This document shows positions 1 through 64,000 of a stretch of 64,000 nucleotides of DNA, one piece after another. The stretch is from Endozoicomonas numazuensis (lineage in GTDB: Bacteria; Pseudomonadota; Gammaproteobacteria; Pseudomonadales; Endozoicomonadaceae): positions 413,845 to 477,844 of the forward strand of contig NZ_JOKH01000001.1 in the NCBI RefSeq assembly GCF_000722635.1, given 5' to 3'. Numbering within the stretch: position 1 is the first letter of the stretch; the number at the start of each line of letters is the position of its first letter. The notes under the pieces are model-generated. The model saw only the letters and a program-made list of their open reading frames with translations, was not told the origin of the DNA and made no database searches. Both the position numbers and the translations under genes were made by a program.

Positions 1-3
1 GGG

Positions 4-1026
4 ATGAAAAATACCGGAGCATTGCTGGTTAATCTGGGGTCACCCGATAGCCCCCATGAACATGATGTACGAAACTATCTGAATGATTTTTTGATGGATG
101 GCCACGTCATCGACATGCCCTGGCTGGTTCGACGTCTGATTGTCAGCTTGTTTGTTCTGCCCAAAAGACCGGCCCAGTCTGCCAAAGCCTATGCGTCTGT
201 CTGGACTGAAAAAGGCTCCCCCCTGATCAGTATCAGTAAAGACCTGCAAGAAGAAGTGCAAAAGCTAACCACTATGCCAGTTGAGCTGGCCATGAGGTAC
301 GGCAAACCCGATATGGAAAGCGCACTGGTCAGGCTGGCCAGCAAACCTGAAATCAAGGAAGTTTTGCTATTCCCTCTCTACCCTCATTACGCCATGTCTA
401 CTGTCAAAACAGTGGTTGAGAGAGCTGAAAAAATCATAAGCACACACAAACTCCCGGTAACTTTAAAAGTACACCCGGTGTTTTATGATCACAATGCCTA
501 TATTGAAGCACTGGTTGAAAGCGCCAAAGATTATCTGGAAAAAGAATTTGATCACATCGTTTTCAGCTACCATGGAGTGCCAGAAAGGCATATTCGCAAA
601 GATGATTGCACGGGCTCACACTGCTTACAATCAGACGACTGTTGTCAGAAAGCTTCTCCTGCACACCAGACCTGCTATCGACATCAGGTCTATAGAACCA
701 CTGCCTGCTTTGTAGAAAAAGCCGATATTCCCGTAGACAAATACACTGTCGCCTTCCAGTCCAGATTAGGAAGAGATAAGTGGTTGGAGCCATCCACCAG
801 CAGCATTATAAAATCACTGGCACAGCAAGGAATAAAAAAGGTTCTGGTGATCTGTCCAGCATTTGTTGCTGACTGTCTGGAAACTCTGGAAGAAATTGGA
901 ATGGAGGCCAAAGAAGATTTCATAACCGCTGGCGGTGAATCTCTGGAGTTAATCCCCTGTCTGAACACTCACCCTGCCTGGACAAAGCTTGTCACCCACT
1001 GGCTGGAGAAGCCGCTTCAGAACTAA
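4..1026 (+). CDS. hemH: Ferrochelatase
   Basis: Inserts ferrous iron into protoporphyrin IX, the last step of heme synthesis. The 340-residue protein has the family opening (GALLVNLGSPDSP), the catalytic-histidine motif SYHGVPERH near residue 190, FQSRLGRDKWLEP, and the acidic CPAFVADCLETLEEI segment near residue 285. Between HGVP and FQSR lies a cysteine-rich stretch (about residues 200-225, five Cys) that the E. coli enzyme lacks. Similar Cys-bearing bacterial ferrochelatases exist and some bind a [2Fe-2S] cluster, but the cluster here is only inferred. Only three bases precede the ATG, so promoter and ribosome site are out of view. Convergent with the downstream lipoprotein gene. Confidence 0.97.
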   Translation: MKNTGALLVNLGSPDSPHEHDVRNYLNDFLMDGHVIDMPWLVRRLIVSLFVLPKRPAQSAKAYASVWTEKGSPLISISKDLQEEVQKLTTMPVELAMRYGKPDMESALVRLASKPEIKEVLLFPLYPHYAMSTVKTVVERAEKIISTHKLPVTLKVHPVFYDHNAYIEALVESAKDYLEKEFDHIVFSYHGVPERHIRKDDCTGSHCLQSDDCCQKASPAHQTCYRHQVYRTTACFVEKADIPVDKYTVAFQSRLGRDKWLEPSTSSIIKSLAQQGIKKVLVICPAFVADCLETLEEIGMEAKEDFITAGGESLELIPCLNTHPAWTKLVTHWLEKPLQN

Positions 1027-1035
1027 CTTTTGAGT

Positions 1036-1069
1036 GAACCCGGCTCCTGTTCTAAAGAGTGCCGGGTTC
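1036..1069. terminator. Hairpin between convergent hemH and lipoprotein gene
   Basis: Perfect 9-bp inverted repeat (GAACCCGGC / GCCGGGTTC) with a 16-nt loop, between the stop codons of two converging genes. No clear T-tract follows on either strand, so it may be a weak or bidirectional terminator. Confidence 0.45.
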
Positions 1070-1075
1070 GCCAAT

Positions 1076-1645
1076 TCACCCCTGATTCAGAAAGCTAGTT
1101 AGTCCAGGATCTGCCAGCGACCGACTCAAAACATCACTCAGCACTTTATCAATCAGCTCTTCATTTTTATCATCAGAAGGCGCTTTGGGTACACGCTCAC
1201 TGATTTCACTGGAGTATACCCCCTCAAAACTCTGACCATTCTTTATAACCCTGGCCCGAATTTTTGCACTCAGATCAACCTGAGTAATGTAACTGCCTTC
1301 AGGAACACGGTACTCCAAGCTATCCAGGTACACCTGGAATTGGGGCACTTCCTCAGACTCTGTAACTCTTAACCCCATTTCACGCAAGCCCAACTCTACA
1401 GAAGAGCGAATAGCCAGAGCTAACCGATCATTAGTGGTGATCGCATTGGTACTCGAGTAGACTCCCCCCCTATTGCCAAGAGACCGGGACAACCTTTCAT
1501 CATAAACAGTGACACTGACCGTTCCCTGCAACTGCTTAATGGGCTTTTCCACGGCGATTCTGGGGTTTACATCCACTTCCTGAGGGCTCAGGGCGCACCC
1601 GCCCAGCGCAAGGGCTCCCAGCAAAATGACTGACGCTTTTTTCAT
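1076..1645 (-). CDS. YajG-family outer-membrane lipoprotein
   Basis: A 189-residue protein with a lipoprotein signal: a short KK start, a hydrophobic stretch and the lipobox LGGCAL, putting the lipidated Cys at about residue 17. The mature part resembles the YajG family (conserved NPRI and YDER segments, then an alternating domain ending in a helical C-terminus). The family is envelope-located and its molecular role is unknown. It stands alone, convergent with hemH. The stretch upstream of its start (1646-1930) carries a short ATGGGTA/TACCCAT inverted repeat close to the start and no other convincing gene. Confidence 0.75.
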   Translation of the reverse strand: MKKASVILLGALALGGCALSPQEVDVNPRIAVEKPIKQLQGTVSVTVYDERLSRSLGNRGGVYSSTNAITTNDRLALAIRSSVELGLREMGLRVTESEEVPQFQVYLDSLEYRVPEGSYITQVDLSAKIRARVIKNGQSFEGVYSSEISERVPKAPSDDKNEELIDKVLSDVLSRSLADPGLTSFLNQG

Positions 1646-1930
1646 GAGTCCGGCTATCCTTTGATGGGTAAGATACCCATGACGAAAGAAAAGAATGATA
1701 CGTAGTTAATCAGCCGAGGCCGTTAATTAAAATATTTTCATAAGAATTCTCGACCTGAATCCTATCCAGTCTCGAAAACTGGATCAACCAACTTGGCAAA
1801 GCGGTTCATAGAAGATATAGTGCGATCTACAGAATCCATAAAATAACTTTTACGTTGATTCAGAAAGATGAATGTGGTCACGAAACACCAGCCCGGACAC
1901 ATCCAGGCCTCTGACAATAGCAACAGCAAT

Positions 1931-2017
1931 ATGCGGGTAACCACTTCCCGTAGTACTGTAGTGTTCACTCCCAAATCTATCTTTCGCCCTGCCCTTCTAC
2001 TACTCCTACTGCCTTGA
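1931..2017 (+). CDS. Candidate leucine-rich leader peptide upstream of leuA (leuL-like)
   Basis: A 28-codon frame opens with ATG at 1931 and runs to TGA at 2015-2017. It contains six consecutive Leu codons (CTT CTA CTA CTC CTA CTG, 1994-2011) just before Pro-stop. A run of Leu codons ending a short peptide about 230 bp before leuA is the hallmark of ribosome-mediated attenuation, as in enterobacterial leu and pseudomonad leuA leaders. An in-frame GTG at 1961 is an alternative start, and neither start has a strong Shine-Dalgarno. The Leu run and position are seen directly; the regulatory role is inferred. Confidence 0.6.
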   Translation: MRVTTSRSTVVFTPKSIFRPALLLLLLP

Positions 2018-2248
2018 GCAGACTATATAATTTCACCTTCGACCCCGGCCGTCTGGCCCTCTGACCCAAGAGTCAGTACAAGATTATATTTTTAATAATT
2101 CCAAACTGCCAAAAGCAGAAAGTGCTGTCTGTCGCAAAACAGAACTCATCATTTACAGCGCTTTCAACCAGGTTTGAGCAGAATAAGCAGCCTTGAGCTA
2201 TTAACAATACAGCCTTGAGCTGATAGAAGAACAGCTGGAGCAACAACC
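2018..2248 (+). promoter_or_regulatory. leuA leader region with small hairpins and a 12-bp direct repeat
   Basis: Non-coding stretch between the Leu-rich peptide and leuA. It holds two adjacent potential hairpins at about 2047-2080 (GGCC-gtct-GGCC and CTGAC-n6-GTCAG) followed by a T-rich run at 2084-2093, which could act as an attenuator, although stem and U-tract are not ideally spaced. Close to leuA a 12-bp motif, CAGCCTTGAGCT, occurs twice (2188-2199 and 2210-2221, 22-bp period), with a partial copy (GCCTTGAGCA) overlapping the leader stop. The role of the repeats is unknown. Confidence 0.4.
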
Positions 2249-3796
2249 ATGAGCAATGATCAGGTTATTATTTTCGACACCACTTTGAGAGACGGTGAGC
2301 AGAGCCCCGGTGCAGCCATGACCAAGGATGAAAAGGTCCGGATTGCCAAGTCACTGGAAATGCTCAAGGTTGACGTCATTGAAGCAGGCTTTGCCATTGC
2401 CAGCCCAGGTGACTTTGATGCTGTAAAAAGCATCGCTGAAACCATCAAAGACAGCACTGTTTGCAGCCTTTCCCGTGCACTCCCCAAAGATATCGATGCT
2501 GCTGCCCAGGCTCTGAAGCCGGCTGCTCAAGGTCGCATCCATACCTTCATTGCCACCTCTCCACTGCACATGAAGCATAAGCTCTGTATGACACCTGACC
2601 AGGTTCTGGAGCAAGCCATAGCATCGGTTAAACAAGCACGTAACCTGATTGACGATGTCGAGTTTTCCTGTGAGGACGCGGGTCGATCAGATATTGATTT
2701 CATGTGTCGCGTTATCGAAGCCGTTATTGACGCAGGTGCTCGCACCATCAACATTCCTGACACGGTTGGCTATGCGCTGCCACATCAATACGGCAACATG
2801 ATTGCCCAGTTAATTGAGCGAGTTCCCAACTCTGACAAAGCCATTTTCTCTGTGCATTGTCATAATGACCTCGGACTCGCGGTTGCCAACTCCCTGTCTG
2901 CTGTAGTGAATGGCGCCCGTCAGGTCGAGTGCACAATTAATGGTCTGGGAGAGCGAGCGGGTAATGCCTCACTTGAGGAAATTGTCATGGCGATCCGCAC
3001 CCGCCAAGATGACCTCAACGTTGAAACTGGCATTAATACCCAGCATATAGTCCCTACCTCTCGCCTTGTTTCAGGTATTACAGGCTTTCCGGTGCAACCT
3101 AACAAAGCAATTGTAGGTGCAAACGCCTTTGCTCATGAATCTGGCATCCACCAGGACGGTGTACTGAAAAACCGTGAGACCTATGAAATCATGAAGGCTG
3201 AGGATGTTGGCTGGAACACCAACCGTCTGACTCTGGGCAAATTATCCGGTCGCAGCGCCTTCAAATCTCGCATGGAAGAGCTGGGCATTACTTTTGCCGA
3301 CCGTGATGAACTGACTGAAGCCTTTAACCGCTTCAAGATTCTGGCAGACAAAAAATCTGAAATTTTCGATGATGACCTGCAGGCACTGGTCAGCGATGTC
3401 CGCTCCAGTAATGAAGAGGAAAAATATCGCCTGGTTGAGCTGGAAGCAGGCTCAAGCACCGGAAAGACACCAGAAGCGCGTCTGGTTATTGCTGTCGATT
3501 CAGAAGAAAAAGAAGTACGCAGCGCGGGTGATGGTCCTGTAGATGCGGTCTTCAAAGCGATAGAAAGTATTGCTGATTCAGGTGCCCGTCTGGCATTGTA
3601 TAATGTCAGCGCTATAACCAGCGGCACCGACTCTCAGGGTGACGTCAGTGTGCGATTGGAAAAACAGGGTCGTATTGTCAATGGCTCCGGAGCCGACACC
3701 GATATCGTAGTCGCTTCCGCCAAAGCCTATATCAATGCACTGAACCTGCTGAATACTGACCGACCAAAAACCAATCCTCAAACAGGAAACGTGTAA
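2249..3796 (+). CDS. leuA: 2-isopropylmalate synthase
   Basis: Condenses acetyl-CoA with 2-oxoisovalerate, the committed step of leucine synthesis. The 515-residue length is normal for the proteobacterial LeuA type. The N-terminal TIM barrel starts with [15 protein letters not shown] and carries the metal-binding HCHNDLG (about residue 202) and the GLGERAGN motif. The linker includes [12 protein letters not shown], and the C-terminal 130 residues form the leucine-responsive regulatory domain, so feedback inhibition is expected. The unlinked leader frame upstream suggests transcription attenuation by leucine. A holD-like gene starts 5 bp after its stop and is probably co-transcribed. Confidence 0.97.
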
Positions 3797-3801
3797 CAGC
3801 C

Positions 3802-4614
3802 ATGCAAGGCAGGATCAACGAGCGAACAAGACAGCATTATCTCGACGCTATGGGAATCCAAACCTGGTTTCCAAGGCAGATCCTGCCCAATGCACTCCCT
3901 CCCAGGGAGTTTGATTTTCCAGAGGAAGAATTTGAACCTGAGACACCCTCAGCTCTTTCTGGCACTCTGGAATCTGTGCAGACCTCCGAGGCTGCCATGG
4001 GTGTATCAACGGCAAAAGATTTACTGGGCATTAGCAATACTGTCAAGACAAAACCAGAAGCCAAGCCAGATGCACCCGTCATAAATAAGCTTGTTACTGA
4101 AACCCGACTTGTAGAAGTCAGCAAATTCAGACTGGTCACCCTGCCCGCCAATGAGCACTGCCTAGTGGTAGCAGAAATGCCACATTCGGGCCTGAATCAG
4201 TTTTCACGCTTTCATCAGCGATTACTTAGCGATATTCTTCGTGCTATTAAAATGCCTGCTGAAAGTGACCCACTGCCTTCCAGTGAATTTATCTGGCCAC
4301 TGGGCAACATTGGCCTGATGGAGCATCTGAGCCAAGACGACTCTGCCGCTGCAGATGCTGTATGTGCATACCTCAGCAATCAGTTTGGCCTTGCCAGACG
4401 AAAAGTAGTTCTGCTCTTTGGTCAGGCCGCTGCCCGTTTTGTTATAGACCCAAACCGCTCATTTGGTGACTTGAGAGGTCTACAAAAAGGGCTTCACTCG
4501 GACCAACACTTTGTTGTCACTCATGGTTTAAATGAGTTGATGAAACTTCCCGCCCTGAAATCAGAAGCCTGGCAGGATATTTCTCCTATTATCAAAGAAC
4601 TGACTCTGTCATAG
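3802..4614 (+). CDS. HolD-like protein, probable DNA polymerase III psi subunit
   Basis: The first 30 residues (RQHYLDAMGIQTWFPR) match the pattern of the psi N-terminus, which in E. coli binds chi. The C-terminal half has an FRLVTLPAN strand, then a segment (LLSDILRAIKMP) that parallels the 'LVSDVLRAL' helix of E. coli HolD. At 270 residues it is about twice the E. coli length because of an acidic, low-complexity linker (about residues 35-100). It is immediately followed by rimI, the same neighbour that holD has in E. coli, which supports the call. Psi joins the clamp loader to chi and SSB. Assignment rests on motif similarity and synteny. Confidence 0.62.
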   Translation: MQGRINERTRQHYLDAMGIQTWFPRQILPNALPPREFDFPEEEFEPETPSALSGTLESVQTSEAAMGVSTAKDLLGISNTVKTKPEAKPDAPVINKLVTETRLVEVSKFRLVTLPANEHCLVVAEMPHSGLNQFSRFHQRLLSDILRAIKMPAESDPLPSSEFIWPLGNIGLMEHLSQDDSAAADAVCAYLSNQFGLARRKVVLLFGQAAARFVIDPNRSFGDLRGLQKGLHSDQHFVVTHGLNELMKLPALKSEAWQDISPIIKELTLS

Positions 4615-4704
4615 CCAAAGCCATGAGCACAAAAATCAATGATGTTGCCCGTGGTATTATTCGGCACCTGACAACGCTCAGTTATCACGGAAAATGAAAC
4701 CAAT

Positions 4705-5157
4705 ATGCTGTCGTTTAGAGCAATGACCCACCAGGACCTTCCAGAACTGGCTGCTATTGAACAGGAAGCCGGGCCACACCCCTGGAATCAGAAGCATTAT
4801 GTGGACAGTATTGACTCTGGCCACCTCTGCGCTGTGGCTGAGTACAAGGGCAAAATTGTAGCTCAGGGCGTTATCATGGCTGCAGCAGACGAAGCCAGCC
4901 TACTGATTTTAACTGTGGCACGTAAAGAGCAAGGCAAGGGTTATGGCTCCGCCATGCTGCAACATTTGATCGAATCTTCAGTTGAAAAGGCTGAAACCCT
5001 GTTTCTTGAAGTGCGGGAGTCCAACGAAAAAGCTTTTAACCTTTATCTCAATGCAGGTTTCAGTGAAATTGGCCGTCGTAACAACTATTACCCATCAGGA
5101 AAAGATCATAAATCCGAAGATGCCATAGTGATGGCTTTGGACCTCAAGCACTTTTGA
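4705..5157 (+). CDS. rimI: Ribosomal protein bS18 N-alpha-acetyltransferase
   Basis: A single GNAT domain of 150 residues. The acetyl-CoA loop is seen as VARKEQGKGYGSAML (about residues 72-86), and the RimI-type ending as LEVRESNEKAFNLYLNAGFSEIGRRNNYY, where NxxAxxLYxxxGF is the family signature. RimI acetylates the N-terminal alanine of ribosomal protein S18. It follows the holD-like gene by 90 bp in the conserved holD-rimI arrangement. Confidence 0.92.
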   Translation: MLSFRAMTHQDLPELAAIEQEAGPHPWNQKHYVDSIDSGHLCAVAEYKGKIVAQGVIMAAADEASLLILTVARKEQGKGYGSAMLQHLIESSVEKAETLFLEVRESNEKAFNLYLNAGFSEIGRRNNYYPSGKDHKSEDAIVMALDLKHF

Positions 5158-5180
5158 TACGTTACCCTGCACAGCATTGC

Positions 5181-6557
5181 CTAAGGATTGCCCGGGCAAT
5201 AGCCCTGCCAACTCCCGGTCACCGGATTCCAGCCACACTCAGCATACAACCGCTCAAAGTGAACTTTTAATGCCTGCAGGTTCTTTTTCTTTGGTTTGCT
5301 GATACCTTCTGGCAGGCTTAGTGCCTGCACATACGAATAAGGATTCTGAATCCCATTCAGCATGGTTCTTAGCCGTCCCCTTTCCAGAGAAGCTTCTGTC
5401 TTTCCTCGAGCAAAATACCACTTCTGTGACGGGCTGCCTCCCGGAAAACACGGTAAGAGAGAAAAACCACCGGGAACCCAGGTCAAACAATATCGATAGC
5501 CTGCAGCACGATTAAAAATTCTTTTCGTTTTTAAATCATGTCGCCAAACCTGACTACCGTGACTATCACACGCCGTTAATGCAATGGATGCGGCTGAATA
5601 ACAACGGCTTTTATCTGTCGCTTCAGATAAGCAACTTTCTGCCGCTTCGGCATTGAGGCAAACCCTCGGATGCTGATTGACCAACATCACATCCTCAGTC
5701 AGGCGTTCAGAAACCCAGAACGCGCCCTCCGACCTCTCTTCCCATTCTAAAGCAGGCTGAATCTCTTCTGCCGGAGCTTCTTCTTCAGGAAGACGAGGTT
5801 TATCAGGTTGCGGCTCCTCAACGGGTTCTTCATCACCCCTATTAGCCCCCTTCTCTTCAGAATCACTTTTTTCTTCTTCCTGATCAGGCTTTCGATCACG
5901 GCCAGGCTCTGCCTCTTCATACTCACAAACGATCTGCCCGGTGTTTAAATTCTTATAACACCTTCTTTCTCCCATATCAGATTCAAGGTATCGATAGGCG
6001 AGTGGCACTGGGTCATCACTCTTATCGATCAGAGCCATATAACTGCTTTTCTGTTGCCCATCTAAAGCATTGGATAACCTTCCCTGTTCATCAAACGTCC
6101 AGATCTGGGCACGGGTAGACTCAATACATGGCAACATCTCCAGCGTCTCTATCATCCTGGATAGACACATACTGGTGGCATAGCCTTGAAAGTGAATGGT
6201 TTTTTTCTGGAAGTTATAATGCCATTTCTGAGCAGAACTACTTTCATCGCAAGGCTTAATTACAGCCCGGTTTCTTGGGTAGCAAACACTCCCTGGCTCT
6301 GGATCCTGATGCACACAAGCCTCAAACTCGATACCCTCTACATCAATTTGAAGGCAGTCCAGACTGTCTTCTTGCTGAAGAAAGAATCGATTGGCAAAAC
6401 GTTCAACCACAAGATTGTTGTCAGATACTTCTGCTTTGGAAGTCGACGAGAAGAAAATAAGGAATGTCCAAAACGGAAAAAACAGCCACAGTGAAGCAGG
6501 AATAACTACCAGTCTGTTCTTGTAGTTCCACTTACCTGCCATCTTAGCTGCCACCAT
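5181..6557 (-). CDS. Secreted protein with two ricin-B-like lectin lobes
   Basis: A 458-residue protein with an N-terminal hydrophobic segment (about residues 20-40, followed by SKAEVSD), likely a signal peptide or anchor. Two beta-trefoil-like regions follow: about residues 45-190 and 285-400. Each shows QxW-type repeats (AQKWHY and AQIWTF in the first, SQVWRH and SQKWYF in the second) and spaced Cys pairs, the ricin-B lectin pattern. They are joined by a roughly 70-residue linker of Glu, Pro, Asp and Lys. A carbohydrate-binding surface or secreted role is inferred. No catalytic domain is seen. ATG codons at 6557 and 6542 are both possible. Nothing links it to its neighbours. Confidence 0.6.
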   Translation of the reverse strand: MVAAKMAGKWNYKNRLVVIPASLWLFFPFWTFLIFFSSTSKAEVSDNNLVVERFANRFFLQQEDSLDCLQIDVEGIEFEACVHQDPEPGSVCYPRNRAVIKPCDESSSAQKWHYNFQKKTIHFQGYATSMCLSRMIETLEMLPCIESTRAQIWTFDEQGRLSNALDGQQKSSYMALIDKSDDPVPLAYRYLESDMGERRCYKNLNTGQIVCEYEEAEPGRDRKPDQEEEKSDSEEKGANRGDEEPVEEPQPDKPRLPEEEAPAEEIQPALEWEERSEGAFWVSERLTEDVMLVNQHPRVCLNAEAAESCLSEATDKSRCYSAASIALTACDSHGSQVWRHDLKTKRIFNRAAGYRYCLTWVPGGFSLLPCFPGGSPSQKWYFARGKTEASLERGRLRTMLNGIQNPYSYVQALSLPEGISKPKKKNLQALKVHFERLYAECGWNPVTGSWQGYCPGNP

Positions 6558-6832
6558 CCATAGTGTTTATTTTGACATTAGCTGATCAACTACCTTTGTC
6601 AAAACGATAATTTAGAACGCGGCCTACAAATTGACTATTTCCGAAGCCCTGCAAAAAAGTGCAAAAAACCTACGAATTTCGGCATATTCCTACCATTTTA
6701 ACCGTTTCAATATCCCCTCAGCCCGCTATCCGTTAAAACAGTTTTGGAATAGTGCACAATACCCACTACACAGGAAAAAATCGGCAGGTATAATTGCGCG
6801 CCTGTCATCGTCAGTAGAAAGGTCATCCAGCG

Positions 6833-7840
6833 TTGATTATCTTCACCGTCACCAACAAAGTAACAAAACAAATTTATGTGGGCTCCACTCGCAATGACCT
6901 TGAAAGCCAATGGGAAAAAATGGTGGCTGCAGCACACCAGGATCTAGACTACCCGCTATACAGAGAGATCCGCATCCATGGTGAAGACGAATTTACCGTA
7001 GAGGAATGGGATAGGGCTGAGTCTCGTGAAGAGTTGGCTGAACTGGAACAGGATGCCATCGACTTTTTTGGCGCCGAAAATCTTAGAGGCTATAAGACCA
7101 GTACTGTAAAAATTCTGCCAAAAAAGAAGAAACGCCAGCGCAAGTCCAATATTGAAAAAGAGTTGGCTTCCATTTTCGCAGAAATCGGCGAAGGTGATAC
7201 CAATGCACCTCCAAGTCTGGCCATAAAAACCGGAGATGCTTCCAGTGAGTCGGACAAGGGTTCTGCTCAACGATCAGAAACCAAATCTGCCTCTGCCCAG
7301 ACGCATCAGACCGCTCAACCTTCAGGTGCGCCTGCTGCTCCCAGAACGACTCTGAGTTCGACGGAGATTAAGGTTGAAGTTAACCAGCCAGAAACTGAGC
7401 AGCCAAAACCTGAAGTAGCAAAAGCTGCCGGCTCCAGGGCCAATGCCATGGTTCAGATGAACAGCATTGAAATGAGCGACGATATCACTGCGCAGTTGGC
7501 AGCTATTACTGCAGCCGCAGATGCCTGCCTGGCTGGAGACAGCAGTGCATTGTCACAGCTGGATGTTCAACCTGAGCCTGCAGTTGAAGAAGACAATACT
7601 CAGCCAGAAGAAGCTGAAGCCAAACCTGTAGCCATTATTGAAAAAGAAATCATTGTCGCGGAGCCTATTTGCCCCAAAGAGCTTCGTATCCGGGAAGCCA
7701 TTGAACGTCACAGAAAACAACGCGCCCAGCGCAGTACTGAAATCCAGGAAAGCGAGAGAAGAAAAATGGCCGAAATTCTGGCCGAACTTGATGCCAGGAT
7801 TCAGGAAATGCACACAGGTGAATTAGCAGCTGTAGCCTGA
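6833..7840 (+). CDS. GIY-YIG domain protein with long low-complexity tail
   Basis: Residues 1-90 look like a GIY-YIG nuclease fold: a first strand (IIFTVTNKVTKQIYVGSTRN) with IYVG as the YIG half and a following Arg, then a helix with ELEQDAI (candidate metal-binding Glu) and RGYKT. The GIY half is not canonical (IFTV). From residue 95 there is a basic patch (PKKKKRQRK), then about 150 residues rich in Ala, Pro, Glu and Gln, and a charged C-terminal helix (about 280-330) that may be a coiled coil. The start is TTG, chosen because the domain begins immediately and an AAAGG lies about 10 bp upstream. Nuclease activity is unproven. Confidence 0.6.
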   Translation: MIIFTVTNKVTKQIYVGSTRNDLESQWEKMVAAAHQDLDYPLYREIRIHGEDEFTVEEWDRAESREELAELEQDAIDFFGAENLRGYKTSTVKILPKKKKRQRKSNIEKELASIFAEIGEGDTNAPPSLAIKTGDASSESDKGSAQRSETKSASAQTHQTAQPSGAPAAPRTTLSSTEIKVEVNQPETEQPKPEVAKAAGSRANAMVQMNSIEMSDDITAQLAAITAAADACLAGDSSALSQLDVQPEPAVEEDNTQPEEAEAKPVAIIEKEIIVAEPICPKELRIREAIERHRKQRAQRSTEIQESERRKMAEILAELDARIQEMHTGELAAVA

Positions 7841-7878
7841 TTTCTCCCCTGGAGCTGGCTCTCCCTGAGCCAGCTCTT

Positions 7879-8562
7879 CTATAACCTCCGGAAAGACAAT
7901 AGATACAATTTATCCTCATCCACCATTTGCTCCATTATCAGCCCAGTACCTTCAACAAGCTCGTCAACCTGCCCCTGATCTTCAGGAAGTAAGTGCGGTA
8001 CCACCTGCGGATATTTCTTATGCAACCCTAACTGAAAACCTCTTCCCATTGGATGGCTAATATGAAGCCGGGCACCATAGGTCATCTGAGCGGCTATATG
8101 CCGTATAACAGCCCCCGGATCCAGCAGATTACCAAAACAGGCATTGAACCAGACGCTGTCAAAGTCGACAGGCGACGAGAACTTGAGAATATCACTCCTG
8201 ACGGTCTTTACTCCCGGATAACGACTGGATAGTACCCCCAGCATTTTTTCTGAAAGATCAACAGCGGTTATATCCGCAGACGGATTCCTTTCAAGAAACA
8301 CTTCAGTCAGCGCACCACAACCAGCCCCAACATCCAGAATTCTAACCCCCGGCTCCAGACCTCTATCGCCAAGGCCTTTGTCCACTAAAGCCTCAAGCCG
8401 CCCCCGGAGCTCTTCAGAAATAAAACCCTCTTTTGAAAAGTATGCTGCAGCCTCATTGAAAACCTCTTCCTGGTGCCGGACAAAAGCATCGGGGTCCGCA
8501 CGATTGTCAGCGTTTTTTTCACCTTCTTTAGCGGACATATAACGGTCATAGCTGTTTTTCAT
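7879..8562 (-). CDS. Class I SAM-dependent methyltransferase
   Basis: A 227-residue protein with the Rossmann-type methyltransferase core. Motif I is VRILDVGAGCGALTEVF (about residues 78-94), the acidic end of strand 2 is ITAVDLSEKML, and motif IV-like sequence is FDSVWFNACFGNLLDPG. The substrate cannot be read from sequence. The first 60 residues are charged and probably helical. It is a single gene on the minus strand, and one MITE-like repeat lies about 100 bp upstream of its start. Confidence 0.75.
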   Translation of the reverse strand: MKNSYDRYMSAKEGEKNADNRADPDAFVRHQEEVFNEAAAYFSKEGFISEELRGRLEALVDKGLGDRGLEPGVRILDVGAGCGALTEVFLERNPSADITAVDLSEKMLGVLSSRYPGVKTVRSDILKFSSPVDFDSVWFNACFGNLLDPGAVIRHIAAQMTYGARLHISHPMGRGFQLGLHKKYPQVVPHLLPEDQGQVDELVEGTGLIMEQMVDEDKLYLLSFRRL

Positions 8563-8659
8563 TCACATCTCTCCAGAAAACGATTTCTACCTTTGAGCTG
8601 AACCAGCAGCAGCTCTCTTCTACTCAGTATTCTTTCGGCAACCCTTTCAGCAATAACAC

Positions 8660-8827
8660 CTAGGAGCCTGACCAAGAATAGACAGCCCGGCCTAAAATCC
8701 AGAAAGAACGGCCATCTTTTCCGTTGAATTTGCTTAAATAGGTTAACTATTCGCACAAATTCAGTGAAAAAGCTGACTCGTTCTACTGAATTTTATGCTC
8801 GGACGCTATTCTCGGTCAGCCTCCTAG
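8660..8827. repeat. MITE-like element, copy 1 (168 bp)
   Basis: Bounded by near-perfect inverted ends: CTAGGAGCCTGACCAAGAAT at 8660 and its complement-like ATTCTCGGTCAGCCTCCTAG ending at 8827. It has no coding capacity. It matches, in inverted orientation, a second copy at 11798-11965: the core around TGGCCGTTCTTTCTGG, AGGCCGGGCTG, CCTATTTAAGCAAATTCA and GTGCGAATAGTT is shared. Terminal inverted repeats, short length and dispersal are the features of a non-autonomous (MITE-type) element. No matching transposase is visible in the window. Confidence 0.75.
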
Positions 8828-9205
8828 AACTATAAATACGAAAGCAATCTTCGCAGAATAATCTGCGCTATAACGAAATCTTCTATTTTTTGGCAGAGAC
8901 TATCAATTTAACCACAACTTCTGTGGATAACCCTGTTAATGGCTTTCTTCATCTCGCACCAACCCCCTCAGTTACAAGCTTCCCAGCGAAGTGAACATTA
9001 TTTGCTCACACTCTATAGCAGGCACTATATATAGGGACATAAAGAAATTTAAACACAAGACAGGGTTTTACCCTCATCAATAAACCTAAGAACTCTCCAC
9101 TAAAAACCGCGCCTTAACGAAGATACGACGACACTACTCGCATATTCCACTCAGTTATAAAAGTCGTTATAATTAGAAGCTTTTACTCCTGCGTGAAACA
9201 TCAGC
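8828..9205 (+). promoter_or_regulatory. Gene-free upstream region of the purine permease
   Basis: 378 bp without a convincing gene. A perfect small hairpin (CGCAGA-ataa-TCTGCG) lies at 8852-8867. A TATAAT hexamer at 9168-9173 sits about 30 bp before the permease ATG and is a good candidate -10 box. The matching -35 region (TTCCAC, 17 bp upstream) is weak. I see no purine-riboswitch core. Confidence 0.4.
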
Positions 9206-10498
9206 ATGTTAGAACGGCTATTCAAACTAAAAGAACATCAAACCGATGTTAAGACAGAAGTACTGGCAGGCATTACCACATTCCTGACCATGGCTTACAT
9301 TATTTTTGTAAACCCCAGTATGCTGGCAACTACCGGTATGGACCAGGGCGCAGTATTTGTGGCCACGTGCGTAGCTGCAGCCATCGGCTGTATGATCATG
9401 GGTTTCTACGCCAACTATCCTATTGCCCTTGCACCTGGCATGGGTCTGAATGCCTTTTTCGCTTTCACCGTTGTTGGTCAGATGGGTTATAGCTGGCAAG
9501 TCGCACTGGGTGCCGTGTTCCTTTCTGGTATCTGCTTCTTCGCACTAAGTGCCTTTAAGGTTCGCGAGTGGATCATTAACAGTATCCCACTTTCTCTGCG
9601 AGGCGGTATTGCAGCAGGTATCGGCCTTTTCCTCGGCTTTATCGCATTGCAGAATGCCGGCATTATCGTCGACAGCCCTGCGACACTGGTAACACTGGGA
9701 GATATGAGTTCATGGGGGGCCATCATGACTTCCATCGGCTTTGCGCTGATTGTGGCTCTCTACTATCGCAATGTAACCGGCTCAGTCATGATTGGTATCC
9801 TGTCCATCACGATCATTAGCCTTATTGCTGGCAAAATAGAAATGAATGGTGTGGTTTCCATGCCCCCCAGTATCACTCCAACTCTACTTGAACTGGATAT
9901 AGCCGGTGCGCTGGAAGTTGGAATGGTCAGCATTATTTTCTCATTCCTGTTTGTCGATCTCTTTGATACTTCTGGCACCCTGGTGGCTGTTGCCCAGAAA
10001 GGAGACCTTCTGGATAAAGACGGTAAATTCCCTCGTCTGGGTCGAGCCCTGATGGCAGATTCTGTAGCCAGTATGGCTGGTGCAGGACTGGGAACATCTA
10101 CCACCACCAGTTACGTCGAAAGTGCATCCGGTATTTCTGTCGGTGGCCGAACGGGTCTGACAGCAGTTGTTGTTGGATTTTTGTTCCTGGGATGCTTATT
10201 CCTGTCACCTTTAGCTGCCATGGTTCCTGCCTATGCGACCGCACCTGCCCTGATTTTTGTCGCAGTATTGATGACTCACAGTATGTTCCAGATCAACTGG
10301 GACGACCTGACTGAAGCAGCACCCGTTGTTATTGCGGCTGTTTCAATGCCTCTTAGCTACTCTATTACCACCGGTATTGCTTTTGGTTTCATCTCCTATA
10401 CCGCTATCAAGCTCTTGAGCGGTCGTGCAAAAGATCTCAATTCGGCCTTGGTTATCCTTTCAGTGCTGTTCACTGTCAAACTGGTGATGTTCAGTTAA
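9206..10498 (+). CDS. NCS2-family purine permease (AzgA/PbuG-like, COG2252 type)
   Basis: Inner-membrane transporter, probably a proton symporter for adenine, guanine or hypoxanthine. The 430 residues form 12-14 hydrophobic segments. Family motifs are present: LAGITTFLTMAYIIFVNPSML near the N-terminus, APGMGLNAFFAFTVV (about 74-88), FLFVDLFDTSGTLVAVA (about 249-265) and the STTTSYVESASGI helix (about 299-311). It is a single-gene unit with its own candidate promoter and a strong terminator. Exact purine specificity cannot be told from sequence. Confidence 0.9.
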   Translation: MLERLFKLKEHQTDVKTEVLAGITTFLTMAYIIFVNPSMLATTGMDQGAVFVATCVAAAIGCMIMGFYANYPIALAPGMGLNAFFAFTVVGQMGYSWQVALGAVFLSGICFFALSAFKVREWIINSIPLSLRGGIAAGIGLFLGFIALQNAGIIVDSPATLVTLGDMSSWGAIMTSIGFALIVALYYRNVTGSVMIGILSITIISLIAGKIEMNGVVSMPPSITPTLLELDIAGALEVGMVSIIFSFLFVDLFDTSGTLVAVAQKGDLLDKDGKFPRLGRALMADSVASMAGAGLGTSTTTSYVESASGISVGGRTGLTAVVVGFLFLGCLFLSPLAAMVPAYATAPALIFVAVLMTHSMFQINWDDLTEAAPVVIAAVSMPLSYSITTGIAFGFISYTAIKLLSGRAKDLNSALVILSVLFTVKLVMFS

Positions 10499-10526
10499 TG
10501 AGCTGAAAAGCAGTTTTCATCTCTTC

Positions 10527-10558
10527 AAAAGCGGCCCATAATATGGGCCGCTTTTATT
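10527..10558 (+). terminator. Rho-independent terminator of the purine permease gene
   Basis: Stem AAAAGCGGCCCAT / ATGGGCCGCTTTT with a 3-nt loop, followed by TTTATTTA, starting 29 bp after the permease stop. The A-run on the 5' side makes it potentially bidirectional. Confidence 0.92.
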
Positions 10559-10682
10559 TACATGGACGTAATGTATCCTGGCGATTCAGGGGCAATCTCC
10601 AGGATGCTTCATACATGAGTTAGAATTCATCATCTCACTCTGAAGCTCCATAAAGTCTCCATATCCAATATCGAAGATAACC

Positions 10683-11768
10683 ATGTCATTAGCCGTTGTA
10701 GAACCTGAAAAGTACGCAGCCCAGCTGGCCGAAAAGGTCAGCCTTACCCGAGAAGAGTTTCAGGCTTTCGATATCCCTGAACTGGAGATTTTCAGGTCCC
10801 GGCCAGAACATTACCGAATGCGGGCAGAGTTTCGCATCTGGCATGAGGGAGAGCATAGTTTTTACCGCATGTTTGACTCTGAGACCAAACAGCCTTTTAG
10901 TATTGATCAATTCCCCGCTGGTTCAGAGCGCATCAATCAGCTGATGATGCCTCTGATGAGAGACATTGAGCAACACGAAATACTGCGCAAGAGACTCTTT
11001 CAAATGGAGTTCCTGACGACCCAGACGGGTGAAGCCCTGATCAGTATGCTCTATCACAAACAATTGAATGATGTTTGGAAAGTAGCCGCTGAAAAGCTTC
11101 AAACCACCCACAACATCCGGATCATTGGCCGAGCCAGAAAACAGAAAGTTGTGCTGGATCGGGACTATGTTGTGGAATCACTGAAAGTTCTGGGAAAAAC
11201 CTACCAATACACTCAGGTTGAGAATAGCTTCACTCAGCCCAATGCTGGCGTGAACGAACATATGCTTGGATGGGCGAGCCGTGTCTGTGATGGCATAAAG
11301 GGAGATCTGTTGGAGCTGTATTGTGGTAACGGCAACTTCACTTGCGTTCTGGCAAATCATTTTGACAAGGTTCTTGCTACAGAAATATCCAAAACCTCTG
11401 TTAATTCTGCCCATAATAATTTCAAACTGAACAACATCCAGAATGTACAGATTGCTCGCCTTTCCAGCGAAGAATTCACCCAGGCTATGAACCGGGAGAG
11501 ATTATTCAGACGCTTACAAGATATTGATCTGGACAGTTACCAGGTCTCTACTATTTTTGTAGACCCTCCCAGAGCTGGGCTGGATGCAGGTACAGAAACC
11601 CTGGTTCAAAACTTCGATAATATTGTCTATATCTCGTGCAACCCTGAAACACTGAAACAAAACCTGGAAAAGATCACTGAAACGCATACTGTACAGCGTA
11701 TTGCTCTATTTGATCAGTTTCCCTATACCCATCACCGTGAAATGGGTGTTTTCCTGACACGCAAATAA
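10683..11768 (+). CDS. trmA: tRNA (uracil(54)-C5)-methyltransferase
   Basis: Makes ribothymidine at position 54 in the T-loop of tRNAs, using SAM. The 361-residue length fits TrmA rather than the larger RlmD/RumA. The N-terminal RNA-binding part includes FRSRPEHYRMRAEFRIWH. The methyltransferase core shows GDLLELYCGNGNFT (SAM motif I, about residues 208-221) and VDPPRAGLD. The catalytic Cys lies in ISCNPETL (about residue 319), and the end is HHREMGVFL. A MITE-like repeat begins about 30 bp after the stop and no separate terminator is seen. Confidence 0.96.
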   Translation: MSLAVVEPEKYAAQLAEKVSLTREEFQAFDIPELEIFRSRPEHYRMRAEFRIWHEGEHSFYRMFDSETKQPFSIDQFPAGSERINQLMMPLMRDIEQHEILRKRLFQMEFLTTQTGEALISMLYHKQLNDVWKVAAEKLQTTHNIRIIGRARKQKVVLDRDYVVESLKVLGKTYQYTQVENSFTQPNAGVNEHMLGWASRVCDGIKGDLLELYCGNGNFTCVLANHFDKVLATEISKTSVNSAHNNFKLNNIQNVQIARLSSEEFTQAMNRERLFRRLQDIDLDSYQVSTIFVDPPRAGLDAGTETLVQNFDNIVYISCNPETLKQNLEKITETHTVQRIALFDQFPYTHHREMGVFLTRK

Positions 11769-11797
11769 CTTCCTTTCAGGCCAAAAAGCAACCACCT

Positions 11798-11965
11798 CCA
11801 GGAGCCTGCCGGACTTATGCTTTCGAGCATAAATTTCAGTAGAGCGAGTCAAATTATTCGATGGATTCGTGCGAATAGTTGACCTATTTAAGCAAATTCA
11901 GTGGAAAAGATGGCCGTTCTTTCTGGATTTTAGGCCGGGCTGCCTATTCTCGGTCAGCCTCCTAG
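11798..11965. repeat. MITE-like element, copy 2 (inverted relative to copy 1)
   Basis: Second copy of the repeat at 8660-8827, in the opposite orientation. The right end ATTCTCGGTCAGCCTCCTAG (ending 11965) is intact. The left end (CAGGAGCCTGCCGGAC, from about 11799) has decayed. Both copies are about 168 bp. The pair brackets the purine permease and trmA. Confidence 0.72.
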
Positions 11966-12057
11966 CCTTTTCTTTAGAGGAATTCTATACCAGACTGTTA
12001 GTCTCCCTGTTTCTATAGCGGATAAAAACCAGAGACAGGGATTCTAACGGAGTCAGA

Positions 12058-13212
12058 ATGAAAAATTATCCAGCCTTTCTCTTTCTGCTGTGTATTTCTT
12101 TCTTTACAGGCCTTGTCAGCGCTAATGCTCTGGCAGCGAAGAATATTGACCTTCTTCTGGTCGCATACGATCAAGGCGAGAGCAACGCCTTTAAACAGCT
12201 AGAAAATGCTCTTGAAAAGCAAGGCATCAATTACCGTATATTATCGCTGGGAAGAGCAGCAGAAATTTTCAGGAACCATCCTCTCAATCTCTCTATCTCT
12301 GTACATAATGCCGAGCAGCTTAGAAACAACCGGGAAACCTCCTGGCCCGGTACCGCTCTTATTGAACTATCACAACGCATTAACCCCAAGATCGTCTACT
12401 CAGGAATGTCCAGTGCTGCCCAGGCTCAAATTCTCAACCATATGAGAACGCGAGGCAGTTACAACCTGGCTTTTTATGACAACTTTGACCCTGTAGTCAC
12501 TAAAGAATATGTCCGTGCTTTTTTAAGCACTGTGAGTTCGCTTGATGAACTTCATATACCCAGTATCGCAACCCGGCAAAGCTTCAACGATCTCTCTTTT
12601 TCGCCAGCACCGCTTTATACCGTATCCGGACAACCCGCTCTCGAAGCCTGGGATGACATTTATCGACAGACGGACAACGACCGTGTTCGTCAGGAATTAA
12701 ATCTCAGCACCCAACAGCCTGTAGTGGTATTTGCAGGAGGCTATGACGACACTTATGAGGATTACTTCAGAATCTTCATAGAGGCCACCCGAAAAATACC
12801 CTCCACCACCTTTCTGGTCACCTTCCACCCAAAAACCAATGGAGAGATTGAACGCCGCTGGATCAAGGAAAGAGGTGCAGGTAATGTCAGATTAATGGAT
12901 AAGAGTCGTCATTCCACGGCTGCACTCACCAAGTTATCTGTCGCTGTTATGGTCCACAAATCCTCTATTGGCACAATGGCACTCTATAAAGGGAAGCCAG
13001 TGATCTACATCGCAGAACCGGAAGTGGACAATTTTCTCATTCGAAGAAACCTGGCATTTCTGGCCTCATCACCGGAAGAAGTAGTAAAGACTTTTCATTC
13101 AGCCACTGCCACTCATAATCGGTTTCTCTCACTGGAATCTCTTGGTATGCCTGACAAACCTTCAGAGTATATTGCAGTCGAACTAAGAGAAATTTTGGAC
13201 GATTTAAGGTAA
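12058..13212 (+). CDS. Exported protein with GT-B glycosyltransferase-like C-terminal half
   Basis: A 384-residue protein with a clear Sec signal peptide (hydrophobic residues 5-22, likely cleavage after ALAA near residue 27). The remainder resembles the two-lobe GT-B or CDP-glycerol-transferase-like fold: VVVFAGGYDD, FLVTFHPKTNGEIE, VAVMVHKSSIGTMALYKGKPVIY and a C-terminal EEV segment. GT-B enzymes that use nucleotide sugars work in the cytoplasm, so an export signal on such a fold is unusual. It may be a periplasmic binding or modifying protein. It lies between trmA and a SanA-like gene, near the polysaccharide locus. Function unknown. Confidence 0.5.
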   Translation: MKNYPAFLFLLCISFFTGLVSANALAAKNIDLLLVAYDQGESNAFKQLENALEKQGINYRILSLGRAAEIFRNHPLNLSISVHNAEQLRNNRETSWPGTALIELSQRINPKIVYSGMSSAAQAQILNHMRTRGSYNLAFYDNFDPVVTKEYVRAFLSTVSSLDELHIPSIATRQSFNDLSFSPAPLYTVSGQPALEAWDDIYRQTDNDRVRQELNLSTQQPVVVFAGGYDDTYEDYFRIFIEATRKIPSTTFLVTFHPKTNGEIERRWIKERGAGNVRLMDKSRHSTAALTKLSVAVMVHKSSIGTMALYKGKPVIYIAEPEVDNFLIRRNLAFLASSPEEVVKTFHSATATHNRFLSLESLGMPDKPSEYIAVELREILDDLR

Positions 13213-13291
13213 TCCACATCAGGTAGACTTCCACCAGAAAGGTGATTATGGTTAACTGTTCTTGAATTCCTAATTTTACGGAGACTTCCGA

Positions 13292-13960
13292 ATGGGAGGC
13301 AGGCTGACCCGCCTAAAAGTTGTTACAGGGTTGTTTGCCGTAGCTGTGATAGGACTCATTTCCCTGATCGCTATCGCCAACTGGCTGGTAAATACCAGAA
13401 CCAGCTCACGGCTTTATACTGATATAGAAAGCATTCCATACAATAAAGTCGGCGTTTTGCTGGGCACCAGTAAATATGCCCGTGAAGGTGGCTATAACGA
13501 TCATTACGCCCTCCGTCTCAAGGCTGCATATCGTCTCTACACCCGTGGCAAGATTGAATATATCCTGATCAGCGGTGACAATGGCACACCCTACTATGAT
13601 GAGCCAAGCACGATTCGAAAAGACCTGTTAAAAATGGGCATTCCTCCAGAGAAGATTTACAGGGATTATGCGGGCTTTCGAACTCTGGATTCAGTTCTTC
13701 GAGCAAAATTTGTTTTTGGCCTAAACGAATTCACCATTATTTCCCAGACCTATCACAATAAACGAGCCCTCTATATTGCTCAGAACAGGGACATCAACGC
13801 TATAGCTTTCAACGCTGGTGACGGAACCAACAGCGACTTGAATAACAAAGCCAGAGAGGTTCTAGCAAGAGTTTTGGCGGTGCTCGAAGTCCACTGGTTA
13901 AACACCGGTCCTAAATACCTGGGCCCAATGATCGATATTGGTAATACACCTCCGACATAG
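13292..13960 (+). CDS. SanA-like DUF218 membrane protein
   Basis: A 222-residue protein with one N-terminal transmembrane helix (about residues 9-30) and a DUF218 domain: VGVLLGTSKYAREGGYNDHYALRL, LISGDNGTPYYDEPSTIRKDLL, and a later ISQTYHNKRALYIA segment. These are the hallmarks of SanA (E. coli vancomycin high-temperature exclusion protein), an envelope-barrier protein of unknown biochemistry. An MGG start at 13292 follows a GGAGA about 8 bp upstream. The next gene begins 13 bp after the stop. Confidence 0.85.
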   Translation: MGGRLTRLKVVTGLFAVAVIGLISLIAIANWLVNTRTSSRLYTDIESIPYNKVGVLLGTSKYAREGGYNDHYALRLKAAYRLYTRGKIEYILISGDNGTPYYDEPSTIRKDLLKMGIPPEKIYRDYAGFRTLDSVLRAKFVFGLNEFTIISQTYHNKRALYIAQNRDINAIAFNAGDGTNSDLNNKAREVLARVLAVLEVHWLNTGPKYLGPMIDIGNTPPT

Positions 13961-13973
13961 GGCCGGATTTGCA

Positions 13974-14729
13974 ATGCGTGTGAAAACCAAAGAAAAGATA
14001 TGCCAACAGCTCTTGGCCTTATGCCTGCTTTTTCCTGGCATCAGCAGTTTTGCCGACAAGGACAGGCTTTCGATCTCAGCAGGACTGCTTCCTTCAGACT
14101 ACCCCCCTCTGTTCTGGATCGATGATAAAAAGGGAATTGTGCAAAAAATCCTTGAAGCTATCAGCCAGCGAAGCTCTTACGACTTCAAGGAAGAGTATTA
14201 CCCTTTTAACCGAATTATTTACAAGGTAGGCAATGACAGCCTGGATTTGGAAGCCTGGACCTCCCCGCAGTGGCGAGAAAGCATTGCCAAAAACGTTTAC
14301 TTCACGGCCCCCTTCACAGAGCACTGTGAAGTGATCGTCCAGTTAAAAGACAGCGACCTTGAAGTAAATCATCCAAGTGACCTCCGGGGAAAGCGACTGG
14401 GGGTTGTGCAAAACTATACCTTTAAAACCTTTGAGCCTTTTTTTGAGACCGGAGAAGTCATTCGCAACAACTCCAAAGACGAAATGCATGTTTTGAGGCT
14501 ACTAATGAAAGGTCGAAATAATGCAGCACTGATGGATGAGCTGGTTGCCCGCTATCTGATGAAAACCCGATTTCCAGGAACGTTTAAAACAGGCAAAACG
14601 TTTGACTGTGTGCCCATTGCTTTTATGTTCAGTAAATCTGCCGAGAAGCAGGGAAAAGAGATCAACAGTATTCTTCAGAAATTAAAGTCAGAAGGCATCA
14701 TAGATCAGATTATGAAAGAGTACCGATAG
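13974..14729 (+). CDS. Periplasmic solute-binding protein, family 3 type
   Basis: About 251 residues if started at the ATG at 13974, chosen because it places a normal signal peptide at the N-terminus (KTKEK, then LLALCLLFPGISSFA). A longer frame back to 13938 would overlap the SanA-like gene. The mature part looks like the bacterial extracellular solute-binding family 3 (amino acid-binding type): a two-lobe pattern with YFTAPFTEHCEVIVQ, then LRGKRLGVVQNYTFKTFE and a C-terminal LKSEGIIDQIMKEY. No permease or ATPase is adjacent, so it may be an orphan sensor or binding protein. Confidence 0.7.
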   Translation: MRVKTKEKICQQLLALCLLFPGISSFADKDRLSISAGLLPSDYPPLFWIDDKKGIVQKILEAISQRSSYDFKEEYYPFNRIIYKVGNDSLDLEAWTSPQWRESIAKNVYFTAPFTEHCEVIVQLKDSDLEVNHPSDLRGKRLGVVQNYTFKTFEPFFETGEVIRNNSKDEMHVLRLLMKGRNNAALMDELVARYLMKTRFPGTFKTGKTFDCVPIAFMFSKSAEKQGKEINSILQKLKSEGIIDQIMKEYR

Positions 14730-14754
14730 ACGACTAAAAGCCCATCAATAACAT

Positions 14755-15462
14755 TTATAGTTCAATGTTAAGAAAAGATGATTTACGTACGTAATGCCTG
14801 AGCTTATCCATAGCATTTGGAAACCACTTATCAAAACCTCTTGTTTCCCTGACCAGCTCATCAGCCAGTCTTGGGTTGTATAAGTCGTTATAAATAAAGC
14901 CCGCCAGTGAAGCATCATGATGTCTGAGTTTATCTATGGCAGCCTGAAGGTCTGTCTGGCGAGTCACTCCTGCCATCACCATCAGAATCGTGCCATCAAC
15001 CATGGCACAAATAGACTCAGCTGGAATATTGTTTCTGTTGATCGCCATGACTGGAGAAGTGTCAAACACCACCACATCGTAACGCTCTAACCAGTACTCC
15101 ATCAGTTTATTCATATTACTCAGGTTTCGAAACATGATGGCATCGGTATCACAAGGCGCTGGAAGTATATCTATATCAGCTTCATCGTCATGCATGATAC
15201 AACCATCAGCTGAACTGGGATTGGGTAACCAGTCAGTATGTAAATGACCTGACAAATCCCCTAACTCCGGGTGTAACAGGTTCACTTCAACCAACAGGGT
15301 ATGTTTACCATCTGCTTCACTTCGCTTGCTCATGGCATAAGCCATGGTGCTGCAGCCTTCACCAGGATTGGTAGACGTCACCGCCAGAGATCTCATTCCC
15401 CGCCCAATAGTATTGCCATAGACCTGCTCTACTTCCAGATAATTGATGGGAAGCTTGATCAT
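14755..15462 (-). CDS. BY-kinase/CpsD-like ATPase with altered P-loop (SypD position)
   Basis: A 235-residue MinD/CpsD-fold protein of the bacterial tyrosine-kinase type. The Walker A motif reads TNPGEGCST: the invariant Lys is replaced by Cys37. The Walker A' region (LLVEVNLLHPEL) has lost its usual Asp, while a Walker B-like VVVFDTSPV remains. The C-terminal tail (RHYVRKSSFLNIEL) has a single Tyr rather than a Tyr cluster. It follows the multi-SLBB export gene by 10 bp and corresponds in position to Vibrio fischeri sypD. Probably a non-catalytic partner of polymer export. The substitution is seen; loss of activity is inferred. Confidence 0.75.
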   Translation of the reverse strand: MIKLPINYLEVEQVYGNTIGRGMRSLAVTSTNPGEGCSTMAYAMSKRSEADGKHTLLVEVNLLHPELGDLSGHLHTDWLPNPSSADGCIMHDDEADIDILPAPCDTDAIMFRNLSNMNKLMEYWLERYDVVVFDTSPVMAINRNNIPAESICAMVDGTILMVMAGVTRQTDLQAAIDKLRHHDASLAGFIYNDLYNPRLADELVRETRGFDKWFPNAMDKLRHYVRKSSFLNIEL

Positions 15463-15472
15463 GTTACACCAC

Positions 15473-18292
15473 CTAGAGGGCTGAGCCCGATATCAGAGAC
15501 TTTGTCAGACTGACCAGCGAAACAATACTAAGTACATCTTTCAAGGCATCCATAAAGTAAGCAAACTGGGTATTGGATACATCTGGAATAAAAACCGTAT
15601 CTCCTGGCCTGATTACTGGCAGCCTGGAGGCGTCAGGGTTTTTCATAAAGCCTATAAGATCAAATGTGTGTGCCTGATTCTTATAATCTGAGGCATTTAC
15701 AATAATGATCTTTTCTATATAAGCTGTTTTGGTCGGCCCACCAGCCTCTGCCAGGAGATCAAGAATCGACATTTCGGAATTAAACTCGTAGCGACCACTT
15801 TTGTTCACAGCCCCTAGAATCCTTATTGTCTGCTCCTGTTTTTTCTCTACCCAGCTTCGGTTTCTGGAGGGAATAAAAATAGTATCTCCTACTTCGACGG
15901 AGGGCAGCAGTGTTTCATCGCCCGTTTCAAAGTAGTTAACCAGATTCAAGGTACTGACTCTGGGTGCAGATCCATTCCGATGAATGATTCGAACATTGGT
16001 CAGGTCCGCCTCATCTTTGGGACCTTCTGCTGCAGAAAGTATATCTAATAGATCAAGATGTTTGTTGAATGCATAACGACCTGGCGCAACCACTGACCCC
16101 ATAATATAAATGGATTGATCGCTGCTGAGTTTTACCCAATTGGCTTTATTATCGGTTGGACTCTCTGGTAACTCTGGAAAAACAATGGTCGACCCACCGG
16201 ACAGTTTGGGAAGAGAATCCCAGTTTCCGCCGTGGGCAAGAAAATGTTCCAGATTAAACTCACGACTGACTGCCTGACCACCTTTACCCGTTTCAATAAT
16301 CTTAACTCGGTTCAAGTCTGCTCTTTTATTGGGTCCGCCGGCATGAGCCAGCAGGTCCATAAAAGTGATCGTCTCGGAGTATTCATAGCGACCGGGTTTG
16401 GTAACAGCGCCGAGCAGATGAATGGATTTATTGGTGGGAAGCTTGAGCCATGTTCTATCTATCTCTGTTCCTTTTTCAGGGACAAAAATGGCATCTCCCG
16501 CCATGATTTTGGGCAGCTGAGCCCCATCACCTTCAGCATAGTCCTGCAAATTGAATCGAACTACATCACCATTGGTTCTGAGAATCCTGACCATCCGTGT
16601 ATCTGCATACCGATTAGGTCCACCGGCATTCGCAAGTACATCCAGAAACCCCACCTCTTCACCGGTTTCAAATGCACCAGGCTTCTGTACTTGCCCCATC
16701 ACATAAACGACCCTTCCCCCAAACTTAACAGCCTCTACCTGCTTGGGTACAAATACTGTTGCCCCTTTAGAGAGTTTTATTACTGCGTTCTCATCCCCCT
16801 GATCCAGATATTTCTTGAGGTCGAAGAGTTTTGCTTCGTTGTTATCTATAATCCTGATCTGCTCGACATTCGCATATCGTGTCACCCCTCCAGACCTTAG
16901 CAGGGCATCTACTACATTAATCCCTTCCTTAAATGGAAAAGTAGTTGGCCTGATAACTTCACCGAATACCTTAAGCGCATCTCTATCCTGAGTAGGGTCC
17001 ATTCCTTCAGTAGCACCCGGAGTAAAAGATTCACCATGTATATTACCTAATTGAGGTGATGATGGAATGAAGATGACATCAAGAGATTTCAAATCAGGTA
17101 TTAGAGCGGGGTTACCGGTATCAAGGTAGTGTTTATAGTTAAACTCTTTAGGCCCACCTTCCCTTCTGAGCTGCAACTTATCAAGTTGTGCTCCATCTCT
17201 GAGGCCACCTGCAGCGTTAATAGCTGTTTGGATATTCCCACTACTGGAAAGCTCGACTTCTCCAGGGTTATTAACATAACCCAGAACCGTCACCAGAAGT
17301 CTTTTTTCCTTTAACAACACTGAAAGCTTATCCAGTCCTAGGTAGGCTGTTGACAGCTTCTTATAGATAATATTCTCAGTCTCTCCAAGCGTTTTTCCAG
17401 CTACCTTATGCTGACCTACTTCAGGCAGACTGACCTCCCCTTCTCGGCTAATAAGGAACTCTTTGTTGAACCCGTCTTCACCCGGAAGATCGATTCTTAA
17501 AATATCACCAGGCTGCAATGTATAATCTTTTAAAACTTCAGTGGTGTTGTATTTTTCAAGCCCGCCCTGTGTAACTGCCTTGCTGCTGATTGCTTGAACA
17601 CCTTCGTTTTCAATAACTTTGGAATCAGCTGGTTGAATAGCCGCTTTTGTACCTCCGGCGGATTCTTTTTCTTTAATAGGCGCCTTAATTTTCTGAGCAG
17701 TTTTTTTGATTGCTTCTTTTTTCTTCTTTGCAACAGGCTTAGGCTCTGGAACACTTTCTTTAAGTACAACAGGGTCAGGAATCTTTTTTCTAGTCAGCGA
17801 TACCATAATGATATCCTTTCCCTGAACCTCAAACTTAGCCATATCATCCTGGAGAATGGCTTGCCTGTTTCCAGACCTGATGACTGAATAAGCAGGTAAG
17901 AATAACCGGTTTTCAAATAGCGGCAGAAAATGCTGAACTTTGGCAAGATCAGTATTCTTTGGTAACCAGTAACTCCCCGGCTCATCAAGATCTCCCAAGA
18001 AGGTAACCCTGATCATGTTAGTGGAGTCAATAAAATCGACCTTCGATGTTTGATAGGCCGATCCTAAGGATTCTTTAATTTTCTCTGATGCTTGAGATAC
18101 ACTTAGGCCTTCTAAATTAATAACATGACCATCACCCATAACAATGTGGGCACTTTCATTAATTGAGAGCAGGGGGTATTGAGGAACCCCTTCTTCAGAG
18201 TAAATGGCTACTCTTTTTCCAGGCTGCCATGCTTCTTCAGAAAAAGCTAATGAAGACACCATCATAAGTATTAGTAAAAGCACCTTATTCAC
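15473..18292 (-). CDS. Wza-like polysaccharide export protein with six SLBB domains (SypC position)
   Basis: About 939 residues from a GTG at 18292, chosen because AGGAG lies 8 bp before it and MNKVLLLILMM gives a proper signal peptide (ending LAFS). A Lys/Ala/Pro linker is at about residues 190-240. A polysaccharide-export (PES) domain begins at YTLQPGDILRIDLPG near residue 260. Six SLBB domains then follow in tandem, each starting like VxGxVxxPGxYxF and ending GDxIFIP. A short C-terminal hydrophobic helix could span the outer membrane, as in Wza. This is much longer than Wza (about 380 aa). It overlaps the upstream lipoprotein gene by 8 bp, implying translational coupling. Confidence 0.88.
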   Translation of the reverse strand: MNKVLLLILMMVSSLAFSEEAWQPGKRVAIYSEEGVPQYPLLSINESAHIVMGDGHVINLEGLSVSQASEKIKESLGSAYQTSKVDFIDSTNMIRVTFLGDLDEPGSYWLPKNTDLAKVQHFLPLFENRLFLPAYSVIRSGNRQAILQDDMAKFEVQGKDIIMVSLTRKKIPDPVVLKESVPEPKPVAKKKKEAIKKTAQKIKAPIKEKESAGGTKAAIQPADSKVIENEGVQAISSKAVTQGGLEKYNTTEVLKDYTLQPGDILRIDLPGEDGFNKEFLISREGEVSLPEVGQHKVAGKTLGETENIIYKKLSTAYLGLDKLSVLLKEKRLLVTVLGYVNNPGEVELSSSGNIQTAINAAGGLRDGAQLDKLQLRREGGPKEFNYKHYLDTGNPALIPDLKSLDVIFIPSSPQLGNIHGESFTPGATEGMDPTQDRDALKVFGEVIRPTTFPFKEGINVVDALLRSGGVTRYANVEQIRIIDNNEAKLFDLKKYLDQGDENAVIKLSKGATVFVPKQVEAVKFGGRVVYVMGQVQKPGAFETGEEVGFLDVLANAGGPNRYADTRMVRILRTNGDVVRFNLQDYAEGDGAQLPKIMAGDAIFVPEKGTEIDRTWLKLPTNKSIHLLGAVTKPGRYEYSETITFMDLLAHAGGPNKRADLNRVKIIETGKGGQAVSREFNLEHFLAHGGNWDSLPKLSGGSTIVFPELPESPTDNKANWVKLSSDQSIYIMGSVVAPGRYAFNKHLDLLDILSAAEGPKDEADLTNVRIIHRNGSAPRVSTLNLVNYFETGDETLLPSVEVGDTIFIPSRNRSWVEKKQEQTIRILGAVNKSGRYEFNSEMSILDLLAEAGGPTKTAYIEKIIIVNASDYKNQAHTFDLIGFMKNPDASRLPVIRPGDTVFIPDVSNTQFAYFMDALKDVLSIVSLVSLTKSLISGSAL

Positions 18293-19148
18293 TGGATGGA
18301 CTCCTGATGATGGTTGACTCAAGGTCAATAGAATCTCGCCACTCTCTTAATCTGTATTTTTTAATCTGCTTTCTTATATCTACTGAAAATGCAAGGCCAT
18401 CTGAACTAAGAAGTACCGGTGATAAAACACCCTTTTTATTTTCTATATTTCTGGTATTTATTCCCTTACTGGAAAAGTAATTAGTAATTTCATTCCCAGC
18501 ATTTTCATCTACTGAATAAATAGACAGGAATATTTCAGGATGATTCTCCATCGCGGAGTAAACCATCAATAGTCGTTTATGAAAGCCCACCGATATTTCA
18601 CCACTGGAACTTATCTGATCACATTCGCAGTTCAATGCGGCTGCCAACTCATGAGAGAAATCTTCTGAAGGTGTGTCTATGCCATTAAAACTCACAAAAC
18701 TATCCAGACATTCACTATTTTCAGAGAGGCTGGACATCAGCCTGTTCACATAATCCAACTGTTCCATAGCGGTGGCCACACTATACTGAGCATCCAGAAA
18801 CAGGCTGCCATCTATTTCCATTTTTGCTCTTCGTAAATAACTCCTCACCACTTTTATCTGACCTGGCATGCAATATTCAGCACCTTTATTGACAACAAAA
18901 GCCATTCTGGACTCTCCAATATCCCATAGGCTTTTCAGATAGGCCTGATCTACAGCTTCTGGTGTTTCGGGGTAGCGATCGGTAATACTGACCACACGCT
19001 CCGAATGATCTGGCCAGTGGTTGCACCCTGTGATAAATAAAATCATCAGACACAAAAAAGCCCTGCAGAAATGCTCTGCAGGGTTATGCAAGATTTGTAG
19101 TACTTGATCAAAAATTTTTTTAGAGGTTAGACAGATAATCTTCCACAT
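18285..19148 (-). CDS. Lipoprotein of the polysaccharide locus (SypB position)
   Basis: Contains a lipobox, MILFITGCNHW, so the mature protein is a lipoprotein of about 245 residues. The start is uncertain: ATG 19148 overlaps the STAS gene, TTG 19091 would give a 22-residue signal peptide, and the ATG at 19046 leaves too short a signal. The second half (from about FHKRLLMVY onward) has an alternation that faintly recalls an OmpA-like domain but lacks the standard NxxLSxxRA motif. V. fischeri SypB, an OmpA-family protein, holds this place between SypA and SypC. A strong terminator lies across the signal-peptide region. Confidence 0.6.
   Translation of the reverse strand: MWKIICLTSKKIFDQVLQILHNPAEHFCRAFLCLMILFITGCNHWPDHSERVVSITDRYPETPEAVDQAYLKSLWDIGESRMAFVVNKGAEYCMPGQIKVVRSYLRRAKMEIDGSLFLDAQYSVATAMEQLDYVNRLMSSLSENSECLDSFVSFNGIDTPSEDFSHELAAALNCECDQISSSGEISVGFHKRLLMVYSAMENHPEIFLSIYSVDENAGNEITNYFSSKGINTRNIENKKGVLSPVLLSSDGLAFSVDIRKQIKKYRLREWRDSIDLESTIIRSPSSE
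19054..19085 (-). terminator. Intrinsic terminator after the STAS gene, inside the next gene's 5' end
   Basis: On the minus strand: stem CCCTGCAGA / TCTGCAGGG with a GCATT loop, then CTTTTTT. It lies 35 bp past the STAS stop and inside the possible 5' coding region of the SypB-position lipoprotein. It should cut transcription between sypA-like and sypBCD-like genes, so expression of the latter would need read-through or coupling. Confidence 0.85.
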
Positions 19149-19452
19149 CATTATATTGCTTGATCGCCTGGTTGATTCGTAACATGCTAAGTAATTCATC
19201 TGGCTTCCCATTAACGCCAACTAAAGCCAGCTGCCTGTTTTCAATTTTTAACCGTTTATAAAGAAAGACAAGAGCACCAATACCTGAAGAATCAAGTTCT
19301 TTCACAGAACTCATATCAACCAGGACATCACCTGCACAATCTCTAATCAGATGATCGAAGTGAGATCTTACCGCATTAACAGTTTCGGCATTGAATTGAT
19401 CTGTCAGTGAGATAACATCGCATGACTGTGCATGCCAGGTTGCGTAATCCAT
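19120..19452 (-). CDS. STAS-domain protein, SypA-like anti-sigma-factor antagonist type
   Basis: A 110-residue single STAS domain. The signature VLVDMSSVKELDSSGIGAL puts the phosphorylatable serine of the DSSG motif at Ser55/Ser56. In V. fischeri, SypA is a STAS protein phosphorylated on Ser56 by SypE and needed for biofilm. Here it heads the left arm of a matching polysaccharide locus, but no SypE-like kinase/phosphatase gene is in the window. It is divergent from the GGDEF/EAL gene across a 461-bp AT-rich gap, and followed by a strong terminator. Confidence 0.85.
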   Translation of the reverse strand: MDYATWHAQSCDVISLTDQFNAETVNAVRSHFDHLIRDCAGDVLVDMSSVKELDSSGIGALVFLYKRLKIENRQLALVGVNGKPDELLSMLRINQAIKQYNDVEDYLSNL

Positions 19453-19913
19453 TACTTCCTACTCCTTAACTTTATTCATGGGCTTCTCAAACACAAAAAC
19501 CCAGACATCTTTTTTTTAAGACTAATTACCAGACTAGACAAGCATTAACTTAAAAGTCGGGTGTACTATACCCTTTAGAAATATCAGAATTAATTCAAAA
19601 TAATATTTCCTAATCAAAAAGCCTTTTTGACAATTTATCACCACTTTTTTTAAACAAAAATCAAATAAAAACACACTGCGACAATTATCTGATCTAATAA
19701 AAAACCTAATTAAAATCGTACTTAAAGATTACAATTTCGTATTAGTAGCTTGCTCTTAACTTCCTATAGTTAATCTCACAAGGATAATAAAAAGCTCTTT
19801 AAACAACATCCGGTTGTTACTAATTGCTTTCTCCTTTTTCATAAACAGCCAACCTCATTGAAGTCTGTCGTTGAAAAACGTTCTATGAATGGCATCGAAA
19901 GAAGTCAAAGAAT
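19453..19913. promoter_or_regulatory. AT-rich divergent regulatory region of the polysaccharide locus
   Basis: 461 bp with no convincing gene, between two divergently read arms. It is clearly more AT-rich than its surroundings, especially 19540-19740. It must hold promoters for both arms. I looked for a sigma-54 site (GG-n10-GC), because V. fischeri syp uses one through SypG, and found no good match. No long inverted repeat stands out. Confidence 0.5.
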
Positions 19914-21974
19914 ATGGAAACCAGCACAGGCATTGATGCTAAGCAACGCTTATCTGCCAAACTGCTTAAAGCCGTTCTTCTGGCAGCCTGTGTATTAGGC
20001 ATAGCAATCAGTTGTGTGCAGATTTTCATTGACGCTCGCCAGTCCAGTAAAAGTATTGATTCAGAAGCCCAACAAATGTTGGCAATGATCAGGGAATCTT
20101 CCATTCAGGCGGCTTATAGACTGGAACCCACTATGGGAGAAGAAATTCTTTCTGGTCTGATGGAGCACCAGTCCGTTCACGTAGCAGCTATCAAAATACC
20201 TGATGAGCCCGAACTGGCGGTCGTAGAACGAGGCCTTTCTACTTCACGGTATCGCCAGCTTTCTGACTATATTTTTGAGCCCATTCGTATTTATCGAATC
20301 CCTTTGTATAAAGAAGAGCCCTTTCATGAGTACTACGGTGAGCTACTTCTGGCTATTGATACTGCATACCATGGCAGAGAGTTTATTCTGCGCTCTCTGA
20401 TTGTTTTGGTCAGTGGCATATTCAGAGCCATCGCCATGGCGTTATTGCTCTATCTGATTTATTCATTAGTGCTTACCAAGCCTCTTAACCGGCTAATCAG
20501 AAACCTGTCACAGATTAACCCAGATGCTCCTGGCTCTCATAAGCTGCCTATGCCAAAAGGTCACCAGAACAATGAGCTGGGTCTATGGGTAAGAACAGCC
20601 AATCAACTATTGGAGTCCATTGAGAGAAACCTGAATTTAAGGCAAAAAGCTGAGGCTCAAATCATGAGATTGTCTCAGTATGATTACCTGACCCGTCTGC
20701 CAAACCGTAAAACGTTGCAAAAACATCTTCAAAGTCTGATCAACAACCCACTGAATTCAGATAGCAATATAGCCATTATCTGTCTGGGACTGGATGACTT
20801 CAAGTCCCTTAATGCTCAGTTCAACTTCAATGCAGCTGAACATGCACTGGTCAAAATTGCAGACCGCTTGAGAAATTACATCGGTAACAGAGCTTATATC
20901 GGACGTCTTGGAGAGGACCAGTTTGCAATCGTTCTCTCCAAAATCACCCAACCCTATGAAGCTGCAGAAATGGCCCAGACTCTTCTCAAGCAACTGACCA
21001 GGCCGATTCTGGTGAACGATGAAAAAATAACCATTAGCGGTACTGTGGGCATTACGCTTTATCCTGACGATGGTCAGGAAGTAGACAACCTCTTGCAGCA
21101 GGCAGAATTCGCTATGATTATGGCCAAATCCAGAAGCCATAACCGTTATCAATTCTATATTGCAACGATCGATACTGAGATCCGGCAGCGTAAAAAACTT
21201 GAAATGGATCTCCATGAAGCTCTGGAACACCATGAATTGAGCTTGGTATATCAACCTCAAATTGACTTCAAAACATCTCAAATGGTCGGAGCAGAAGCTT
21301 TGCTTAGGTGGAAGCACCCCGAGAAAGGGCTTATTTCACCAGAAATGTTTATCCCCATGGCAGAAAGCAACCTGGATATTATTCCCATAGGGGACTGGGT
21401 TCTCGAATCTGCCTGCCACCAACTCCATGAATGGCGTCAGAATGGATTTAGTGATTTAAGGATTGCCGTTAACCTTTCAGCCATTCAACTACGAGATAAA
21501 AACATTGTTGATCGCATCAACTATTTGCTGAACAAATACCAGATACCGCCACAGCGGCTTGAAATTGAAGTGACAGAAACCTGCATTATGGAAGATATCG
21601 AGCTTTCATCCGAGCAGCTCAATAAGATCAAGGCAACGGGCATTACACTAGCATTGGATGATTTCGGTACCGGCTACTCTTCTCTGAGCTATCTAAAGCA
21701 GTTTCCATTCGACAAGTTGAAAATTGATAAAACGTTTGTTGAAGATTTGCCAGCAAATAAAGAAAACACTGTGATTGTTGAAGCCATCATTCAACTAGGT
21801 CGCAGCTTTGGTATTGAGGTCATCGCAGAAGGTGTAGAAACCAGAGAACAGGAAACACACCTTATTAACTCGGGATGCACAGAAGGCCAAGGATACTTTT
21901 ACAGCAAGCCCATTCCTGAAAAAGAGTTTGCTGAGTTCCTGAGAGCCTGGAAAAACAAACCTGCAAATTCCTGA
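19914..21974 (+). CDS. Membrane GGDEF/EAL protein, likely c-di-GMP phosphodiesterase
   Basis: 686 residues: TM helix (about 18-38), a periplasmic region of about 110 residues, a second TM (about 158-182), a HAMP-like stretch, a GGDEF domain (about 255-410) and an EAL domain (about 430-680). The GGDEF signature is degenerate (GEDQF, residues 333-337), so cyclase activity is doubtful. The EAL side is complete: EALLRW from E461, VNLSAIQL, EVTETCIM, LALDDFGTGYSSL, LKIDKTFV, IAEGVET and GQGYFYSKP. It opens the right arm of the polysaccharide operon, 11 bp before a GT4 gene. It probably links c-di-GMP to polysaccharide output. Confidence 0.92.
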   Translation: METSTGIDAKQRLSAKLLKAVLLAACVLGIAISCVQIFIDARQSSKSIDSEAQQMLAMIRESSIQAAYRLEPTMGEEILSGLMEHQSVHVAAIKIPDEPELAVVERGLSTSRYRQLSDYIFEPIRIYRIPLYKEEPFHEYYGELLLAIDTAYHGREFILRSLIVLVSGIFRAIAMALLLYLIYSLVLTKPLNRLIRNLSQINPDAPGSHKLPMPKGHQNNELGLWVRTANQLLESIERNLNLRQKAEAQIMRLSQYDYLTRLPNRKTLQKHLQSLINNPLNSDSNIAIICLGLDDFKSLNAQFNFNAAEHALVKIADRLRNYIGNRAYIGRLGEDQFAIVLSKITQPYEAAEMAQTLLKQLTRPILVNDEKITISGTVGITLYPDDGQEVDNLLQQAEFAMIMAKSRSHNRYQFYIATIDTEIRQRKKLEMDLHEALEHHELSLVYQPQIDFKTSQMVGAEALLRWKHPEKGLISPEMFIPMAESNLDIIPIGDWVLESACHQLHEWRQNGFSDLRIAVNLSAIQLRDKNIVDRINYLLNKYQIPPQRLEIEVTETCIMEDIELSSEQLNKIKATGITLALDDFGTGYSSLSYLKQFPFDKLKIDKTFVEDLPANKENTVIVEAIIQLGRSFGIEVIAEGVETREQETHLINSGCTEGQGYFYSKPIPEKEFAEFLRAWKNKPANS

Positions 21975-21985
21975 GGGACCCGTTA

Positions 21986-23068
21986 ATGGACAGGCAGAAA
22001 GTAGTCATTTTGCTCGACTCCAGCGAACTTGGAGGGATTGAGACTCATATTGTTCATCTTGCCCTGGCCCTTAGACAGTCAGCCTGTGATTCTGAAATCT
22101 GGTTTTATAAACGCTATTCGCACACCCATCCTTTGGAAGAAAAATTAAAACAGAAACAGATCAACTTCCGTTACCTTGATGGTTCATTCAAACACCTAAG
22201 AAATCTTCTTAACTCTGAAGAGCCTCTGATTCTTCACAGTCATGGATATAAAGCCGCTGTTATGGGAAGGCTGGCAGCCCTGCTTGCTGGTACACCCTCT
22301 GTCTCAACTTTTCACAACGGTGATAAGGGCTCTGGCATAGTCAGGCTGTACACCCTACTCGACAAATTAACGAGTCGGTTGTCCAGTAATATCGCCGTCA
22401 GTGAAGAGATTGCAAAACGGTTGCCCAAGACACCAAAAGTCATTAACAACTTCATAAATATACGATCAGCCCCTTGTATACAGGGAAGAAATATCGCCTT
22501 TGTAGGAAGACTCAGCCATGAGAAAGGGCCTGACCTTTTCATTAGAATCGCATCTCAGCTCCCCGAACTGACTTTCAGAATGATTGGCGGTGGCCCAATG
22601 GAACAAGAGCTCAGCTCCGAGCCTCCTCCAAATGTCTCGCTGGTCGGACAAGTCCGGGACATGGAAACGCAATGGCCAGAGATTGGCCTGCTCTGCATCT
22701 CATCCCGTGAAGAAGGCCTGCCAATGGTTGCACTAGAGGCCATGTCCAGAGGAATACCAGTAGTCGCTTATCGACTGGGAGCACTGCCTCAGCTGATTCA
22801 ACAAAATGCCAATGGCTGGATAGTACCCAGAGAGAACATTCAGGTGATGACAAAGCTGATTAAACACTGGTCCTGCCTTGATGCGGCACATCTGGACAAT
22901 ATGACCCAATGCTGTCTGAAAACCATAGAAAAAGACTATTCCTACGAGGCTATATTGCCACAGATTGTATCTGTCTACCGTCACGCTCTTTCAAAGAAAG
23001 GCCTGTCCTGGCCAATCGCTCATCAGTCTCCCTGCGAGAACCCCTCGATCACAGAATTAAGAGAATAA
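21986..23068 (+). CDS. Glycosyltransferase family 4 (SypJ-like position)
   Basis: A 360-residue GT-B enzyme that would add a sugar to a lipid-linked repeat unit. The N-terminus has the acceptor-side glycine motif SSELGGIETHIVHLA. The donor-side part has IAFVGRLSHEKGPDLF (about residues 170-185) and the E-x7-E motif EEGLPMVALEAMSRGIPVVAY (about 240-260). It is preceded by a GAGGGA ribosome site and lies between the GGDEF/EAL and flippase genes with gaps of 4-11 bp, so they form one operon. Sugar specificity unknown. Confidence 0.88.
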   Translation: MDRQKVVILLDSSELGGIETHIVHLALALRQSACDSEIWFYKRYSHTHPLEEKLKQKQINFRYLDGSFKHLRNLLNSEEPLILHSHGYKAAVMGRLAALLAGTPSVSTFHNGDKGSGIVRLYTLLDKLTSRLSSNIAVSEEIAKRLPKTPKVINNFINIRSAPCIQGRNIAFVGRLSHEKGPDLFIRIASQLPELTFRMIGGGPMEQELSSEPPPNVSLVGQVRDMETQWPEIGLLCISSREEGLPMVALEAMSRGIPVVAYRLGALPQLIQQNANGWIVPRENIQVMTKLIKHWSCLDAAHLDNMTQCCLKTIEKDYSYEAILPQIVSVYRHALSKKGLSWPIAHQSPCENPSITELRE

Positions 23069-23072
23069 CGAA

Positions 23073-24500
23073 ATGGAACTGGGTCAGAATGTTATCAAGG
23101 GATTGAAAGTCGGTGCCATGCTTAGGCTGGCTGCTCAGATCTTTACTTGGCTAAACACCCTGATCCTTATCAGACTGCTGACGCCCGATGATTACGGCCT
23201 GATGGCTATGACCATGGCTTTTATCGGCATTTTTGCCCTGATGGGTGATTTTGGCATAGCCAAAGCGGTTATTCAGACTGAAACGCTGGACAAAAGCACC
23301 CTGAGACAATGCTTTACTGTAAATATTGTTTCTTGTGTCTGTTTCTTTTTAATTTTCTTTTTTTCGGCTCCCTTAATAGCCAATTTCTTTAACGAGCCCA
23401 GAGTCACCCTGCTTGTTCAGGTCATTGCTTTACAGCATCTGATTATGATTTTTCATACCCTTCCCTATGCTCTGGCCAGCCGCAACATGCTCTACAAGGA
23501 ACGTGAGAAAGTGCAGTTCATTACTACCCTCAGTACCAGCATATTCACCTTGGTACTGGCTGCAACGGGCTGGGGAGTCTGGTCATTAATCCTGGGTCAT
23601 TTATTCATGAGGCTAGTGTCCACCATTGGCTTTTTCAGGCTTCAGCCCTGTTGGATATTACCTGCCTGGAACTTCAAGGGGTTTTCAAAAATTGCAGCAT
23701 TCAGTGGTCTCGCTACCATCAATGATGTACTTCGCTACCTCTATAACGTATTCACCAGTATCAGCATTGGTAAGCTGTTAAATAAGACTGAACTGGGTAT
23801 TTTTTCAGTCGCCAGGAATCTGGCAAACCTACCGAGTGACAAAATAGGTGAGCTTTTAAATCATTTAGGGCTTTCATCTTTCGCCAAACTACAAAATGAA
23901 AAAGATGTAGCAGGGCTCTATTTAATCAAGTCCATTCAACTAGCCAGCCTGGCTTTATTTCCAATTTATTTTGGGATGTGCGCAGTAGCACCAGAATTAA
24001 TTACTCTGGTGCTTTCCGAAAAATGGACTGCAGCGATCATTCCCTTCCAAATTCTTTGCCTGTCCAGCCCACTGAGAATGTTGTCAGAAATCCTGGCAAC
24101 TGCTTCGACTGCAGTGGGAGAACCCAGAAAAAACACTCAAGCTTTACTTGGATCTCTGGTCATGTTGCCAATGATCCTCTTTGGTATTCAATATGGAGTC
24201 ACCGGAGCCTGCTTAGCCTGGCTAGGCGTCACCGGGGTCAGCTTCATCTTCCATTTATGGAATATGCTGCCTGTTTTTCAGGTTTCAGCCATAGACTTTT
24301 TCAAGGCACTGGCTCCTGGGTTTATAAGTTCTGCACTGATGCTGTCAGGACTTTTTTTAATCCGATATCAATCACCAGATATCAACAGTTGGCTACTCTT
24401 TGGTGCAATGATTATGGCAGGAGGCCTGATATTCGTTTTGACCATGCTGCTTTTTTTCAGAACACAATCCAAAACCACTCTTGGTTATCTCAAGCATTAG
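23073..24500 (+). CDS. Polysaccharide flippase, Wzx/MOP type (SypK-like)
   Basis: Inner-membrane protein of 475 residues with about 12-14 hydrophobic helices. It starts with the MOP/RfbX pattern: LGQNVIKGLKVGAMLRLAAQIFTWLNTLILIRLLTPDDYGLMAM is split over two helices, and the LLTPDDYG motif is typical. It would move the undecaprenyl-linked repeat unit to the periplasmic face. It is four bases downstream of the GT4 gene and 17 bp before the polymerase gene, as in sypJ-K-L. Confidence 0.88.
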   Translation: MELGQNVIKGLKVGAMLRLAAQIFTWLNTLILIRLLTPDDYGLMAMTMAFIGIFALMGDFGIAKAVIQTETLDKSTLRQCFTVNIVSCVCFFLIFFFSAPLIANFFNEPRVTLLVQVIALQHLIMIFHTLPYALASRNMLYKEREKVQFITTLSTSIFTLVLAATGWGVWSLILGHLFMRLVSTIGFFRLQPCWILPAWNFKGFSKIAAFSGLATINDVLRYLYNVFTSISIGKLLNKTELGIFSVARNLANLPSDKIGELLNHLGLSSFAKLQNEKDVAGLYLIKSIQLASLALFPIYFGMCAVAPELITLVLSEKWTAAIIPFQILCLSSPLRMLSEILATASTAVGEPRKNTQALLGSLVMLPMILFGIQYGVTGACLAWLGVTGVSFIFHLWNMLPVFQVSAIDFFKALAPGFISSALMLSGLFLIRYQSPDINSWLLFGAMIMAGGLIFVLTMLLFFRTQSKTTLGYLKH

Positions 24501-24517
24501 GATTATAGAGAGAAATT

Positions 24518-26017
24518 ATGCAGGGGCCGGTTCTAGAAAGGATATTCGCTAACAAACACCAAACGATGGTGGCCTGCATCTATTGTATTCTGGCCGCTTT
24601 GCCCGCCCTGCTGTTTCCTCACCCTATTGCTCTGATTCCGCTGGCAGCCATACCACTGGGCCTGATTTTTATTTTAAAGAAGCCTTTTGTTGTTGTACTG
24701 ATTTTCATCATGTTCTCTTTCTTCCGGCTTCATGAAGTTTTTCCCCAGCTGGATCCAATCAAAATCCCCATGCTGACAGCTCTGGGATCCTATTTCGTTT
24801 TGGGCTGGCACATTGTTCTGACCCGAAAAGTAAAAATGTACTGGCGACACGAACACACTGCCTTTGCCCGATTCTTCGGCTGGGTTGTACTGGGTATTGC
24901 TTTTTCCAGTCATCCACCCAGTGCTTTTGGTAGCTTTACCAGCGTCTATGTGAAGATTGGCATAATGGTTCTGGCTATATCTTGGCTAATGACTGAACAC
25001 TGGCACTTCAAACTGGCCCACTTTCTGATTATTTGCTCTGGGCTGGCCGTCGGCTATGTCACTCTATACAACAATGCCAATGGCATCGGTATGGTGGAAG
25101 AAACCCGTGTCACCATTCCTGGCACCAGTCTGGGCGATCCTAATGACCTTTCTCTAGTACTGAGCTTCCCGATGAGTTATGCCATTGCTTTTGCGGTAAC
25201 CCGGGGAACGGGCAGAATTAGAACATTGCTTGGCATTGCTGGATTTATTATTTTTGTATCTTCTATCATTGCTACCCAGAGTCGTGGAGGACTTCTGGCC
25301 ACTGTCGCAGTTATGGGGATATTTGGCCTGAGAATCATCAAGTCAAAACTACTACTGATCAGTATTTGCAGCTTTAGCTTGATGATTCTGGTCGCTGCAG
25401 CAGGTATCAATGACCGTAAGTCAGGTGGTGCGGCAGAAAAAGGTGTAGATGCGTCTGCGATGGGTCGTATTCATGCCTGGGAAGCTGCCTTTTTCATGGG
25501 ATTGAAAAACCCTATGACAGGTGTAGGTCTCTCTTTGTTCCTTGATAACTATTGGGATTACGCGACCCATAGTCGTGCAGAAGGGCAGGCTCATGTGACC
25601 CACAGCACCTGGTTTCAAGTGCTGGCAGAAGCTGGTTTTTTTGGACTGGGACTCTTTGTATTCCTGATTTTCAGTATTTTCATGTCTATTCGCTCGTCAC
25701 TGGACAGACTCGACAGGAATAGAGGTTCGCCGGAATATGACCCTCATTTAACAGCAATAACCGTTGGCACCTATGCAGGCCTGGTAGGTTTCTGCGTTTC
25801 AGGAAGCTTTCTCAGCCAGGGCTTCTTATGGCCTATCTACATTATTACTTCGATTAGTATTGCTATTGCCAACTATATGGATACCTATCACCCAGAGAAA
25901 GCAGAAGGGGAAAAAGGGTCTATAGTTAAAAAATCAAGGAAGTCCAACAATTCGTTTATAGACGGCAAGGATAAGCCCAATGATCAACAGCCTGAAAAAC
26001 TGGCTGAAGTCCGGTAA
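24518..26017 (+). CDS. O-antigen ligase/Wzy-family polymerase (SypL-like)
   Basis: A 499-residue membrane protein with around 11 hydrophobic segments and a periplasmic loop in the second half. That loop carries DASAMGRIHAWEAAFFMG and NPMTGVGLSLFLDNY, then HVTHSTWFQVLAEAGFFGL, the Wzy_C (O-antigen ligase/polymerase) pattern. In this context it likely polymerises repeat units. The cytoplasmic C-terminal tail is charged (Lys/Glu/Asn). The next gene starts 38 bp before its stop. Confidence 0.85.
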   Translation: MQGPVLERIFANKHQTMVACIYCILAALPALLFPHPIALIPLAAIPLGLIFILKKPFVVVLIFIMFSFFRLHEVFPQLDPIKIPMLTALGSYFVLGWHIVLTRKVKMYWRHEHTAFARFFGWVVLGIAFSSHPPSAFGSFTSVYVKIGIMVLAISWLMTEHWHFKLAHFLIICSGLAVGYVTLYNNANGIGMVEETRVTIPGTSLGDPNDLSLVLSFPMSYAIAFAVTRGTGRIRTLLGIAGFIIFVSSIIATQSRGGLLATVAVMGIFGLRIIKSKLLLISICSFSLMILVAAAGINDRKSGGAAEKGVDASAMGRIHAWEAAFFMGLKNPMTGVGLSLFLDNYWDYATHSRAEGQAHVTHSTWFQVLAEAGFFGLGLFVFLIFSIFMSIRSSLDRLDRNRGSPEYDPHLTAITVGTYAGLVGFCVSGSFLSQGFLWPIYIITSISIAIANYMDTYHPEKAEGEKGSIVKKSRKSNNSFIDGKDKPNDQQPEKLAEVR

Positions 26018-26705
26018 CTCACCGATCGCTAGATTTATTTTTTCAACCTTAAAAGCGATCCGTTACTTCGAATTTCCTCTTATACGACCACTGCATAGCC
26101 TTTTGTATCATCTTCATAAAATGATAACGGGCTTCTTTGCCAGTATTGGTCGTGCCCTTTACTGGACTCCTCTCTTTAAAAGTCGCCTTAAAAATAATCC
26201 CAAACGTCTGTATGTTTATTCTGGTATGCCCCTGTTGCTGGGTCCCCTTTCTATCACCTTCGGCGATAACTGCCGAATCTCTGGCCATTCTACAATCAGT
26301 GGCCGGGCTTCGAGTGTTGAAGCACCCTCCCTCAAAATAGGCGACAACGTTGGTATCAGCTGGCAAAACGAAATATTTGTAGGAAGAAAGATTGAAATCG
26401 GCAATAACGTCCGACTGGCAGTAAAAGTACGCCTTGTTGGCTATCCAGGGCACCCCGTAGATCCGATTGACAGGGCTAAAGGGTTACCAGATACCGATGA
26501 TCAGGTTGGCGATATCATTATTGAAGACAATGTCTGGCTGGCTGCTGGAGTCACAGTAATGGGTGGTGTCCGAATAGGCGCCGGAACCATAGTAGCCTCA
26601 GGCAGCGTTGTCACAAAAGACCTGCCAGCAGGAGTTCTGGCAGGAGGCATTCCAGCCAAAGTGATCAAGTCTCTTGATCACCAAAAAGAAAGCTTGGAGG
26701 CTTGA
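25980..26705 (+). CDS. Hexapeptide-repeat acyltransferase (SypM-like)
   Basis: A 241-residue protein with a left-handed beta-helix C-terminal domain: NCRISGHSTISGR, IGDNVGISWQNEIFVG, IGNNVRLAVKVRLVG and IIEDNVWLAAGVTVMGGVRI with the terminal ASGSVVTKDLPAGVLAGGIPAKV signature. These are acetyltransferases of the NodL/CysE/MaT superfamily, which here would O- or N-acetylate the polymer. The start ATG overlaps the polymerase gene and has an AAGGAT ribosome site. The N-terminal 60 residues are basic and aromatic and may sit on the membrane. Confidence 0.87.
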   Translation: MINSLKNWLKSGNSPIARFIFSTLKAIRYFEFPLIRPLHSLLYHLHKMITGFFASIGRALYWTPLFKSRLKNNPKRLYVYSGMPLLLGPLSITFGDNCRISGHSTISGRASSVEAPSLKIGDNVGISWQNEIFVGRKIEIGNNVRLAVKVRLVGYPGHPVDPIDRAKGLPDTDDQVGDIIIEDNVWLAAGVTVMGGVRIGAGTIVASGSVVTKDLPAGVLAGGIPAKVIKSLDHQKESLEA

Positions 26706-26706
26706 T

Positions 26707-27873
26707 ATGGCTGATCTGGTGGTGTTTGGAGAAGACTGGGGTGGCCTGCCATCCAGTACCCAACATTTAATCAGGCATCTGCTGACACGGCACCGTGTCA
26801 TCTGGATCAATTCGATAGGTATGCGCAGCCCGGGCCTGAATAAAAAGGACATGCAACGGATTGTTCTCAAAGCAAAAAGTATGCTTAAGAGAACCAATGT
26901 TCTTACTGAAGATATCAGTGAAGGCCCATCCCCTATTATTCTCAGTCCCAAAGTTATCCCTTTTCATAATCTGTCCATCGTTCGCCAGTTTAATAAAAAC
27001 CAGCTGGTCAAAGACATCCGCGAAGCCTGTAAAGAACACGGATTTAAAGACATTATTCTATGGACATCTCTGCCGACAGCTGTCGACGTAGTTGGCTCTT
27101 TAAATGAAAAAGCTTCGATTTACTATTGTGGTGATGACTTTAATACTCTGGATGGCGTCGATCATTCGACCGTAAACCCGATGGAGCGGGAGTTGGCAGA
27201 TAAGGTGGATCTGATTCTGGTAGTCAGTAAGGAGCTTGCTGAAAAGCTGCCTGGCCCTTCCACAGTGATGTTCCCTCACGGAGTTGATTATGACCTGTTC
27301 TCCTCTCCTCGTTCTCACCCTGGAGACTTTCCAAGGCAGGGACCTGTTGCCGGCTTTTATGGCAGTATTTCAGAATGGCTCAATGTTGAAATGCTGACTC
27401 AGGCAGCAACAGCCTTACCCGGCTGGCAATTCGTTTTTGTCGGAACCATAAAAACCGATGTTGGTGCTCTAAGAGAGATACCGAATGTGCATTTTCTTGG
27501 GCCAAGACCGCACTCTAAACTCCCTGCTTATGTTCAGAACTGGGACGTTGCCATGCTGCCTTTCTGCCATAACCGCCAGATAGAAGCCTGTAACCCACTG
27601 AAATTAAGAGAGTATCTGGCTTCTGGCACAGCAATAGCTTCTACAGATTTCCCTGCTGTCAGAGTTTACGACTCAGAAGTCACTATCCAGAGTCACAGAG
27701 AGCCTTTTTCCAGGACTATTCAGCGAGCATATGATCAAAAAGAAGCAATAGAAAATCGACGTGCCGCAGTAAGAAACGAATCCTGGGAAAGTAGAGCCGC
27801 TCAGTTGGAAGAATTGATCGATCATCTGGCCAACCGACAATCCCGTTTTCCTGAAAGGCTCAGTGAGAGCTAA
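26707..27873 (+). CDS. Glycosyltransferase, GT-B fold (SypN-like)
   Basis: About 388 residues from ATG 26707, which has GGAGG at about 26696-26700; an in-frame ATG at 26674 lies inside the acyltransferase gene. The protein opens LVVFGEDWGGLPSSTQHL, has SIYYCGDDFNTLDGVDHS in the linker, VAGFYGSISEWLNVEML as the start of the second lobe, and CNPLKLREYLASGTAIASTDFPAV in the donor site. These features fit GT4-like transferases that place a sugar on a lipid-linked oligosaccharide. It is one base past the previous stop, within the operon. Confidence 0.85.
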   Translation: MADLVVFGEDWGGLPSSTQHLIRHLLTRHRVIWINSIGMRSPGLNKKDMQRIVLKAKSMLKRTNVLTEDISEGPSPIILSPKVIPFHNLSIVRQFNKNQLVKDIREACKEHGFKDIILWTSLPTAVDVVGSLNEKASIYYCGDDFNTLDGVDHSTVNPMERELADKVDLILVVSKELAEKLPGPSTVMFPHGVDYDLFSSPRSHPGDFPRQGPVAGFYGSISEWLNVEMLTQAATALPGWQFVFVGTIKTDVGALREIPNVHFLGPRPHSKLPAYVQNWDVAMLPFCHNRQIEACNPLKLREYLASGTAIASTDFPAVRVYDSEVTIQSHREPFSRTIQRAYDQKEAIENRRAAVRNESWESRAAQLEELIDHLANRQSRFPERLSES

Positions 27874-28034
27874 ACATCTACAATGAGATAAAGCTGGTAA
27901 TAAATCAGGTAAAGCTGGACTGTTAAAATAACAGCACTGACGACATTTGTTGCTTTATTTCAGCTGATTTGTTTGAAGAATGACAGCACTCCTTTTGGCA
28001 AGGATAAATAAGGGAGTTCAACAGGGAAGTGGAT

Positions 28035-28535
28035 GTGAACAGGGTTCCAACAATCAAACTCTCAACACTATGGCTTTTATCACTAATGGCCATTCTTTCT
28101 GGTTGTGCCAGCCAGCCTCCCGCCCCCCTTGAAAAATTATTAACCGAGCAGCCTCCCCAAACTGAAGAAGAATTAATCGGCGCTATAGAGAAATTACGCT
28201 CGGAATCCAAAGAGTTGACGATATCAAACAACATGTATCGACGTCAGCTTTCACTGAATTATGAAGAAGATGCCAATCATATTTCTGATCATCAGAAAAA
28301 AGTCATCAAACTGTTTTTCCAGACTCTGCCAGACCGGGATAATCTGAGCATTATTCTGTCCATCTCCCCTTCCTCAGATGAAGGTTTTAACTCCATTAAT
28401 GATGCCTGGGTCAGAGTCCAGGAACTAAGAAGCTATCTGCAGGACTATTCCGTTCAGATAGAAGAACTCTACATACCTGATCAGGAACCCGATACGGTCA
28501 CTATTCAGGTTTTAGGAGGTGACAGTGTCCAATGA
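28035..28535 (+). CDS. Small lipoprotein preceding the chain-length gene
   Basis: About 166 residues from a GTG at 28035, preferred over GTG 28029 because AGGGA lies about 8 bp upstream. The signal peptide ends in the lipobox AILSGCASQP. A Pro/Glu-rich spacer and a helix follow, then a domain (about 70-166) with LSIILSISPSS, INDAWVRVQELRSYL and VQIEELYIP that vaguely resembles OmpA/MotB-type folds. Its place between the sypN-like and sypO-like genes is an addition relative to the V. fischeri order. It may pair with the chain-length protein across the periplasm. Function unknown. Confidence 0.6.
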   Translation: MNRVPTIKLSTLWLLSLMAILSGCASQPPAPLEKLLTEQPPQTEEELIGAIEKLRSESKELTISNNMYRRQLSLNYEEDANHISDHQKKVIKLFFQTLPDRDNLSIILSISPSSDEGFNSINDAWVRVQELRSYLQDYSVQIEELYIPDQEPDTVTIQVLGGDSVQ

Positions 28536-30021
28536 TGTACTGAGAAACCTCTTAAGATTACTGGCTATTGCCTGGCGAAGGCGATACATGATTGTTGTGC
28601 CAATGCTGATCATGCCCTTTATTGGCTTATTTGCCAGCTTTCTTGCCCCCAAGTTTTATGAAGCTCATACAACAATCCTTCTTCAGGACACCAGTGAGCT
28701 AAACCCTATTCTTGAAGACTTTTCTCTGTCGACCAGCCTTGAAGAGCGTCAGTCTGCTCTGAAAATCCTGCTAAAAAGCCGAAATGTACTGGGCGCCGTA
28801 GCCAGAGACTTGGGTTACATTACAGATCAATCCACCGAAGAAGACATAGACAAGCAGATTCAGGAACTCTCACGATCGCTGTCTATCGTATTTGGCGGTG
28901 AGTTAATCAAGATATATTACCGCTCTGAAAATCGCACTGATATTGCTTTTTTACTCGAAACGGTGACAAAGCATTTTTTGTCTATTGTTCTTGCCCCTCA
29001 TAAATCCTGGACCACGACCTCAGAAGACTTTCTGAAAAATCAGCTGCAGAGGCAACGTGGAGCACTGAACGGAGCTGAAGAAAAGCTTGCTGATTATAAA
29101 GCTCAATACGCTCTTGAATTACCCCAGCTTCATAAAGCCAACATCACACGTCTGGCTGAACTCAGACAGTTACTCATGGAAAAGAAAACAGATCTTGCTG
29201 GCGCAGAAGCCGCCTTGAATGAGTTCAATAACAACCTTACTCAAACGAACCCAGTGATTGGCAAGCTGGAGGAGAGGTTAATACAGGTAAGGGCTGACCT
29301 AAGCATGCTTCGTTTCCGTTACACGGAACAACACAGCAGAGTACAAGCGTCCCTTCGAGAACTTGAAAGACTCGAAAGCGAACGAAAAAGAATGATCAAT
29401 GAAACCAGTCAGCTTAAACCAGAAGACATTAAGCGATTATGGAATCTAGCGGCAACAGCTCCAACCCATATAGACGAAACCAGAAACAGCTCAACCACTA
29501 TTCTTGCCTCACAATTACAAGCCGTTCAGGAAGCCAACGCCAAAGTGATCAGTTTGCAAAATGAAGTAGAAAGCATCAAAAGCATAGCGTTGGAGATGGA
29601 AAATAAGGTGACGTCATTTGCCCAGGTTGAAAGGCACCTGATTGAGTTACAGCGCGACTATGACATCAAGATGAAACTCTACGAAGACTTCCTTCAGCGC
29701 TACGAAATGGCGCGAGTTTCAGGAGATCTGGGTCGATATGAGGAGCTTGAAAGAATCAAAGTCATCGATGAACCTTTCACTCCCAGTAAACCAAATGCCC
29801 TACCCTCTATTTTGTTTGTAGTCGCCGGATTCTTTGCAGGCATCGGTATTGGTACAGGTCTCACCGCCATCGCCGAAATTTCTGACACCAGCCTCAGACT
29901 GAGAGAAACACTTGAAACCATGACCGGCGTTCCTGTGATCACCCGAATACCAGCAATGCCACAGGCTCTTTGCCTGACTTACAGCCCGGAAACCGATACC
30001 TTCTCAGGAGAGGCCACATGA
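28525..30021 (+). CDS. Wzz/GumC-type chain-length protein without kinase domain (SypO-like)
   Basis: About 498 residues, from a GTG at 28525 with an AGGAGGT ribosome site. A cytoplasmic start and TM1 (about residues 20-40) precede a long periplasmic coiled coil (about 165-370, rich in Leu/Glu/Arg/Gln), then TM2 (about 425-447) after the KPNALPSI motif (PxP-like region before TM2). The C-terminus ends about 40 residues later. There is no Walker A/B domain, so it is a polysaccharide co-polymerase of the PCP type whose ATPase partner, if any, is separate. It overlaps the lipoprotein gene by 11 bp. Confidence 0.87.
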   Translation: MSNDVLRNLLRLLAIAWRRRYMIVVPMLIMPFIGLFASFLAPKFYEAHTTILLQDTSELNPILEDFSLSTSLEERQSALKILLKSRNVLGAVARDLGYITDQSTEEDIDKQIQELSRSLSIVFGGELIKIYYRSENRTDIAFLLETVTKHFLSIVLAPHKSWTTTSEDFLKNQLQRQRGALNGAEEKLADYKAQYALELPQLHKANITRLAELRQLLMEKKTDLAGAEAALNEFNNNLTQTNPVIGKLEERLIQVRADLSMLRFRYTEQHSRVQASLRELERLESERKRMINETSQLKPEDIKRLWNLAATAPTHIDETRNSSTTILASQLQAVQEANAKVISLQNEVESIKSIALEMENKVTSFAQVERHLIELQRDYDIKMKLYEDFLQRYEMARVSGDLGRYEELERIKVIDEPFTPSKPNALPSILFVVAGFFAGIGIGTGLTAIAEISDTSLRLRETLETMTGVPVITRIPAMPQALCLTYSPETDTFSGEAT

Positions 30022-31109
30022 GCCAGAAGTTTGTTGTTGCTCAGATTGTTCAACACCTTGCGCCTGGCGGGATCGAAACCATGGTTCTCGACCTTCAAAG
30101 AAGGGCGCCAAATCCTGAAAGAGTTCACATCATCAGCCTTGAAGGTGATCTGCACGCAGCTCGAAATCACTGGCCCCGTCTAGAAAATGTACCAAGGCTG
30201 CATTTCATGGACAAACAGCCAGGTATTCAGTTCAGTGATATCAAAAAGCTCGCAGACCTGCTCAAGTCTCTTGACGTCAATGTTGTTCACACTCATCACG
30301 TTGGGCCCATGCTTTATGGAGGCATAGCTGCCAAACTGGCTTCATGCCGACACGTGCATACTGAGCACGACGCCTGGCACCTTGCCAATCTCAAAAGAAG
30401 GTTGCTGGTAGGCAGCTTTTTCCATCTATTCCAACCAGCAGTCGTGGCTGATGCAGAGCTGGTTGCAGCCAGTATCAGACAATATATTCCTTTGTTTAAA
30501 CCATCCGTAGTCATGAACGGAATTGATACTGAACGCTTTCAGCCCGGCGATCAGAAACATGCGCGAAACCAATTATCTCTCCCTCAAGATGTTCCTATCA
30601 TTGGCTGCGCTGCAAGACTGACTGCGGTGAAAGCCCACGATGTTCTTATCTCTGCTTTTTCGAAACTGTCGCCTGACTGTCATTTGGCGCTAGCTGGCGG
30701 TGGTGAGCTTGAAAATAATTTGAAGGAACAGACTACTTACCTTGGAATTGAGAAGAGGGTGCACTTTCTGGATGTTGTCGAAGATATGCCAAATTTCTTC
30801 CATGCCATCGATGTCTTTTGTCTTGCATCTCTTCGGGAAGGCCTCCCTCTTTCGCCGCTGGAAGCCCAGGCCTGTGGCAGGAATGTCGTGCTGACAGATG
30901 TTGGTGGCTGCAGCGAAGCTGTCGCACCGGAAGGAATGCTGGTTAAAGCAGGGGATCAAGAGGCACTGTCGCAGGCATTGGCTGGACAGATTAAAAAAGG
31001 GTGCACTGAAAAAGCTCGAAATAGCGCCAGAGAGTTCGTGGTGCAAAAGGGCAATTTAACCAGAATGATTGATCAATACGTTCAGCTGTATGAGGGAGGA
31101 AAGCTGTAA
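30018..31109 (+). CDS. Glycosyltransferase family 4 (SypP-like)
   Basis: 363 residues from ATG 30018, which overlaps the previous stop (ATGA). An upstream in-frame ATG at 29970 would overlap more and lacks a ribosome site. The protein has an N-terminal HLAPGGIETMVLDLQ motif, VHTHHVGPMLYGG, VMNGIDTERF, and the donor site IGCAARLTAVKAHDVLISAF followed by REGLPLSPLEAQACGRNVVLTD (E-x7-E type). It adds a sugar in repeat-unit assembly. Donor unknown. Confidence 0.9.
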   Translation: MSQKFVVAQIVQHLAPGGIETMVLDLQRRAPNPERVHIISLEGDLHAARNHWPRLENVPRLHFMDKQPGIQFSDIKKLADLLKSLDVNVVHTHHVGPMLYGGIAAKLASCRHVHTEHDAWHLANLKRRLLVGSFFHLFQPAVVADAELVAASIRQYIPLFKPSVVMNGIDTERFQPGDQKHARNQLSLPQDVPIIGCAARLTAVKAHDVLISAFSKLSPDCHLALAGGGELENNLKEQTTYLGIEKRVHFLDVVEDMPNFFHAIDVFCLASLREGLPLSPLEAQACGRNVVLTDVGGCSEAVAPEGMLVKAGDQEALSQALAGQIKKGCTEKARNSAREFVVQKGNLTRMIDQYVQLYEGGKL

Positions 31110-32326
31110 TGGAATGGCTGTTGTTGTCCGTATTTCTGATAGCATCCTTCATCGTAATCTATCATCACGTAGGTTATCCAGTCGCTCTCAAGTGGCTGGC
31201 CAAACGAGGTCAGACAACGCCTCCGCCATACTATCATCGTCACTACCGGATCAGCCCTCTGGACCATATGTTGCCCAGAATTTGTCTGATCATGCCTGCT
31301 CATAATGAAGCGGCGGTCATCACTGATAAAATTCATAACCTCGGCGCTATTGATTATCCAGAGAACAAGTTAAAAATCATTATCGTTTGTGACGGCTGTA
31401 CTGATGATACTGCTGAGCTGTCACGAAGGGCTGCCAGCCAGATAGAAAACTGTCATCTTGATATCGAAGTCGTTGAGAAACCCCAAAATTGTGGGAAAGT
31501 TGCCGTTCTTAATGAAGCCATCAGCTTGTGTCAATGTGATGTAGTTGCTCTATCTGACATTTCAGCACTGCTCTCTACCGATAGCCTCCTTATCGCTGCC
31601 GCACAGCTCAGTTATGAAGAAACCGGGGTTGTCTGTGGCAGTTATCATTTCTTCCACTCACTGAGCGTTGGTGAGCAGGCCTACTGGCGCTATCAGAGAC
31701 AAATAAAAACTCAGGAAAGCTCATTGGGTGCCACTCTGGGCGTACACGGGGCTTTCTACGCTTTTCGCCGTCGTCTGTTCGAAGAACTGCCACCTGATAC
31801 CATCAATGATGATTTCACCCTCCCCGTCAGCATTGTCATGCAGGGTTACCAATGCCTGTACGATGAAAGGATCATGGCCGTGGAACTTGAACAAGCTTGC
31901 AATGAAATGGACTTCAGCCGACGCAAAAGAATTGCCGCTGGCAATGTCCAACAGGCCATTCGTCATATCGGTTTACTGCATCCGAGGTTTGGCAGGATTG
32001 CTTTCAACTTCTTTTCTGGAAAGTTCCTGAGACCATTAATGCCCGTGTTTTTCACCCTTGTCTTACTCTCATCTGCCTTACTTATAAAGCACTATCCCAT
32101 TTTCATACCAATATTCATTGCCCAACTGGCCGTCTACATCTTCACAGTATTTTTTATACTGTTTAAAAAGCAACCGAACTGGAAACTGGCCAGGATCGTT
32201 TATTACATAATGTCCGGACATATTGCGATGGCGATAGGGCTGGTTCGATACCTGACCGGTTTGGAATCTGGACAGTGGAAAAAAGTGACCAGTAAAGACA
32301 AAAGGAGTCGGGCTGTACAAAACTGA
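31109..32326 (+). CDS. Glycosyltransferase family 2, membrane-bound (SypQ-like)
   Basis: 405 residues. An N-terminal TM helix (about 2-20) is followed by a GT2 (GT-A fold) domain: ICLIMPAHNEAAVITDKI, IIIVCDGCTDDTAEL and VVALSDISALLS (D-x-D-like), then TLGVHGAFYAFRR and NDDFTLPVSIVMQGYQCLYDE. At the end are the Q/RxxRW-like region (NVQQAIRH) and two to three C-terminal TM helices. This is the architecture of processive or membrane GT2 enzymes. The start shares one base with the previous stop. Confidence 0.88.
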   Translation: MEWLLLSVFLIASFIVIYHHVGYPVALKWLAKRGQTTPPPYYHRHYRISPLDHMLPRICLIMPAHNEAAVITDKIHNLGAIDYPENKLKIIIVCDGCTDDTAELSRRAASQIENCHLDIEVVEKPQNCGKVAVLNEAISLCQCDVVALSDISALLSTDSLLIAAAQLSYEETGVVCGSYHFFHSLSVGEQAYWRYQRQIKTQESSLGATLGVHGAFYAFRRRLFEELPPDTINDDFTLPVSIVMQGYQCLYDERIMAVELEQACNEMDFSRRKRIAAGNVQQAIRHIGLLHPRFGRIAFNFFSGKFLRPLMPVFFTLVLLSSALLIKHYPIFIPIFIAQLAVYIFTVFFILFKKQPNWKLARIVYYIMSGHIAMAIGLVRYLTGLESGQWKKVTSKDKRSRAVQN

Positions 32327-32425
32327 TTGTGACAGCCAGAAGCAGTAAGGGGATGTAGTTGGCATGCTCTGTAGTTATCCGGAGTAAAAACCGGAGATAA
32401 AAACGATGTACCAAGGAGTAGGACC

Positions 32426-33067
32426 ATGAAAGATGTAACTTATGTTCACCCTATTACTGCACTCGGTAAAAGGGTAATGGACATATCTCTGGCTGTGATA
32501 GGCATTATTCTCACACTGCCTCTCTATCCCTTCATTGCCATAGCTATAAGACTGGACAGCCCTGGTCCGGTTTTTTATCGGCAAATGCGCATTGGCTATC
32601 AAAGAGAAAACTATGTAAGCCTCTTTTTGATGACCAAATTCCGAACGATGAGTGCCGACGCTGAGGCCAAAAGCGGCCCTGTATGGGCTGCAAAGAATGA
32701 TCCCAGAGTCACTAAAGTAGGACATTTTCTTCGTAAGACTCGCCTGGATGAATTGCCTCAACTCTGGAATGTACTCATGGGTGATATGTCCATCGTGGGT
32801 CCCAGACCTGAAAGACCGGGTATGTGCCATAAGCTGGAAGATAATATCCCGTTTTATACCGAAAGGACTTTTGATGTGGTTCCAGGTATTACAGGGCTGG
32901 CCCAAGTTAACCTGAGCTACGATGAAACCATCGATGATGTGAGAAACAAAGTAGCTTATGACCATGCTTATGCATTGTCATTAAGCAGTCCGGCCGACTG
33001 GTTAAAAATGGACTTTACCATTATGTTCAAGACTATGTGGGTCATGGTAAAAGGCAAAGGACAATAG
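32426..33067 (+). CDS. Undecaprenyl-phosphate sugar phosphotransferase (SypR-like)
   Basis: Starts the repeat unit by moving a sugar-1-phosphate to undecaprenyl phosphate at the inner membrane. The 213-residue length equals the catalytic core of the WbaP/PglC (monotopic phosphoglycosyl transferase) family without the extra N-terminal helices. One reentrant membrane helix (about 16-38) is followed by KFRTM, LRKTRLDELPQLWNVLMGDMSIVGPRPERPG (two motifs in one run) and a C-terminal DWLKMDFTIMFKTMW. It is the last gene of the right arm, and a hairpin overlaps its stop. Confidence 0.92.
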   Translation: MKDVTYVHPITALGKRVMDISLAVIGIILTLPLYPFIAIAIRLDSPGPVFYRQMRIGYQRENYVSLFLMTKFRTMSADAEAKSGPVWAAKNDPRVTKVGHFLRKTRLDELPQLWNVLMGDMSIVGPRPERPGMCHKLEDNIPFYTERTFDVVPGITGLAQVNLSYDETIDDVRNKVAYDHAYALSLSSPADWLKMDFTIMFKTMWVMVKGKGQ

Positions 33068-33085
33068 CCTTCTGGCTCATTGTCC
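33059..33085. terminator. Strong hairpin between convergent sugar transferase and YvcK-like genes
   Basis: GGACAATAGCC / GGCTcATTGTCC, 11 bp with one bulged base and a TTCT loop, exactly filling the gap between two converging stops. No T-tract follows, so it is a probable transcript end rather than a classical intrinsic terminator. Confidence 0.55.
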
Positions 33086-34000
33086 TCAGTAATTGAGATG
33101 GTTCGCCACCAGTATATCGAGAGCCCTGCGCATCCCTTCCCGGCTATGAGCACCAGGCTGGAAAGGGTCTGCCAGGGGCTGTTGAAGCAGTGCGCACTGT
33201 ATCCCTTTTGGCGCTTCGCGTTCTTCCGGCCACAAAAGCACATCAGGATAAACGCCTGTCATTTCCTTCATCCAGTTCAGCTTCTCGCCAATAGCCATCT
33301 GTCTGACGGCTGAAACTTCAGGGCTGATATTACCAATAAATACACTTAACGCGTCGCTTTTCTGGATAGCCTGGGCCACATCTTTCATTAGTAACGCCGG
33401 AAGAATACTGGTCATAAAACTGCCAGGTCCCAGAATAATGAGATCAGCTTCTTCAAGTACCGTCAAAGCTTCCTGCGTTGGCTTTATATCCGGAATCAGC
33501 ATTAAACGATCAGGTTTCTGATCCAGTGCATCTATTGTTGTCTCACCCACAATCTGTTGATTATCAAGCATGGCAGCAAGACTGGCAGGCTCCTCAGACA
33601 TAGGGATCAAGTCAGTTTCAACCTGAAGCATCTGTCGGATAAGGTTGATAGCATCCATGGGGCGAACACACATTTGATCCATGGCCAGAAGAATCAGGTT
33701 GCCAAGGTTATGATGCGTTAGCTCCCCGCTGTCTTCCTTGAAACGATATTCAAAAAGGATACGAGCCAAATTGGGACTGTCAGAACAGAGCTGATTAAGA
33801 CAATTCCTAAGATCACCCCACGCTATGCAACCACTGGCCTCTCTCAGTCGGCCAGTTGATCCACCATCATCTGTAGTGGCAACAATACCTGCGAGACGAT
33901 CTTTCATGAAACCAAGGCTGGCCATGACCCTTCCCAGACCATGACCACCGCCTATAGCGGCAATACGACGACATTTAAAAAGAGCGTTGACGGATTGCAT
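33086..34000 (-). CDS. YvcK/CofD-like UDP-sugar-binding protein
   Basis: A 304-residue CofD-superfamily protein. It starts RRIAAIGGGHGLGRVMASL, a glycine-rich nucleotide-binding loop, then TTDDGGSTGRLRE and GDLRNCLNQL, and HHNLGNLIL near residue 100. In Bacillus, YvcK binds UDP-GlcNAc and affects central carbon flow and cell-wall shape; the gammaproteobacterial homologue is YbhK. No catalytic role is established. It lies alone on the minus strand between the polysaccharide operon and glpD. Confidence 0.87.
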   Translation of the reverse strand: MQSVNALFKCRRIAAIGGGHGLGRVMASLGFMKDRLAGIVATTDDGGSTGRLREASGCIAWGDLRNCLNQLCSDSPNLARILFEYRFKEDSGELTHHNLGNLILLAMDQMCVRPMDAINLIRQMLQVETDLIPMSEEPASLAAMLDNQQIVGETTIDALDQKPDRLMLIPDIKPTQEALTVLEEADLIILGPGSFMTSILPALLMKDVAQAIQKSDALSVFIGNISPEVSAVRQMAIGEKLNWMKEMTGVYPDVLLWPEEREAPKGIQCALLQQPLADPFQPGAHSREGMRRALDILVANHLNY

Positions 34001-34067
34001 TTATAATTGAGGAGTTGTGACTGTAATAGAAAATTATAGATGAAAGGTAGGACTAGCGTCTCTACCT

Positions 34068-35624
34068 TTAGACAACTTTCTCCAAAGGTGAACCTTTACT
34101 GCCGAAACGCTCAGGAATCAATTCAGGTAATCTTCTCAACAAATAGGCTTCCAGTCGGACTTTACCCGACTCATCTAATTCAATGCCCAATTTGCTGCGA
34201 CGCCAAATAATATCTTCCACCTGGTAAGCCCACTCATTTTCAATCAGATAGTCAACTTCAGCTGCATAAAGTCCAGCACCAAAATCTTCACCGAAATCTT
34301 CCAGAGAGCGACTCTTGCCTATCAATCGATAGCTCAGGTTTCCATAAGTTCCGCTAAAACGTGACGCTATTTCACGAGGCAGCCAGGGATGTGCATTGCA
34401 GAGCTCTTCAATACATGTCTGAACACTTTTGAATTGCTCACTGCCAGGCAGCTGGGAATCTTTGGTCCAGGTTTCGCCCATGTCAGCAAAATAAGGCTGA
34501 AGTTTACCCACAGCAGCTTCACCCAACTTACGATACGTGGTGAGCTTGCCCCCAAAGATAGACAGGAGCGGTGCCTTGCCATCTTTATCCTCCAACTCCA
34601 TGGTGTAATCACGGGTAATGGCCTGTGGAGAGTCTGATTCATCTTCACAAAGTGGACGAACTCCAGAGTAGTCCCAAACAATATCATCCAGAGAAACCTG
34701 CTGTTTGAAGTGTTTGTTTACCACATCGCAAAGATAGCGTTTTTCATCTTCAGAGCAGCACACTTTGGCAGGATCACCTTTGTACTCTACGTCTGTTGTC
34801 CCCACCAGAGAGTATTTTTCAAGATAAGGAATCACAAAAACAATCCGGTTATCTTCATTTTGCAGGATATAGGCTCGAGGTTCCTGATGAATACGAGAAA
34901 CAACGATATGACTGCCTTTGATCAGGCGAATTTTTCGTGGGGATTTTTGCTTCAGTCCTTCATCAAAGAAAGATTGAACCCAGGGACCAGCGGCGTTGAC
35001 CAGCGCACGACTGCGAACAGTAAACGCTTCTCCAGTGATTTCATCACGAAGAGTGATCTTCCAAATCCCTTCATGTCGTTCGGCATGTAATGCACTGGTT
35101 TGAGTACGAACTTCTCCGCCTCTTCTCTGAAGCTCCATGGCATTCAGTACGACCAAACGGGCATCATCTACCCAGGCATCAGAATATTCAAACCCTTTGC
35201 TGAAGGAATCTTTCAGTGCAGAATCTTTGCCAAATCTCAGTGATTTGGATCCTTGCAAAGAAACTCTGGCACTGAGGTTGTCATAAAGAAACAGCCCGGC
35301 ACGGATCATCCAGGCAGGTCTCAGATGTGGCCTATGGGGCAGACAGAAGCGCATGGGGGAAGCAATATGAGGCGCCATTTTCAACAGCACTTCTCTTTCT
35401 GCAAGGGCCTCTTTAACCAATCGGAACTCATAGTGTTCCAGATACCTGAGTCCGCCATGAATCAGTTTGCTGCTGGCTGATGAAGTGGCTCCGGCCAGAT
35501 CAGACTTTTCACACAGGCCTACTTTCAGGCCCCTGCCTGCTGCATCTACGGCAATACCAGCACCATTGATGCCACCACCGATAACGTAGATGTCAAAGAG
35601 ATCTTCTGCCTGTGCCTGCTTCAT
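34068..35624 (-). CDS. glpD: Aerobic glycerol-3-phosphate dehydrogenase
   Basis: Membrane-associated flavoenzyme that oxidises glycerol 3-phosphate to dihydroxyacetone phosphate and passes electrons to quinone. 518 residues, normal for GlpD. It begins with the FAD-binding Rossmann motif YVIGGGINGAGIAVDAAGRGL and has GLCEKSDLAGATSSASSKLIHGGLRYLE (FAD-binding/active-site stretch) and SIFGGKLTTYRKLGEAAV. The C-terminal 130 residues form the helical DAO_C domain. Convergent or parallel glp genes are not seen; it is monocistronic. Confidence 0.96.
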   Translation of the reverse strand: MKQAQAEDLFDIYVIGGGINGAGIAVDAAGRGLKVGLCEKSDLAGATSSASSKLIHGGLRYLEHYEFRLVKEALAEREVLLKMAPHIASPMRFCLPHRPHLRPAWMIRAGLFLYDNLSARVSLQGSKSLRFGKDSALKDSFSKGFEYSDAWVDDARLVVLNAMELQRRGGEVRTQTSALHAERHEGIWKITLRDEITGEAFTVRSRALVNAAGPWVQSFFDEGLKQKSPRKIRLIKGSHIVVSRIHQEPRAYILQNEDNRIVFVIPYLEKYSLVGTTDVEYKGDPAKVCCSEDEKRYLCDVVNKHFKQQVSLDDIVWDYSGVRPLCEDESDSPQAITRDYTMELEDKDGKAPLLSIFGGKLTTYRKLGEAAVGKLQPYFADMGETWTKDSQLPGSEQFKSVQTCIEELCNAHPWLPREIASRFSGTYGNLSYRLIGKSRSLEDFGEDFGAGLYAAEVDYLIENEWAYQVEDIIWRRSKLGIELDESGKVRLEAYLLRRLPELIPERFGSKGSPLEKVV

Positions 35625-35784
35625 TCACTCACACCTGAAAACGAAAATTTGCGAATATTTTTAAACTATAACGAAACTTATAGTACAAAAAAAACCAACA
35701 TGTTTACTAATTCGAATAAATACGAATCTATAGGTGGTTCATAACAGTGTTATGACAAAAACAGAAGTGTGCAGACAACCCAGA

Positions 35785-37950
35785 TTAAGCCCCAGCGCTG
35801 AGAATTCGGGGCGTTATAAGAAACAGACGCATTTGACTGGTATTTTGCTTTTTATCCGCTCGGAACAGTCGGCCAAGAACAGGAATGTCTCCCAATACCG
35901 GCACTTTAGTCGTTTTTTGATCCTGACTTTCCTTATAGAAGCCTCCGATAAGCAAGCTTTCATTTTCGTTTACGATCGCCTGTGTGCTGATCGAACTGTT
36001 ACTGACTCGGGGCAATGAAAGGTTCTGATCGTTCGAATCCCCTCCATCCTGAATGTTTACACTCATATGGATTCGACGCCCAATCTCTTCTTTGACAATT
36101 CGTGGGGTTACTTGAACAACTGTTCCGGAGGTTACCGGGAATAACTCTGCATCTTCCTGGCTTGCTACCTGGACATAAAAAGTACTGCTGTTATCAAAAA
36201 CGGCTTCCAGGTTGTCTAAAGTCAGAATGGAAGGTTTAGAAACTACCTTGGCTCGCCCCTCATCTTCAAGCAAACTGAGTCGAGCGTTAAAGCTACCAAT
36301 ATTCATACCCAGAACAGTTGTAAAGGAAGAAAAATCATCTTTATAAGCTGATGACCCGGGATCAAACTTTATTTCAGTATTACTTCCCCTGGTATTGTTC
36401 CAGTCCACACCCAGAGCTTCTATGTCAGCAGTATTGACATCAATTATGGAAACGCTGACTTCAACCTGAGATGAAGGTTTGTCCAAAGACTCAATCAGTC
36501 CCTCATACATGGGCATCTTGGACTCCAGATCATGAACAAGAATGGCGTTCAATCTTGGATCTGCACTGATATAAGCCCCTTCCGCATGCGCTCCAGCATT
36601 CAATCCTTCTTGAGGCTGTTGTGCCTGCTGATTCTTTTGAACCCCCTGACGCACCACACCTTTGACTGGTTGTATTTTTAAAGGCTCAACGGGTTTGCTC
36701 TCTACACTGGAAACACCACCTCCGCTGGAAATACTTCTTAATAGAGTGGCTACGCCCGGGACCACAACCTGCTGACCTCTGAAATTAAAACTTTTATCTG
36801 TTGCCCAGGCATACTTAAGCCTGAACATTCTCACTGTTAACTTGCTTTTTTGACGCTCACCCTCTTTTTTATCCAGTAATGCTGCTGTTTGACTCACCAT
36901 CTCAATATACCTTGGAGGGCCAGACACATAAACGAGTCCATCTTTTTGCTGCTCTTTCCAGAAAAAGCGGCCATCCCAAATTCCCACTTTTTTCAGGGTT
37001 TTCTTAAATCCCTGAGTCGTCATGTATTCAAGACTTATGATCTTCTGTTCAGCCGAACTACCACTGTAGATATAGAGTGAATGCCCATCAAAATACCAGA
37101 TAAAGCCATAAATGTTGGCCATGTGATCCAGAAAGTCGACAGGCGTCAGTGGTCCAATCTTGCCATTAACCTCCCCAATTACCTCTTCAGAAATCACGAC
37201 CGGAACGTAGTAACTGGCAGCAAAATTCTGTATTGCCTCCACCAGATCCTCGCCACTGCCATAATAGGCGTATGGGCGATCTCCAAAAACCGCCAGCGCT
37301 GGTGACTCTGAATCCTTTATCTCTTCTTCAACATCTTCCTGAAAATCTACACTATTTGAGCCGCCGCTCTTTTGCTGGTTTGTTTCAGACTCTGTGGCGA
37401 CTTTGGTTTCTGAAGCAGACTGTGAATCCAAAGGAATATCAAATCCTGCAGTATTGTCGGTCTTCGGAGACTTTCTTACGTAGTTGTAGTCAACAGTTTC
37501 AATACCTGTCGTCTGTTTCTGGCTTCCCATCCACTGCTGTAATTTAAAGTACTCTTCTTCATCAGGTTTGGATCGGGTGGGTGGAAATGCAGTTGCATCC
37601 AATACTTGTGCCGGAGGTTCAGAAATTGGGCGAGCTGTTTGAAATTCTGACTGAGCAGATTCGGCAGAGCTATCTGGAAGGTATATCGTTTGCCCCACCA
37701 GCAACTTTGAAGGATTCGTAATATTGTTATACTCAGCTAACTCATGGAGTTCAAAGCCATAGTTCTGAGCAATGATAGAAAGTGACTCACCTGGTCGAAC
37801 GATATGCCTTCGAGTATTGTCAGAATGGTTTGAGGAAGACCAGACAGCAGCCTGCGTAAAGGAAGACAAAATACCTGTAAAAAATAATAAAATAGCCAGA
37901 GCTTGAACAGGCAATACGATTAGCCAGTGTTTGAGAGTCTTAGAGCTCAT
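35785..37950 (-). CDS. sctC: Type III secretion outer-membrane secretin with N-terminal LysM domain
   Basis: 721 residues. Signal peptide (about 1-35), then a LysM domain (about 48-92: VRPGESLSIIAQNYGF then LVGQTIYLP), a low-complexity Ser/Glu/Gln spacer (about 95-205), and the SctC N0/N1 domains (YYVPVVISEEVIGEVNG, GLVYVSGPPRYIEMV). A further Gln-rich spacer precedes an N3-like region, and the secretin core (about 500-715) has EDEGRAKVVSKPSILTLDN and PVLGDIPVLGRLF. SctC forms the outer ring of the injectisome. The LysM is not part of the usual SctC. It is divergent from sctX-sctY-sctV across a 244-bp AT-rich gap. Confidence 0.92.
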   Translation of the reverse strand: MSSKTLKHWLIVLPVQALAILLFFTGILSSFTQAAVWSSSNHSDNTRRHIVRPGESLSIIAQNYGFELHELAEYNNITNPSKLLVGQTIYLPDSSAESAQSEFQTARPISEPPAQVLDATAFPPTRSKPDEEEYFKLQQWMGSQKQTTGIETVDYNYVRKSPKTDNTAGFDIPLDSQSASETKVATESETNQQKSGGSNSVDFQEDVEEEIKDSESPALAVFGDRPYAYYGSGEDLVEAIQNFAASYYVPVVISEEVIGEVNGKIGPLTPVDFLDHMANIYGFIWYFDGHSLYIYSGSSAEQKIISLEYMTTQGFKKTLKKVGIWDGRFFWKEQQKDGLVYVSGPPRYIEMVSQTAALLDKKEGERQKSKLTVRMFRLKYAWATDKSFNFRGQQVVVPGVATLLRSISSGGGVSSVESKPVEPLKIQPVKGVVRQGVQKNQQAQQPQEGLNAGAHAEGAYISADPRLNAILVHDLESKMPMYEGLIESLDKPSSQVEVSVSIIDVNTADIEALGVDWNNTRGSNTEIKFDPGSSAYKDDFSSFTTVLGMNIGSFNARLSLLEDEGRAKVVSKPSILTLDNLEAVFDNSSTFYVQVASQEDAELFPVTSGTVVQVTPRIVKEEIGRRIHMSVNIQDGGDSNDQNLSLPRVSNSSISTQAIVNENESLLIGGFYKESQDQKTTKVPVLGDIPVLGRLFRADKKQNTSQMRLFLITPRILSAGA

Positions 37951-38194
37951 TCGAAGAGTGCCTCCATGCCCATCTTCTAAACAACCTGAGAGTAAGGGTG
38001 TTAACGGCTAAATAAAATTTTTCTAATTACTTTTAAATTTTTAATAGCTAAATAAAATAAAAAATACAATAGAACCAGTGTATCCAAGATTACCCTTCAA
38101 TTCTAATCATTTACACACTTTTAAAGCCAGTTCTACGGTTTATTTTCCTCCAGCCGATGTTAAAAGAGTTTTCTTCTAATGGGGGCTCTGCATC

Positions 38195-38566
38195 ATGGAC
38201 GTGTCTTTTAAAAGCGGTCTTTCTGGTATTTCATTCGTAAACAGTGACTTTATTGATAAAGATTTCCCTAAAGACAAGTCTTCATTCAAGCCTTCTGGAG
38301 ACAGCATTTCTGCCCACTTCTGGAAAGCACTTGAAATGGGTCGGACTTTCCAGAACAGGGAAAAGAAATATGCTCTCAGCCTGACCGAGAAATCCCCTTC
38401 TCTATCACCGGATGAGCACCACATGATGAGGGATATGGCTTTAAGCCTTCTGAGCAAAAAGGCCGAAGAGTGGCCAGAAGTAAAAGCTGCACTGGACGTA
38501 TTGAAAGAATCAAAAGAACTACAAGAATATCTGACCATGACCCGAAATGTTCTGGTCGCTGGATAA
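38195..38566 (+). CDS. sctX: Probable YscX-family T3SS protein
   Basis: A 123-residue soluble, mainly helical protein. The call rests on position and length: in Yersinia and relatives the order is yscX-yscY-yscV, and here a 123-aa protein precedes a TPR-like SctY and SctV with gaps of 24-54 bp. YscX is an early substrate needed to start secretion of needle parts, and binds YscY and YscV. The sequence itself is divergent; a C-terminal helical half (about 40-123) is the expected YscY-binding part. A GGGGG lies about 8-10 bp before the ATG. Confidence 0.55.
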   Translation: MDVSFKSGLSGISFVNSDFIDKDFPKDKSSFKPSGDSISAHFWKALEMGRTFQNREKKYALSLTEKSPSLSPDEHHMMRDMALSLLSKKAEEWPEVKAALDVLKESKELQEYLTMTRNVLVAG

Positions 38567-38590
38567 TAAAACCGCCAGGAGGAAAACCCC

Positions 38591-38884
38591 ATGAATAAGC
38601 CATTAAGACAATGGTTACTGGCTCAAGCTTCTTACTATATGGAATACCTCCAGCCTCGTAAATCAATTGCATTATTGGAAGCGGTCAAACGATTTGAGCC
38701 AAAAAACCCCGATGTTTATCGCATGCTGAGTTACGCCTACCTGCAAATCGATCGCCCTGAAGATTCCATTAAGGCCGCCGATACTTTTCTCCAGTACGCA
38801 AAGCCTGGTATGGATACCCGGGCCATCAAATGGATCAAGGGGCGAGCTCTGCTCAAAAAGAGAAAGAAAGCCGCTGTAAAATAG
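38591..38884 (+). CDS. sctY: YscY-family TPR chaperone of SctX
   Basis: A 97-residue helical protein with TPR-like repeats: MEYLQPRKSIALLEAVKRF, then NPDVYRMLSYAYLQIDRPEDSIKAAD, the pattern of YscY/YscG small TPR chaperones. A good AGGAGG ribosome site lies 9 bp before the ATG. It lies between the SctX candidate and sctV, as in Yersinia yscXYV, and should bind SctX. The basic C-terminus (KKRKKAAVK) is notable. Confidence 0.68.
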   Translation: MNKPLRQWLLAQASYYMEYLQPRKSIALLEAVKRFEPKNPDVYRMLSYAYLQIDRPEDSIKAADTFLQYAKPGMDTRAIKWIKGRALLKKRKKAAVK

Positions 38885-38937
38885 TCTCTCTTGCTTGACC
38901 AGACTGCACTCTCCTTCAAACAGGCTGGTCGTGAAGC

Positions 38938-41025
38938 ATGAACCTCGTCGTCGCAGGTATGAATAAACTGGGCCAAAGAAATGACCTCTTACTGGCAGCT
39001 ATGCTGGTAATGATCGTCAGTCTCATCATTTTGCCCATGCCCACCGTCTTGGTGGATTTTCTTATAGCATTGAATATGGGTCTGTCGTTCATTCTGATGA
39101 TGACGTCTATTTACCTGCTATCCCCTCTTGAATTTTCTTCATTTCCAGCAGTACTGCTGGTGACAACACTCTTCAGACTGGCACTTTCTATCACCACAAC
39201 CCGTTTGATTCTTCTCCAGGCGGATGCTGGAGAGATTGTTTATACATTCGGTAATTTTGTTGTGGGCGGCAACCTGATCGTTGGTGTCGTAATCTTCCTC
39301 ATTATCACTATTGTCCAATTTCTTGTTATCACCAAAGGTTCCGAGAGGGTTGCAGAAGTCAGTGCCCGTTTCTCACTCGATGGCATGCCCGGCAAGCAGA
39401 TGAGTATTGATGCTGACCTTCGTGCTGGCTCCATTGAGATGGAAGAAGCCCAAAAGCGCCGTGAACTGGTACAGAAAGAAAGTCAGATGTACGGCTCCAT
39501 GGACGGTGCCATGAAGTTCGTAAAAGGTGATGCCATAGCAGGTTTGATAATTATCTTTGTAAACATTACTGCAGGTGTTGCCATTGGTACCACCATGAAA
39601 GATATGACTGCGGGTGAGGCTCTGCAACTCTACGCCATATTGACGGTAGGCGACGGCCTGATTTCTCAGATTCCCGCTCTGTTGATCTCTATTACTTCAG
39701 GCATTATTGTCACCCGAGTTTCCAATGAAGACTCAAAAGACCTTGGTAACGAAATTGGCGGTCAGCTTCTAGATAAACCCAAAGCCCTGCTGGTTGGGGG
39801 TGTACTGCTTCTGGGTTTTGCCCTAATCCCAGGATTTCCTACCTTTATATTTCTGATGCTAGCCCTGATCATTGGTGGTGGTGGTTATTATCTGCTGAGA
39901 AAAAACACTCGCCAGATGACGCAGGAAGCAGAAGGCGGGATACCTGCCATGGCAGCTGCAACTGAGACGGCCGGGGAAGCAAAGTCCAGACTGGATCAGC
40001 AGGAAGAATTCACTCAAACCTTACCACTGATCATCGATGTCCCCACCTCGATTCAGGAGACTTTGAACACGCAGATGCTCAACGATGAACTGCTAAAAGT
40101 ACGAAAGGCTCTTTATATGGATTTGGGTGTCCCTTTCCCGGGTATTCATCTGCGTTTCAATGACTCTATGATGGATAATACATACGCCATCATGCTGCAG
40201 GAAGTGCCAGTAGCTAATGGTCATTTCCGTCCTGGCTTTGTTTTTGTTCGTGAAACAGTGGACCATCTGGAAATGTTGAAAATCCCATACGAACAAGAAG
40301 ATGACTTCCTCCCAAGCCTTGATACGTTGTGGGCTGAAGAAAGCCAGAAAGAGAGATTGGAGAAAAATAATGTTAACTACATGGATGCCCCTAAAATTCT
40401 GACATTCCATCTGGCCCATGTTTTGAAAAAATATGCAGAGGAATTCATAGGCATTCAGGAAACTCGTTATCTTCTGGAGAAAATGGAATCTTCCTTTGGA
40501 GAGCTGATCAAGGAAGTCCAACGCCTTCTTCCAGTGAATAAAATCACTGAGATTTTCCAACGTCTTGTTTCAGAAGATATCTCTATCAGAAACCTGAGAT
40601 CGATTCTTCAGGCTCTTGTCGTTTGGGGACACAAGGAAAAAGAAGTCGTTCAATTAACCGAATATGTACGTTCCTCTCTAAAGCGTTATGTCAGCTACAA
40701 ATACTCGAATGGTAAAAACATGTTACCTGTTTACCTTCTGGATCAGGATGTAGAGGACACCATTCGCGGAGGTATAAGGCAGACATCAGCAGGCAGCTAC
40801 CTTGCTTTAGACCCATCACAATCAGCTCGTTTCGTTGAAAATGTAAAAAATACAGTGGGTAAGATTGGACACCTTGAGCATAAGCCAGTCCTGATCACTT
40901 CTATGGATATTCGCAGATACGTAAGGAAACTTCTGGAGCTGGAGGTTTATGACCTTGCTGTGCTATCTCACCAGGAATTGACAGAAGAAATCACCGTACA
41001 GCCTCTCGGTCGTATATCTATCTAA
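38938..41025 (+). CDS. sctV: Type III secretion export-gate protein (FHIPEP family)
   Basis: Inner-membrane export gate of the injectisome. 695 residues: about eight TM helices in the first 325, with [14 protein letters not shown] and the conserved FHIPEP-loop run [35 protein letters not shown] broken over residues 131-165. The soluble nonameric-ring domain fills the rest (from about 365, starting [13 protein letters not shown]), ending [18 protein letters not shown]. Sequence and the XYV order mark the Ysc family rather than flagellar FlhA. An insertion sequence lies 28 bp after its stop, so any former downstream operon partner is displaced. Confidence 0.95.
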
Positions 41026-42040
41026 CCTTGCAAGATGTATAGGTTGCTAAGTTGTACTAATCCAGCCAGACCTGATCTGACAGTTACCGATTTTCAAGAA
41101 GGTGTCTGTCAGGCCAAGCTACATTCACGAACTTTTCCATCCAGATTTTTTTGCCATCAAGTAAGGTTTCCATTGGTGTTCTTGCGCAGCACTTCTTACC
41201 TTGGTGGGTACGCTCAGTATTGTAGTGATTCAGCCAATCGTCCAGATCCTGCTGTAATTCTTCTATCGACCCGTAAAGCTTCCTCCTCAAAGCGGGCTGA
41301 TAAAACTCTCGCAGAATCGTTTTATGGAAACGCTCACAGATACCATTGGTTTGTGGATGCCTTACCTTGGTTTTCGTGTGCTCAATTTCGTTGATGGCTA
41401 AATACAGCTGGTAATCATGCTGTTCTGCTTTACCGCAGTACTCTGTTCCTCTGTCCGTGAGTATGCGCAGCACAGGCAGCTCCTCAGCCTCATAGAATGG
41501 CAACACCCGATCATTGAGTAGATCAGCCGCCGTGATGGGCGTTTTGGTAGGATAAAGCTTACACTGGGCTACTTTCGAATAGGTATCAATTTCACCACAA
41601 GCCTCATCGTCCAGCTTCTTGCGCTCAAGGGCTTCACTTGCGATTCGGTGAGAATAATACCTTCTTCAGCCACCTTGGCTTCCAGTGCTTTTAAGCGCTG
41701 TTTGAAGTTGGCCAAACATTTCTCAGCCAGACGCTGCGCACGCCACTGGGAGAAACAAAAACACCTTGCTTGCGGAGTTCGTTGGATACCCTGACTTGCC
41801 CATGAGCTGGGTCTTGAATAGCGTAATCAATGACGGCTTGTTCCATCGCCTGGTCGACACAATTTTTATGATTGGGTACGCGTTTACTTTGATCAAGAAG
41901 CGCTTCAACACCTCCCTCAGAAACCGCACCTCTGTAACGATAGAAGGTGTCTCTGGACACCCCTGTCATCTTACAGGCTTTAGAAATATTACCGAGTTCA
42001 TCAGCGAGGTTCAGCAAGCCAACCTTGTGCTTAACAATTC

Positions 42041-43699
42041 CCTGAATCAGTGAGTTCTTAATTAATCTCGAGAAAATCGTGTAATTTAAGCTCCAACCTT
42101 ACCGCAAATCACTTTATTACTACTTTGATCAGGAAATAACAGAACAATCCAGCAAAGAACCCAGCTGTTTTTGTCATTATTTTGAAATTCAGGCGATGCA
42201 TCACCTACCAAGACCTGGCATTCATTTCAGAAAGACAGAATAATATTGATGGCTAACAAAGCATTTTTTCTGGATAAAGCCCCATAAACACTTGGAGTGC
42301 CGGGCTATATCGGCCAAATCGTAGTATTTTGCGACGGCCTGCCTCCAAAAAGCGGGCAGCCTGATAAATCAACTCCTGCATGACGGTTTTTATTCTTCTC
42401 CTTGCTGCCTGATGACGAACAGGTGACTGCGGCCCCAGCAAACAAGATTGCCCCATGTAACGCAGCATATTATAAGTTAATGCGCCCAGACACATTACTA
42501 AATCATTAGTATCGAACTTTCCAGAAGGAAGCCTTTCCAGATCCATATCGGTTTTTAATTCACTGTGAAATTGCTCACTGGTGGCGTGATTCTCATACAG
42601 CAGAATAACGTCGTTATCGCTGTATTCTTCTTCATTCAATGTTGTCCACCAACCTTCCAGCTCGTAGTCTGGAGTTAGAAACATCTGACCAACGGCATCT
42701 GACGTTCGTCTGACCATTTTGATAATCAGTCGCTGATGACCATAGTGAGCTTCATGGTTAATAGTCAAAGTCGCATAGTGCTTACCTGCTCGTAGCTCAT
42801 GCCACTCTACCTTCGCTGCTTCAAACTTAGGTAGCCAGGCCTTGGAGGTGTACTGTTGGCGAGGATTCAATTTAATTATGTGGTCAACGTTAGCATGTTG
42901 AGCAACGGCCATGCGGGTATCTTCAGCATCGTGAGCACTATCGAGCCGAAGCAATATCGGCTGTTGCGTTATACGACGTACTCTCTGTAAAACGGCACCC
43001 AGGAATGGGATGAAATCATTTTGCGAGTGTTGCGAACCTGGTCGCAACTCACACCCCATGCACCAGCCTTCTTGCCCAAGGTAAGCCATAATGGGGGAGT
43101 AGCCGAAAAAGTGTTTATATGTCCAACTCACTCCTTCTTTCTTGGAGTTGCTATTGTCTTGAGGCGTGACATCCATATCTAATGGTATATGCTGTTGGCG
43201 ATCAAGTTCTTTTGGAAGTGGTGTAAGCGGAGCATCAAGTTCTATAAGCAACTCAGCAAGACTTTCCTCAATCAGCGGAATAAGCTGGGTAGCATCTTCA
43301 TTAAAGCGCTGGCGCAATCGACTGGCAGATGGCATCTGTTTTATTCCCATGCATTGCTGGAACCAATCGTCATGGCGAAGGGTGTCAATGGCGTCAAAGT
43401 CATTTTTGCCGAGGGCCAGCAAGCCAACATAAGCACGCACTAAATCAATATTGGCGATTCCATGTCGCTTCTTAATCTTACGGAGTGATTTTTTGAGGGA
43501 TGTTTTTTTATTGAGGGCGTGACCAATAAAGGCAAGGCCAGCAAATGGTGTATAGAATTCCGTATCAGACTGCTCAAAATGGAGTTCCACAAAAATTCAC
43601 CTATTCAGTGAAAAAACGAGTAGGTCGTATTTTAGCCTACACCCCTTTCGGTGGATGGCTTTAAGGCTTTTTTATTGCTGATGAAGTCACGGATTCAGG
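42041..43699 (-). mobile_element. IS1380-family insertion sequence, apparently intact
   Basis: 1659 bp with inverted ends CCTGAATCAGTGA (42041) and TCACGGATTCAGG (ending 43699), flanked by a perfect 5-bp duplication AATTC (42036-42040 and 43700-43704). The single transposase gene is uninterrupted. Removing the element and one AATTC restores an unbroken IS481 transposase frame across the junction (DRI-VKHKVG), which proves the insertion event. Confidence 0.92.
42253..43590 (-). CDS. IS1380-family transposase
   Basis: A 445-residue DDE transposase of the IS1380 (DDE_Tnp_1) family. The domain order fits: N-terminal FAGLAFIGHALNKKTSLK region, the DVTPQDNSNSKKEGVSWTYKHFFGY catalytic segment, LLRLDSAHDAEDT with the second Asp, and ENHATSEQFHSELKTDMDL with the final Glu, then LGALTYNMLRYMGQ. 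It is uninterrupted and carries both ends nearby, so it could still be active. Confidence 0.92.
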   Translation of the reverse strand: MELHFEQSDTEFYTPFAGLAFIGHALNKKTSLKKSLRKIKKRHGIANIDLVRAYVGLLALGKNDFDAIDTLRHDDWFQQCMGIKQMPSASRLRQRFNEDATQLIPLIEESLAELLIELDAPLTPLPKELDRQQHIPLDMDVTPQDNSNSKKEGVSWTYKHFFGYSPIMAYLGQEGWCMGCELRPGSQHSQNDFIPFLGAVLQRVRRITQQPILLRLDSAHDAEDTRMAVAQHANVDHIIKLNPRQQYTSKAWLPKFEAAKVEWHELRAGKHYATLTINHEAHYGHQRLIIKMVRRTSDAVGQMFLTPDYELEGWWTTLNEEEYSDNDVILLYENHATSEQFHSELKTDMDLERLPSGKFDTNDLVMCLGALTYNMLRYMGQSCLLGPQSPVRHQAARRRIKTVMQELIYQAARFLEAGRRKILRFGRYSPALQVFMGLYPEKMLC

Positions 43700-43932
43700 A
43701 ATTCGATCAGAAGTATGAATCATTTGGGTTACCATTTTTATGATTTGGATTTAGGTGATTCACCTTCTCTCCAAATCGGTAACCCATTCTCTTTTTTAAG
43801 AAGAAATGTCAGATCAGATCTGAACTAATACAGCTAAGTATTAATGTCTGAGGAATTGATTAACAGCTTTCTCATCAGGTATTAAATAAGGGGAAAGGGT
43901 TCAATGTTGCTCTGAAGTCAACCATAAAACAA

Positions 43933-44460
43933 TTATTGAACGTCAGAGCGAACAAGACCATAAACATATTGATCAAAGTATTCCTCTCCTTTGAAAATAT
44001 GTTTTCTAAATACTCCTTCAAGCTGGAATCCGCACTTTTCAAGTACTTTCCCAGAGCCTTGATTGTGCTCTACAACATCAGCATAGATCCGAACCATACC
44101 GAGTTCTTCCATTGCGTACTGGGTCACTCTACTAAGAGCATGAGTCATAACACCTTTGCCCCAGTGTGATTCAGACAACCAGTAGCCAATCTCGGCTGTA
44201 AAGCGATGGACATCCAGCTGAATAACAAAGCCTATCTCACCAATGGCTTCTCCTTCGTGATCAATCACAAAACGAGTATCGGCTTCATTTTCCTTTACAT
44301 GCTGAATCCACGCCCTGGCGTGTTCAATGGTATAGGGGTGAGGAAAACTGTCCCTAAGATTTTTGGCTACATTCAAATTGTTGCCATGACGTGAAAGCGA
44401 TGGCGCATCACCATACAAAAAGCTTCTTACACAATATCCATTGCCGAGATTAAAGCGCAT
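43933..44460 (-). CDS. GNAT acetyltransferase, RimJ/RimL-like
   Basis: A 175-residue GNAT protein: VIDHEGEAIGEIGFVIQ, IGYWLSESHWGKGVMTHALSRVTQYA (acetyl-CoA site, about residues 93-118) and ADVVEHNQGSGKVLEKCGFQLEGVFRKHIF, the RimJ/RimL subgroup ending. These enzymes acetylate protein N-termini or small amines; the substrate is not readable. It lies about 100 bp beyond the IS481 end. Confidence 0.88.
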   Translation of the reverse strand: MRFNLGNGYCVRSFLYGDAPSLSRHGNNLNVAKNLRDSFPHPYTIEHARAWIQHVKENEADTRFVIDHEGEAIGEIGFVIQLDVHRFTAEIGYWLSESHWGKGVMTHALSRVTQYAMEELGMVRIYADVVEHNQGSGKVLEKCGFQLEGVFRKHIFKGEEYFDQYVYGLVRSDVQ

Positions 44461-44999
44461 ATCTATTGCCTGACATGAAATTCATCAGATATTCAATCGG
44501 CAAGATGCTGTGTGGCTGAAGTTATCTCGTCAGGTCGTGCGACGGTTGTTTTAACTTCCAGTTTAAGACTGAGAAGATCCAGGAGCGATTGAAAGACCTA
44601 CCAAAATGTTTTTGTAAGTAAAAATAAGGAATGAACTTTCGAATTACGCAGTCTCTTGATCTCTTTTTTGTCCAGGAGAACACTCAAAGCATTTTTCACA
44701 CCTGCTTAAACTGGCAGTAGAACCTGATTTTACCAGCAAGGATCAAGAGGCTGAGGCTGCAGAAAATACGCCATTAATGCCTTTCGTTCTGTCACCATTG
44801 GAGTCGATGGAAAGCTCATTAGAGGAAGCTTTTTGAATCTGCTTTCCACATTTCATCAACGTGTTCGATCAAATACCAAATGGAGTCATACCTCTGGAAT
44901 GAGGCATCTAGAGGATTTGAAAGGCAAAGACATCATATTCATCAGACAGAGCCTTCCATGGGTTTCACTTAAGCGATGAGTTCTTGAGTATCAGAACGA
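44461..44999. other. 539-bp gap, no convincing gene; one short open stretch
   Basis: No full gene. An open plus-strand frame of about 50 codons ends at TGA 44834-44836 and has no good start codon. Its predicted product is acidic (DFTSKDQEAEAAENTPL region) and may be the tail of a degraded gene. The rest, 44837-44999, shows nothing recognisable. Confidence 0.35.
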
Positions 45000-45317
45000 T
45001 TACTGCCCTTTTTTCATTTTATCCAGGACTGCATCTACTACAGCTCTTGCTTCATCCTGGGCATCAGGCATGGTCTCAGGATTCAAATCTGGGGCTACCC
45101 GCCACTCAATGACGCGTTTGGCAAGTTTACGGGCTAATACACCCACCACGTCGTCGAGATACTTTTCATCCATCATGGGTAAGTGCATAAACCTCAGGTG
45201 CACAAGGAGTTGCTCAGGCTTTCCCTCCTCTTTCATATGGATGGCAAAATCGCCTTCGTCTGTTGTGCTCTGACTGATGGTCAATGTGAAGTGCTGGCCA
45301 CTCATAACATTCTCCAA
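45000..45317 (-). CDS. Hypothetical protein, 105 aa
   Basis: A small soluble protein that I cannot assign. The first half alternates like a beta-sheet (HFTLTISQSTTDEGDFAIHM, then LLVHLRFMHLPMM), and the second half is helical (VVGVLARKLAKRVIEWR, then DEARAVVDAVLDKMKKG). The fold shape recalls small T3SS chaperones but no signature is present. The ribosome site is GGAGAATG overlapping the start region. It lies divergent from the next small gene. Confidence 0.5.
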   Translation of the reverse strand: MENVMSGQHFTLTISQSTTDEGDFAIHMKEEGKPEQLLVHLRFMHLPMMDEKYLDDVVGVLARKLAKRVIEWRVAPDLNPETMPDAQDEARAVVDAVLDKMKKGQ

Positions 45318-45531
45318 ACATAACTATTCCAGTTGTCGGCGAAGCTATGGAGGGCTTTAAGGTATGAACCCTCGGTTTTTACACAGATTGGAAATAACAG
45401 TCCATGATCTATAGAACAACTTCCATTTCGCTCTCTAGAAACCAATTATCTACACTGAACTATGGTTGTGGGCGATATATACAAGAATAGACTCTATCGT
45501 CCGCCAGAATGATCACTCCAGGGAGAGAACA

Positions 45532-45810
45532 ATGATCACCAACAATGATGCTGAACCCGTCCAACCTTCCAACCGTGGACAAGTGGACCCAACTCAGCCT
45601 GTACAGCAGATTGATGCAGCGGAAGCAGAGCGATTTTCCGACCTGAAAAAACAAGCCGAAATGAAAAACACTGAGTCTGATGAAGTAGAAGATGGTTTAA
45701 TTAGCCCTGAAGAGCTTCAGAGACAAATCAGAGAGAATCTCTTCAAGAACGGCTTTAACAAAGCGATGGAAAAAGCTCGCGAAATTTCTAAAGAGCTCAA
45801 GCAAGGCTGA
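45532..45810 (+). CDS. Hypothetical small hydrophilic protein, possibly T3SS-associated
   Basis: 92 residues from ATG 45532, chosen for the GGGAGAG ribosome site 5 bp upstream; a frame from 45466 has no such site. The protein is hydrophilic: an unstructured Pro/Gln start, then IDAAEAERFSDLKKQAEM, which resembles the D-x-x-x-A-x-x-F motif at the start of T3SS inner-rod proteins, and a helical charged end (LQRQIRENLFKNGFNKAMEK). An SctI gene is present elsewhere (61909). Its role is unknown. Confidence 0.5.
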   Translation: MITNNDAEPVQPSNRGQVDPTQPVQQIDAAEAERFSDLKKQAEMKNTESDEVEDGLISPEELQRQIRENLFKNGFNKAMEKAREISKELKQG

Positions 45811-46031
45811 TCAAAAGTATTGGTTGTCACATCATTGACAAAAATTAGTCCATATAGCTCTTTTTATTTCTTTTTATTATAAATCTACTGATTTAAATAA
45901 ATTATAATTAGATAAATGACTTACGTGCGAGAAGAGGTCTATGTATTAGGCTGACCAATTTGGCATGTATTCTTACCTGGGTCCCCAGGAAAGGCTCAGA
46001 TCTAATTGTCATACAGGGAGCAGTAAGGTTT

Positions 46032-48344
46032 ATGACAGGAACGTCTAGCAATGTTGTACCGCTACCGAGTTCTGCAAAACTCTCTCAGATAGGCGAAATC
46101 AACACCGCTTTCATCAATTTTTTCCAAAAATTGGTTATCCCACCTATCGATGACATCCTGACCGATTTGATTAAACATGTCATTGAGCTCTCAGAATCCG
46201 GCAAAAATAATGCTCAAATAATGCAGTTTATGGAAGCCCGACAAATCCTAGAGAGATCAAAAAGTGAGATCATAAAGCTCTTTGAGCAAGAATCACTGAA
46301 ACATTTTCATCAACTTGAAGAAGAAGACAATCCCCCCCCCTCATTTTCAATGAGCGATCTATCACTCATTGAAAATGGAGATCTTGAGAAAAAGCTGGCT
46401 TGGCAACACGCTGCCAACCAGTTGAGCATGAATGACAACCTTCAACACTTCAATAACATCCAAAGCAGACTGACAGGGTTAATAAACTTAGAGCCTGATA
46501 GAAATCCTCTGGGAGCTCAAAAGATTTGTGAAAGCTTTGCTAGTGCACTTGCCCCCGCTCCTCTGGATGCAGACTTAATTCAAGAGCTTTTGCTGCAGTT
46601 TGCTCTTAAAATCAAACCTTCAGTCATTAAACTATGGATTGAAGTAGACGACCACCTTGAATCTATTGGACTTGAAGTCAATAAAACAACAACCAGAATT
46701 GCAGATATACCCGAAGATCAGCCTTTCTCTGAATCAGAACACATTCAAGCTATAACAGAAACCCATGGCAGAGATTCTGCCCTCCCTCCCCTTAACAACA
46801 CTTCTATACCATCAAACGAACCTTCACAGGTATGGAATGAAGCCTTTATGGATGAACTGGCAAACAAGCTGGTATCCAGAGTTGAAGGGCTTCTACACAG
46901 CCCTTCTTCTGAATCATCCAATGGTACGGTTAGTAGTGACGCGAGAATTTTTGCCAGCATAGAACTGGCCAGTACACTGACGATGATACAAGATGAACTA
47001 TCAGGCCAACATGCCTGTATTTTCAATCTGGCAGAATCCATTAAAAGCGCGTTAAGAGATAAAGGCGTAAAACAAAAACTCTCTCCCAGACACAGTGACC
47101 TTATCAACATGGTTGGAATGCTCTTCGAGTTTATTCTTGATGACCATGAATTACCCGATGAAGTCAAAAAGCTAATTGGATTACTTCAAATCCCTGTTTT
47201 AAAACTGACCTTATTGGAAGAAGATTTTCTAACGGATCGCCATCATGCAGCAAGAGAATTACTGAATGATATGACTTCTGCTGGCATGCATACGACTCTC
47301 CACCCAGAAACAGAACAACCTGTTATCGAGCTGATTGAAGAAACAGTCAAATACATTATCAAGCACTTCATTCAGAATCCTGACATATTCTCCAGCTGCC
47401 ATAAAACATTCAACGAAAAACTTCACAAAATCAGAGAGTCATTAGAACAGACTCAAGTACAGATAGTGCATACTCAACCTGATCCGGATGAACCTTCAGA
47501 CGAAACCAATACGGAAGAGACTGCTCTGGAAAACAAAGCAGAAAATGAATTCCGATCAATCATCACCGAACTTGTTTCCAGACACCAATACACAGTGCCA
47601 GATAGTATAGAAAAAATGGTTCACGAAGCCTGGCCTGAAGTCATCGAGCAAATCGACAAGAACTCTGCTTCAGAAATATCCCAGTGGTTCGATGTCATCA
47701 ACACGCTCGACATTATGCTATGGAACCTCCAGCCCGAAAATCGTAACTCTGTCCCAGCAGAAGACTGGCTCATACTCAAGAATATGCTGCTCGATTATTT
47801 AAACGAGAGTGGTCATAACCCTTTCATAGTCGTTGAGTGGATGCATGCTCTGAACACCCTGATTTCAATGCCCATTGAGTTCCCGCGAGAAGCAGAGGTT
47901 ATTACCGTATCACCAGAAAGTTCAATAACAGAAAATGAACAAAAAGAACCCGATATGGAAGAGATCATACTTCAGAGCCAACGTGTGGATAAACAGACTC
48001 ATGACTCAGATTTTCTTATGTCCGAGGCTATTGATGTCATTTCAGAAGAGTACGAAACGATCGAAAAAAGGGCTCCAAATGTTCACGCCGATGTTCAAAT
48101 AAGTGTAGGTCAATGGGTTGAATTCATAGGCAAACAGGACCAGCACTTTCGCTGTAAACTGTCTTCCATCAATGCGGCCAGTAATCGTTTTATCTTCGTT
48201 AACAGCTCTGGAATGAAAGTAGCTGAGATGTCCGGCTATGAACTCAAATTAGGAATAGAAAATGAGCGTATTCGTATTATCGAAGATACTCAATTCTTCG
48301 ATAAAGCTCTACATGCGGTCATGGACAAATTCCTGAAGTTTTAA
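46032..48344 (+). CDS. DUF1631 family protein
   Basis: About 770 residues from ATG 46032; an upstream in-frame ATG at 45960 gives a less likely N-terminus. The first 190 residues carry the DUF1631 pattern (MSDLSLIENGDLEKKLAWQHAANQL, then RNPLGAQKICESFASAL with PLDADLIQELLL...). A long acidic helical middle follows. The C-terminus (from about 685, GQWVEFIGKQDQHFRCKLSSI) has a PilZ-like beta arrangement typical of DUF1631 proteins. Function is unestablished; the tail might bind c-di-GMP, but I cannot see an RxxxR motif. An Hpt gene follows by 76 bp. Confidence 0.75.
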   Translation: MTGTSSNVVPLPSSAKLSQIGEINTAFINFFQKLVIPPIDDILTDLIKHVIELSESGKNNAQIMQFMEARQILERSKSEIIKLFEQESLKHFHQLEEEDNPPPSFSMSDLSLIENGDLEKKLAWQHAANQLSMNDNLQHFNNIQSRLTGLINLEPDRNPLGAQKICESFASALAPAPLDADLIQELLLQFALKIKPSVIKLWIEVDDHLESIGLEVNKTTTRIADIPEDQPFSESEHIQAITETHGRDSALPPLNNTSIPSNEPSQVWNEAFMDELANKLVSRVEGLLHSPSSESSNGTVSSDARIFASIELASTLTMIQDELSGQHACIFNLAESIKSALRDKGVKQKLSPRHSDLINMVGMLFEFILDDHELPDEVKKLIGLLQIPVLKLTLLEEDFLTDRHHAARELLNDMTSAGMHTTLHPETEQPVIELIEETVKYIIKHFIQNPDIFSSCHKTFNEKLHKIRESLEQTQVQIVHTQPDPDEPSDETNTEETALENKAENEFRSIITELVSRHQYTVPDSIEKMVHEAWPEVIEQIDKNSASEISQWFDVINTLDIMLWNLQPENRNSVPAEDWLILKNMLLDYLNESGHNPFIVVEWMHALNTLISMPIEFPREAEVITVSPESSITENEQKEPDMEEIILQSQRVDKQTHDSDFLMSEAIDVISEEYETIEKRAPNVHADVQISVGQWVEFIGKQDQHFRCKLSSINAASNRFIFVNSSGMKVAEMSGYELKLGIENERIRIIEDTQFFDKALHAVMDKFLKF

Positions 48345-48420
48345 CATCAGTCGACGACACATTATTTGAAGAGACATCTGAAACACATCCTAATTAACCA
48401 CGACACAAAGGAGGTATCCA

Positions 48421-48744
48421 TTGATCGACCTTGGGAACCTGCAACAGTTAACAGAAGGTGATGCGCCTTTGATGAAAACCCTTCTGGATGAGTTTCTCAA
48501 CACGACAGAGGAAGATCTCAAGTGTTTGGACACCGCCGTGGAGCATGAAAAGAGCAGTGAAATTGCCAGCTTGGCGCACCGAATTAAAGGATCTTCCATG
48601 ATAGTGGGAGCCAGTCAGCTTATTCAGCTGACGACTGAGCTGGAAGAAGCCGGTAAACAAGCTGAAAATGATAAATTCAGTGCTTTACTCTCCGATATCA
48701 GAAAATGTTACAACGGTGTTTCTGAAGCAATCAGGAACCTATAA
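48421..48744 (+). CDS. Stand-alone Hpt (histidine phosphotransfer) protein
   Basis: A 107-residue four-helix Hpt domain. The phospho-accepting site is LAHRIKGSSMIVGA, with His53. The start is TTG, supported by a perfect AAAGGAGGT 5 bp upstream. Hpt proteins shuttle phosphate between hybrid sensor kinases and response regulators; no partner kinase or regulator is in the window. Its stop overlaps the converging marC-like gene by 6 bp. Confidence 0.88.
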   Translation: MIDLGNLQQLTEGDAPLMKTLLDEFLNTTEEDLKCLDTAVEHEKSSEIASLAHRIKGSSMIVGASQLIQLTTELEEAGKQAENDKFSALLSDIRKCYNGVSEAIRNL

Positions 48745-49359
48745 ATGTGTGACAGGTGCAGTACTCAAACCAGAAAGCCCCTGCAGTACAATCTCTACAG
48801 CCAATGCCCCAAGAATCATTCCCATCACTCTGATCAATATTGCAGAGCCACTGTCCCCTAACCATTTATGGATGGTATTGGCGGCGAGTAGCAAAAGATA
48901 GGTAATCAACAGAACACTGAGTAGTACAATACTGGTCAGAGCCTGATCTTCAATACCATATCGACGATTATCGGTTAATACCACGACTGCGGTCAGCGCT
49001 CCAGGACTAGCCATAGATGGTATTGCCAGAGGAAAAACGGCGATATCGTGCCCTGGCTCAGCTCGATCATGGGAGTGAGAAACATCCTCTCCAAATATCA
49101 TTTTCAAACCAAATAGAAATAGAATGATGCCTCCTGCAATCTGGAAAGACACCAATCTAATCCCCATGGCAGACATTAGAAACTGGCCTACGACAATAAA
49201 TATCAACAGAATAGCGCCACTGTAGAGGCTGGCTCTCAAAGCGATATGATTCCTGTCTCTGGCAGAATAACCCCCGGTAATCGACAAAAAAAGCAGTAAC
49301 GTCCCTATAGGGTCAATGACCGCGAAGAGAAGTACAAAGTCATGAATGATCTGTTGCAT
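48739..49359 (-). CDS. MarC/YhgN-family membrane protein
   Basis: A 206-residue inner-membrane protein with about six helices. The conserved start FVLLFAVIDPIGTLLLFLSIT, LVSFQIAGGIILFLFGLKMIFG and PLAIPSMASPGALTAVVVL match the MarC (UPF0056) family. Despite the name, no link to multiple antibiotic resistance is established. The ion or solute moved is unknown. Confidence 0.9.
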   Translation of the reverse strand: MQQIIHDFVLLFAVIDPIGTLLLFLSITGGYSARDRNHIALRASLYSGAILLIFIVVGQFLMSAMGIRLVSFQIAGGIILFLFGLKMIFGEDVSHSHDRAEPGHDIAVFPLAIPSMASPGALTAVVVLTDNRRYGIEDQALTSIVLLSVLLITYLLLLAANTIHKWLGDSGSAILIRVMGMILGALAVEIVLQGLSGLSTAPVTHL

Positions 49360-49495
49360 ATACCCAATGCCTGTATCAGGCGGTTAGCGCATCTAATATG
49401 ACTAAATATCGGGAAAAGTAGTCATTTATGGAGGTTTGATGGTAGCCATTAATCCGGTACAGTACGCCTCTTAACCCATAAACAGAACAACTGGA

Positions 49496-50068
49496 ATGAG
49501 TCTGACGTCCACCCCAATACCAACACCCTCTCCCCAGAGCCTTGCTGAAGACCTGGCCAGGTGTGCCCGGGGGGAACAAAAAGCCTTAAAACATCTATAT
49601 CAGCTGACTTCGGCGAAACTATATGCCGTGATCCTGCGTATATTGAAAGACAGAGAGCTTTCTGAAGATTGTCTTCAGCAGGCTTTTGTCAAGATCTGGC
49701 AGGCATCGTCCAGCTATAACAGCAGTAAGGCTGCTCCCATGACCTGGATGAACACTATTGCCAGGAATCAGGCACTGGACCATTTGCGGAAACTGAACAG
49801 AGAACCCCAGATGGAAACGGAAACGCTTGACCTGCAAATTGACCAAGGTTCAAGCCAAGAACAAATGGCAACTGATAGACAGAATAGTCAGGAAGTTCAC
49901 CGTTGTCTGAAAACTTTGAATGATAACCAGAGGCGCTGTCTGGAACTCAGCTATTTTGACGGAATGACTCATCAGAGTCTTTCAGATCAGCTGGAAGTTC
50001 CCATTGGAACAGTGAAAACATGGATCCGACGTGGACTGATGAGGTTGAAGGAATGCATGACCGCTTAG
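49496..50068 (+). CDS. ECF-type RNA polymerase sigma factor
   Basis: A 190-residue sigma-70 family factor with only regions 2 and 4. Region 2 is seen as YAVILRILKDRELSEDCLQQAFVKIWQ (about residues 45-70) and TWMNTIARNQALDHLRK. Region 4 is CLELSYFDGMTHQSLSDQLEVPIGTVKTWIRRGLMRLKE with a clear helix-turn-helix. It is of the SigK/RpoE-like class. The anti-sigma gene overlaps its end by 16 bp, so the two are translationally coupled; autoregulation is expected but the promoter motif is not readable. Confidence 0.92.
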   Translation: MSLTSTPIPTPSPQSLAEDLARCARGEQKALKHLYQLTSAKLYAVILRILKDRELSEDCLQQAFVKIWQASSSYNSSKAAPMTWMNTIARNQALDHLRKLNREPQMETETLDLQIDQGSSQEQMATDRQNSQEVHRCLKTLNDNQRRCLELSYFDGMTHQSLSDQLEVPIGTVKTWIRRGLMRLKECMTA

Positions 50069-50745
50069 ATCTAGGCAATCCTGATGAAAGAAATCAGGCT
50101 GCAGCAGACTATGTGCTCGGCTTGCTGACGTCAGAAGAAAAGGCTCGATTTGAAGCATTAATGGCCGTGAGCCACGATGCTCAACGTGAAGTGGAAGAGT
50201 GGCGAGCACATCTGGATGTACTAAACAATGCACTCCCTCCAATCGAGCCTCCAAAGCACGTCTGGAAAAACATTGAGAAAGCTACTAACAGCAAAGAATC
50301 ATTCTGGAGCAGTTTGAAATTCTGGCAAGGATCCGCTTTTGCATCTGTTGCCCTGACTCTGATGGTAGTGTTGGCTAATTTCCAAATGTCCAATCCTGCA
50401 ACAATGGAATACGTCTACGTTGTCAATAATCAGGAAAAAAATCCCGGATGGATTCTTAATGCTTCTCTGAACAGTAAAAAACTGGTCATGGAAACTGTAC
50501 AGCCTGATTCTATTCCTGTCGGGAAAGCCTGTGAACTCTGGCTGGTCGTCGATGGTGTTGAGCCCGTTTCTCTAGGTATGCTGCCTGACTCAGGTACTAA
50601 AGAAATGACTATACCCAAAGGCTGGGAAGACAAACTTTCCAAGGCAAAAATTATTGTCACGCTGGAAGATCAAAAAGGCGCTCCCAATGGCTGGGATATG
50701 GGACCCGTTCTCGACAAAGGAGACTGGAGCTCTCGAACTTACTAG
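50053..50745 (+). CDS. RskA-like membrane anti-sigma factor
   Basis: About 230 residues from ATG 50053, preceded by GAAGG. The cytoplasmic N-terminus (about 1-80) has NQAAADYVLGLLTSEEKARFEALMA, the anti-sigma-K N-terminal helix set without a zinc-binding HxxxCxxC. A single TM helix at about 95-113 is followed by a periplasmic RskA-type C-terminal domain (about 120-230, with ACELWLVVDG and NGWDMGPVLDKGDW). It should hold the overlapping sigma factor inactive at the membrane until a signal triggers proteolysis. Confidence 0.85.
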   Translation: MHDRLDLGNPDERNQAAADYVLGLLTSEEKARFEALMAVSHDAQREVEEWRAHLDVLNNALPPIEPPKHVWKNIEKATNSKESFWSSLKFWQGSAFASVALTLMVVLANFQMSNPATMEYVYVVNNQEKNPGWILNASLNSKKLVMETVQPDSIPVGKACELWLVVDGVEPVSLGMLPDSGTKEMTIPKGWEDKLSKAKIIVTLEDQKGAPNGWDMGPVLDKGDWSSRTY

Positions 50746-50758
50746 CTTATTGCTTCCG

Positions 50759-50782
50759 GGCACTGTTTGAAAAAGCAGTGCC
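50759..50782. terminator. Hairpin between convergent anti-sigma and MBL genes
   Basis: GGCACTG / CAGTGCC with a 10-nt loop, placed exactly between two converging stops. There is a T-poor flank, so it is probably only a weak terminator. Confidence 0.4.
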
Positions 50783-51732
50783 TACCCTTCCAGCAACTCC
50801 CACATTTTCTGATCTCTTTCATAAGTCCATATCTCTGGATACGGTATTTCAGAAACCTCGTCAAAAGCTCTGCTTACATTAAACGGCATACAGTGCTCAT
50901 AGATTACCCAATCACCATAATCCTGATCCATCTTCTTTCGAATGTAACGATAGACAGCAGATAACCCCATTTTCTGATCAACGGCTTCGGTGGCGTAAAA
51001 CATTAACCTTGAGACGTAGCGTCGAGTCGACTCAATGGCCAATTGGGCTGACTCACTACTCTTCAAGACACCTCCTCTACCTGGTACCAGCCTTTCAGGA
51101 TCAAGATCAGCCAAAGTAGATAAAGTGACAGGCCATTGGTGAAGATAGGCATCACCACAATAAGGAGTAGCTCCATTTTCCACCAGATCTCCTGCAAACA
51201 GTACTCTCTCATCAGGAATCCAGAGTATTGTATCTCCTCCTGTATGACCCGCTCCGGGATGAATTACCTCCACCCTGCGCCCTCCCAGGTCAATCTTCAG
51301 GGACTCTTCAAACAGAATATCCGGATAGGTCAATCCTGAGATACGCTCTGCCCCCTGAAACAATCTGGGAAACCGCCTGAGCTCAGATTCCATATCCTGA
51401 GCGCCCCGCTCACTGATTAGCTGGTCTGTCGCAAGACTCGCAACAACTCTGGCTTTTGAAAAAGCAGATGCCCCCAGTGTTCGAACGGCGTGATAATGAC
51501 TCAACACGACATAATGGACAGGCAAAGAAGTGATATCTCTGATCGCTGAGAGTACATTTTCGGCCAACCCCGGAGTGGCCTGAGCATCAAAGACCAGCAC
51601 ACTCTTCTCGCCCACAACAACTCCGGTATTTGGATCACCTTCCGCTGTAAAAGCGTATATCCCTTCAGCAATGGCTTCAAAGGTCACTGTTTTAGCATTG
51701 ATATCAGCAGAGGAAGCAAAAGGAGTTGGCAT
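50782..51732 (-). CDS. MBL-fold metallohydrolase with altered metal motif
   Basis: About 316 residues from ATG 51732, which has a GGGG upstream; a TTG at 51747 is less likely. Beta-lactamase-fold features are present: VVLSHYHAVRTLGAS, HPGAGHTGGDTILWIPDERVLFAGDLVENG and a C-terminal helical part with YRYIRKKMDQDYGDW. The usual HxHxDH metal site reads HYHAVR: the Asp and third His are missing (about residues 79-84 of this start). A clade of MBL-fold proteins with HYHAVR is familiar to me, so this may be a real subfamily rather than a dead enzyme. Substrate unknown. Confidence 0.72.
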   Translation of the reverse strand: MPTPFASSADINAKTVTFEAIAEGIYAFTAEGDPNTGVVVGEKSVLVFDAQATPGLAENVLSAIRDITSLPVHYVVLSHYHAVRTLGASAFSKARVVASLATDQLISERGAQDMESELRRFPRLFQGAERISGLTYPDILFEESLKIDLGGRRVEVIHPGAGHTGGDTILWIPDERVLFAGDLVENGATPYCGDAYLHQWPVTLSTLADLDPERLVPGRGGVLKSSESAQLAIESTRRYVSRLMFYATEAVDQKMGLSAVYRYIRKKMDQDYGDWVIYEHCMPFNVSRAFDEVSEIPYPEIWTYERDQKMWELLEG

Positions 51733-51910
51733 GGATTTCAGCCCCAAAATATGAAGATTGCCTGATTCAAAGGAAGTTTAGCCCTTTCATGAAGCCTTGA
51801 GAGAGAAATACTGGAAGCCAAAACGGGAGCAATAGATAAACCAAAGCTTTAAGAGTTAATCTGTCCCTGCTCAGAGCTGAGACAGATTCTGAAATATTAT
51901 AAACCATGGG

Positions 51911-53642
<1,732 letters not shown>

Positions 53643-53795
53643 TCATTGTTGAATGAATACTGCATTTTCACCACAAAAAGAGCTATTCTTTCAGAAGATA
53701 CTCATTATTCTGCCCTGCCTGCAAATCAGGCAGCGATATCAGATACTTTCGCTTTCAAGTGATCTTATCTGGCAAGAAAACCATGGAATGGTACT

Positions 53796-54518
53796 ATGTC
53801 AAAGATTGATGGCTCAGGACAATCAGTTCCTCACACTCAGTTTGAATCTACCAAACCGCCTGCCAATGAAGGTCCTTCTGATTCAGCACAACAGAAAAAG
53901 TATCTTTCTACAGAGAAGCCTCTGTCAGGACCACGAAAGAAGTCGATTCTTTCTCGGGGCGTCAAGCTACCTCCCTCAGAAGGAAAGCTGCAACCAGCAG
54001 ATTTGGGTATGATGCTGAAGTTCTTTGGAGATGGCGATTTAGTCGGTGCTCAAAAATCGATGGAACGTTTCATCACTGACTTGAATCAACTCGACAAACT
54101 AATCTCCACCTTGCCAAAAAACCAGTCAGAAAATGCCAAAAAACTGTTAGCAGCCCACGCAGGGCAACTCACCGCTGCAGATATCGTCAATACACTGATT
54201 GACCCTGAAGTCTCATTGGAAGAACAGTTTGAACAGATCAGTGGCTACATGAGCCAGTTGGGAACATCAGAAAGTCCAGTCAGAATTATTGCCAGAATCA
54301 GGGCAGATGAATACCTCAGTGACAGTGGATTAGGGCAAGAACTACTTCCAGATATGGCCAAACGCATGGAACAAGAATGTCTATTCACTTTAAGTCAACA
54401 GGCCAACACGCTCGGGTTAAAACTTCAGGAAGGAGAGTTAACTTTTGATCAGCAAAAAGTATTAGCTCAGCAGCTTCGAGAAATGCACATCGAAATGTCG
54501 GCCTTTAAAAGCCAGTAA
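53796..54518 (+). CDS. Hypothetical protein, faintly gatekeeper-like
   Basis: A 240-residue soluble protein. The first 65 residues are Ser/Pro/Lys/Gln rich and look disordered, as in secreted substrates. The helical rest contains KLLAAHAGQLTAADIVNTLIDPEVSLEEQFEQISGYMSQLG (split here across about 107-150), which faintly recalls the HrpJ/YopN helical pattern, but there is no TyeA part and I do not claim homology. It is alone on the plus strand between adenine deaminase and frdD. A T3SS substrate role is only a guess from shape and genomic setting. Confidence 0.5.
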   Translation: MSKIDGSGQSVPHTQFESTKPPANEGPSDSAQQKKYLSTEKPLSGPRKKSILSRGVKLPPSEGKLQPADLGMMLKFFGDGDLVGAQKSMERFITDLNQLDKLISTLPKNQSENAKKLLAAHAGQLTAADIVNTLIDPEVSLEEQFEQISGYMSQLGTSESPVRIIARIRADEYLSDSGLGQELLPDMAKRMEQECLFTLSQQANTLGLKLQEGELTFDQQKVLAQQLREMHIEMSAFKSQ

Positions 54519-54524
54519 AGTTGA

Positions 54525-54584
54525 GTGTCCCGTCCTGAAATATGTCTCCAAGTTGTCAACTTATTTCAGAACGGGACGGGACAC
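54525..54584. repeat. Imperfect palindrome of about 60 bp, possible IS-end relic
   Basis: Left arm GTGTCCCGTCCTGAAATA, right arm (complement) GTGTCCCGTCCCGTTCTGAA, with a 5-bp insertion in the right arm, around a centre containing GTTGTCAAC. It lies right after the stop of the preceding gene and just before an intrinsic terminator. The arrangement looks like the two ends of a small element with the inside lost. Confidence 0.5.
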
Positions 54585-54591
54585 AGCCAAT

Positions 54592-54627
54592 AAAAAAGCC
54601 GTCAGACAAAATCTGACGGCTTTTTTT
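54592..54627. terminator. Bidirectional rho-independent terminator
   Basis: AAAAAAGCCGTCAGA / TCTGACGGCTTTTTTT with a CAAAA loop. It serves the plus-strand gene ending at 54518 and, from the other side, the frdABCD operon ending at 54647. Confidence 0.93.
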
Positions 54628-54646
54628 GTTCCAGACTTTTATTCAA

Positions 54647-54997
54647 TCAGAACAGTACCAGAATTATGGTAATGACACTCAAAACCAGCGTCGCCCCATA
54701 AAAGAGTACTTTCAGCCCTGCTCCAGGATGAAAGCCCAGATCATGCAGACCGTGGTAAATCCGATGGATACAGGCCCAATATGACGGAACCAAAGCCACC
54801 AGAAGAATAAGCTGTCCAAACAGATTATTCAGGAAGAAACCTGACATTCTTTCATAGGACAGCGCTTCTGCAGGAATCACACCCAGTGATACGGCTAGCA
54901 CGACCAGTATCATGGCTGGAAAGAAGAAGGCTATCGTTGTACCACCGGCTCCGAACAAACTCCACAGCAGTGGCTCAATGTGTCTTTTCTGACTCAT
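54647..54997 (-). CDS. frdD: Fumarate reductase membrane anchor subunit D
   Basis: About 116 residues from ATG 54997 (GAAGGT upstream); the longer frame to 55063 overlaps frdC. It resembles E. coli FrdD closely: PLLWSLFGAGGTTIAFFFPAMILV, ALSYERMSGFF, and HRIYHGLHDLGFHPGAGLKVLFYG with the heme- or quinone-side His residues. It has three TM helices and anchors the FrdAB catalytic part with FrdC. Last gene of frdABCD. Confidence 0.9.
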   Translation of the reverse strand: MSQKRHIEPLLWSLFGAGGTTIAFFFPAMILVVLAVSLGVIPAEALSYERMSGFFLNNLFGQLILLVALVPSYWACIHRIYHGLHDLGFHPGAGLKVLFYGATLVLSVITIILVLF

Positions 54998-55007
54998 GAC
55001 CTTCTCC

Positions 55008-55394
55008 TTAAAACCACACTGCAGCTGCAAGAACAATGGCAGAAACAGCTGCCAAGCCTGCATACATCAGTTTGTTGACCACATTATCAGCGACCATCTT
55101 ACGAATTTGCTGAGGCAAGACCCTTGGTGTCATATCAAAATAAGTAACTGCATGAAAGAGGGTCATCCCCAGAGTCACGACAGTGAACAAAATCATCAGA
55201 GGGTTTGCTTGAAATGATAACCATCCCTGCCAAGCGTCCTCACCCCGAGACAACTGAAGAATACCAAAGAACAGGTTGATGCAGTAAAGTGCATCAAACA
55301 CACAGGTGGCTTCCCTGATCATATAAGTACGGTAAAAAGGATGATCCATATACCAGGTGCGTTTCATGGGGCGCACATAGGGACGACGACTCAT
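55008..55394 (-). CDS. frdC: Fumarate reductase membrane anchor subunit C
   Basis: About 128 residues from an ATG at 55394 that shares a base with the frdB stop, after AAAGGAGGT. It starts SRRPYVRPMKRTWYMDHPFYRTYMIREATCVF, matching the FrdC opening, with three TM helices following. With FrdD it binds menaquinol/quinone in the inner membrane. Confidence 0.92.
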   Translation of the reverse strand: MSRRPYVRPMKRTWYMDHPFYRTYMIREATCVFDALYCINLFFGILQLSRGEDAWQGWLSFQANPLMILFTVVTLGMTLFHAVTYFDMTPRVLPQQIRKMVADNVVNKLMYAGLAAVSAIVLAAAVWF

Positions 55395-56140
55395 CACTTA
55401 CCTCCTTTACGCGGCATCAGGAAGGACAAAGCCCAGTCCTGAGCACCCTGCAGCTTGTTCTGATTGATAGCAGCGGCTGGATCCACATTCTTCGGACAGA
55501 CTTCAGAACAGTAACCCACAAAGGTACAGGACCAGACACCGTTCTTGCCCTGAATCACTTCGGTACGCTCATCATAACCGTCATCCCGAGTATCCAGATT
55601 ATAACGGTGGCCCAATGCAATAACTGCGGGACCTGTGAACAATGGATTAATACCCATCTGAGGGCAGGCGGAATAGCAAAGCATACAGTTGATGCAGCTG
55701 GAAAACTGTTTATACAGACTCAGTTCTTTTGGAGTCTGCTTGGTCACACCTTCTTCAACTGGCTTTTCCATAGCATTAATGATGTAAGGTTTTACAGACT
55801 CCAGCTTATTAATGAAGTCTTCTGCATCCACCACCAGATCACGCTCAATAGGGAAGTTTGCCAGAGGCTCCACTTTGATGGTGCCTTTGTAATCTCTCAA
55901 AAAGGTTTCACAGCCCAGCTTTGGAGTACCGTTGATAACCATGCCACAACTGCCACAAACAGCCATACGGCAAGACCAACGATAGGCCAGGGTAGAGTCT
56001 AACTCATCCTTAATATATTCAAGGGCATCCAGCATGGACCATTCTTCAAGGTAGGGTACCTCAAACTTGCCATAACTGGGCTTTTCATCGCTTTCCGGGT
56101 TATACCTCAGAATTTCGATGTTAATCATCTTGTCACTCAT
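55394..56140 (-). CDS. frdB: Fumarate reductase iron-sulfur subunit
   Basis: About 248 residues from ATG 56140 (GGAGGT upstream). It carries three clusters: the plant-type [2Fe-2S] site [23 protein letters not shown], and two C-terminal sites, [14 protein letters not shown] and [16 protein letters not shown]. It passes electrons from quinol to FrdA. It ends with the short basic LPRKGGK-type tail. Confidence 0.96.
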
Positions 56141-56154
56141 ATCCTGACCTCCCG

Positions 56155-57918
56155 TCACTTCTTCTCAGCCGCTGCGCCATAAACACGCTCTTCTGGCTCA
56201 TAACGAGTAATATTGACGTCCTGATATTCCATACGGGGAGCTGCGTCGCCGTTGTAGTAAGCTAGAGAGTGCTTAAGGAAGTTCTCATCGTCACGCTTTT
56301 CAAAACCATCAATCCGCTGATGAGCACCTCGAGATTCCTTACGCTCTAAAGCACCTACAGCCATGGTTTCAGCTACAGCCAGCGAGCTTTGCAATTCAAA
56401 AGCCTGTAACAGCTCAGTATTGAAAGCTTTACTGCGATCTTCTACTTGTACGTTACGGAAGCGGTCACGCAATTCAGCGATTTTATCAACACCTTCTTGC
56501 ATCTCTTCGCCGATTCGATAAATGCCAAAGCAACGCTCCATAGTTTTTGCCATTTCATGGCGAATATGGGAAGCCTTCTCAGTACCCTTGGCATTGCGAA
56601 GATTTTCAATGCTGGCAAGATGTATCTTTGCCTGATCCAGTAGTTTACTCTCATCAGACATGACAGCCTGTTGAGCGAATTCAGCCGCTTTCTCTCCAAC
56701 GAGAGCACCAAATACGACCGTTTCTGCCAGAGAGTTAGAACCCAATCGATTGGCACCGTGCATACCAACACTGGCGCACTCACCGGCAGCAAAAAGGCCT
56801 GGGATATCAGACGCACAGTTTATATCGGTACGGATGCCTCCCATGGTGTAGTGAACAGCTGGACGAACAGGCACAGGCTGATGAACCGGATCAACCCCCA
56901 CATAGTTTTTCGCCAGTGAGCAGATCAGAGGTAAACGCTCCATCAGTTTCTTTTCACCCAGATGTCGCAAATCCAGCAGTACAGCATCCCCCAAAGGGGT
57001 TTCGATCGTGTTGCCTTTACGCTGCTCATTCCAGAAAGCCTGAGAGAGCTTGTCACGAGGGCCCAATTCCATGTACTTATTCTTTGGCTCACCAACAGGG
57101 GTTTCTGGCCCCAGACCATAATCCTGCAGATAACGGTAACCATGTTTATTGAGCAGAATGCCGCCTTCACCACGACAACCTTCAGTCATCAAGATGCCTG
57201 AACCTGGTAAACCGGTTGGGTGATATTGTACAAACTCCATATCTCTCAGAGGTGCACCCGCACGCATCGCCATACCATGACCATCGCCGGTAACAATGGC
57301 ACCATTCGTGTTGAAGCGGAATACACGACCTGAACCGCCTGTTGCCAGTATCACTGTTTTGGCCAGGAATACTTTTGGCTCGCCAGTCTTAACCTCAATC
57401 GCCACAACACCTTGTGCACGACCATCTTCAACAATCAGATCAGTCGCAAAGTATTCGTCAAAACGCTCAATAGAAGGATATTTGACAGATGTCTGGTAAA
57501 GAGTATGTAGCATATGAAAGCCAGATTTGTCGGCAGCAAACCAGGTTCTTTCGATCTTCATGCCACCAAACGGACGGACATTGACATCACCGTCGGGCTT
57601 ACGGCTCCAAGGACATCCCCAGTGCTCCAGGCGAATCATTTCTTCAGTCGAGTGCTGAACAAAGTAATCGACGGCATCCTGATCGCAGAGCCAGTCACCA
57701 CCTGAAACAGTATCTTTGAAGTGATTATCAAAAGAGTCATGATCCTGAATAACACCAGCTGAGCCCCCTTCTGCCGCCACAGTATGGCTGCGCATTGGGT
57801 AAACTTTTGAAAGCAGTGCGATTTTCAGATTTGGGTCTTTTTCTGCAACAGCTATAGCTGCACGAAGGCCAGTACCACCAGCACCTACAATTGCAACATC
57901 GGCCTTAATGACCTGCAT
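56155..57918 (-). CDS. frdA: Fumarate reductase flavoprotein subunit
   Basis: 587 residues. The FAD motif [20 protein letters not shown] opens the protein. [11 protein letters not shown] contains the His that covalently binds FAD (about residue 45). Later [21 protein letters not shown], the active-site Arg and [16 protein letters not shown]-type stretch, and [26 protein letters not shown] follow. Reduces fumarate to succinate as terminal acceptor in anaerobic respiration. First gene of a tight frdABCD operon. The gene set (two separate membrane subunits) is the Frd rather than the Sdh type. Confidence 0.96.
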
Positions 57919-58328
57919 TATGCCAACCTCTACTGAAGGTCCGGTCTTTCAGCCTGACAGCAGCCTTCTGCAAAACCGGACAGAGTTAAGTGAAATCGTT
58001 TGAAAGGAAACCTATTGGGTAATGTCTGGATACTGTCTATCTATAAGGAAGGGTTCCCATTATTCACATAAACAGCCATAAGCGACTGAGGCTATTTCTC
58101 GTCATATTTCACAACAAAGAAATATTTACAACAAATAGCCAGTATAGCCTTATTCAAAGCTCTACTTATTTATGCTGGAACAGTGGTCAGCCAAACCCAT
58201 TAATAAGTTAATGAGTCCAATGTACCCACATCAAACATGTGAAGCAATCACGTCAAATATCACAGATATGAGTATTTTGCGCACCCCTGCTCAGAGGTAG
58301 AAAAACACCACTTTTGAATCATTGTCAT
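57919..58328. promoter_or_regulatory. Gene-free region upstream of frdA
   Basis: 410 bp between the frdA start and the permease stop, with no convincing gene. AT-rich from about 58060. I found no good FNR box (TTGAT-n4-ATCAA). A half-matching CRP-like TGTGAAGCAATCACG lies at about 58238-58252 with a 5-bp rather than 6-bp centre. Promoter is expected here but not identified. Confidence 0.4.
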
Positions 58329-59543
58329 TCAAGCTAAAAGCTCTATAGAAATCATGATTTGAGTAAAAATAACCAAGCATCCAAAGAAAAAACATAAAAT
58401 AAGACTGAACTTTCCACCTGGAGCCCGATAGTTTTCAGACTGATGTTTTTTAACTATTCTTAACTTACCCACAATCAGAACAGGTAAAAGAATAGCCAGT
58501 ATGGCCAAGGCAACCGATGCATAACCTAAAGCCACGATGAACCCTTCGGGGTAGCACAAAGCAAAAATAACAGGAGGAATAAAGGTAACAAATGCTGTTT
58601 GTAAGCGCCCAAACCAGTTATTTTTTCTCTGTAGAAGACTCGCCAGATAGTCGAACAACCCCAGAGACACCCCCAGAAAAGAAGTCAGCAAAGCCAAGTC
58701 TGAGAATACATGCAGAAACAATTTCAGCTGATTCCCAGCCACGACATCAGAAAGTTCTCTGACCAGACCTCCTGCAGATTCACCACTCTCAGACAGTTGA
58801 ATGAAAGCCTGATCAGATAGCACTCCTGTCGCTACAAGAAGCCATAAGATATAGACAGCCAAAGGGACGACAGCCCCCAAAATCAGTACTGTGCCTATTC
58901 GGCGAGTGTCAGATTTAAGATAAAGAATTATGCTGGGAATGCTTCCATGAAACCCGAATGAAGTGAAAATAACGGGGATAGCTACCAAAGCAGGCTCCCA
59001 ATGGATGGGGTGATAAACCAGATTTTGTTCATCAACTGCTGGAAACAGAGTAATCAGTGCTGCAGCAAAAGCCAGCATCATAACAGAGAATAAGAGCCGG
59101 CTAAGCAGATCAACTGACCTTGTACTGAAGTAAACAAAAGCCCCAGAAAACACGGTAAAAATAATCACGCACACTTGTGGGCTAGCCATAGTTGAATGGC
59201 CAAAATACTGAAAAACCAAAGAGCCGCCACCTGCCAGATAAGCCGCCATCAGAGAATAAAACAGTAGCAAGGGAGAAAGAATAGCAAAAAGTCGCCCCCA
59301 CCTTCCCAGAACCCTTACTGCCATTGTATAAAGACTGCAACCAGGCTCAACTAACAAGTTAGCTTCAAGAGTAATCAATGCTGCCAACACAACCACCAGA
59401 AAATTTATGAACAGCAACCCCATCATCGCCCAAAATCCAACCTGAGCAGAAACCAGAGGCAGAGCCAGCATCCCAGCCCCAATCGCTGTACCAGAAAGAA
59501 TAAAAACACTCCCCAAACGCCTGGATTGATTGAGCTCAATCAT
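58329..59543 (-). CDS. Aromatic amino acid permease (HAAAP family, TyrP/Mtr-like)
   Basis: About 404 residues from ATG 59543, preferred because GAGGT lies about 7 bp upstream and the family begins RRLGSVFILSGTAIGAGMLALPL; a longer frame to 59615 adds an atypical Cys-rich start. Eleven TM helices are expected. SFGFHGSIPSII and SDLALLTSFLGVSLGLFDY are HAAAP signatures. Probably imports tyrosine or tryptophan by proton symport; exact substrate unknown. Monocistronic. Confidence 0.87.
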   Translation of the reverse strand: MIELNQSRRLGSVFILSGTAIGAGMLALPLVSAQVGFWAMMGLLFINFLVVVLAALITLEANLLVEPGCSLYTMAVRVLGRWGRLFAILSPLLLFYSLMAAYLAGGGSLVFQYFGHSTMASPQVCVIIFTVFSGAFVYFSTRSVDLLSRLLFSVMMLAFAAALITLFPAVDEQNLVYHPIHWEPALVAIPVIFTSFGFHGSIPSIILYLKSDTRRIGTVLILGAVVPLAVYILWLLVATGVLSDQAFIQLSESGESAGGLVRELSDVVAGNQLKLFLHVFSDLALLTSFLGVSLGLFDYLASLLQRKNNWFGRLQTAFVTFIPPVIFALCYPEGFIVALGYASVALAILAILLPVLIVGKLRIVKKHQSENYRAPGGKFSLILCFFFGCLVIFTQIMISIELLA

Positions 59544-59702
59544 GACTACCTCAGCTTTCTGATTGTTTAGATTCATGCTGCTACAGCCCATACTGCATAG
59601 TGTTGCAAAACACATAGCCTGATTTTAAAGGTATACAGTTTTATAGCTCAGGACTGAGAAGAGTTGAGTATAGAAGGTTATAGTTTTAAATGAGGGTTCA
59701 GA

Positions 59703-60368
59703 TTATTTGGGTTCATCAAACATGGAGTGATCATTGCTGATGTTGTTCACAGCTTCAGAATTAATTCGTTCAAATCGCTTTTGCAACGCTTTGATCTGCA
59801 AGTCAACACTGGCGTCGACAACACCGATATCACTCTCCATGATGCAGTCACCTGTGGATAGCCTCTGATCTGGAACAAGATCAATGAAACCAACTCCCTT
59901 GTATTCTGCAAGAATTTCGTTGAGTCTGGCTTTGACCATCTTAAACTGACTGGGAGGAATACGAATCGTCACCTGCTTTTCATTTCTGACATGCTGCAGT
60001 GCATTTTTTACCAGGTTTACCGCGAGCTCTTCCTGATCAAACTCACCAATAATTTTTTTGACGCCGGACATTAAAATATCAGCCAGCGCTTTCTCGACGT
60101 CTGAGAGATAATTGATAGTTCGGCTGACCACTTTGAGCATTTGATCAGCCTGATCAATTTTGCTTTCTGCAACCCCCTCTTCATAGCCTCGTTGCTTTTC
60201 CTTCTCATAAGCCTGACGAGACTGCTCCAGGATCTCTCTGGCATGCTCTCTGGCCTTCCTGATAATGTCTTCAGACTCAAGATAATCAGCATAGTCTTGT
60301 GATTTTAGGACTTTCGCTGACGGGTCGATAGTCAGCTGTCCAGAAGTCAGACGAACAGGTGACGCCAT
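59703..60368 (-). CDS. sctL: T3SS ATPase-regulator/stator protein
   Basis: A 221-residue HrpE/YscL-family protein. The N-terminal half is a long helical, charged coiled-coil region (EILEQSRQAYEKEKQRGYEEG, split here) and the C-terminal half a FliH-like beta/alpha domain (KQVTIRIPPSQF, STGDCIMESDIGVVDASVDLQIKAL). SctL links the ATPase SctN to the sorting platform (SctK, SctQ). It overlaps sctK by 22 bp; sctN is not in the window. Confidence 0.9.
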   Translation of the reverse strand: MASPVRLTSGQLTIDPSAKVLKSQDYADYLESEDIIRKAREHAREILEQSRQAYEKEKQRGYEEGVAESKIDQADQMLKVVSRTINYLSDVEKALADILMSGVKKIIGEFDQEELAVNLVKNALQHVRNEKQVTIRIPPSQFKMVKARLNEILAEYKGVGFIDLVPDQRLSTGDCIMESDIGVVDASVDLQIKALQKRFERINSEAVNNISNDHSMFDEPK

Positions 60369-61042
60369 TCTCGATTCACCTCTTTATGTGTTTTAACGAC
60401 TAATGTCTTACACTGATCAATATCAAGATCTGACTTTTCTGAATTCTGGATATAATCACGAAAAGAGGCAGGAAGCTTGAGCTCCAGCCTTTTCAAAAAG
60501 GCTGGAGAACTTTTGGAGAAAGCTCTTCCTAAAACCTGAAAGCCAGATTGTAAAAGATAATTTCTAAAACTATCCAAATGATCCCAGTCAATTAAAAAAC
60601 TAGGCCCCAGATCACTGCCTATTCGACTGAAAAACTGAGCTTTTTTGACTGCAAATCGAAAAGCTTCCTCACCAAGAACTTGCTCCAGCAAGAACCGCTC
60701 CTGTTTTCTGATGGTATTTCTTATAATACTTTCATTAAGAATAATGCCCAGATACAACGCTAATTTGAGAATCGCATCTTCATTGGCAAGTACAACGCGC
60801 TTATATTTTTCAGCGAAATCATAATCATAGTCATTAGCCAAACCAAACTCTTTTAATAAAAAGTGAGATAGATGGTAGTCCGCATTACCTGCTTGCCTCA
60901 ACTGCCTGACTAATGGAGATAATTTAATCGTCTTCAGCCAACTGTGATGAATAAAACGTACAAGATAAAGATTAAACTCAGCAACAGACTGAAACAGTTC
61001 TATTTGTGAATCGCCGTGAAGCTGTGGTTGCTCTGCGTTCAT
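60347..61042 (-). CDS. sctK: T3SS sorting-platform adaptor
   Basis: A 231-residue protein of the YscK/HrpD type. It is helical with few signatures: SVAEFNLYLVRFIHHSW, ALYLGIILNESIIRNTI, and DWDHLDSFRNYLLQSGFQVLGRAFS fit the family, as does its fixed place between sctJ and sctL with short overlaps on each side (4 and 22 bp). SctK connects the cytoplasmic SctQ pod to the inner ring. Confidence 0.82.
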   Translation of the reverse strand: MNAEQPQLHGDSQIELFQSVAEFNLYLVRFIHHSWLKTIKLSPLVRQLRQAGNADYHLSHFLLKEFGLANDYDYDFAEKYKRVVLANEDAILKLALYLGIILNESIIRNTIRKQERFLLEQVLGEEAFRFAVKKAQFFSRIGSDLGPSFLIDWDHLDSFRNYLLQSGFQVLGRAFSKSSPAFLKRLELKLPASFRDYIQNSEKSDLDIDQCKTLVVKTHKEVNREWRHLFV

Positions 61043-61830
61043 TCAGACTTCCTGATCTTTTTCTTTCCTTTCTTCATGAACATCATCCAATACAATCCAC
61101 CACAGCCGGCAAGAGCCATGATCAGGAGAAAAACAAGCCCATATACGACGCCCCTCAGAGCACCTGCGGATGAAGGATTCACCTTAACAAACATTACAGA
61201 GTCCATTTTGGGAGCGGCATTTCCCCCTTGATTTATCCGGGTTGCAGGAAAGAGGGAAACAGTAATTTTATCAAGAGACAGGCCTTCAATACTGTTGGAT
61301 ACCAGCGTTTTCACTTTTGGAATAAAGCCCGCCAGCTCCAACTCAGGCGTGTACTTGATGAACACTGATGCTGATGAAGGATAATTGACATCACTGAGAG
61401 AATCCTGCTCCTGAGGCAAAACAACATGCACTCTTGCCGTTATGACCCCATCAATCATGGATAATGTCGAGGAAAGTTCTTGGGACATCGAATAGGTATA
61501 ACGAGCTCTCTCTTCAGTGGGCGAAGAGATCAAACCGTCTTTAGGGAAAATATCACCAATTGAGGAGTACTTTTCCTTGGGATAACCAAATCCACGGAGC
61601 AACTTAATAGATCTTGAGACATCATCAGAGGGCACCATAAGGGTGACCATCTTTTCTTTGTTGAGAAGTTTTTCTGCAGGTATGCCCCCATCCAGCAGGA
61701 TAGCCAGCATGTCATTACCTTCCTTTTCAGAAAGGCCTGAATAGAGCTCAACTTGACACCCGGACAACAGAAAGCTGAAGCAGATAACCCCCAGGTATTT
61801 CAGAGTACGGTGCACAGTTCCCTTGCTCAT
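61039..61830 (-). CDS. sctJ: T3SS inner-ring lipoprotein
   Basis: 263 residues from ATG 61830 (MSKGTVHRTLKYLGV...), which gives a standard signal peptide ending in the lipobox LLSGCQVELYSGL. Typical YscJ/FliF features follow: the ring-building motif I (LSEKEGNDMLAILLDGGI), FGYPKEKYSSIGDIFPKDGL, ELSSTLSMIDGVITARVHV and a final TM helix (about 220-245) with a basic KKGKKKIRK tail. Forms the inner-membrane ring with SctD. Confidence 0.95.
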   Translation of the reverse strand: MSKGTVHRTLKYLGVICFSFLLSGCQVELYSGLSEKEGNDMLAILLDGGIPAEKLLNKEKMVTLMVPSDDVSRSIKLLRGFGYPKEKYSSIGDIFPKDGLISSPTEERARYTYSMSQELSSTLSMIDGVITARVHVVLPQEQDSLSDVNYPSSASVFIKYTPELELAGFIPKVKTLVSNSIEGLSLDKITVSLFPATRINQGGNAAPKMDSVMFVKVNPSSAGALRGVVYGLVFLLIMALAGCGGLYWMMFMKKGKKKIRKSE

Positions 61831-61908
61831 GAACGGACAACTCCGGCTGTAATTCTGGATCAAAAGTAACCAGCCAGCTGTGCACCTGCTTCAGGACTCC
61901 TTCAGGAA

Positions 61909-62325
61909 TTACTGATTTCGCAGTAGAGTATCAAACGTCTGTGTACTCTTACTGACGATCTTCCCTATGTAGTCCTCGGTGACCATTAGGTTGGTCATGG
62001 CCATCTGGGTCTTAAACATGTTTTGCATGGTCATGGTTTCACCAGGCTGCAGGTTGGAAACAACATTTTCCTTACCTGCTTCAACATGCTCTCTTAATCC
62101 CTGCATACCTCTGAGAATTTTGTCTCCCAGGGTCAGGGCCTCCCCTTCTGACTGCTCAACTGCTGAAGCAGCTTCTAGTGCTTGCTGCCCATCAGCGTCT
62201 CCTGAAAGCAAACTACCAAATTTTTCTGCTGCATCTGCGTCCACCTTCTCTGGAACAGCAAACGTTTCGGCAGATTCAAGCGCTTTCTCTGTCAGGCCTT
62301 CGGAGTTGATTATATTTTCGGCCAT
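61909..62325 (-). CDS. sctI: T3SS inner-rod protein
   Basis: A 138-residue protein with an N-terminal VDADAAEKFGSLLSG motif and a C-terminal helical hairpin (MQNMFKTQMAMTNLMVTEDYIGKIVSK...), matching the YscI/HrpB/EscI family. SctI links the export gate to the needle and takes part in substrate switching. It lies directly upstream of sctJ, as in yscI-J-K-L. Confidence 0.85.
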   Translation of the reverse strand: MAENIINSEGLTEKALESAETFAVPEKVDADAAEKFGSLLSGDADGQQALEAASAVEQSEGEALTLGDKILRGMQGLREHVEAGKENVVSNLQPGETMTMQNMFKTQMAMTNLMVTEDYIGKIVSKSTQTFDTLLRNQ

Positions 62326-62388
62326 ATAACAGACCTCTTGAGTTGGTCAAAGTTTTCAGTAGGTATATACCTGCTGCCCTATGCAATC

Positions 62389-62763
62389 TTAAGCAGCCGC
62401 AAGCTGCTCAGATTGTCTTATTAATGTTTCGATAACACTTTCTACTGTAGGTCTGGAAAACTGCTCATTATTCAAATAAATCAACCAGACCAACTCTTCT
62501 TCTCCCTTCAACCCCACTTGCAGTGGCAACAAAAGAGACTGTGTGTAATGACATTTTCTTAGAGCATGAACAAGACTTTTAGATGCATCAAATCTAGACA
62601 GCTCCTGAACCATATAGATAAGAACCCCCTCTTCCTGCGTCTCAAGATACAGTGTTCTCTCTGATTCAAATTCAATACTGATGACACCCGACACACCAAA
62701 ACTGAGTCCTTCAATACCCATACCCCGGCCAATATCCGAAACGACTTCATCTCGCCAATCCAT
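62389..62763 (-). CDS. SycN-like T3SS chaperone
   Basis: A 124-residue protein with the class-I (CesT-fold) arrangement. It starts with MDWRDEVVSDIGRGMGIEGL, and later has TLYLETQEEGVLIYMVQEL, SLVHALRKCHY, LPLQVGLKGEEELVWLIYL and a final helix. These align with the Yersinia SycN pattern in order and length. SycN with YscB binds YopN; here it follows the gatekeeper gene by one small ORF, which supports the call. Confidence 0.75.
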   Translation of the reverse strand: MDWRDEVVSDIGRGMGIEGLSFGVSGVISIEFESERTLYLETQEEGVLIYMVQELSRFDASKSLVHALRKCHYTQSLLLPLQVGLKGEEELVWLIYLNNEQFSRPTVESVIETLIRQSEQLAAA

Positions 62764-62780
62764 AGTCTGCTTCCCTCATG

Positions 62781-63032
62781 CTAGCCCCCTTTTGAAGGCA
62801 CACCCTGCCTATTATCACCCGATGCTCCCTGCACTCCTTTAACAGGTGCAAGAAGAGGCTTAACAAACTCCTCTATCTTCTGTGCAAATTCAGATAAGCG
62901 CGGATCGATTGATTTTAATTTAAGTATTTCAGCCAGAAGTTTCTCCAGTTCAGGCTTATTACCTGACAATGTTCTGACATCCTTAAATGCCATCGTCAGG
63001 TCTTCGTACGTATCATCCGGTAAATCACCCAT
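62781..63032 (-). CDS. Small T3SS-locus protein of unknown function
   Basis: 83 residues, between the gatekeeper and SycN-like genes (gaps of 15-17 bp), so likely part of the operon. The first 60 residues are helical and charged (DDTYEDLTMAFKDVRTLSG, ELEKLLAEILKLKS), ending in a Gly/Gln-rich tail. It does not resemble TyeA, the needle or YscB in a way I can defend. Confidence 0.55.
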   Translation of the reverse strand: MGDLPDDTYEDLTMAFKDVRTLSGNKPELEKLLAEILKLKSIDPRLSEFAQKIEEFVKPLLAPVKGVQGASGDNRQGVPSKGG

Positions 63033-63047
63033 AAATTTAGCGATGAT

Positions 63048-64000
63048 TTAATCGGCCGCTCCCGGCTTGGGAGTGACTTCAGCAGCCTCTAAACTCAGAT
63101 TGGGCTCAACTGTGGATTTTATGCTGGCTGACGCTTCACTTGTTGTTAATTCAACCTGAGATTCTTTCCTGGTCAATGCATCACTGGATGTCTGCTTGAC
63201 TTGAGGAACAGAGACTGCAGCCCCCTTCACAGGCTGCTCCATAGACGTCTCTTCCTTCTCTGAAACAACAAAGGGTGTTTCAACCTTTTTAATCGACGGT
63301 AAATCAAGAGAAGCTGTCACCTCACCAAGGAAACTATCATCCAACTCGGCATCCAAAGCAGCATCTTCCATAGCCTCCGACTCTTCTTCTTCAATTTTAT
63401 TGTCCAGACTATCTGTAGCCGCAGACAACATATTCAGCTTGGTCTCATCATTAGTAAATACTTCTTCTGGAATAGATCGGACAATATCCACAACCGATGT
63501 CAGAGCAAAAATGTGAGCTTCCAATCTTTCCAGGTTCATTTTTAATGGCAGCTGTTCAAAATCAGACTCAGTGACCCATTGCTGATCGATGAGGTCCAGC
63601 ATCTCTCCCATCAACACAAGTCGCGCTATTTTTTCTTCAGGGAACGTTCTTTCCAGCCTTTCTTCTGCCTCACAACAGGCATCATGCACACCTGACTGTA
63701 TTTTCAGGCCTTTCATATCATCAATAATGACTTTCAATCTCACGGGGGAAGTAGAATGAGTCACGCAATTTAAATCGGTCGCCAGGAGGTCAAGCTGTCC
63801 CTGAATGGCACCTTCCAGATTGTCTACACCATAGGTTTCAACCAGATAATGATAGGTTTTCTTAAGTGAACCATCATCTCGAACATGATCCAGCTTACCC
63901 ATTGAGTCAATGAGCCCGGCATAGCTTTCACGGACAGTGCGAACATCAACATCAAAGCCCATTTCCTCGATCATCTGAGCTGCCGACTCAGAAATATTCA
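63048..64000 (-). CDS. sctW: T3SS gatekeeper, fused YopN/TyeA type, 5' end cut by window
   Basis: Open through the window edge; the ATG at 63974 is internal. The visible part has the end of the YopN/HrpJ helical domain (KKTYHYLVETYGVDNLEGAIQ), then a TyeA-like domain (about residues 118-205 counted from 63974: LVLMGEMLDLIDQQWVTESDFE..., RSIPEEVFTNDETKLNML). In Yersinia these are two proteins. A roughly 100-residue acidic and Ser/Val/Pro-rich tail with no family counterpart ends the protein. It controls the switch from translocator to effector secretion. Confidence 0.82.
   Translation of the reverse strand, partial: NISESAAQMIEEMGFDVDVRTVRESYAGLIDSMGKLDHVRDDGSLKKTYHYLVETYGVDNLEGAIQGQLDLLATDLNCVTHSTSPVRLKVIIDDMKGLKIQSGVHDACCEAEERLERTFPEEKIARLVLMGEMLDLIDQQWVTESDFEQLPLKMNLERLEAHIFALTSVVDIVRSIPEEVFTNDETKLNMLSAATDSLDNKIEEEESEAMEDAALDAELDDSFLGEVTASLDLPSIKKVETPFVVSEKEETSMEQPVKGAAVSVPQVKQTSSDALTRKESQVELTTSEASASIKSTVEPNLSLEAAEVTPKPGAAD

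Follow-up and report, generated by a model that had tools for sequence, protein, structure and literature searches.

How might the syp polysaccharide machinery be controlled where its regulators are missing from the locus? The syp polysaccharide decides the entry of Vibrio fischeri into its squid host, and control of the syp genes by SypF and SypG with sigma-54 is a model of symbiosis signalling. The question is raised by a stretch of 64,000 nucleotides (hereafter the window; G000:C1:413845-477844) from the 6.34-Mb genome of a marine and probably animal-associated bacterium. The family to which the locus belongs, probably Endozoicomonas-like, is marine and often host-associated, and appears to keep the syp machine without the SypF/G-sigma-54 control; judging by gene anatomy, half of this machine would be transcribed behind a phosphodiesterase gene. 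If this is true, another symbiosis operates the same colonization matrix with a different switch. The locus therefore bears on a possible c-di-GMP brake within a syp operon and on a possible action of SypA on that brake.

The locus consists of two divergent arms, parted by an intergenic region of 461 bases (19453..19913). The left arm, on the minus strand, encodes relatives of SypA, SypB, SypC and SypD: a protein of 110 amino acids with a single STAS domain (SypA, 19120..19452; Pfam STAS, reciprocal best hits at 37-40% identity, DSSG phosphosite and LYKRL kept), a lipoprotein with a degenerate OmpA-like domain (SypB, 18285..19220; weak reciprocal best hits, hhalign 97.7%, E 2.3e-12), a polysaccharide export/SLBB protein of 951 amino acids (SypC, 15473..18328; Pfam Poly_export and SLBB, reciprocal best hits at 46-49% over about 680 amino acids) and a BY-kinase-like protein of 235 amino acids (SypD, 14755..15462; reciprocal best hits with V. 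penaeicida, V. diabolicus and Psychromonas, hhalign 100%, E 5e-46).

The right arm, on the plus strand, opens with a GGDEF/EAL gene, discussed below. It continues with a GT4 glycosyltransferase related to SypH (21986..23068), a MOP-type flippase at the SypK position (23073..24500; Pfam PF13440, 230 bits), a Wzy-like polymerase with a Wzy_C domain related to SypL (24518..26017; reciprocal best hits at 40-44% with V. diabolicus and Psychromonas), a hexapeptide acyltransferase related to SypM (25980..26705; 51-53%) and a glycosyltransferase related to SypN (26674..27873; 41-44%). A lipoprotein gene of 168 codons follows (28029..28535), which is common to the family, absent from Vibrio syp and without a Pfam match above cut-off. 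The arm ends with a Wzz-type chain-length protein (SypO, 28519..30021; reciprocal best hits at 40-41%), a second GT4 enzyme (SypP, 29970..31109; 40-45%), a GT2 enzyme (SypQ, 31109..32326; 44-47%, also the query of a class-wide search) and an initiating sugar-phosphate transferase (SypR, 32426..33067; 49-60%, Pfam Bac_transf). From the STAS arm through the Bac_transf gene ending at 33067, these positions and gene classes agree with the original prediction. An Rfam scan of 11500-34500 returned 0 matches.

Orthology identifies the locus. Ordered reciprocal best hits were obtained for 12 different syp genes (A, B, C, D, H, L, M, N, O, P, Q and R), 11 of them in each comparison with V. penaeicida, V. 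diabolicus and Psychromonas aquimarina; these hits are reciprocal within the compared loci, and full tables cover these three of six named species other than V. fischeri. The one gene missing from each comparison is accounted for: the Psychromonas stretch does not extend to H, V. diabolicus has no M, and an ORF for L was not seen in the V. penaeicida stretch. Gene order is kept within each arm, far beyond chance. The order A-D, H, L-R, as tested on these three species, is like that of V. fischeri syp and of the scv/rbd loci of V. parahaemolyticus and V. vulnificus, and genes for the STAS switch protein, export, chain length and the initiating transferase are present as in Vibrio syp/scv. As predicted, then, the locus is by sequence a syp/scv-type, Wzx/Wzy-dependent polysaccharide locus. 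An unrelated exopolysaccharide cluster could have been suspected, as these enzyme classes are common to polysaccharide clusters generally and neither the flippase nor the extra lipoprotein has a match in Vibrio syp, but the 12 ordered hits include the STAS gene, and SypC is the sole match at E<=1e-30 in each of the six named genomes, which makes such a cluster extremely unlikely. Nor is it a cluster of the Pel or cellulose type.

The 13 matching steps of the original prediction need revision: twelve genes stand as ordered best hits, but the first glycosyltransferase is not SypJ, the flippase is not SypK-like, the extra lipoprotein had gone unmentioned and the arms are divergent. Reciprocal best hits of that first glycosyltransferase point to SypH (41% over 335 amino acids in V. 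penaeicida, 38% in V. diabolicus). No match to Vibrio SypJ was found in the locus at E<=1e-5, and the cross-hits of Vibrio SypI, to other glycosyltransferase genes of the locus, are all weak. The flippase has no reciprocal BLAST hit to SypK, and hhalign gives the pair a profile-profile probability of 0.2%. Vibrio SypK itself scores 41 bits to PF13440 and both flippases match Polysacc_synt models; the window protein shares the MOP superfamily with SypK but shows no specific relation to it. Compared to Vibrio syp, the locus has no SypE, F, G, I or J, a different flippase and an extra lipoprotein before sypO, together with a degenerate SypB, an N-terminally extended SypC and a phosphodiesterase gene between its arms. 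The arms are transcribed in opposite directions, whereas in V. penaeicida genes A to H all lie on one strand.

Several of the proteins are themselves unusual. The SypB relative is weakly matched by BLAST (E 5.6e-5, 1.1e-6 and 1e-3) and its true start is uncertain, the ORF beginning at a TTG inside the STAS gene. Thirteen residues are missing where the OmpA domain has its conserved RA..V helix; Pfam OmpA goes undetected, while V. penaeicida SypB matches it at 72 bits. We interpret this protein as a degenerate, diverged form of SypB/scvB; an AlphaFold model of it, with a mean pLDDT of 54, played no part in this reading. The 168-residue lipoprotein was also considered as an OmpA homologue, which neither profile comparison nor Pfam supports. 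At its N-terminus, the SypC relative is longer by about 265 residues, which include a basic linker and are lacking in the Vibrio SypC proteins of 700-706 amino acids. In SypD, the position of the Walker A lysine is occupied by C (GEGCST). Judged by the Walker A consensus, the lysine is missing in 22 of 22 SypD rows, Vibrio and Psychromonas included; SypD may therefore be inactive as a kinase. The SypM relative has no match in 4 of 19 family loci (G005, G007, G010 and G419).

A class-wide search with SypQ gave at least 44% identity in 4 of 369 genomes besides that of the window, and the phosphodiesterase was not seen in these four, whose contigs were short. That Endozoicomonas carries syp-type loci is already in print: Liu et al. 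(2022, PMC8941931) reported scv/syp loci there and in 27 further genera. Their Endozoicomonas scv loci very probably are the same locus as ours. In E. elysicola and E. numazuensis, they noted two polysaccharide-synthesis domains in the flippase, and they described Endozoicomonas as lacking scvB, whereas we find a diverged SypB relative. The main text of that paper makes no mention of GGDEF, although its supplementary tables may list the central gene. In the literature searched on Endozoicomonas syp, polysaccharide, biofilm or c-di-GMP, we found no description of the enzyme between the arms or of a loss of SypG control.

The absence of sypE, sypF and sypG from the locus, also predicted originally, is borne out: neither the window nor any of six family loci (L063, L066, L070, L071, L232 and L234) gave a match to one of the three at E<=1e-5. 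In V. penaeicida, SypE, SypF and SypG sit between D and H. A search elsewhere in the genome for SypE and SypG, which the original prediction had proposed, yielded no clear orthologue of either. The best SypE match, at 27% identity, is a REC-PP2C protein without the kinase part, and the best two SypG matches are near-equal NtrC-type proteins at 38% and 39%; as yardsticks, two Vibrio SypG proteins share 68% identity, and 51% is found in another gammaproteobacterium (L260). The locus is syp-type by its synthesis genes and not by its regulation, and we therefore class it as a variant. SypE and SypF do not define the wider syp/scv family, since both are missing in V. parahaemolyticus too (PMC8941931); sypE is missing from V. 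vulnificus as well as V. parahaemolyticus (PMC4517449).

We also compared promoter regions. In the named Vibrio and Psychromonas loci, sigma-54-like sites scoring 9-11 of 11 precede sypA (3 of 3), sypI (2 of 2) and sypP (2 of 2), and the V. penaeicida region before sypM scores 9. In 15 family intergenic regions between the STAS and enzyme genes, the best score is 7 of 11, and the best in the window is 5. The scan is loose, with 2.5 16-mers scoring at least 9 expected per shuffled 20 kb; the window locus holds three such 16-mers, all inside genes, and the lipoprotein gene begins 405 bases after one of these. These observations bear on whether SypE, SypF and SypG have moved rather than been lost, with an NtrC-type activator working in trans through sigma-54 sites that escape detection by a simple consensus. 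The genome does encode six NtrC-type matches over the AAA region, as well as REC-PP2C proteins. However, none of these matches stands out as SypG, and the 15 divergent promoters lack a high-scoring site while the same scan finds the Vibrio ones, so that we regard a displaced activator as decidedly improbable.

Two gene sets outside the locus deserve mention. REC-PP2C, STAS and RsbW-type kinase genes lie in a row in L226 (G000:C7:80001-90000, positions 4396-6371), forming a complete partner-switch set. In L227 (G000:C1:57001-65000, positions 3454-5184), a REC-PP2C gene is followed by that of a STAS-like protein with DSTSLG instead of DSSG.

The c-di-GMP enzyme announced between the arms by the original prediction is a membrane protein of 686 amino acids (19914..21974, plus strand), with GGDEF and EAL domains recognized by Pfam and by motif alignment. 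Besides 28 family orthologues, the alignment of 29 rows includes G025. Reading LGEDQF in the window protein, the GGDEF motif is degenerate in 28 of 28 readable rows (LGEDQF, LGGDQF, LGEDRF or LSEDRF); an active diguanylate cyclase is ruled out by this degeneration. The EAL residues E461, N520, E552, D582/D583, K603 and E639, which we take to be catalytic in the window enzyme, are kept in 28 of 28 readable rows. Given a degenerate GGDEF motif and an intact EAL set, the protein is predicted to be a membrane c-di-GMP phosphodiesterase, which would degrade rather than make the messenger. The NCBIfam HmsP model NF008807 aligns over residues 13-673, nearly the whole protein, which recalls the HmsP/PdeK-type membrane phosphodiesterases, but the score of 351.5 bits is far under the equivalog cut-off of 733, and locus and polysaccharide differ from those of HmsP.

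A phosphodiesterase tied to syp has a precedent in BinA, whose gene presumably lies next to sypR in V. fischeri. BinA is a phosphodiesterase with a non-conserved GGDEF motif, is induced by SypG and is reported to act on cellulose biofilms (PMC4646962). The window enzyme resembles it in the non-conserved GGDEF motif and the link to syp; however, BinA has a GAF domain where the window enzyme has a membrane/periplasmic N-terminus. In V. penaeicida, the EAL gene directly after sypR matches the window enzyme over the EAL part only (31%, 264 amino acids), a comparison that gives no indication of orthology with BinA. Genes of the EAL or GGDEF-EAL type occur near the sypR end in two of the six named loci, V. 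sagamiensis (L116, 14408-15892) and V. penaeicida (L114, 11998-12756), which suggests that c-di-GMP enzymes beside syp may recur.

A synteny survey in relatives, likewise proposed originally, showed the same layout at the same address. The enzyme is present in 28 of 38 family genomes (E<=1e-130), and in 19 of these 28 both arms surround it, at one address between sanA and cofD; among the 19, the locus of G016 is on two contigs, and in G417 the left arm is irregular and the contig ends within the locus. The enzyme reading frame is broken in two of the 19 syp-bearing loci (G005 and G420), possibly by sequencing error. Two further genomes (G013 and G018) have a split layout, in which K-R are separated from the enzyme and sypH, and these two genes have no left arm next to them. 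In the remaining seven, the enzyme stands without a working syp set. It is alone at the address in G002, G015 and G020. In G003 and G004, it is accompanied by the STAS gene and by a SypR without the glutamate of the DE pair (DKLPQ, 2 of 21 rows), a pair that we assume to be important in SypR. In G001 and G009, the N-terminus of the enzyme is different, and it is accompanied by the STAS gene and by SypN and SypQ relatives, the SypQ relative having lost catalytic residues. Seven of the ten family genomes lacking the enzyme were searched for SypQ, with no match better than E 1e-4. In a tree of the enzyme, from which G005 and G420 were left out because of their broken frames and which drew long-branch warnings, G000 and G006, which bear syp, form a group with G002-G004 (98/96). 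This grouping suggests a loss in G002-G004.

The intergenic region contains a promoter-like element, CTATAGTTAA, at 19764-19773 on the plus strand, about 150 bases before the enzyme start. It resembles an extended -10 element, and presumably those of RpoS type. With at most one mismatch allowed, 23 of 29 upstream regions carry it 102-175 bases before the enzyme start, and in 18 of these the copy is exact; exact rows were matched by 0-4 of 500 shuffles and one-mismatch rows by 25-41 of 500. At that distance the element was not found upstream in G011, which has a full syp locus, nor in G013, G018, G001, G009 and G025. Because the predicted starts of G001 and G009 lie further upstream, the element appears in their alignment at a different distance. 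The element also precedes the enzyme in at least five genomes without syp (G002, G003, G004, G015 and G020).

How, then, may the locus be controlled? The reading that we favor, with little more than even confidence, is that of a syp/scv-type locus with rewired control, in which the phosphodiesterase serves as a built-in brake or dispersal timer. The enzyme and sypH are 11 bases apart in the window, and the aligned gap is 4-43 bases in all 20 loci holding both; this arrangement makes their co-transcription likely. The right-arm synthesis genes would then be transcribed from the phosphodiesterase promoter, so that polysaccharide machinery and c-di-GMP-lowering enzyme would rise together. In V. 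fischeri, c-di-GMP is needed for the SYP biofilm and acts after transcription, and overproduction of a phosphodiesterase left sypA promoter activity unchanged (PMC8546588). Because c-di-GMP promotes the biofilm at this late level, the enzyme could act as a brake, gated by what its periplasmic sensor part detects. The c-di-GMP network of the genome is small, with six GGDEF matches, two of them with a canonical motif, and two PilZ matches, and one phosphodiesterase could therefore weigh much. The original prediction suggested direct c-di-GMP control, but Pfam and NCBIfam report no PilZ or other c-di-GMP receptor domain in the locus proteins. SypA would in turn be set by a serine kinase and a phosphatase encoded elsewhere, for which the REC-PP2C/STAS/RsbW-type operon of L226 is a candidate.

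Against the brake model, the phosphodiesterase stands without syp in 7 of 28 genomes: its job may be unrelated to syp. The broken enzyme frames of G005 and G420, the missing element in G011, G013, G018 and G025, the high-scoring sigma-54-like 16-mers within coding sequence, the lack of a receptor domain among the locus proteins and the reported action of BinA on cellulose biofilms also count against it. The original prediction saw in the GGDEF/EAL protein a replacement for the SypE/F/G regulators. We could not sustain this, because the gene, and in at least five genomes the element, also occur without syp; the enzyme gene is probably a resident of the site, with syp lying around it, and did not arise as a dedicated stand-in for these regulators. 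The syp arms might then merely flank a housekeeping phosphodiesterase and be regulated otherwise. This alternative is a serious one, if rather unlikely in our judgement. In its favor, the enzyme keeps the same address in the seven genomes without working syp, and its dN/dS between G000 and G004 is below that of the neighboring sanA (0.045 versus 0.068). On the other hand, the enzyme directly precedes sypH in every locus holding both, across the genera of the family, and no alternative promoter was identified.

The rewired-control reading leaves SypA with partners encoded elsewhere, but its partner may also be much closer. In V. fischeri, SypA works with its serine unphosphorylated and needs K67 and R68, its mechanism being described as unknown (PMC4517449). 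Our SypA alignment has DSSG in 22 of 23 rows and a KR pair of the LYKRL type in 21 of 23. SypA might bind the divergently encoded phosphodiesterase, the partner switch setting local c-di-GMP and hence polysaccharide output. We consider this improbable. The STAS and enzyme genes are still together in four of the seven genomes without working syp (G001, G003, G004 and G009), both intact in G001 and G009 despite a dS that is saturated or near it, and Pseudomonas offers a known case, HsbA-HsbD, in which a STAS protein meets a diguanylate cyclase (PMC5085249). However, the enzyme occurs without STAS in three genomes (G002, G015 and G020), and between G003 and G004 the STAS gene evolves fast (dN/dS 0.365 versus 0.128 for sanA), the G004 protein having lost the serine (DPSG); these two pairs may thus be decaying remnants. 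Only with slight confidence can we propose the c-di-GMP phosphodiesterase as the target of SypA, which would bind and gate the enzyme according to its serine phosphorylation, in an old module that in G001 and G009 would have outlived the loss or enzymatic death of the polysaccharide genes. If true, such a reading would name a target for SypA.

As to G003 and G004, we had also considered a retained STAS-enzyme-SypR control core; this idea is weakened by the loss of the SypR glutamate and by dN/dS values that are raised for SypR as well as for STAS. The syp address of G009 and G001 holds a compact relict (L074, 2216-7490, and L075, 2021-6706, respectively), whose frames are open though dS is about 2 or saturated, as if they were kept for another job.

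Finally, type III secretion genes adjoin the syp locus: SctC, SctV, SctJ and a TyeA-like gatekeeper are encoded at 35785-37950, 38938-41025, 61039-61863 and 63048-63974 of the window. SctC adjoins cofD or glpD in several relatives, and a transposase gene of the IS1380 family lies amid the type III secretion genes, at 42253-43590.
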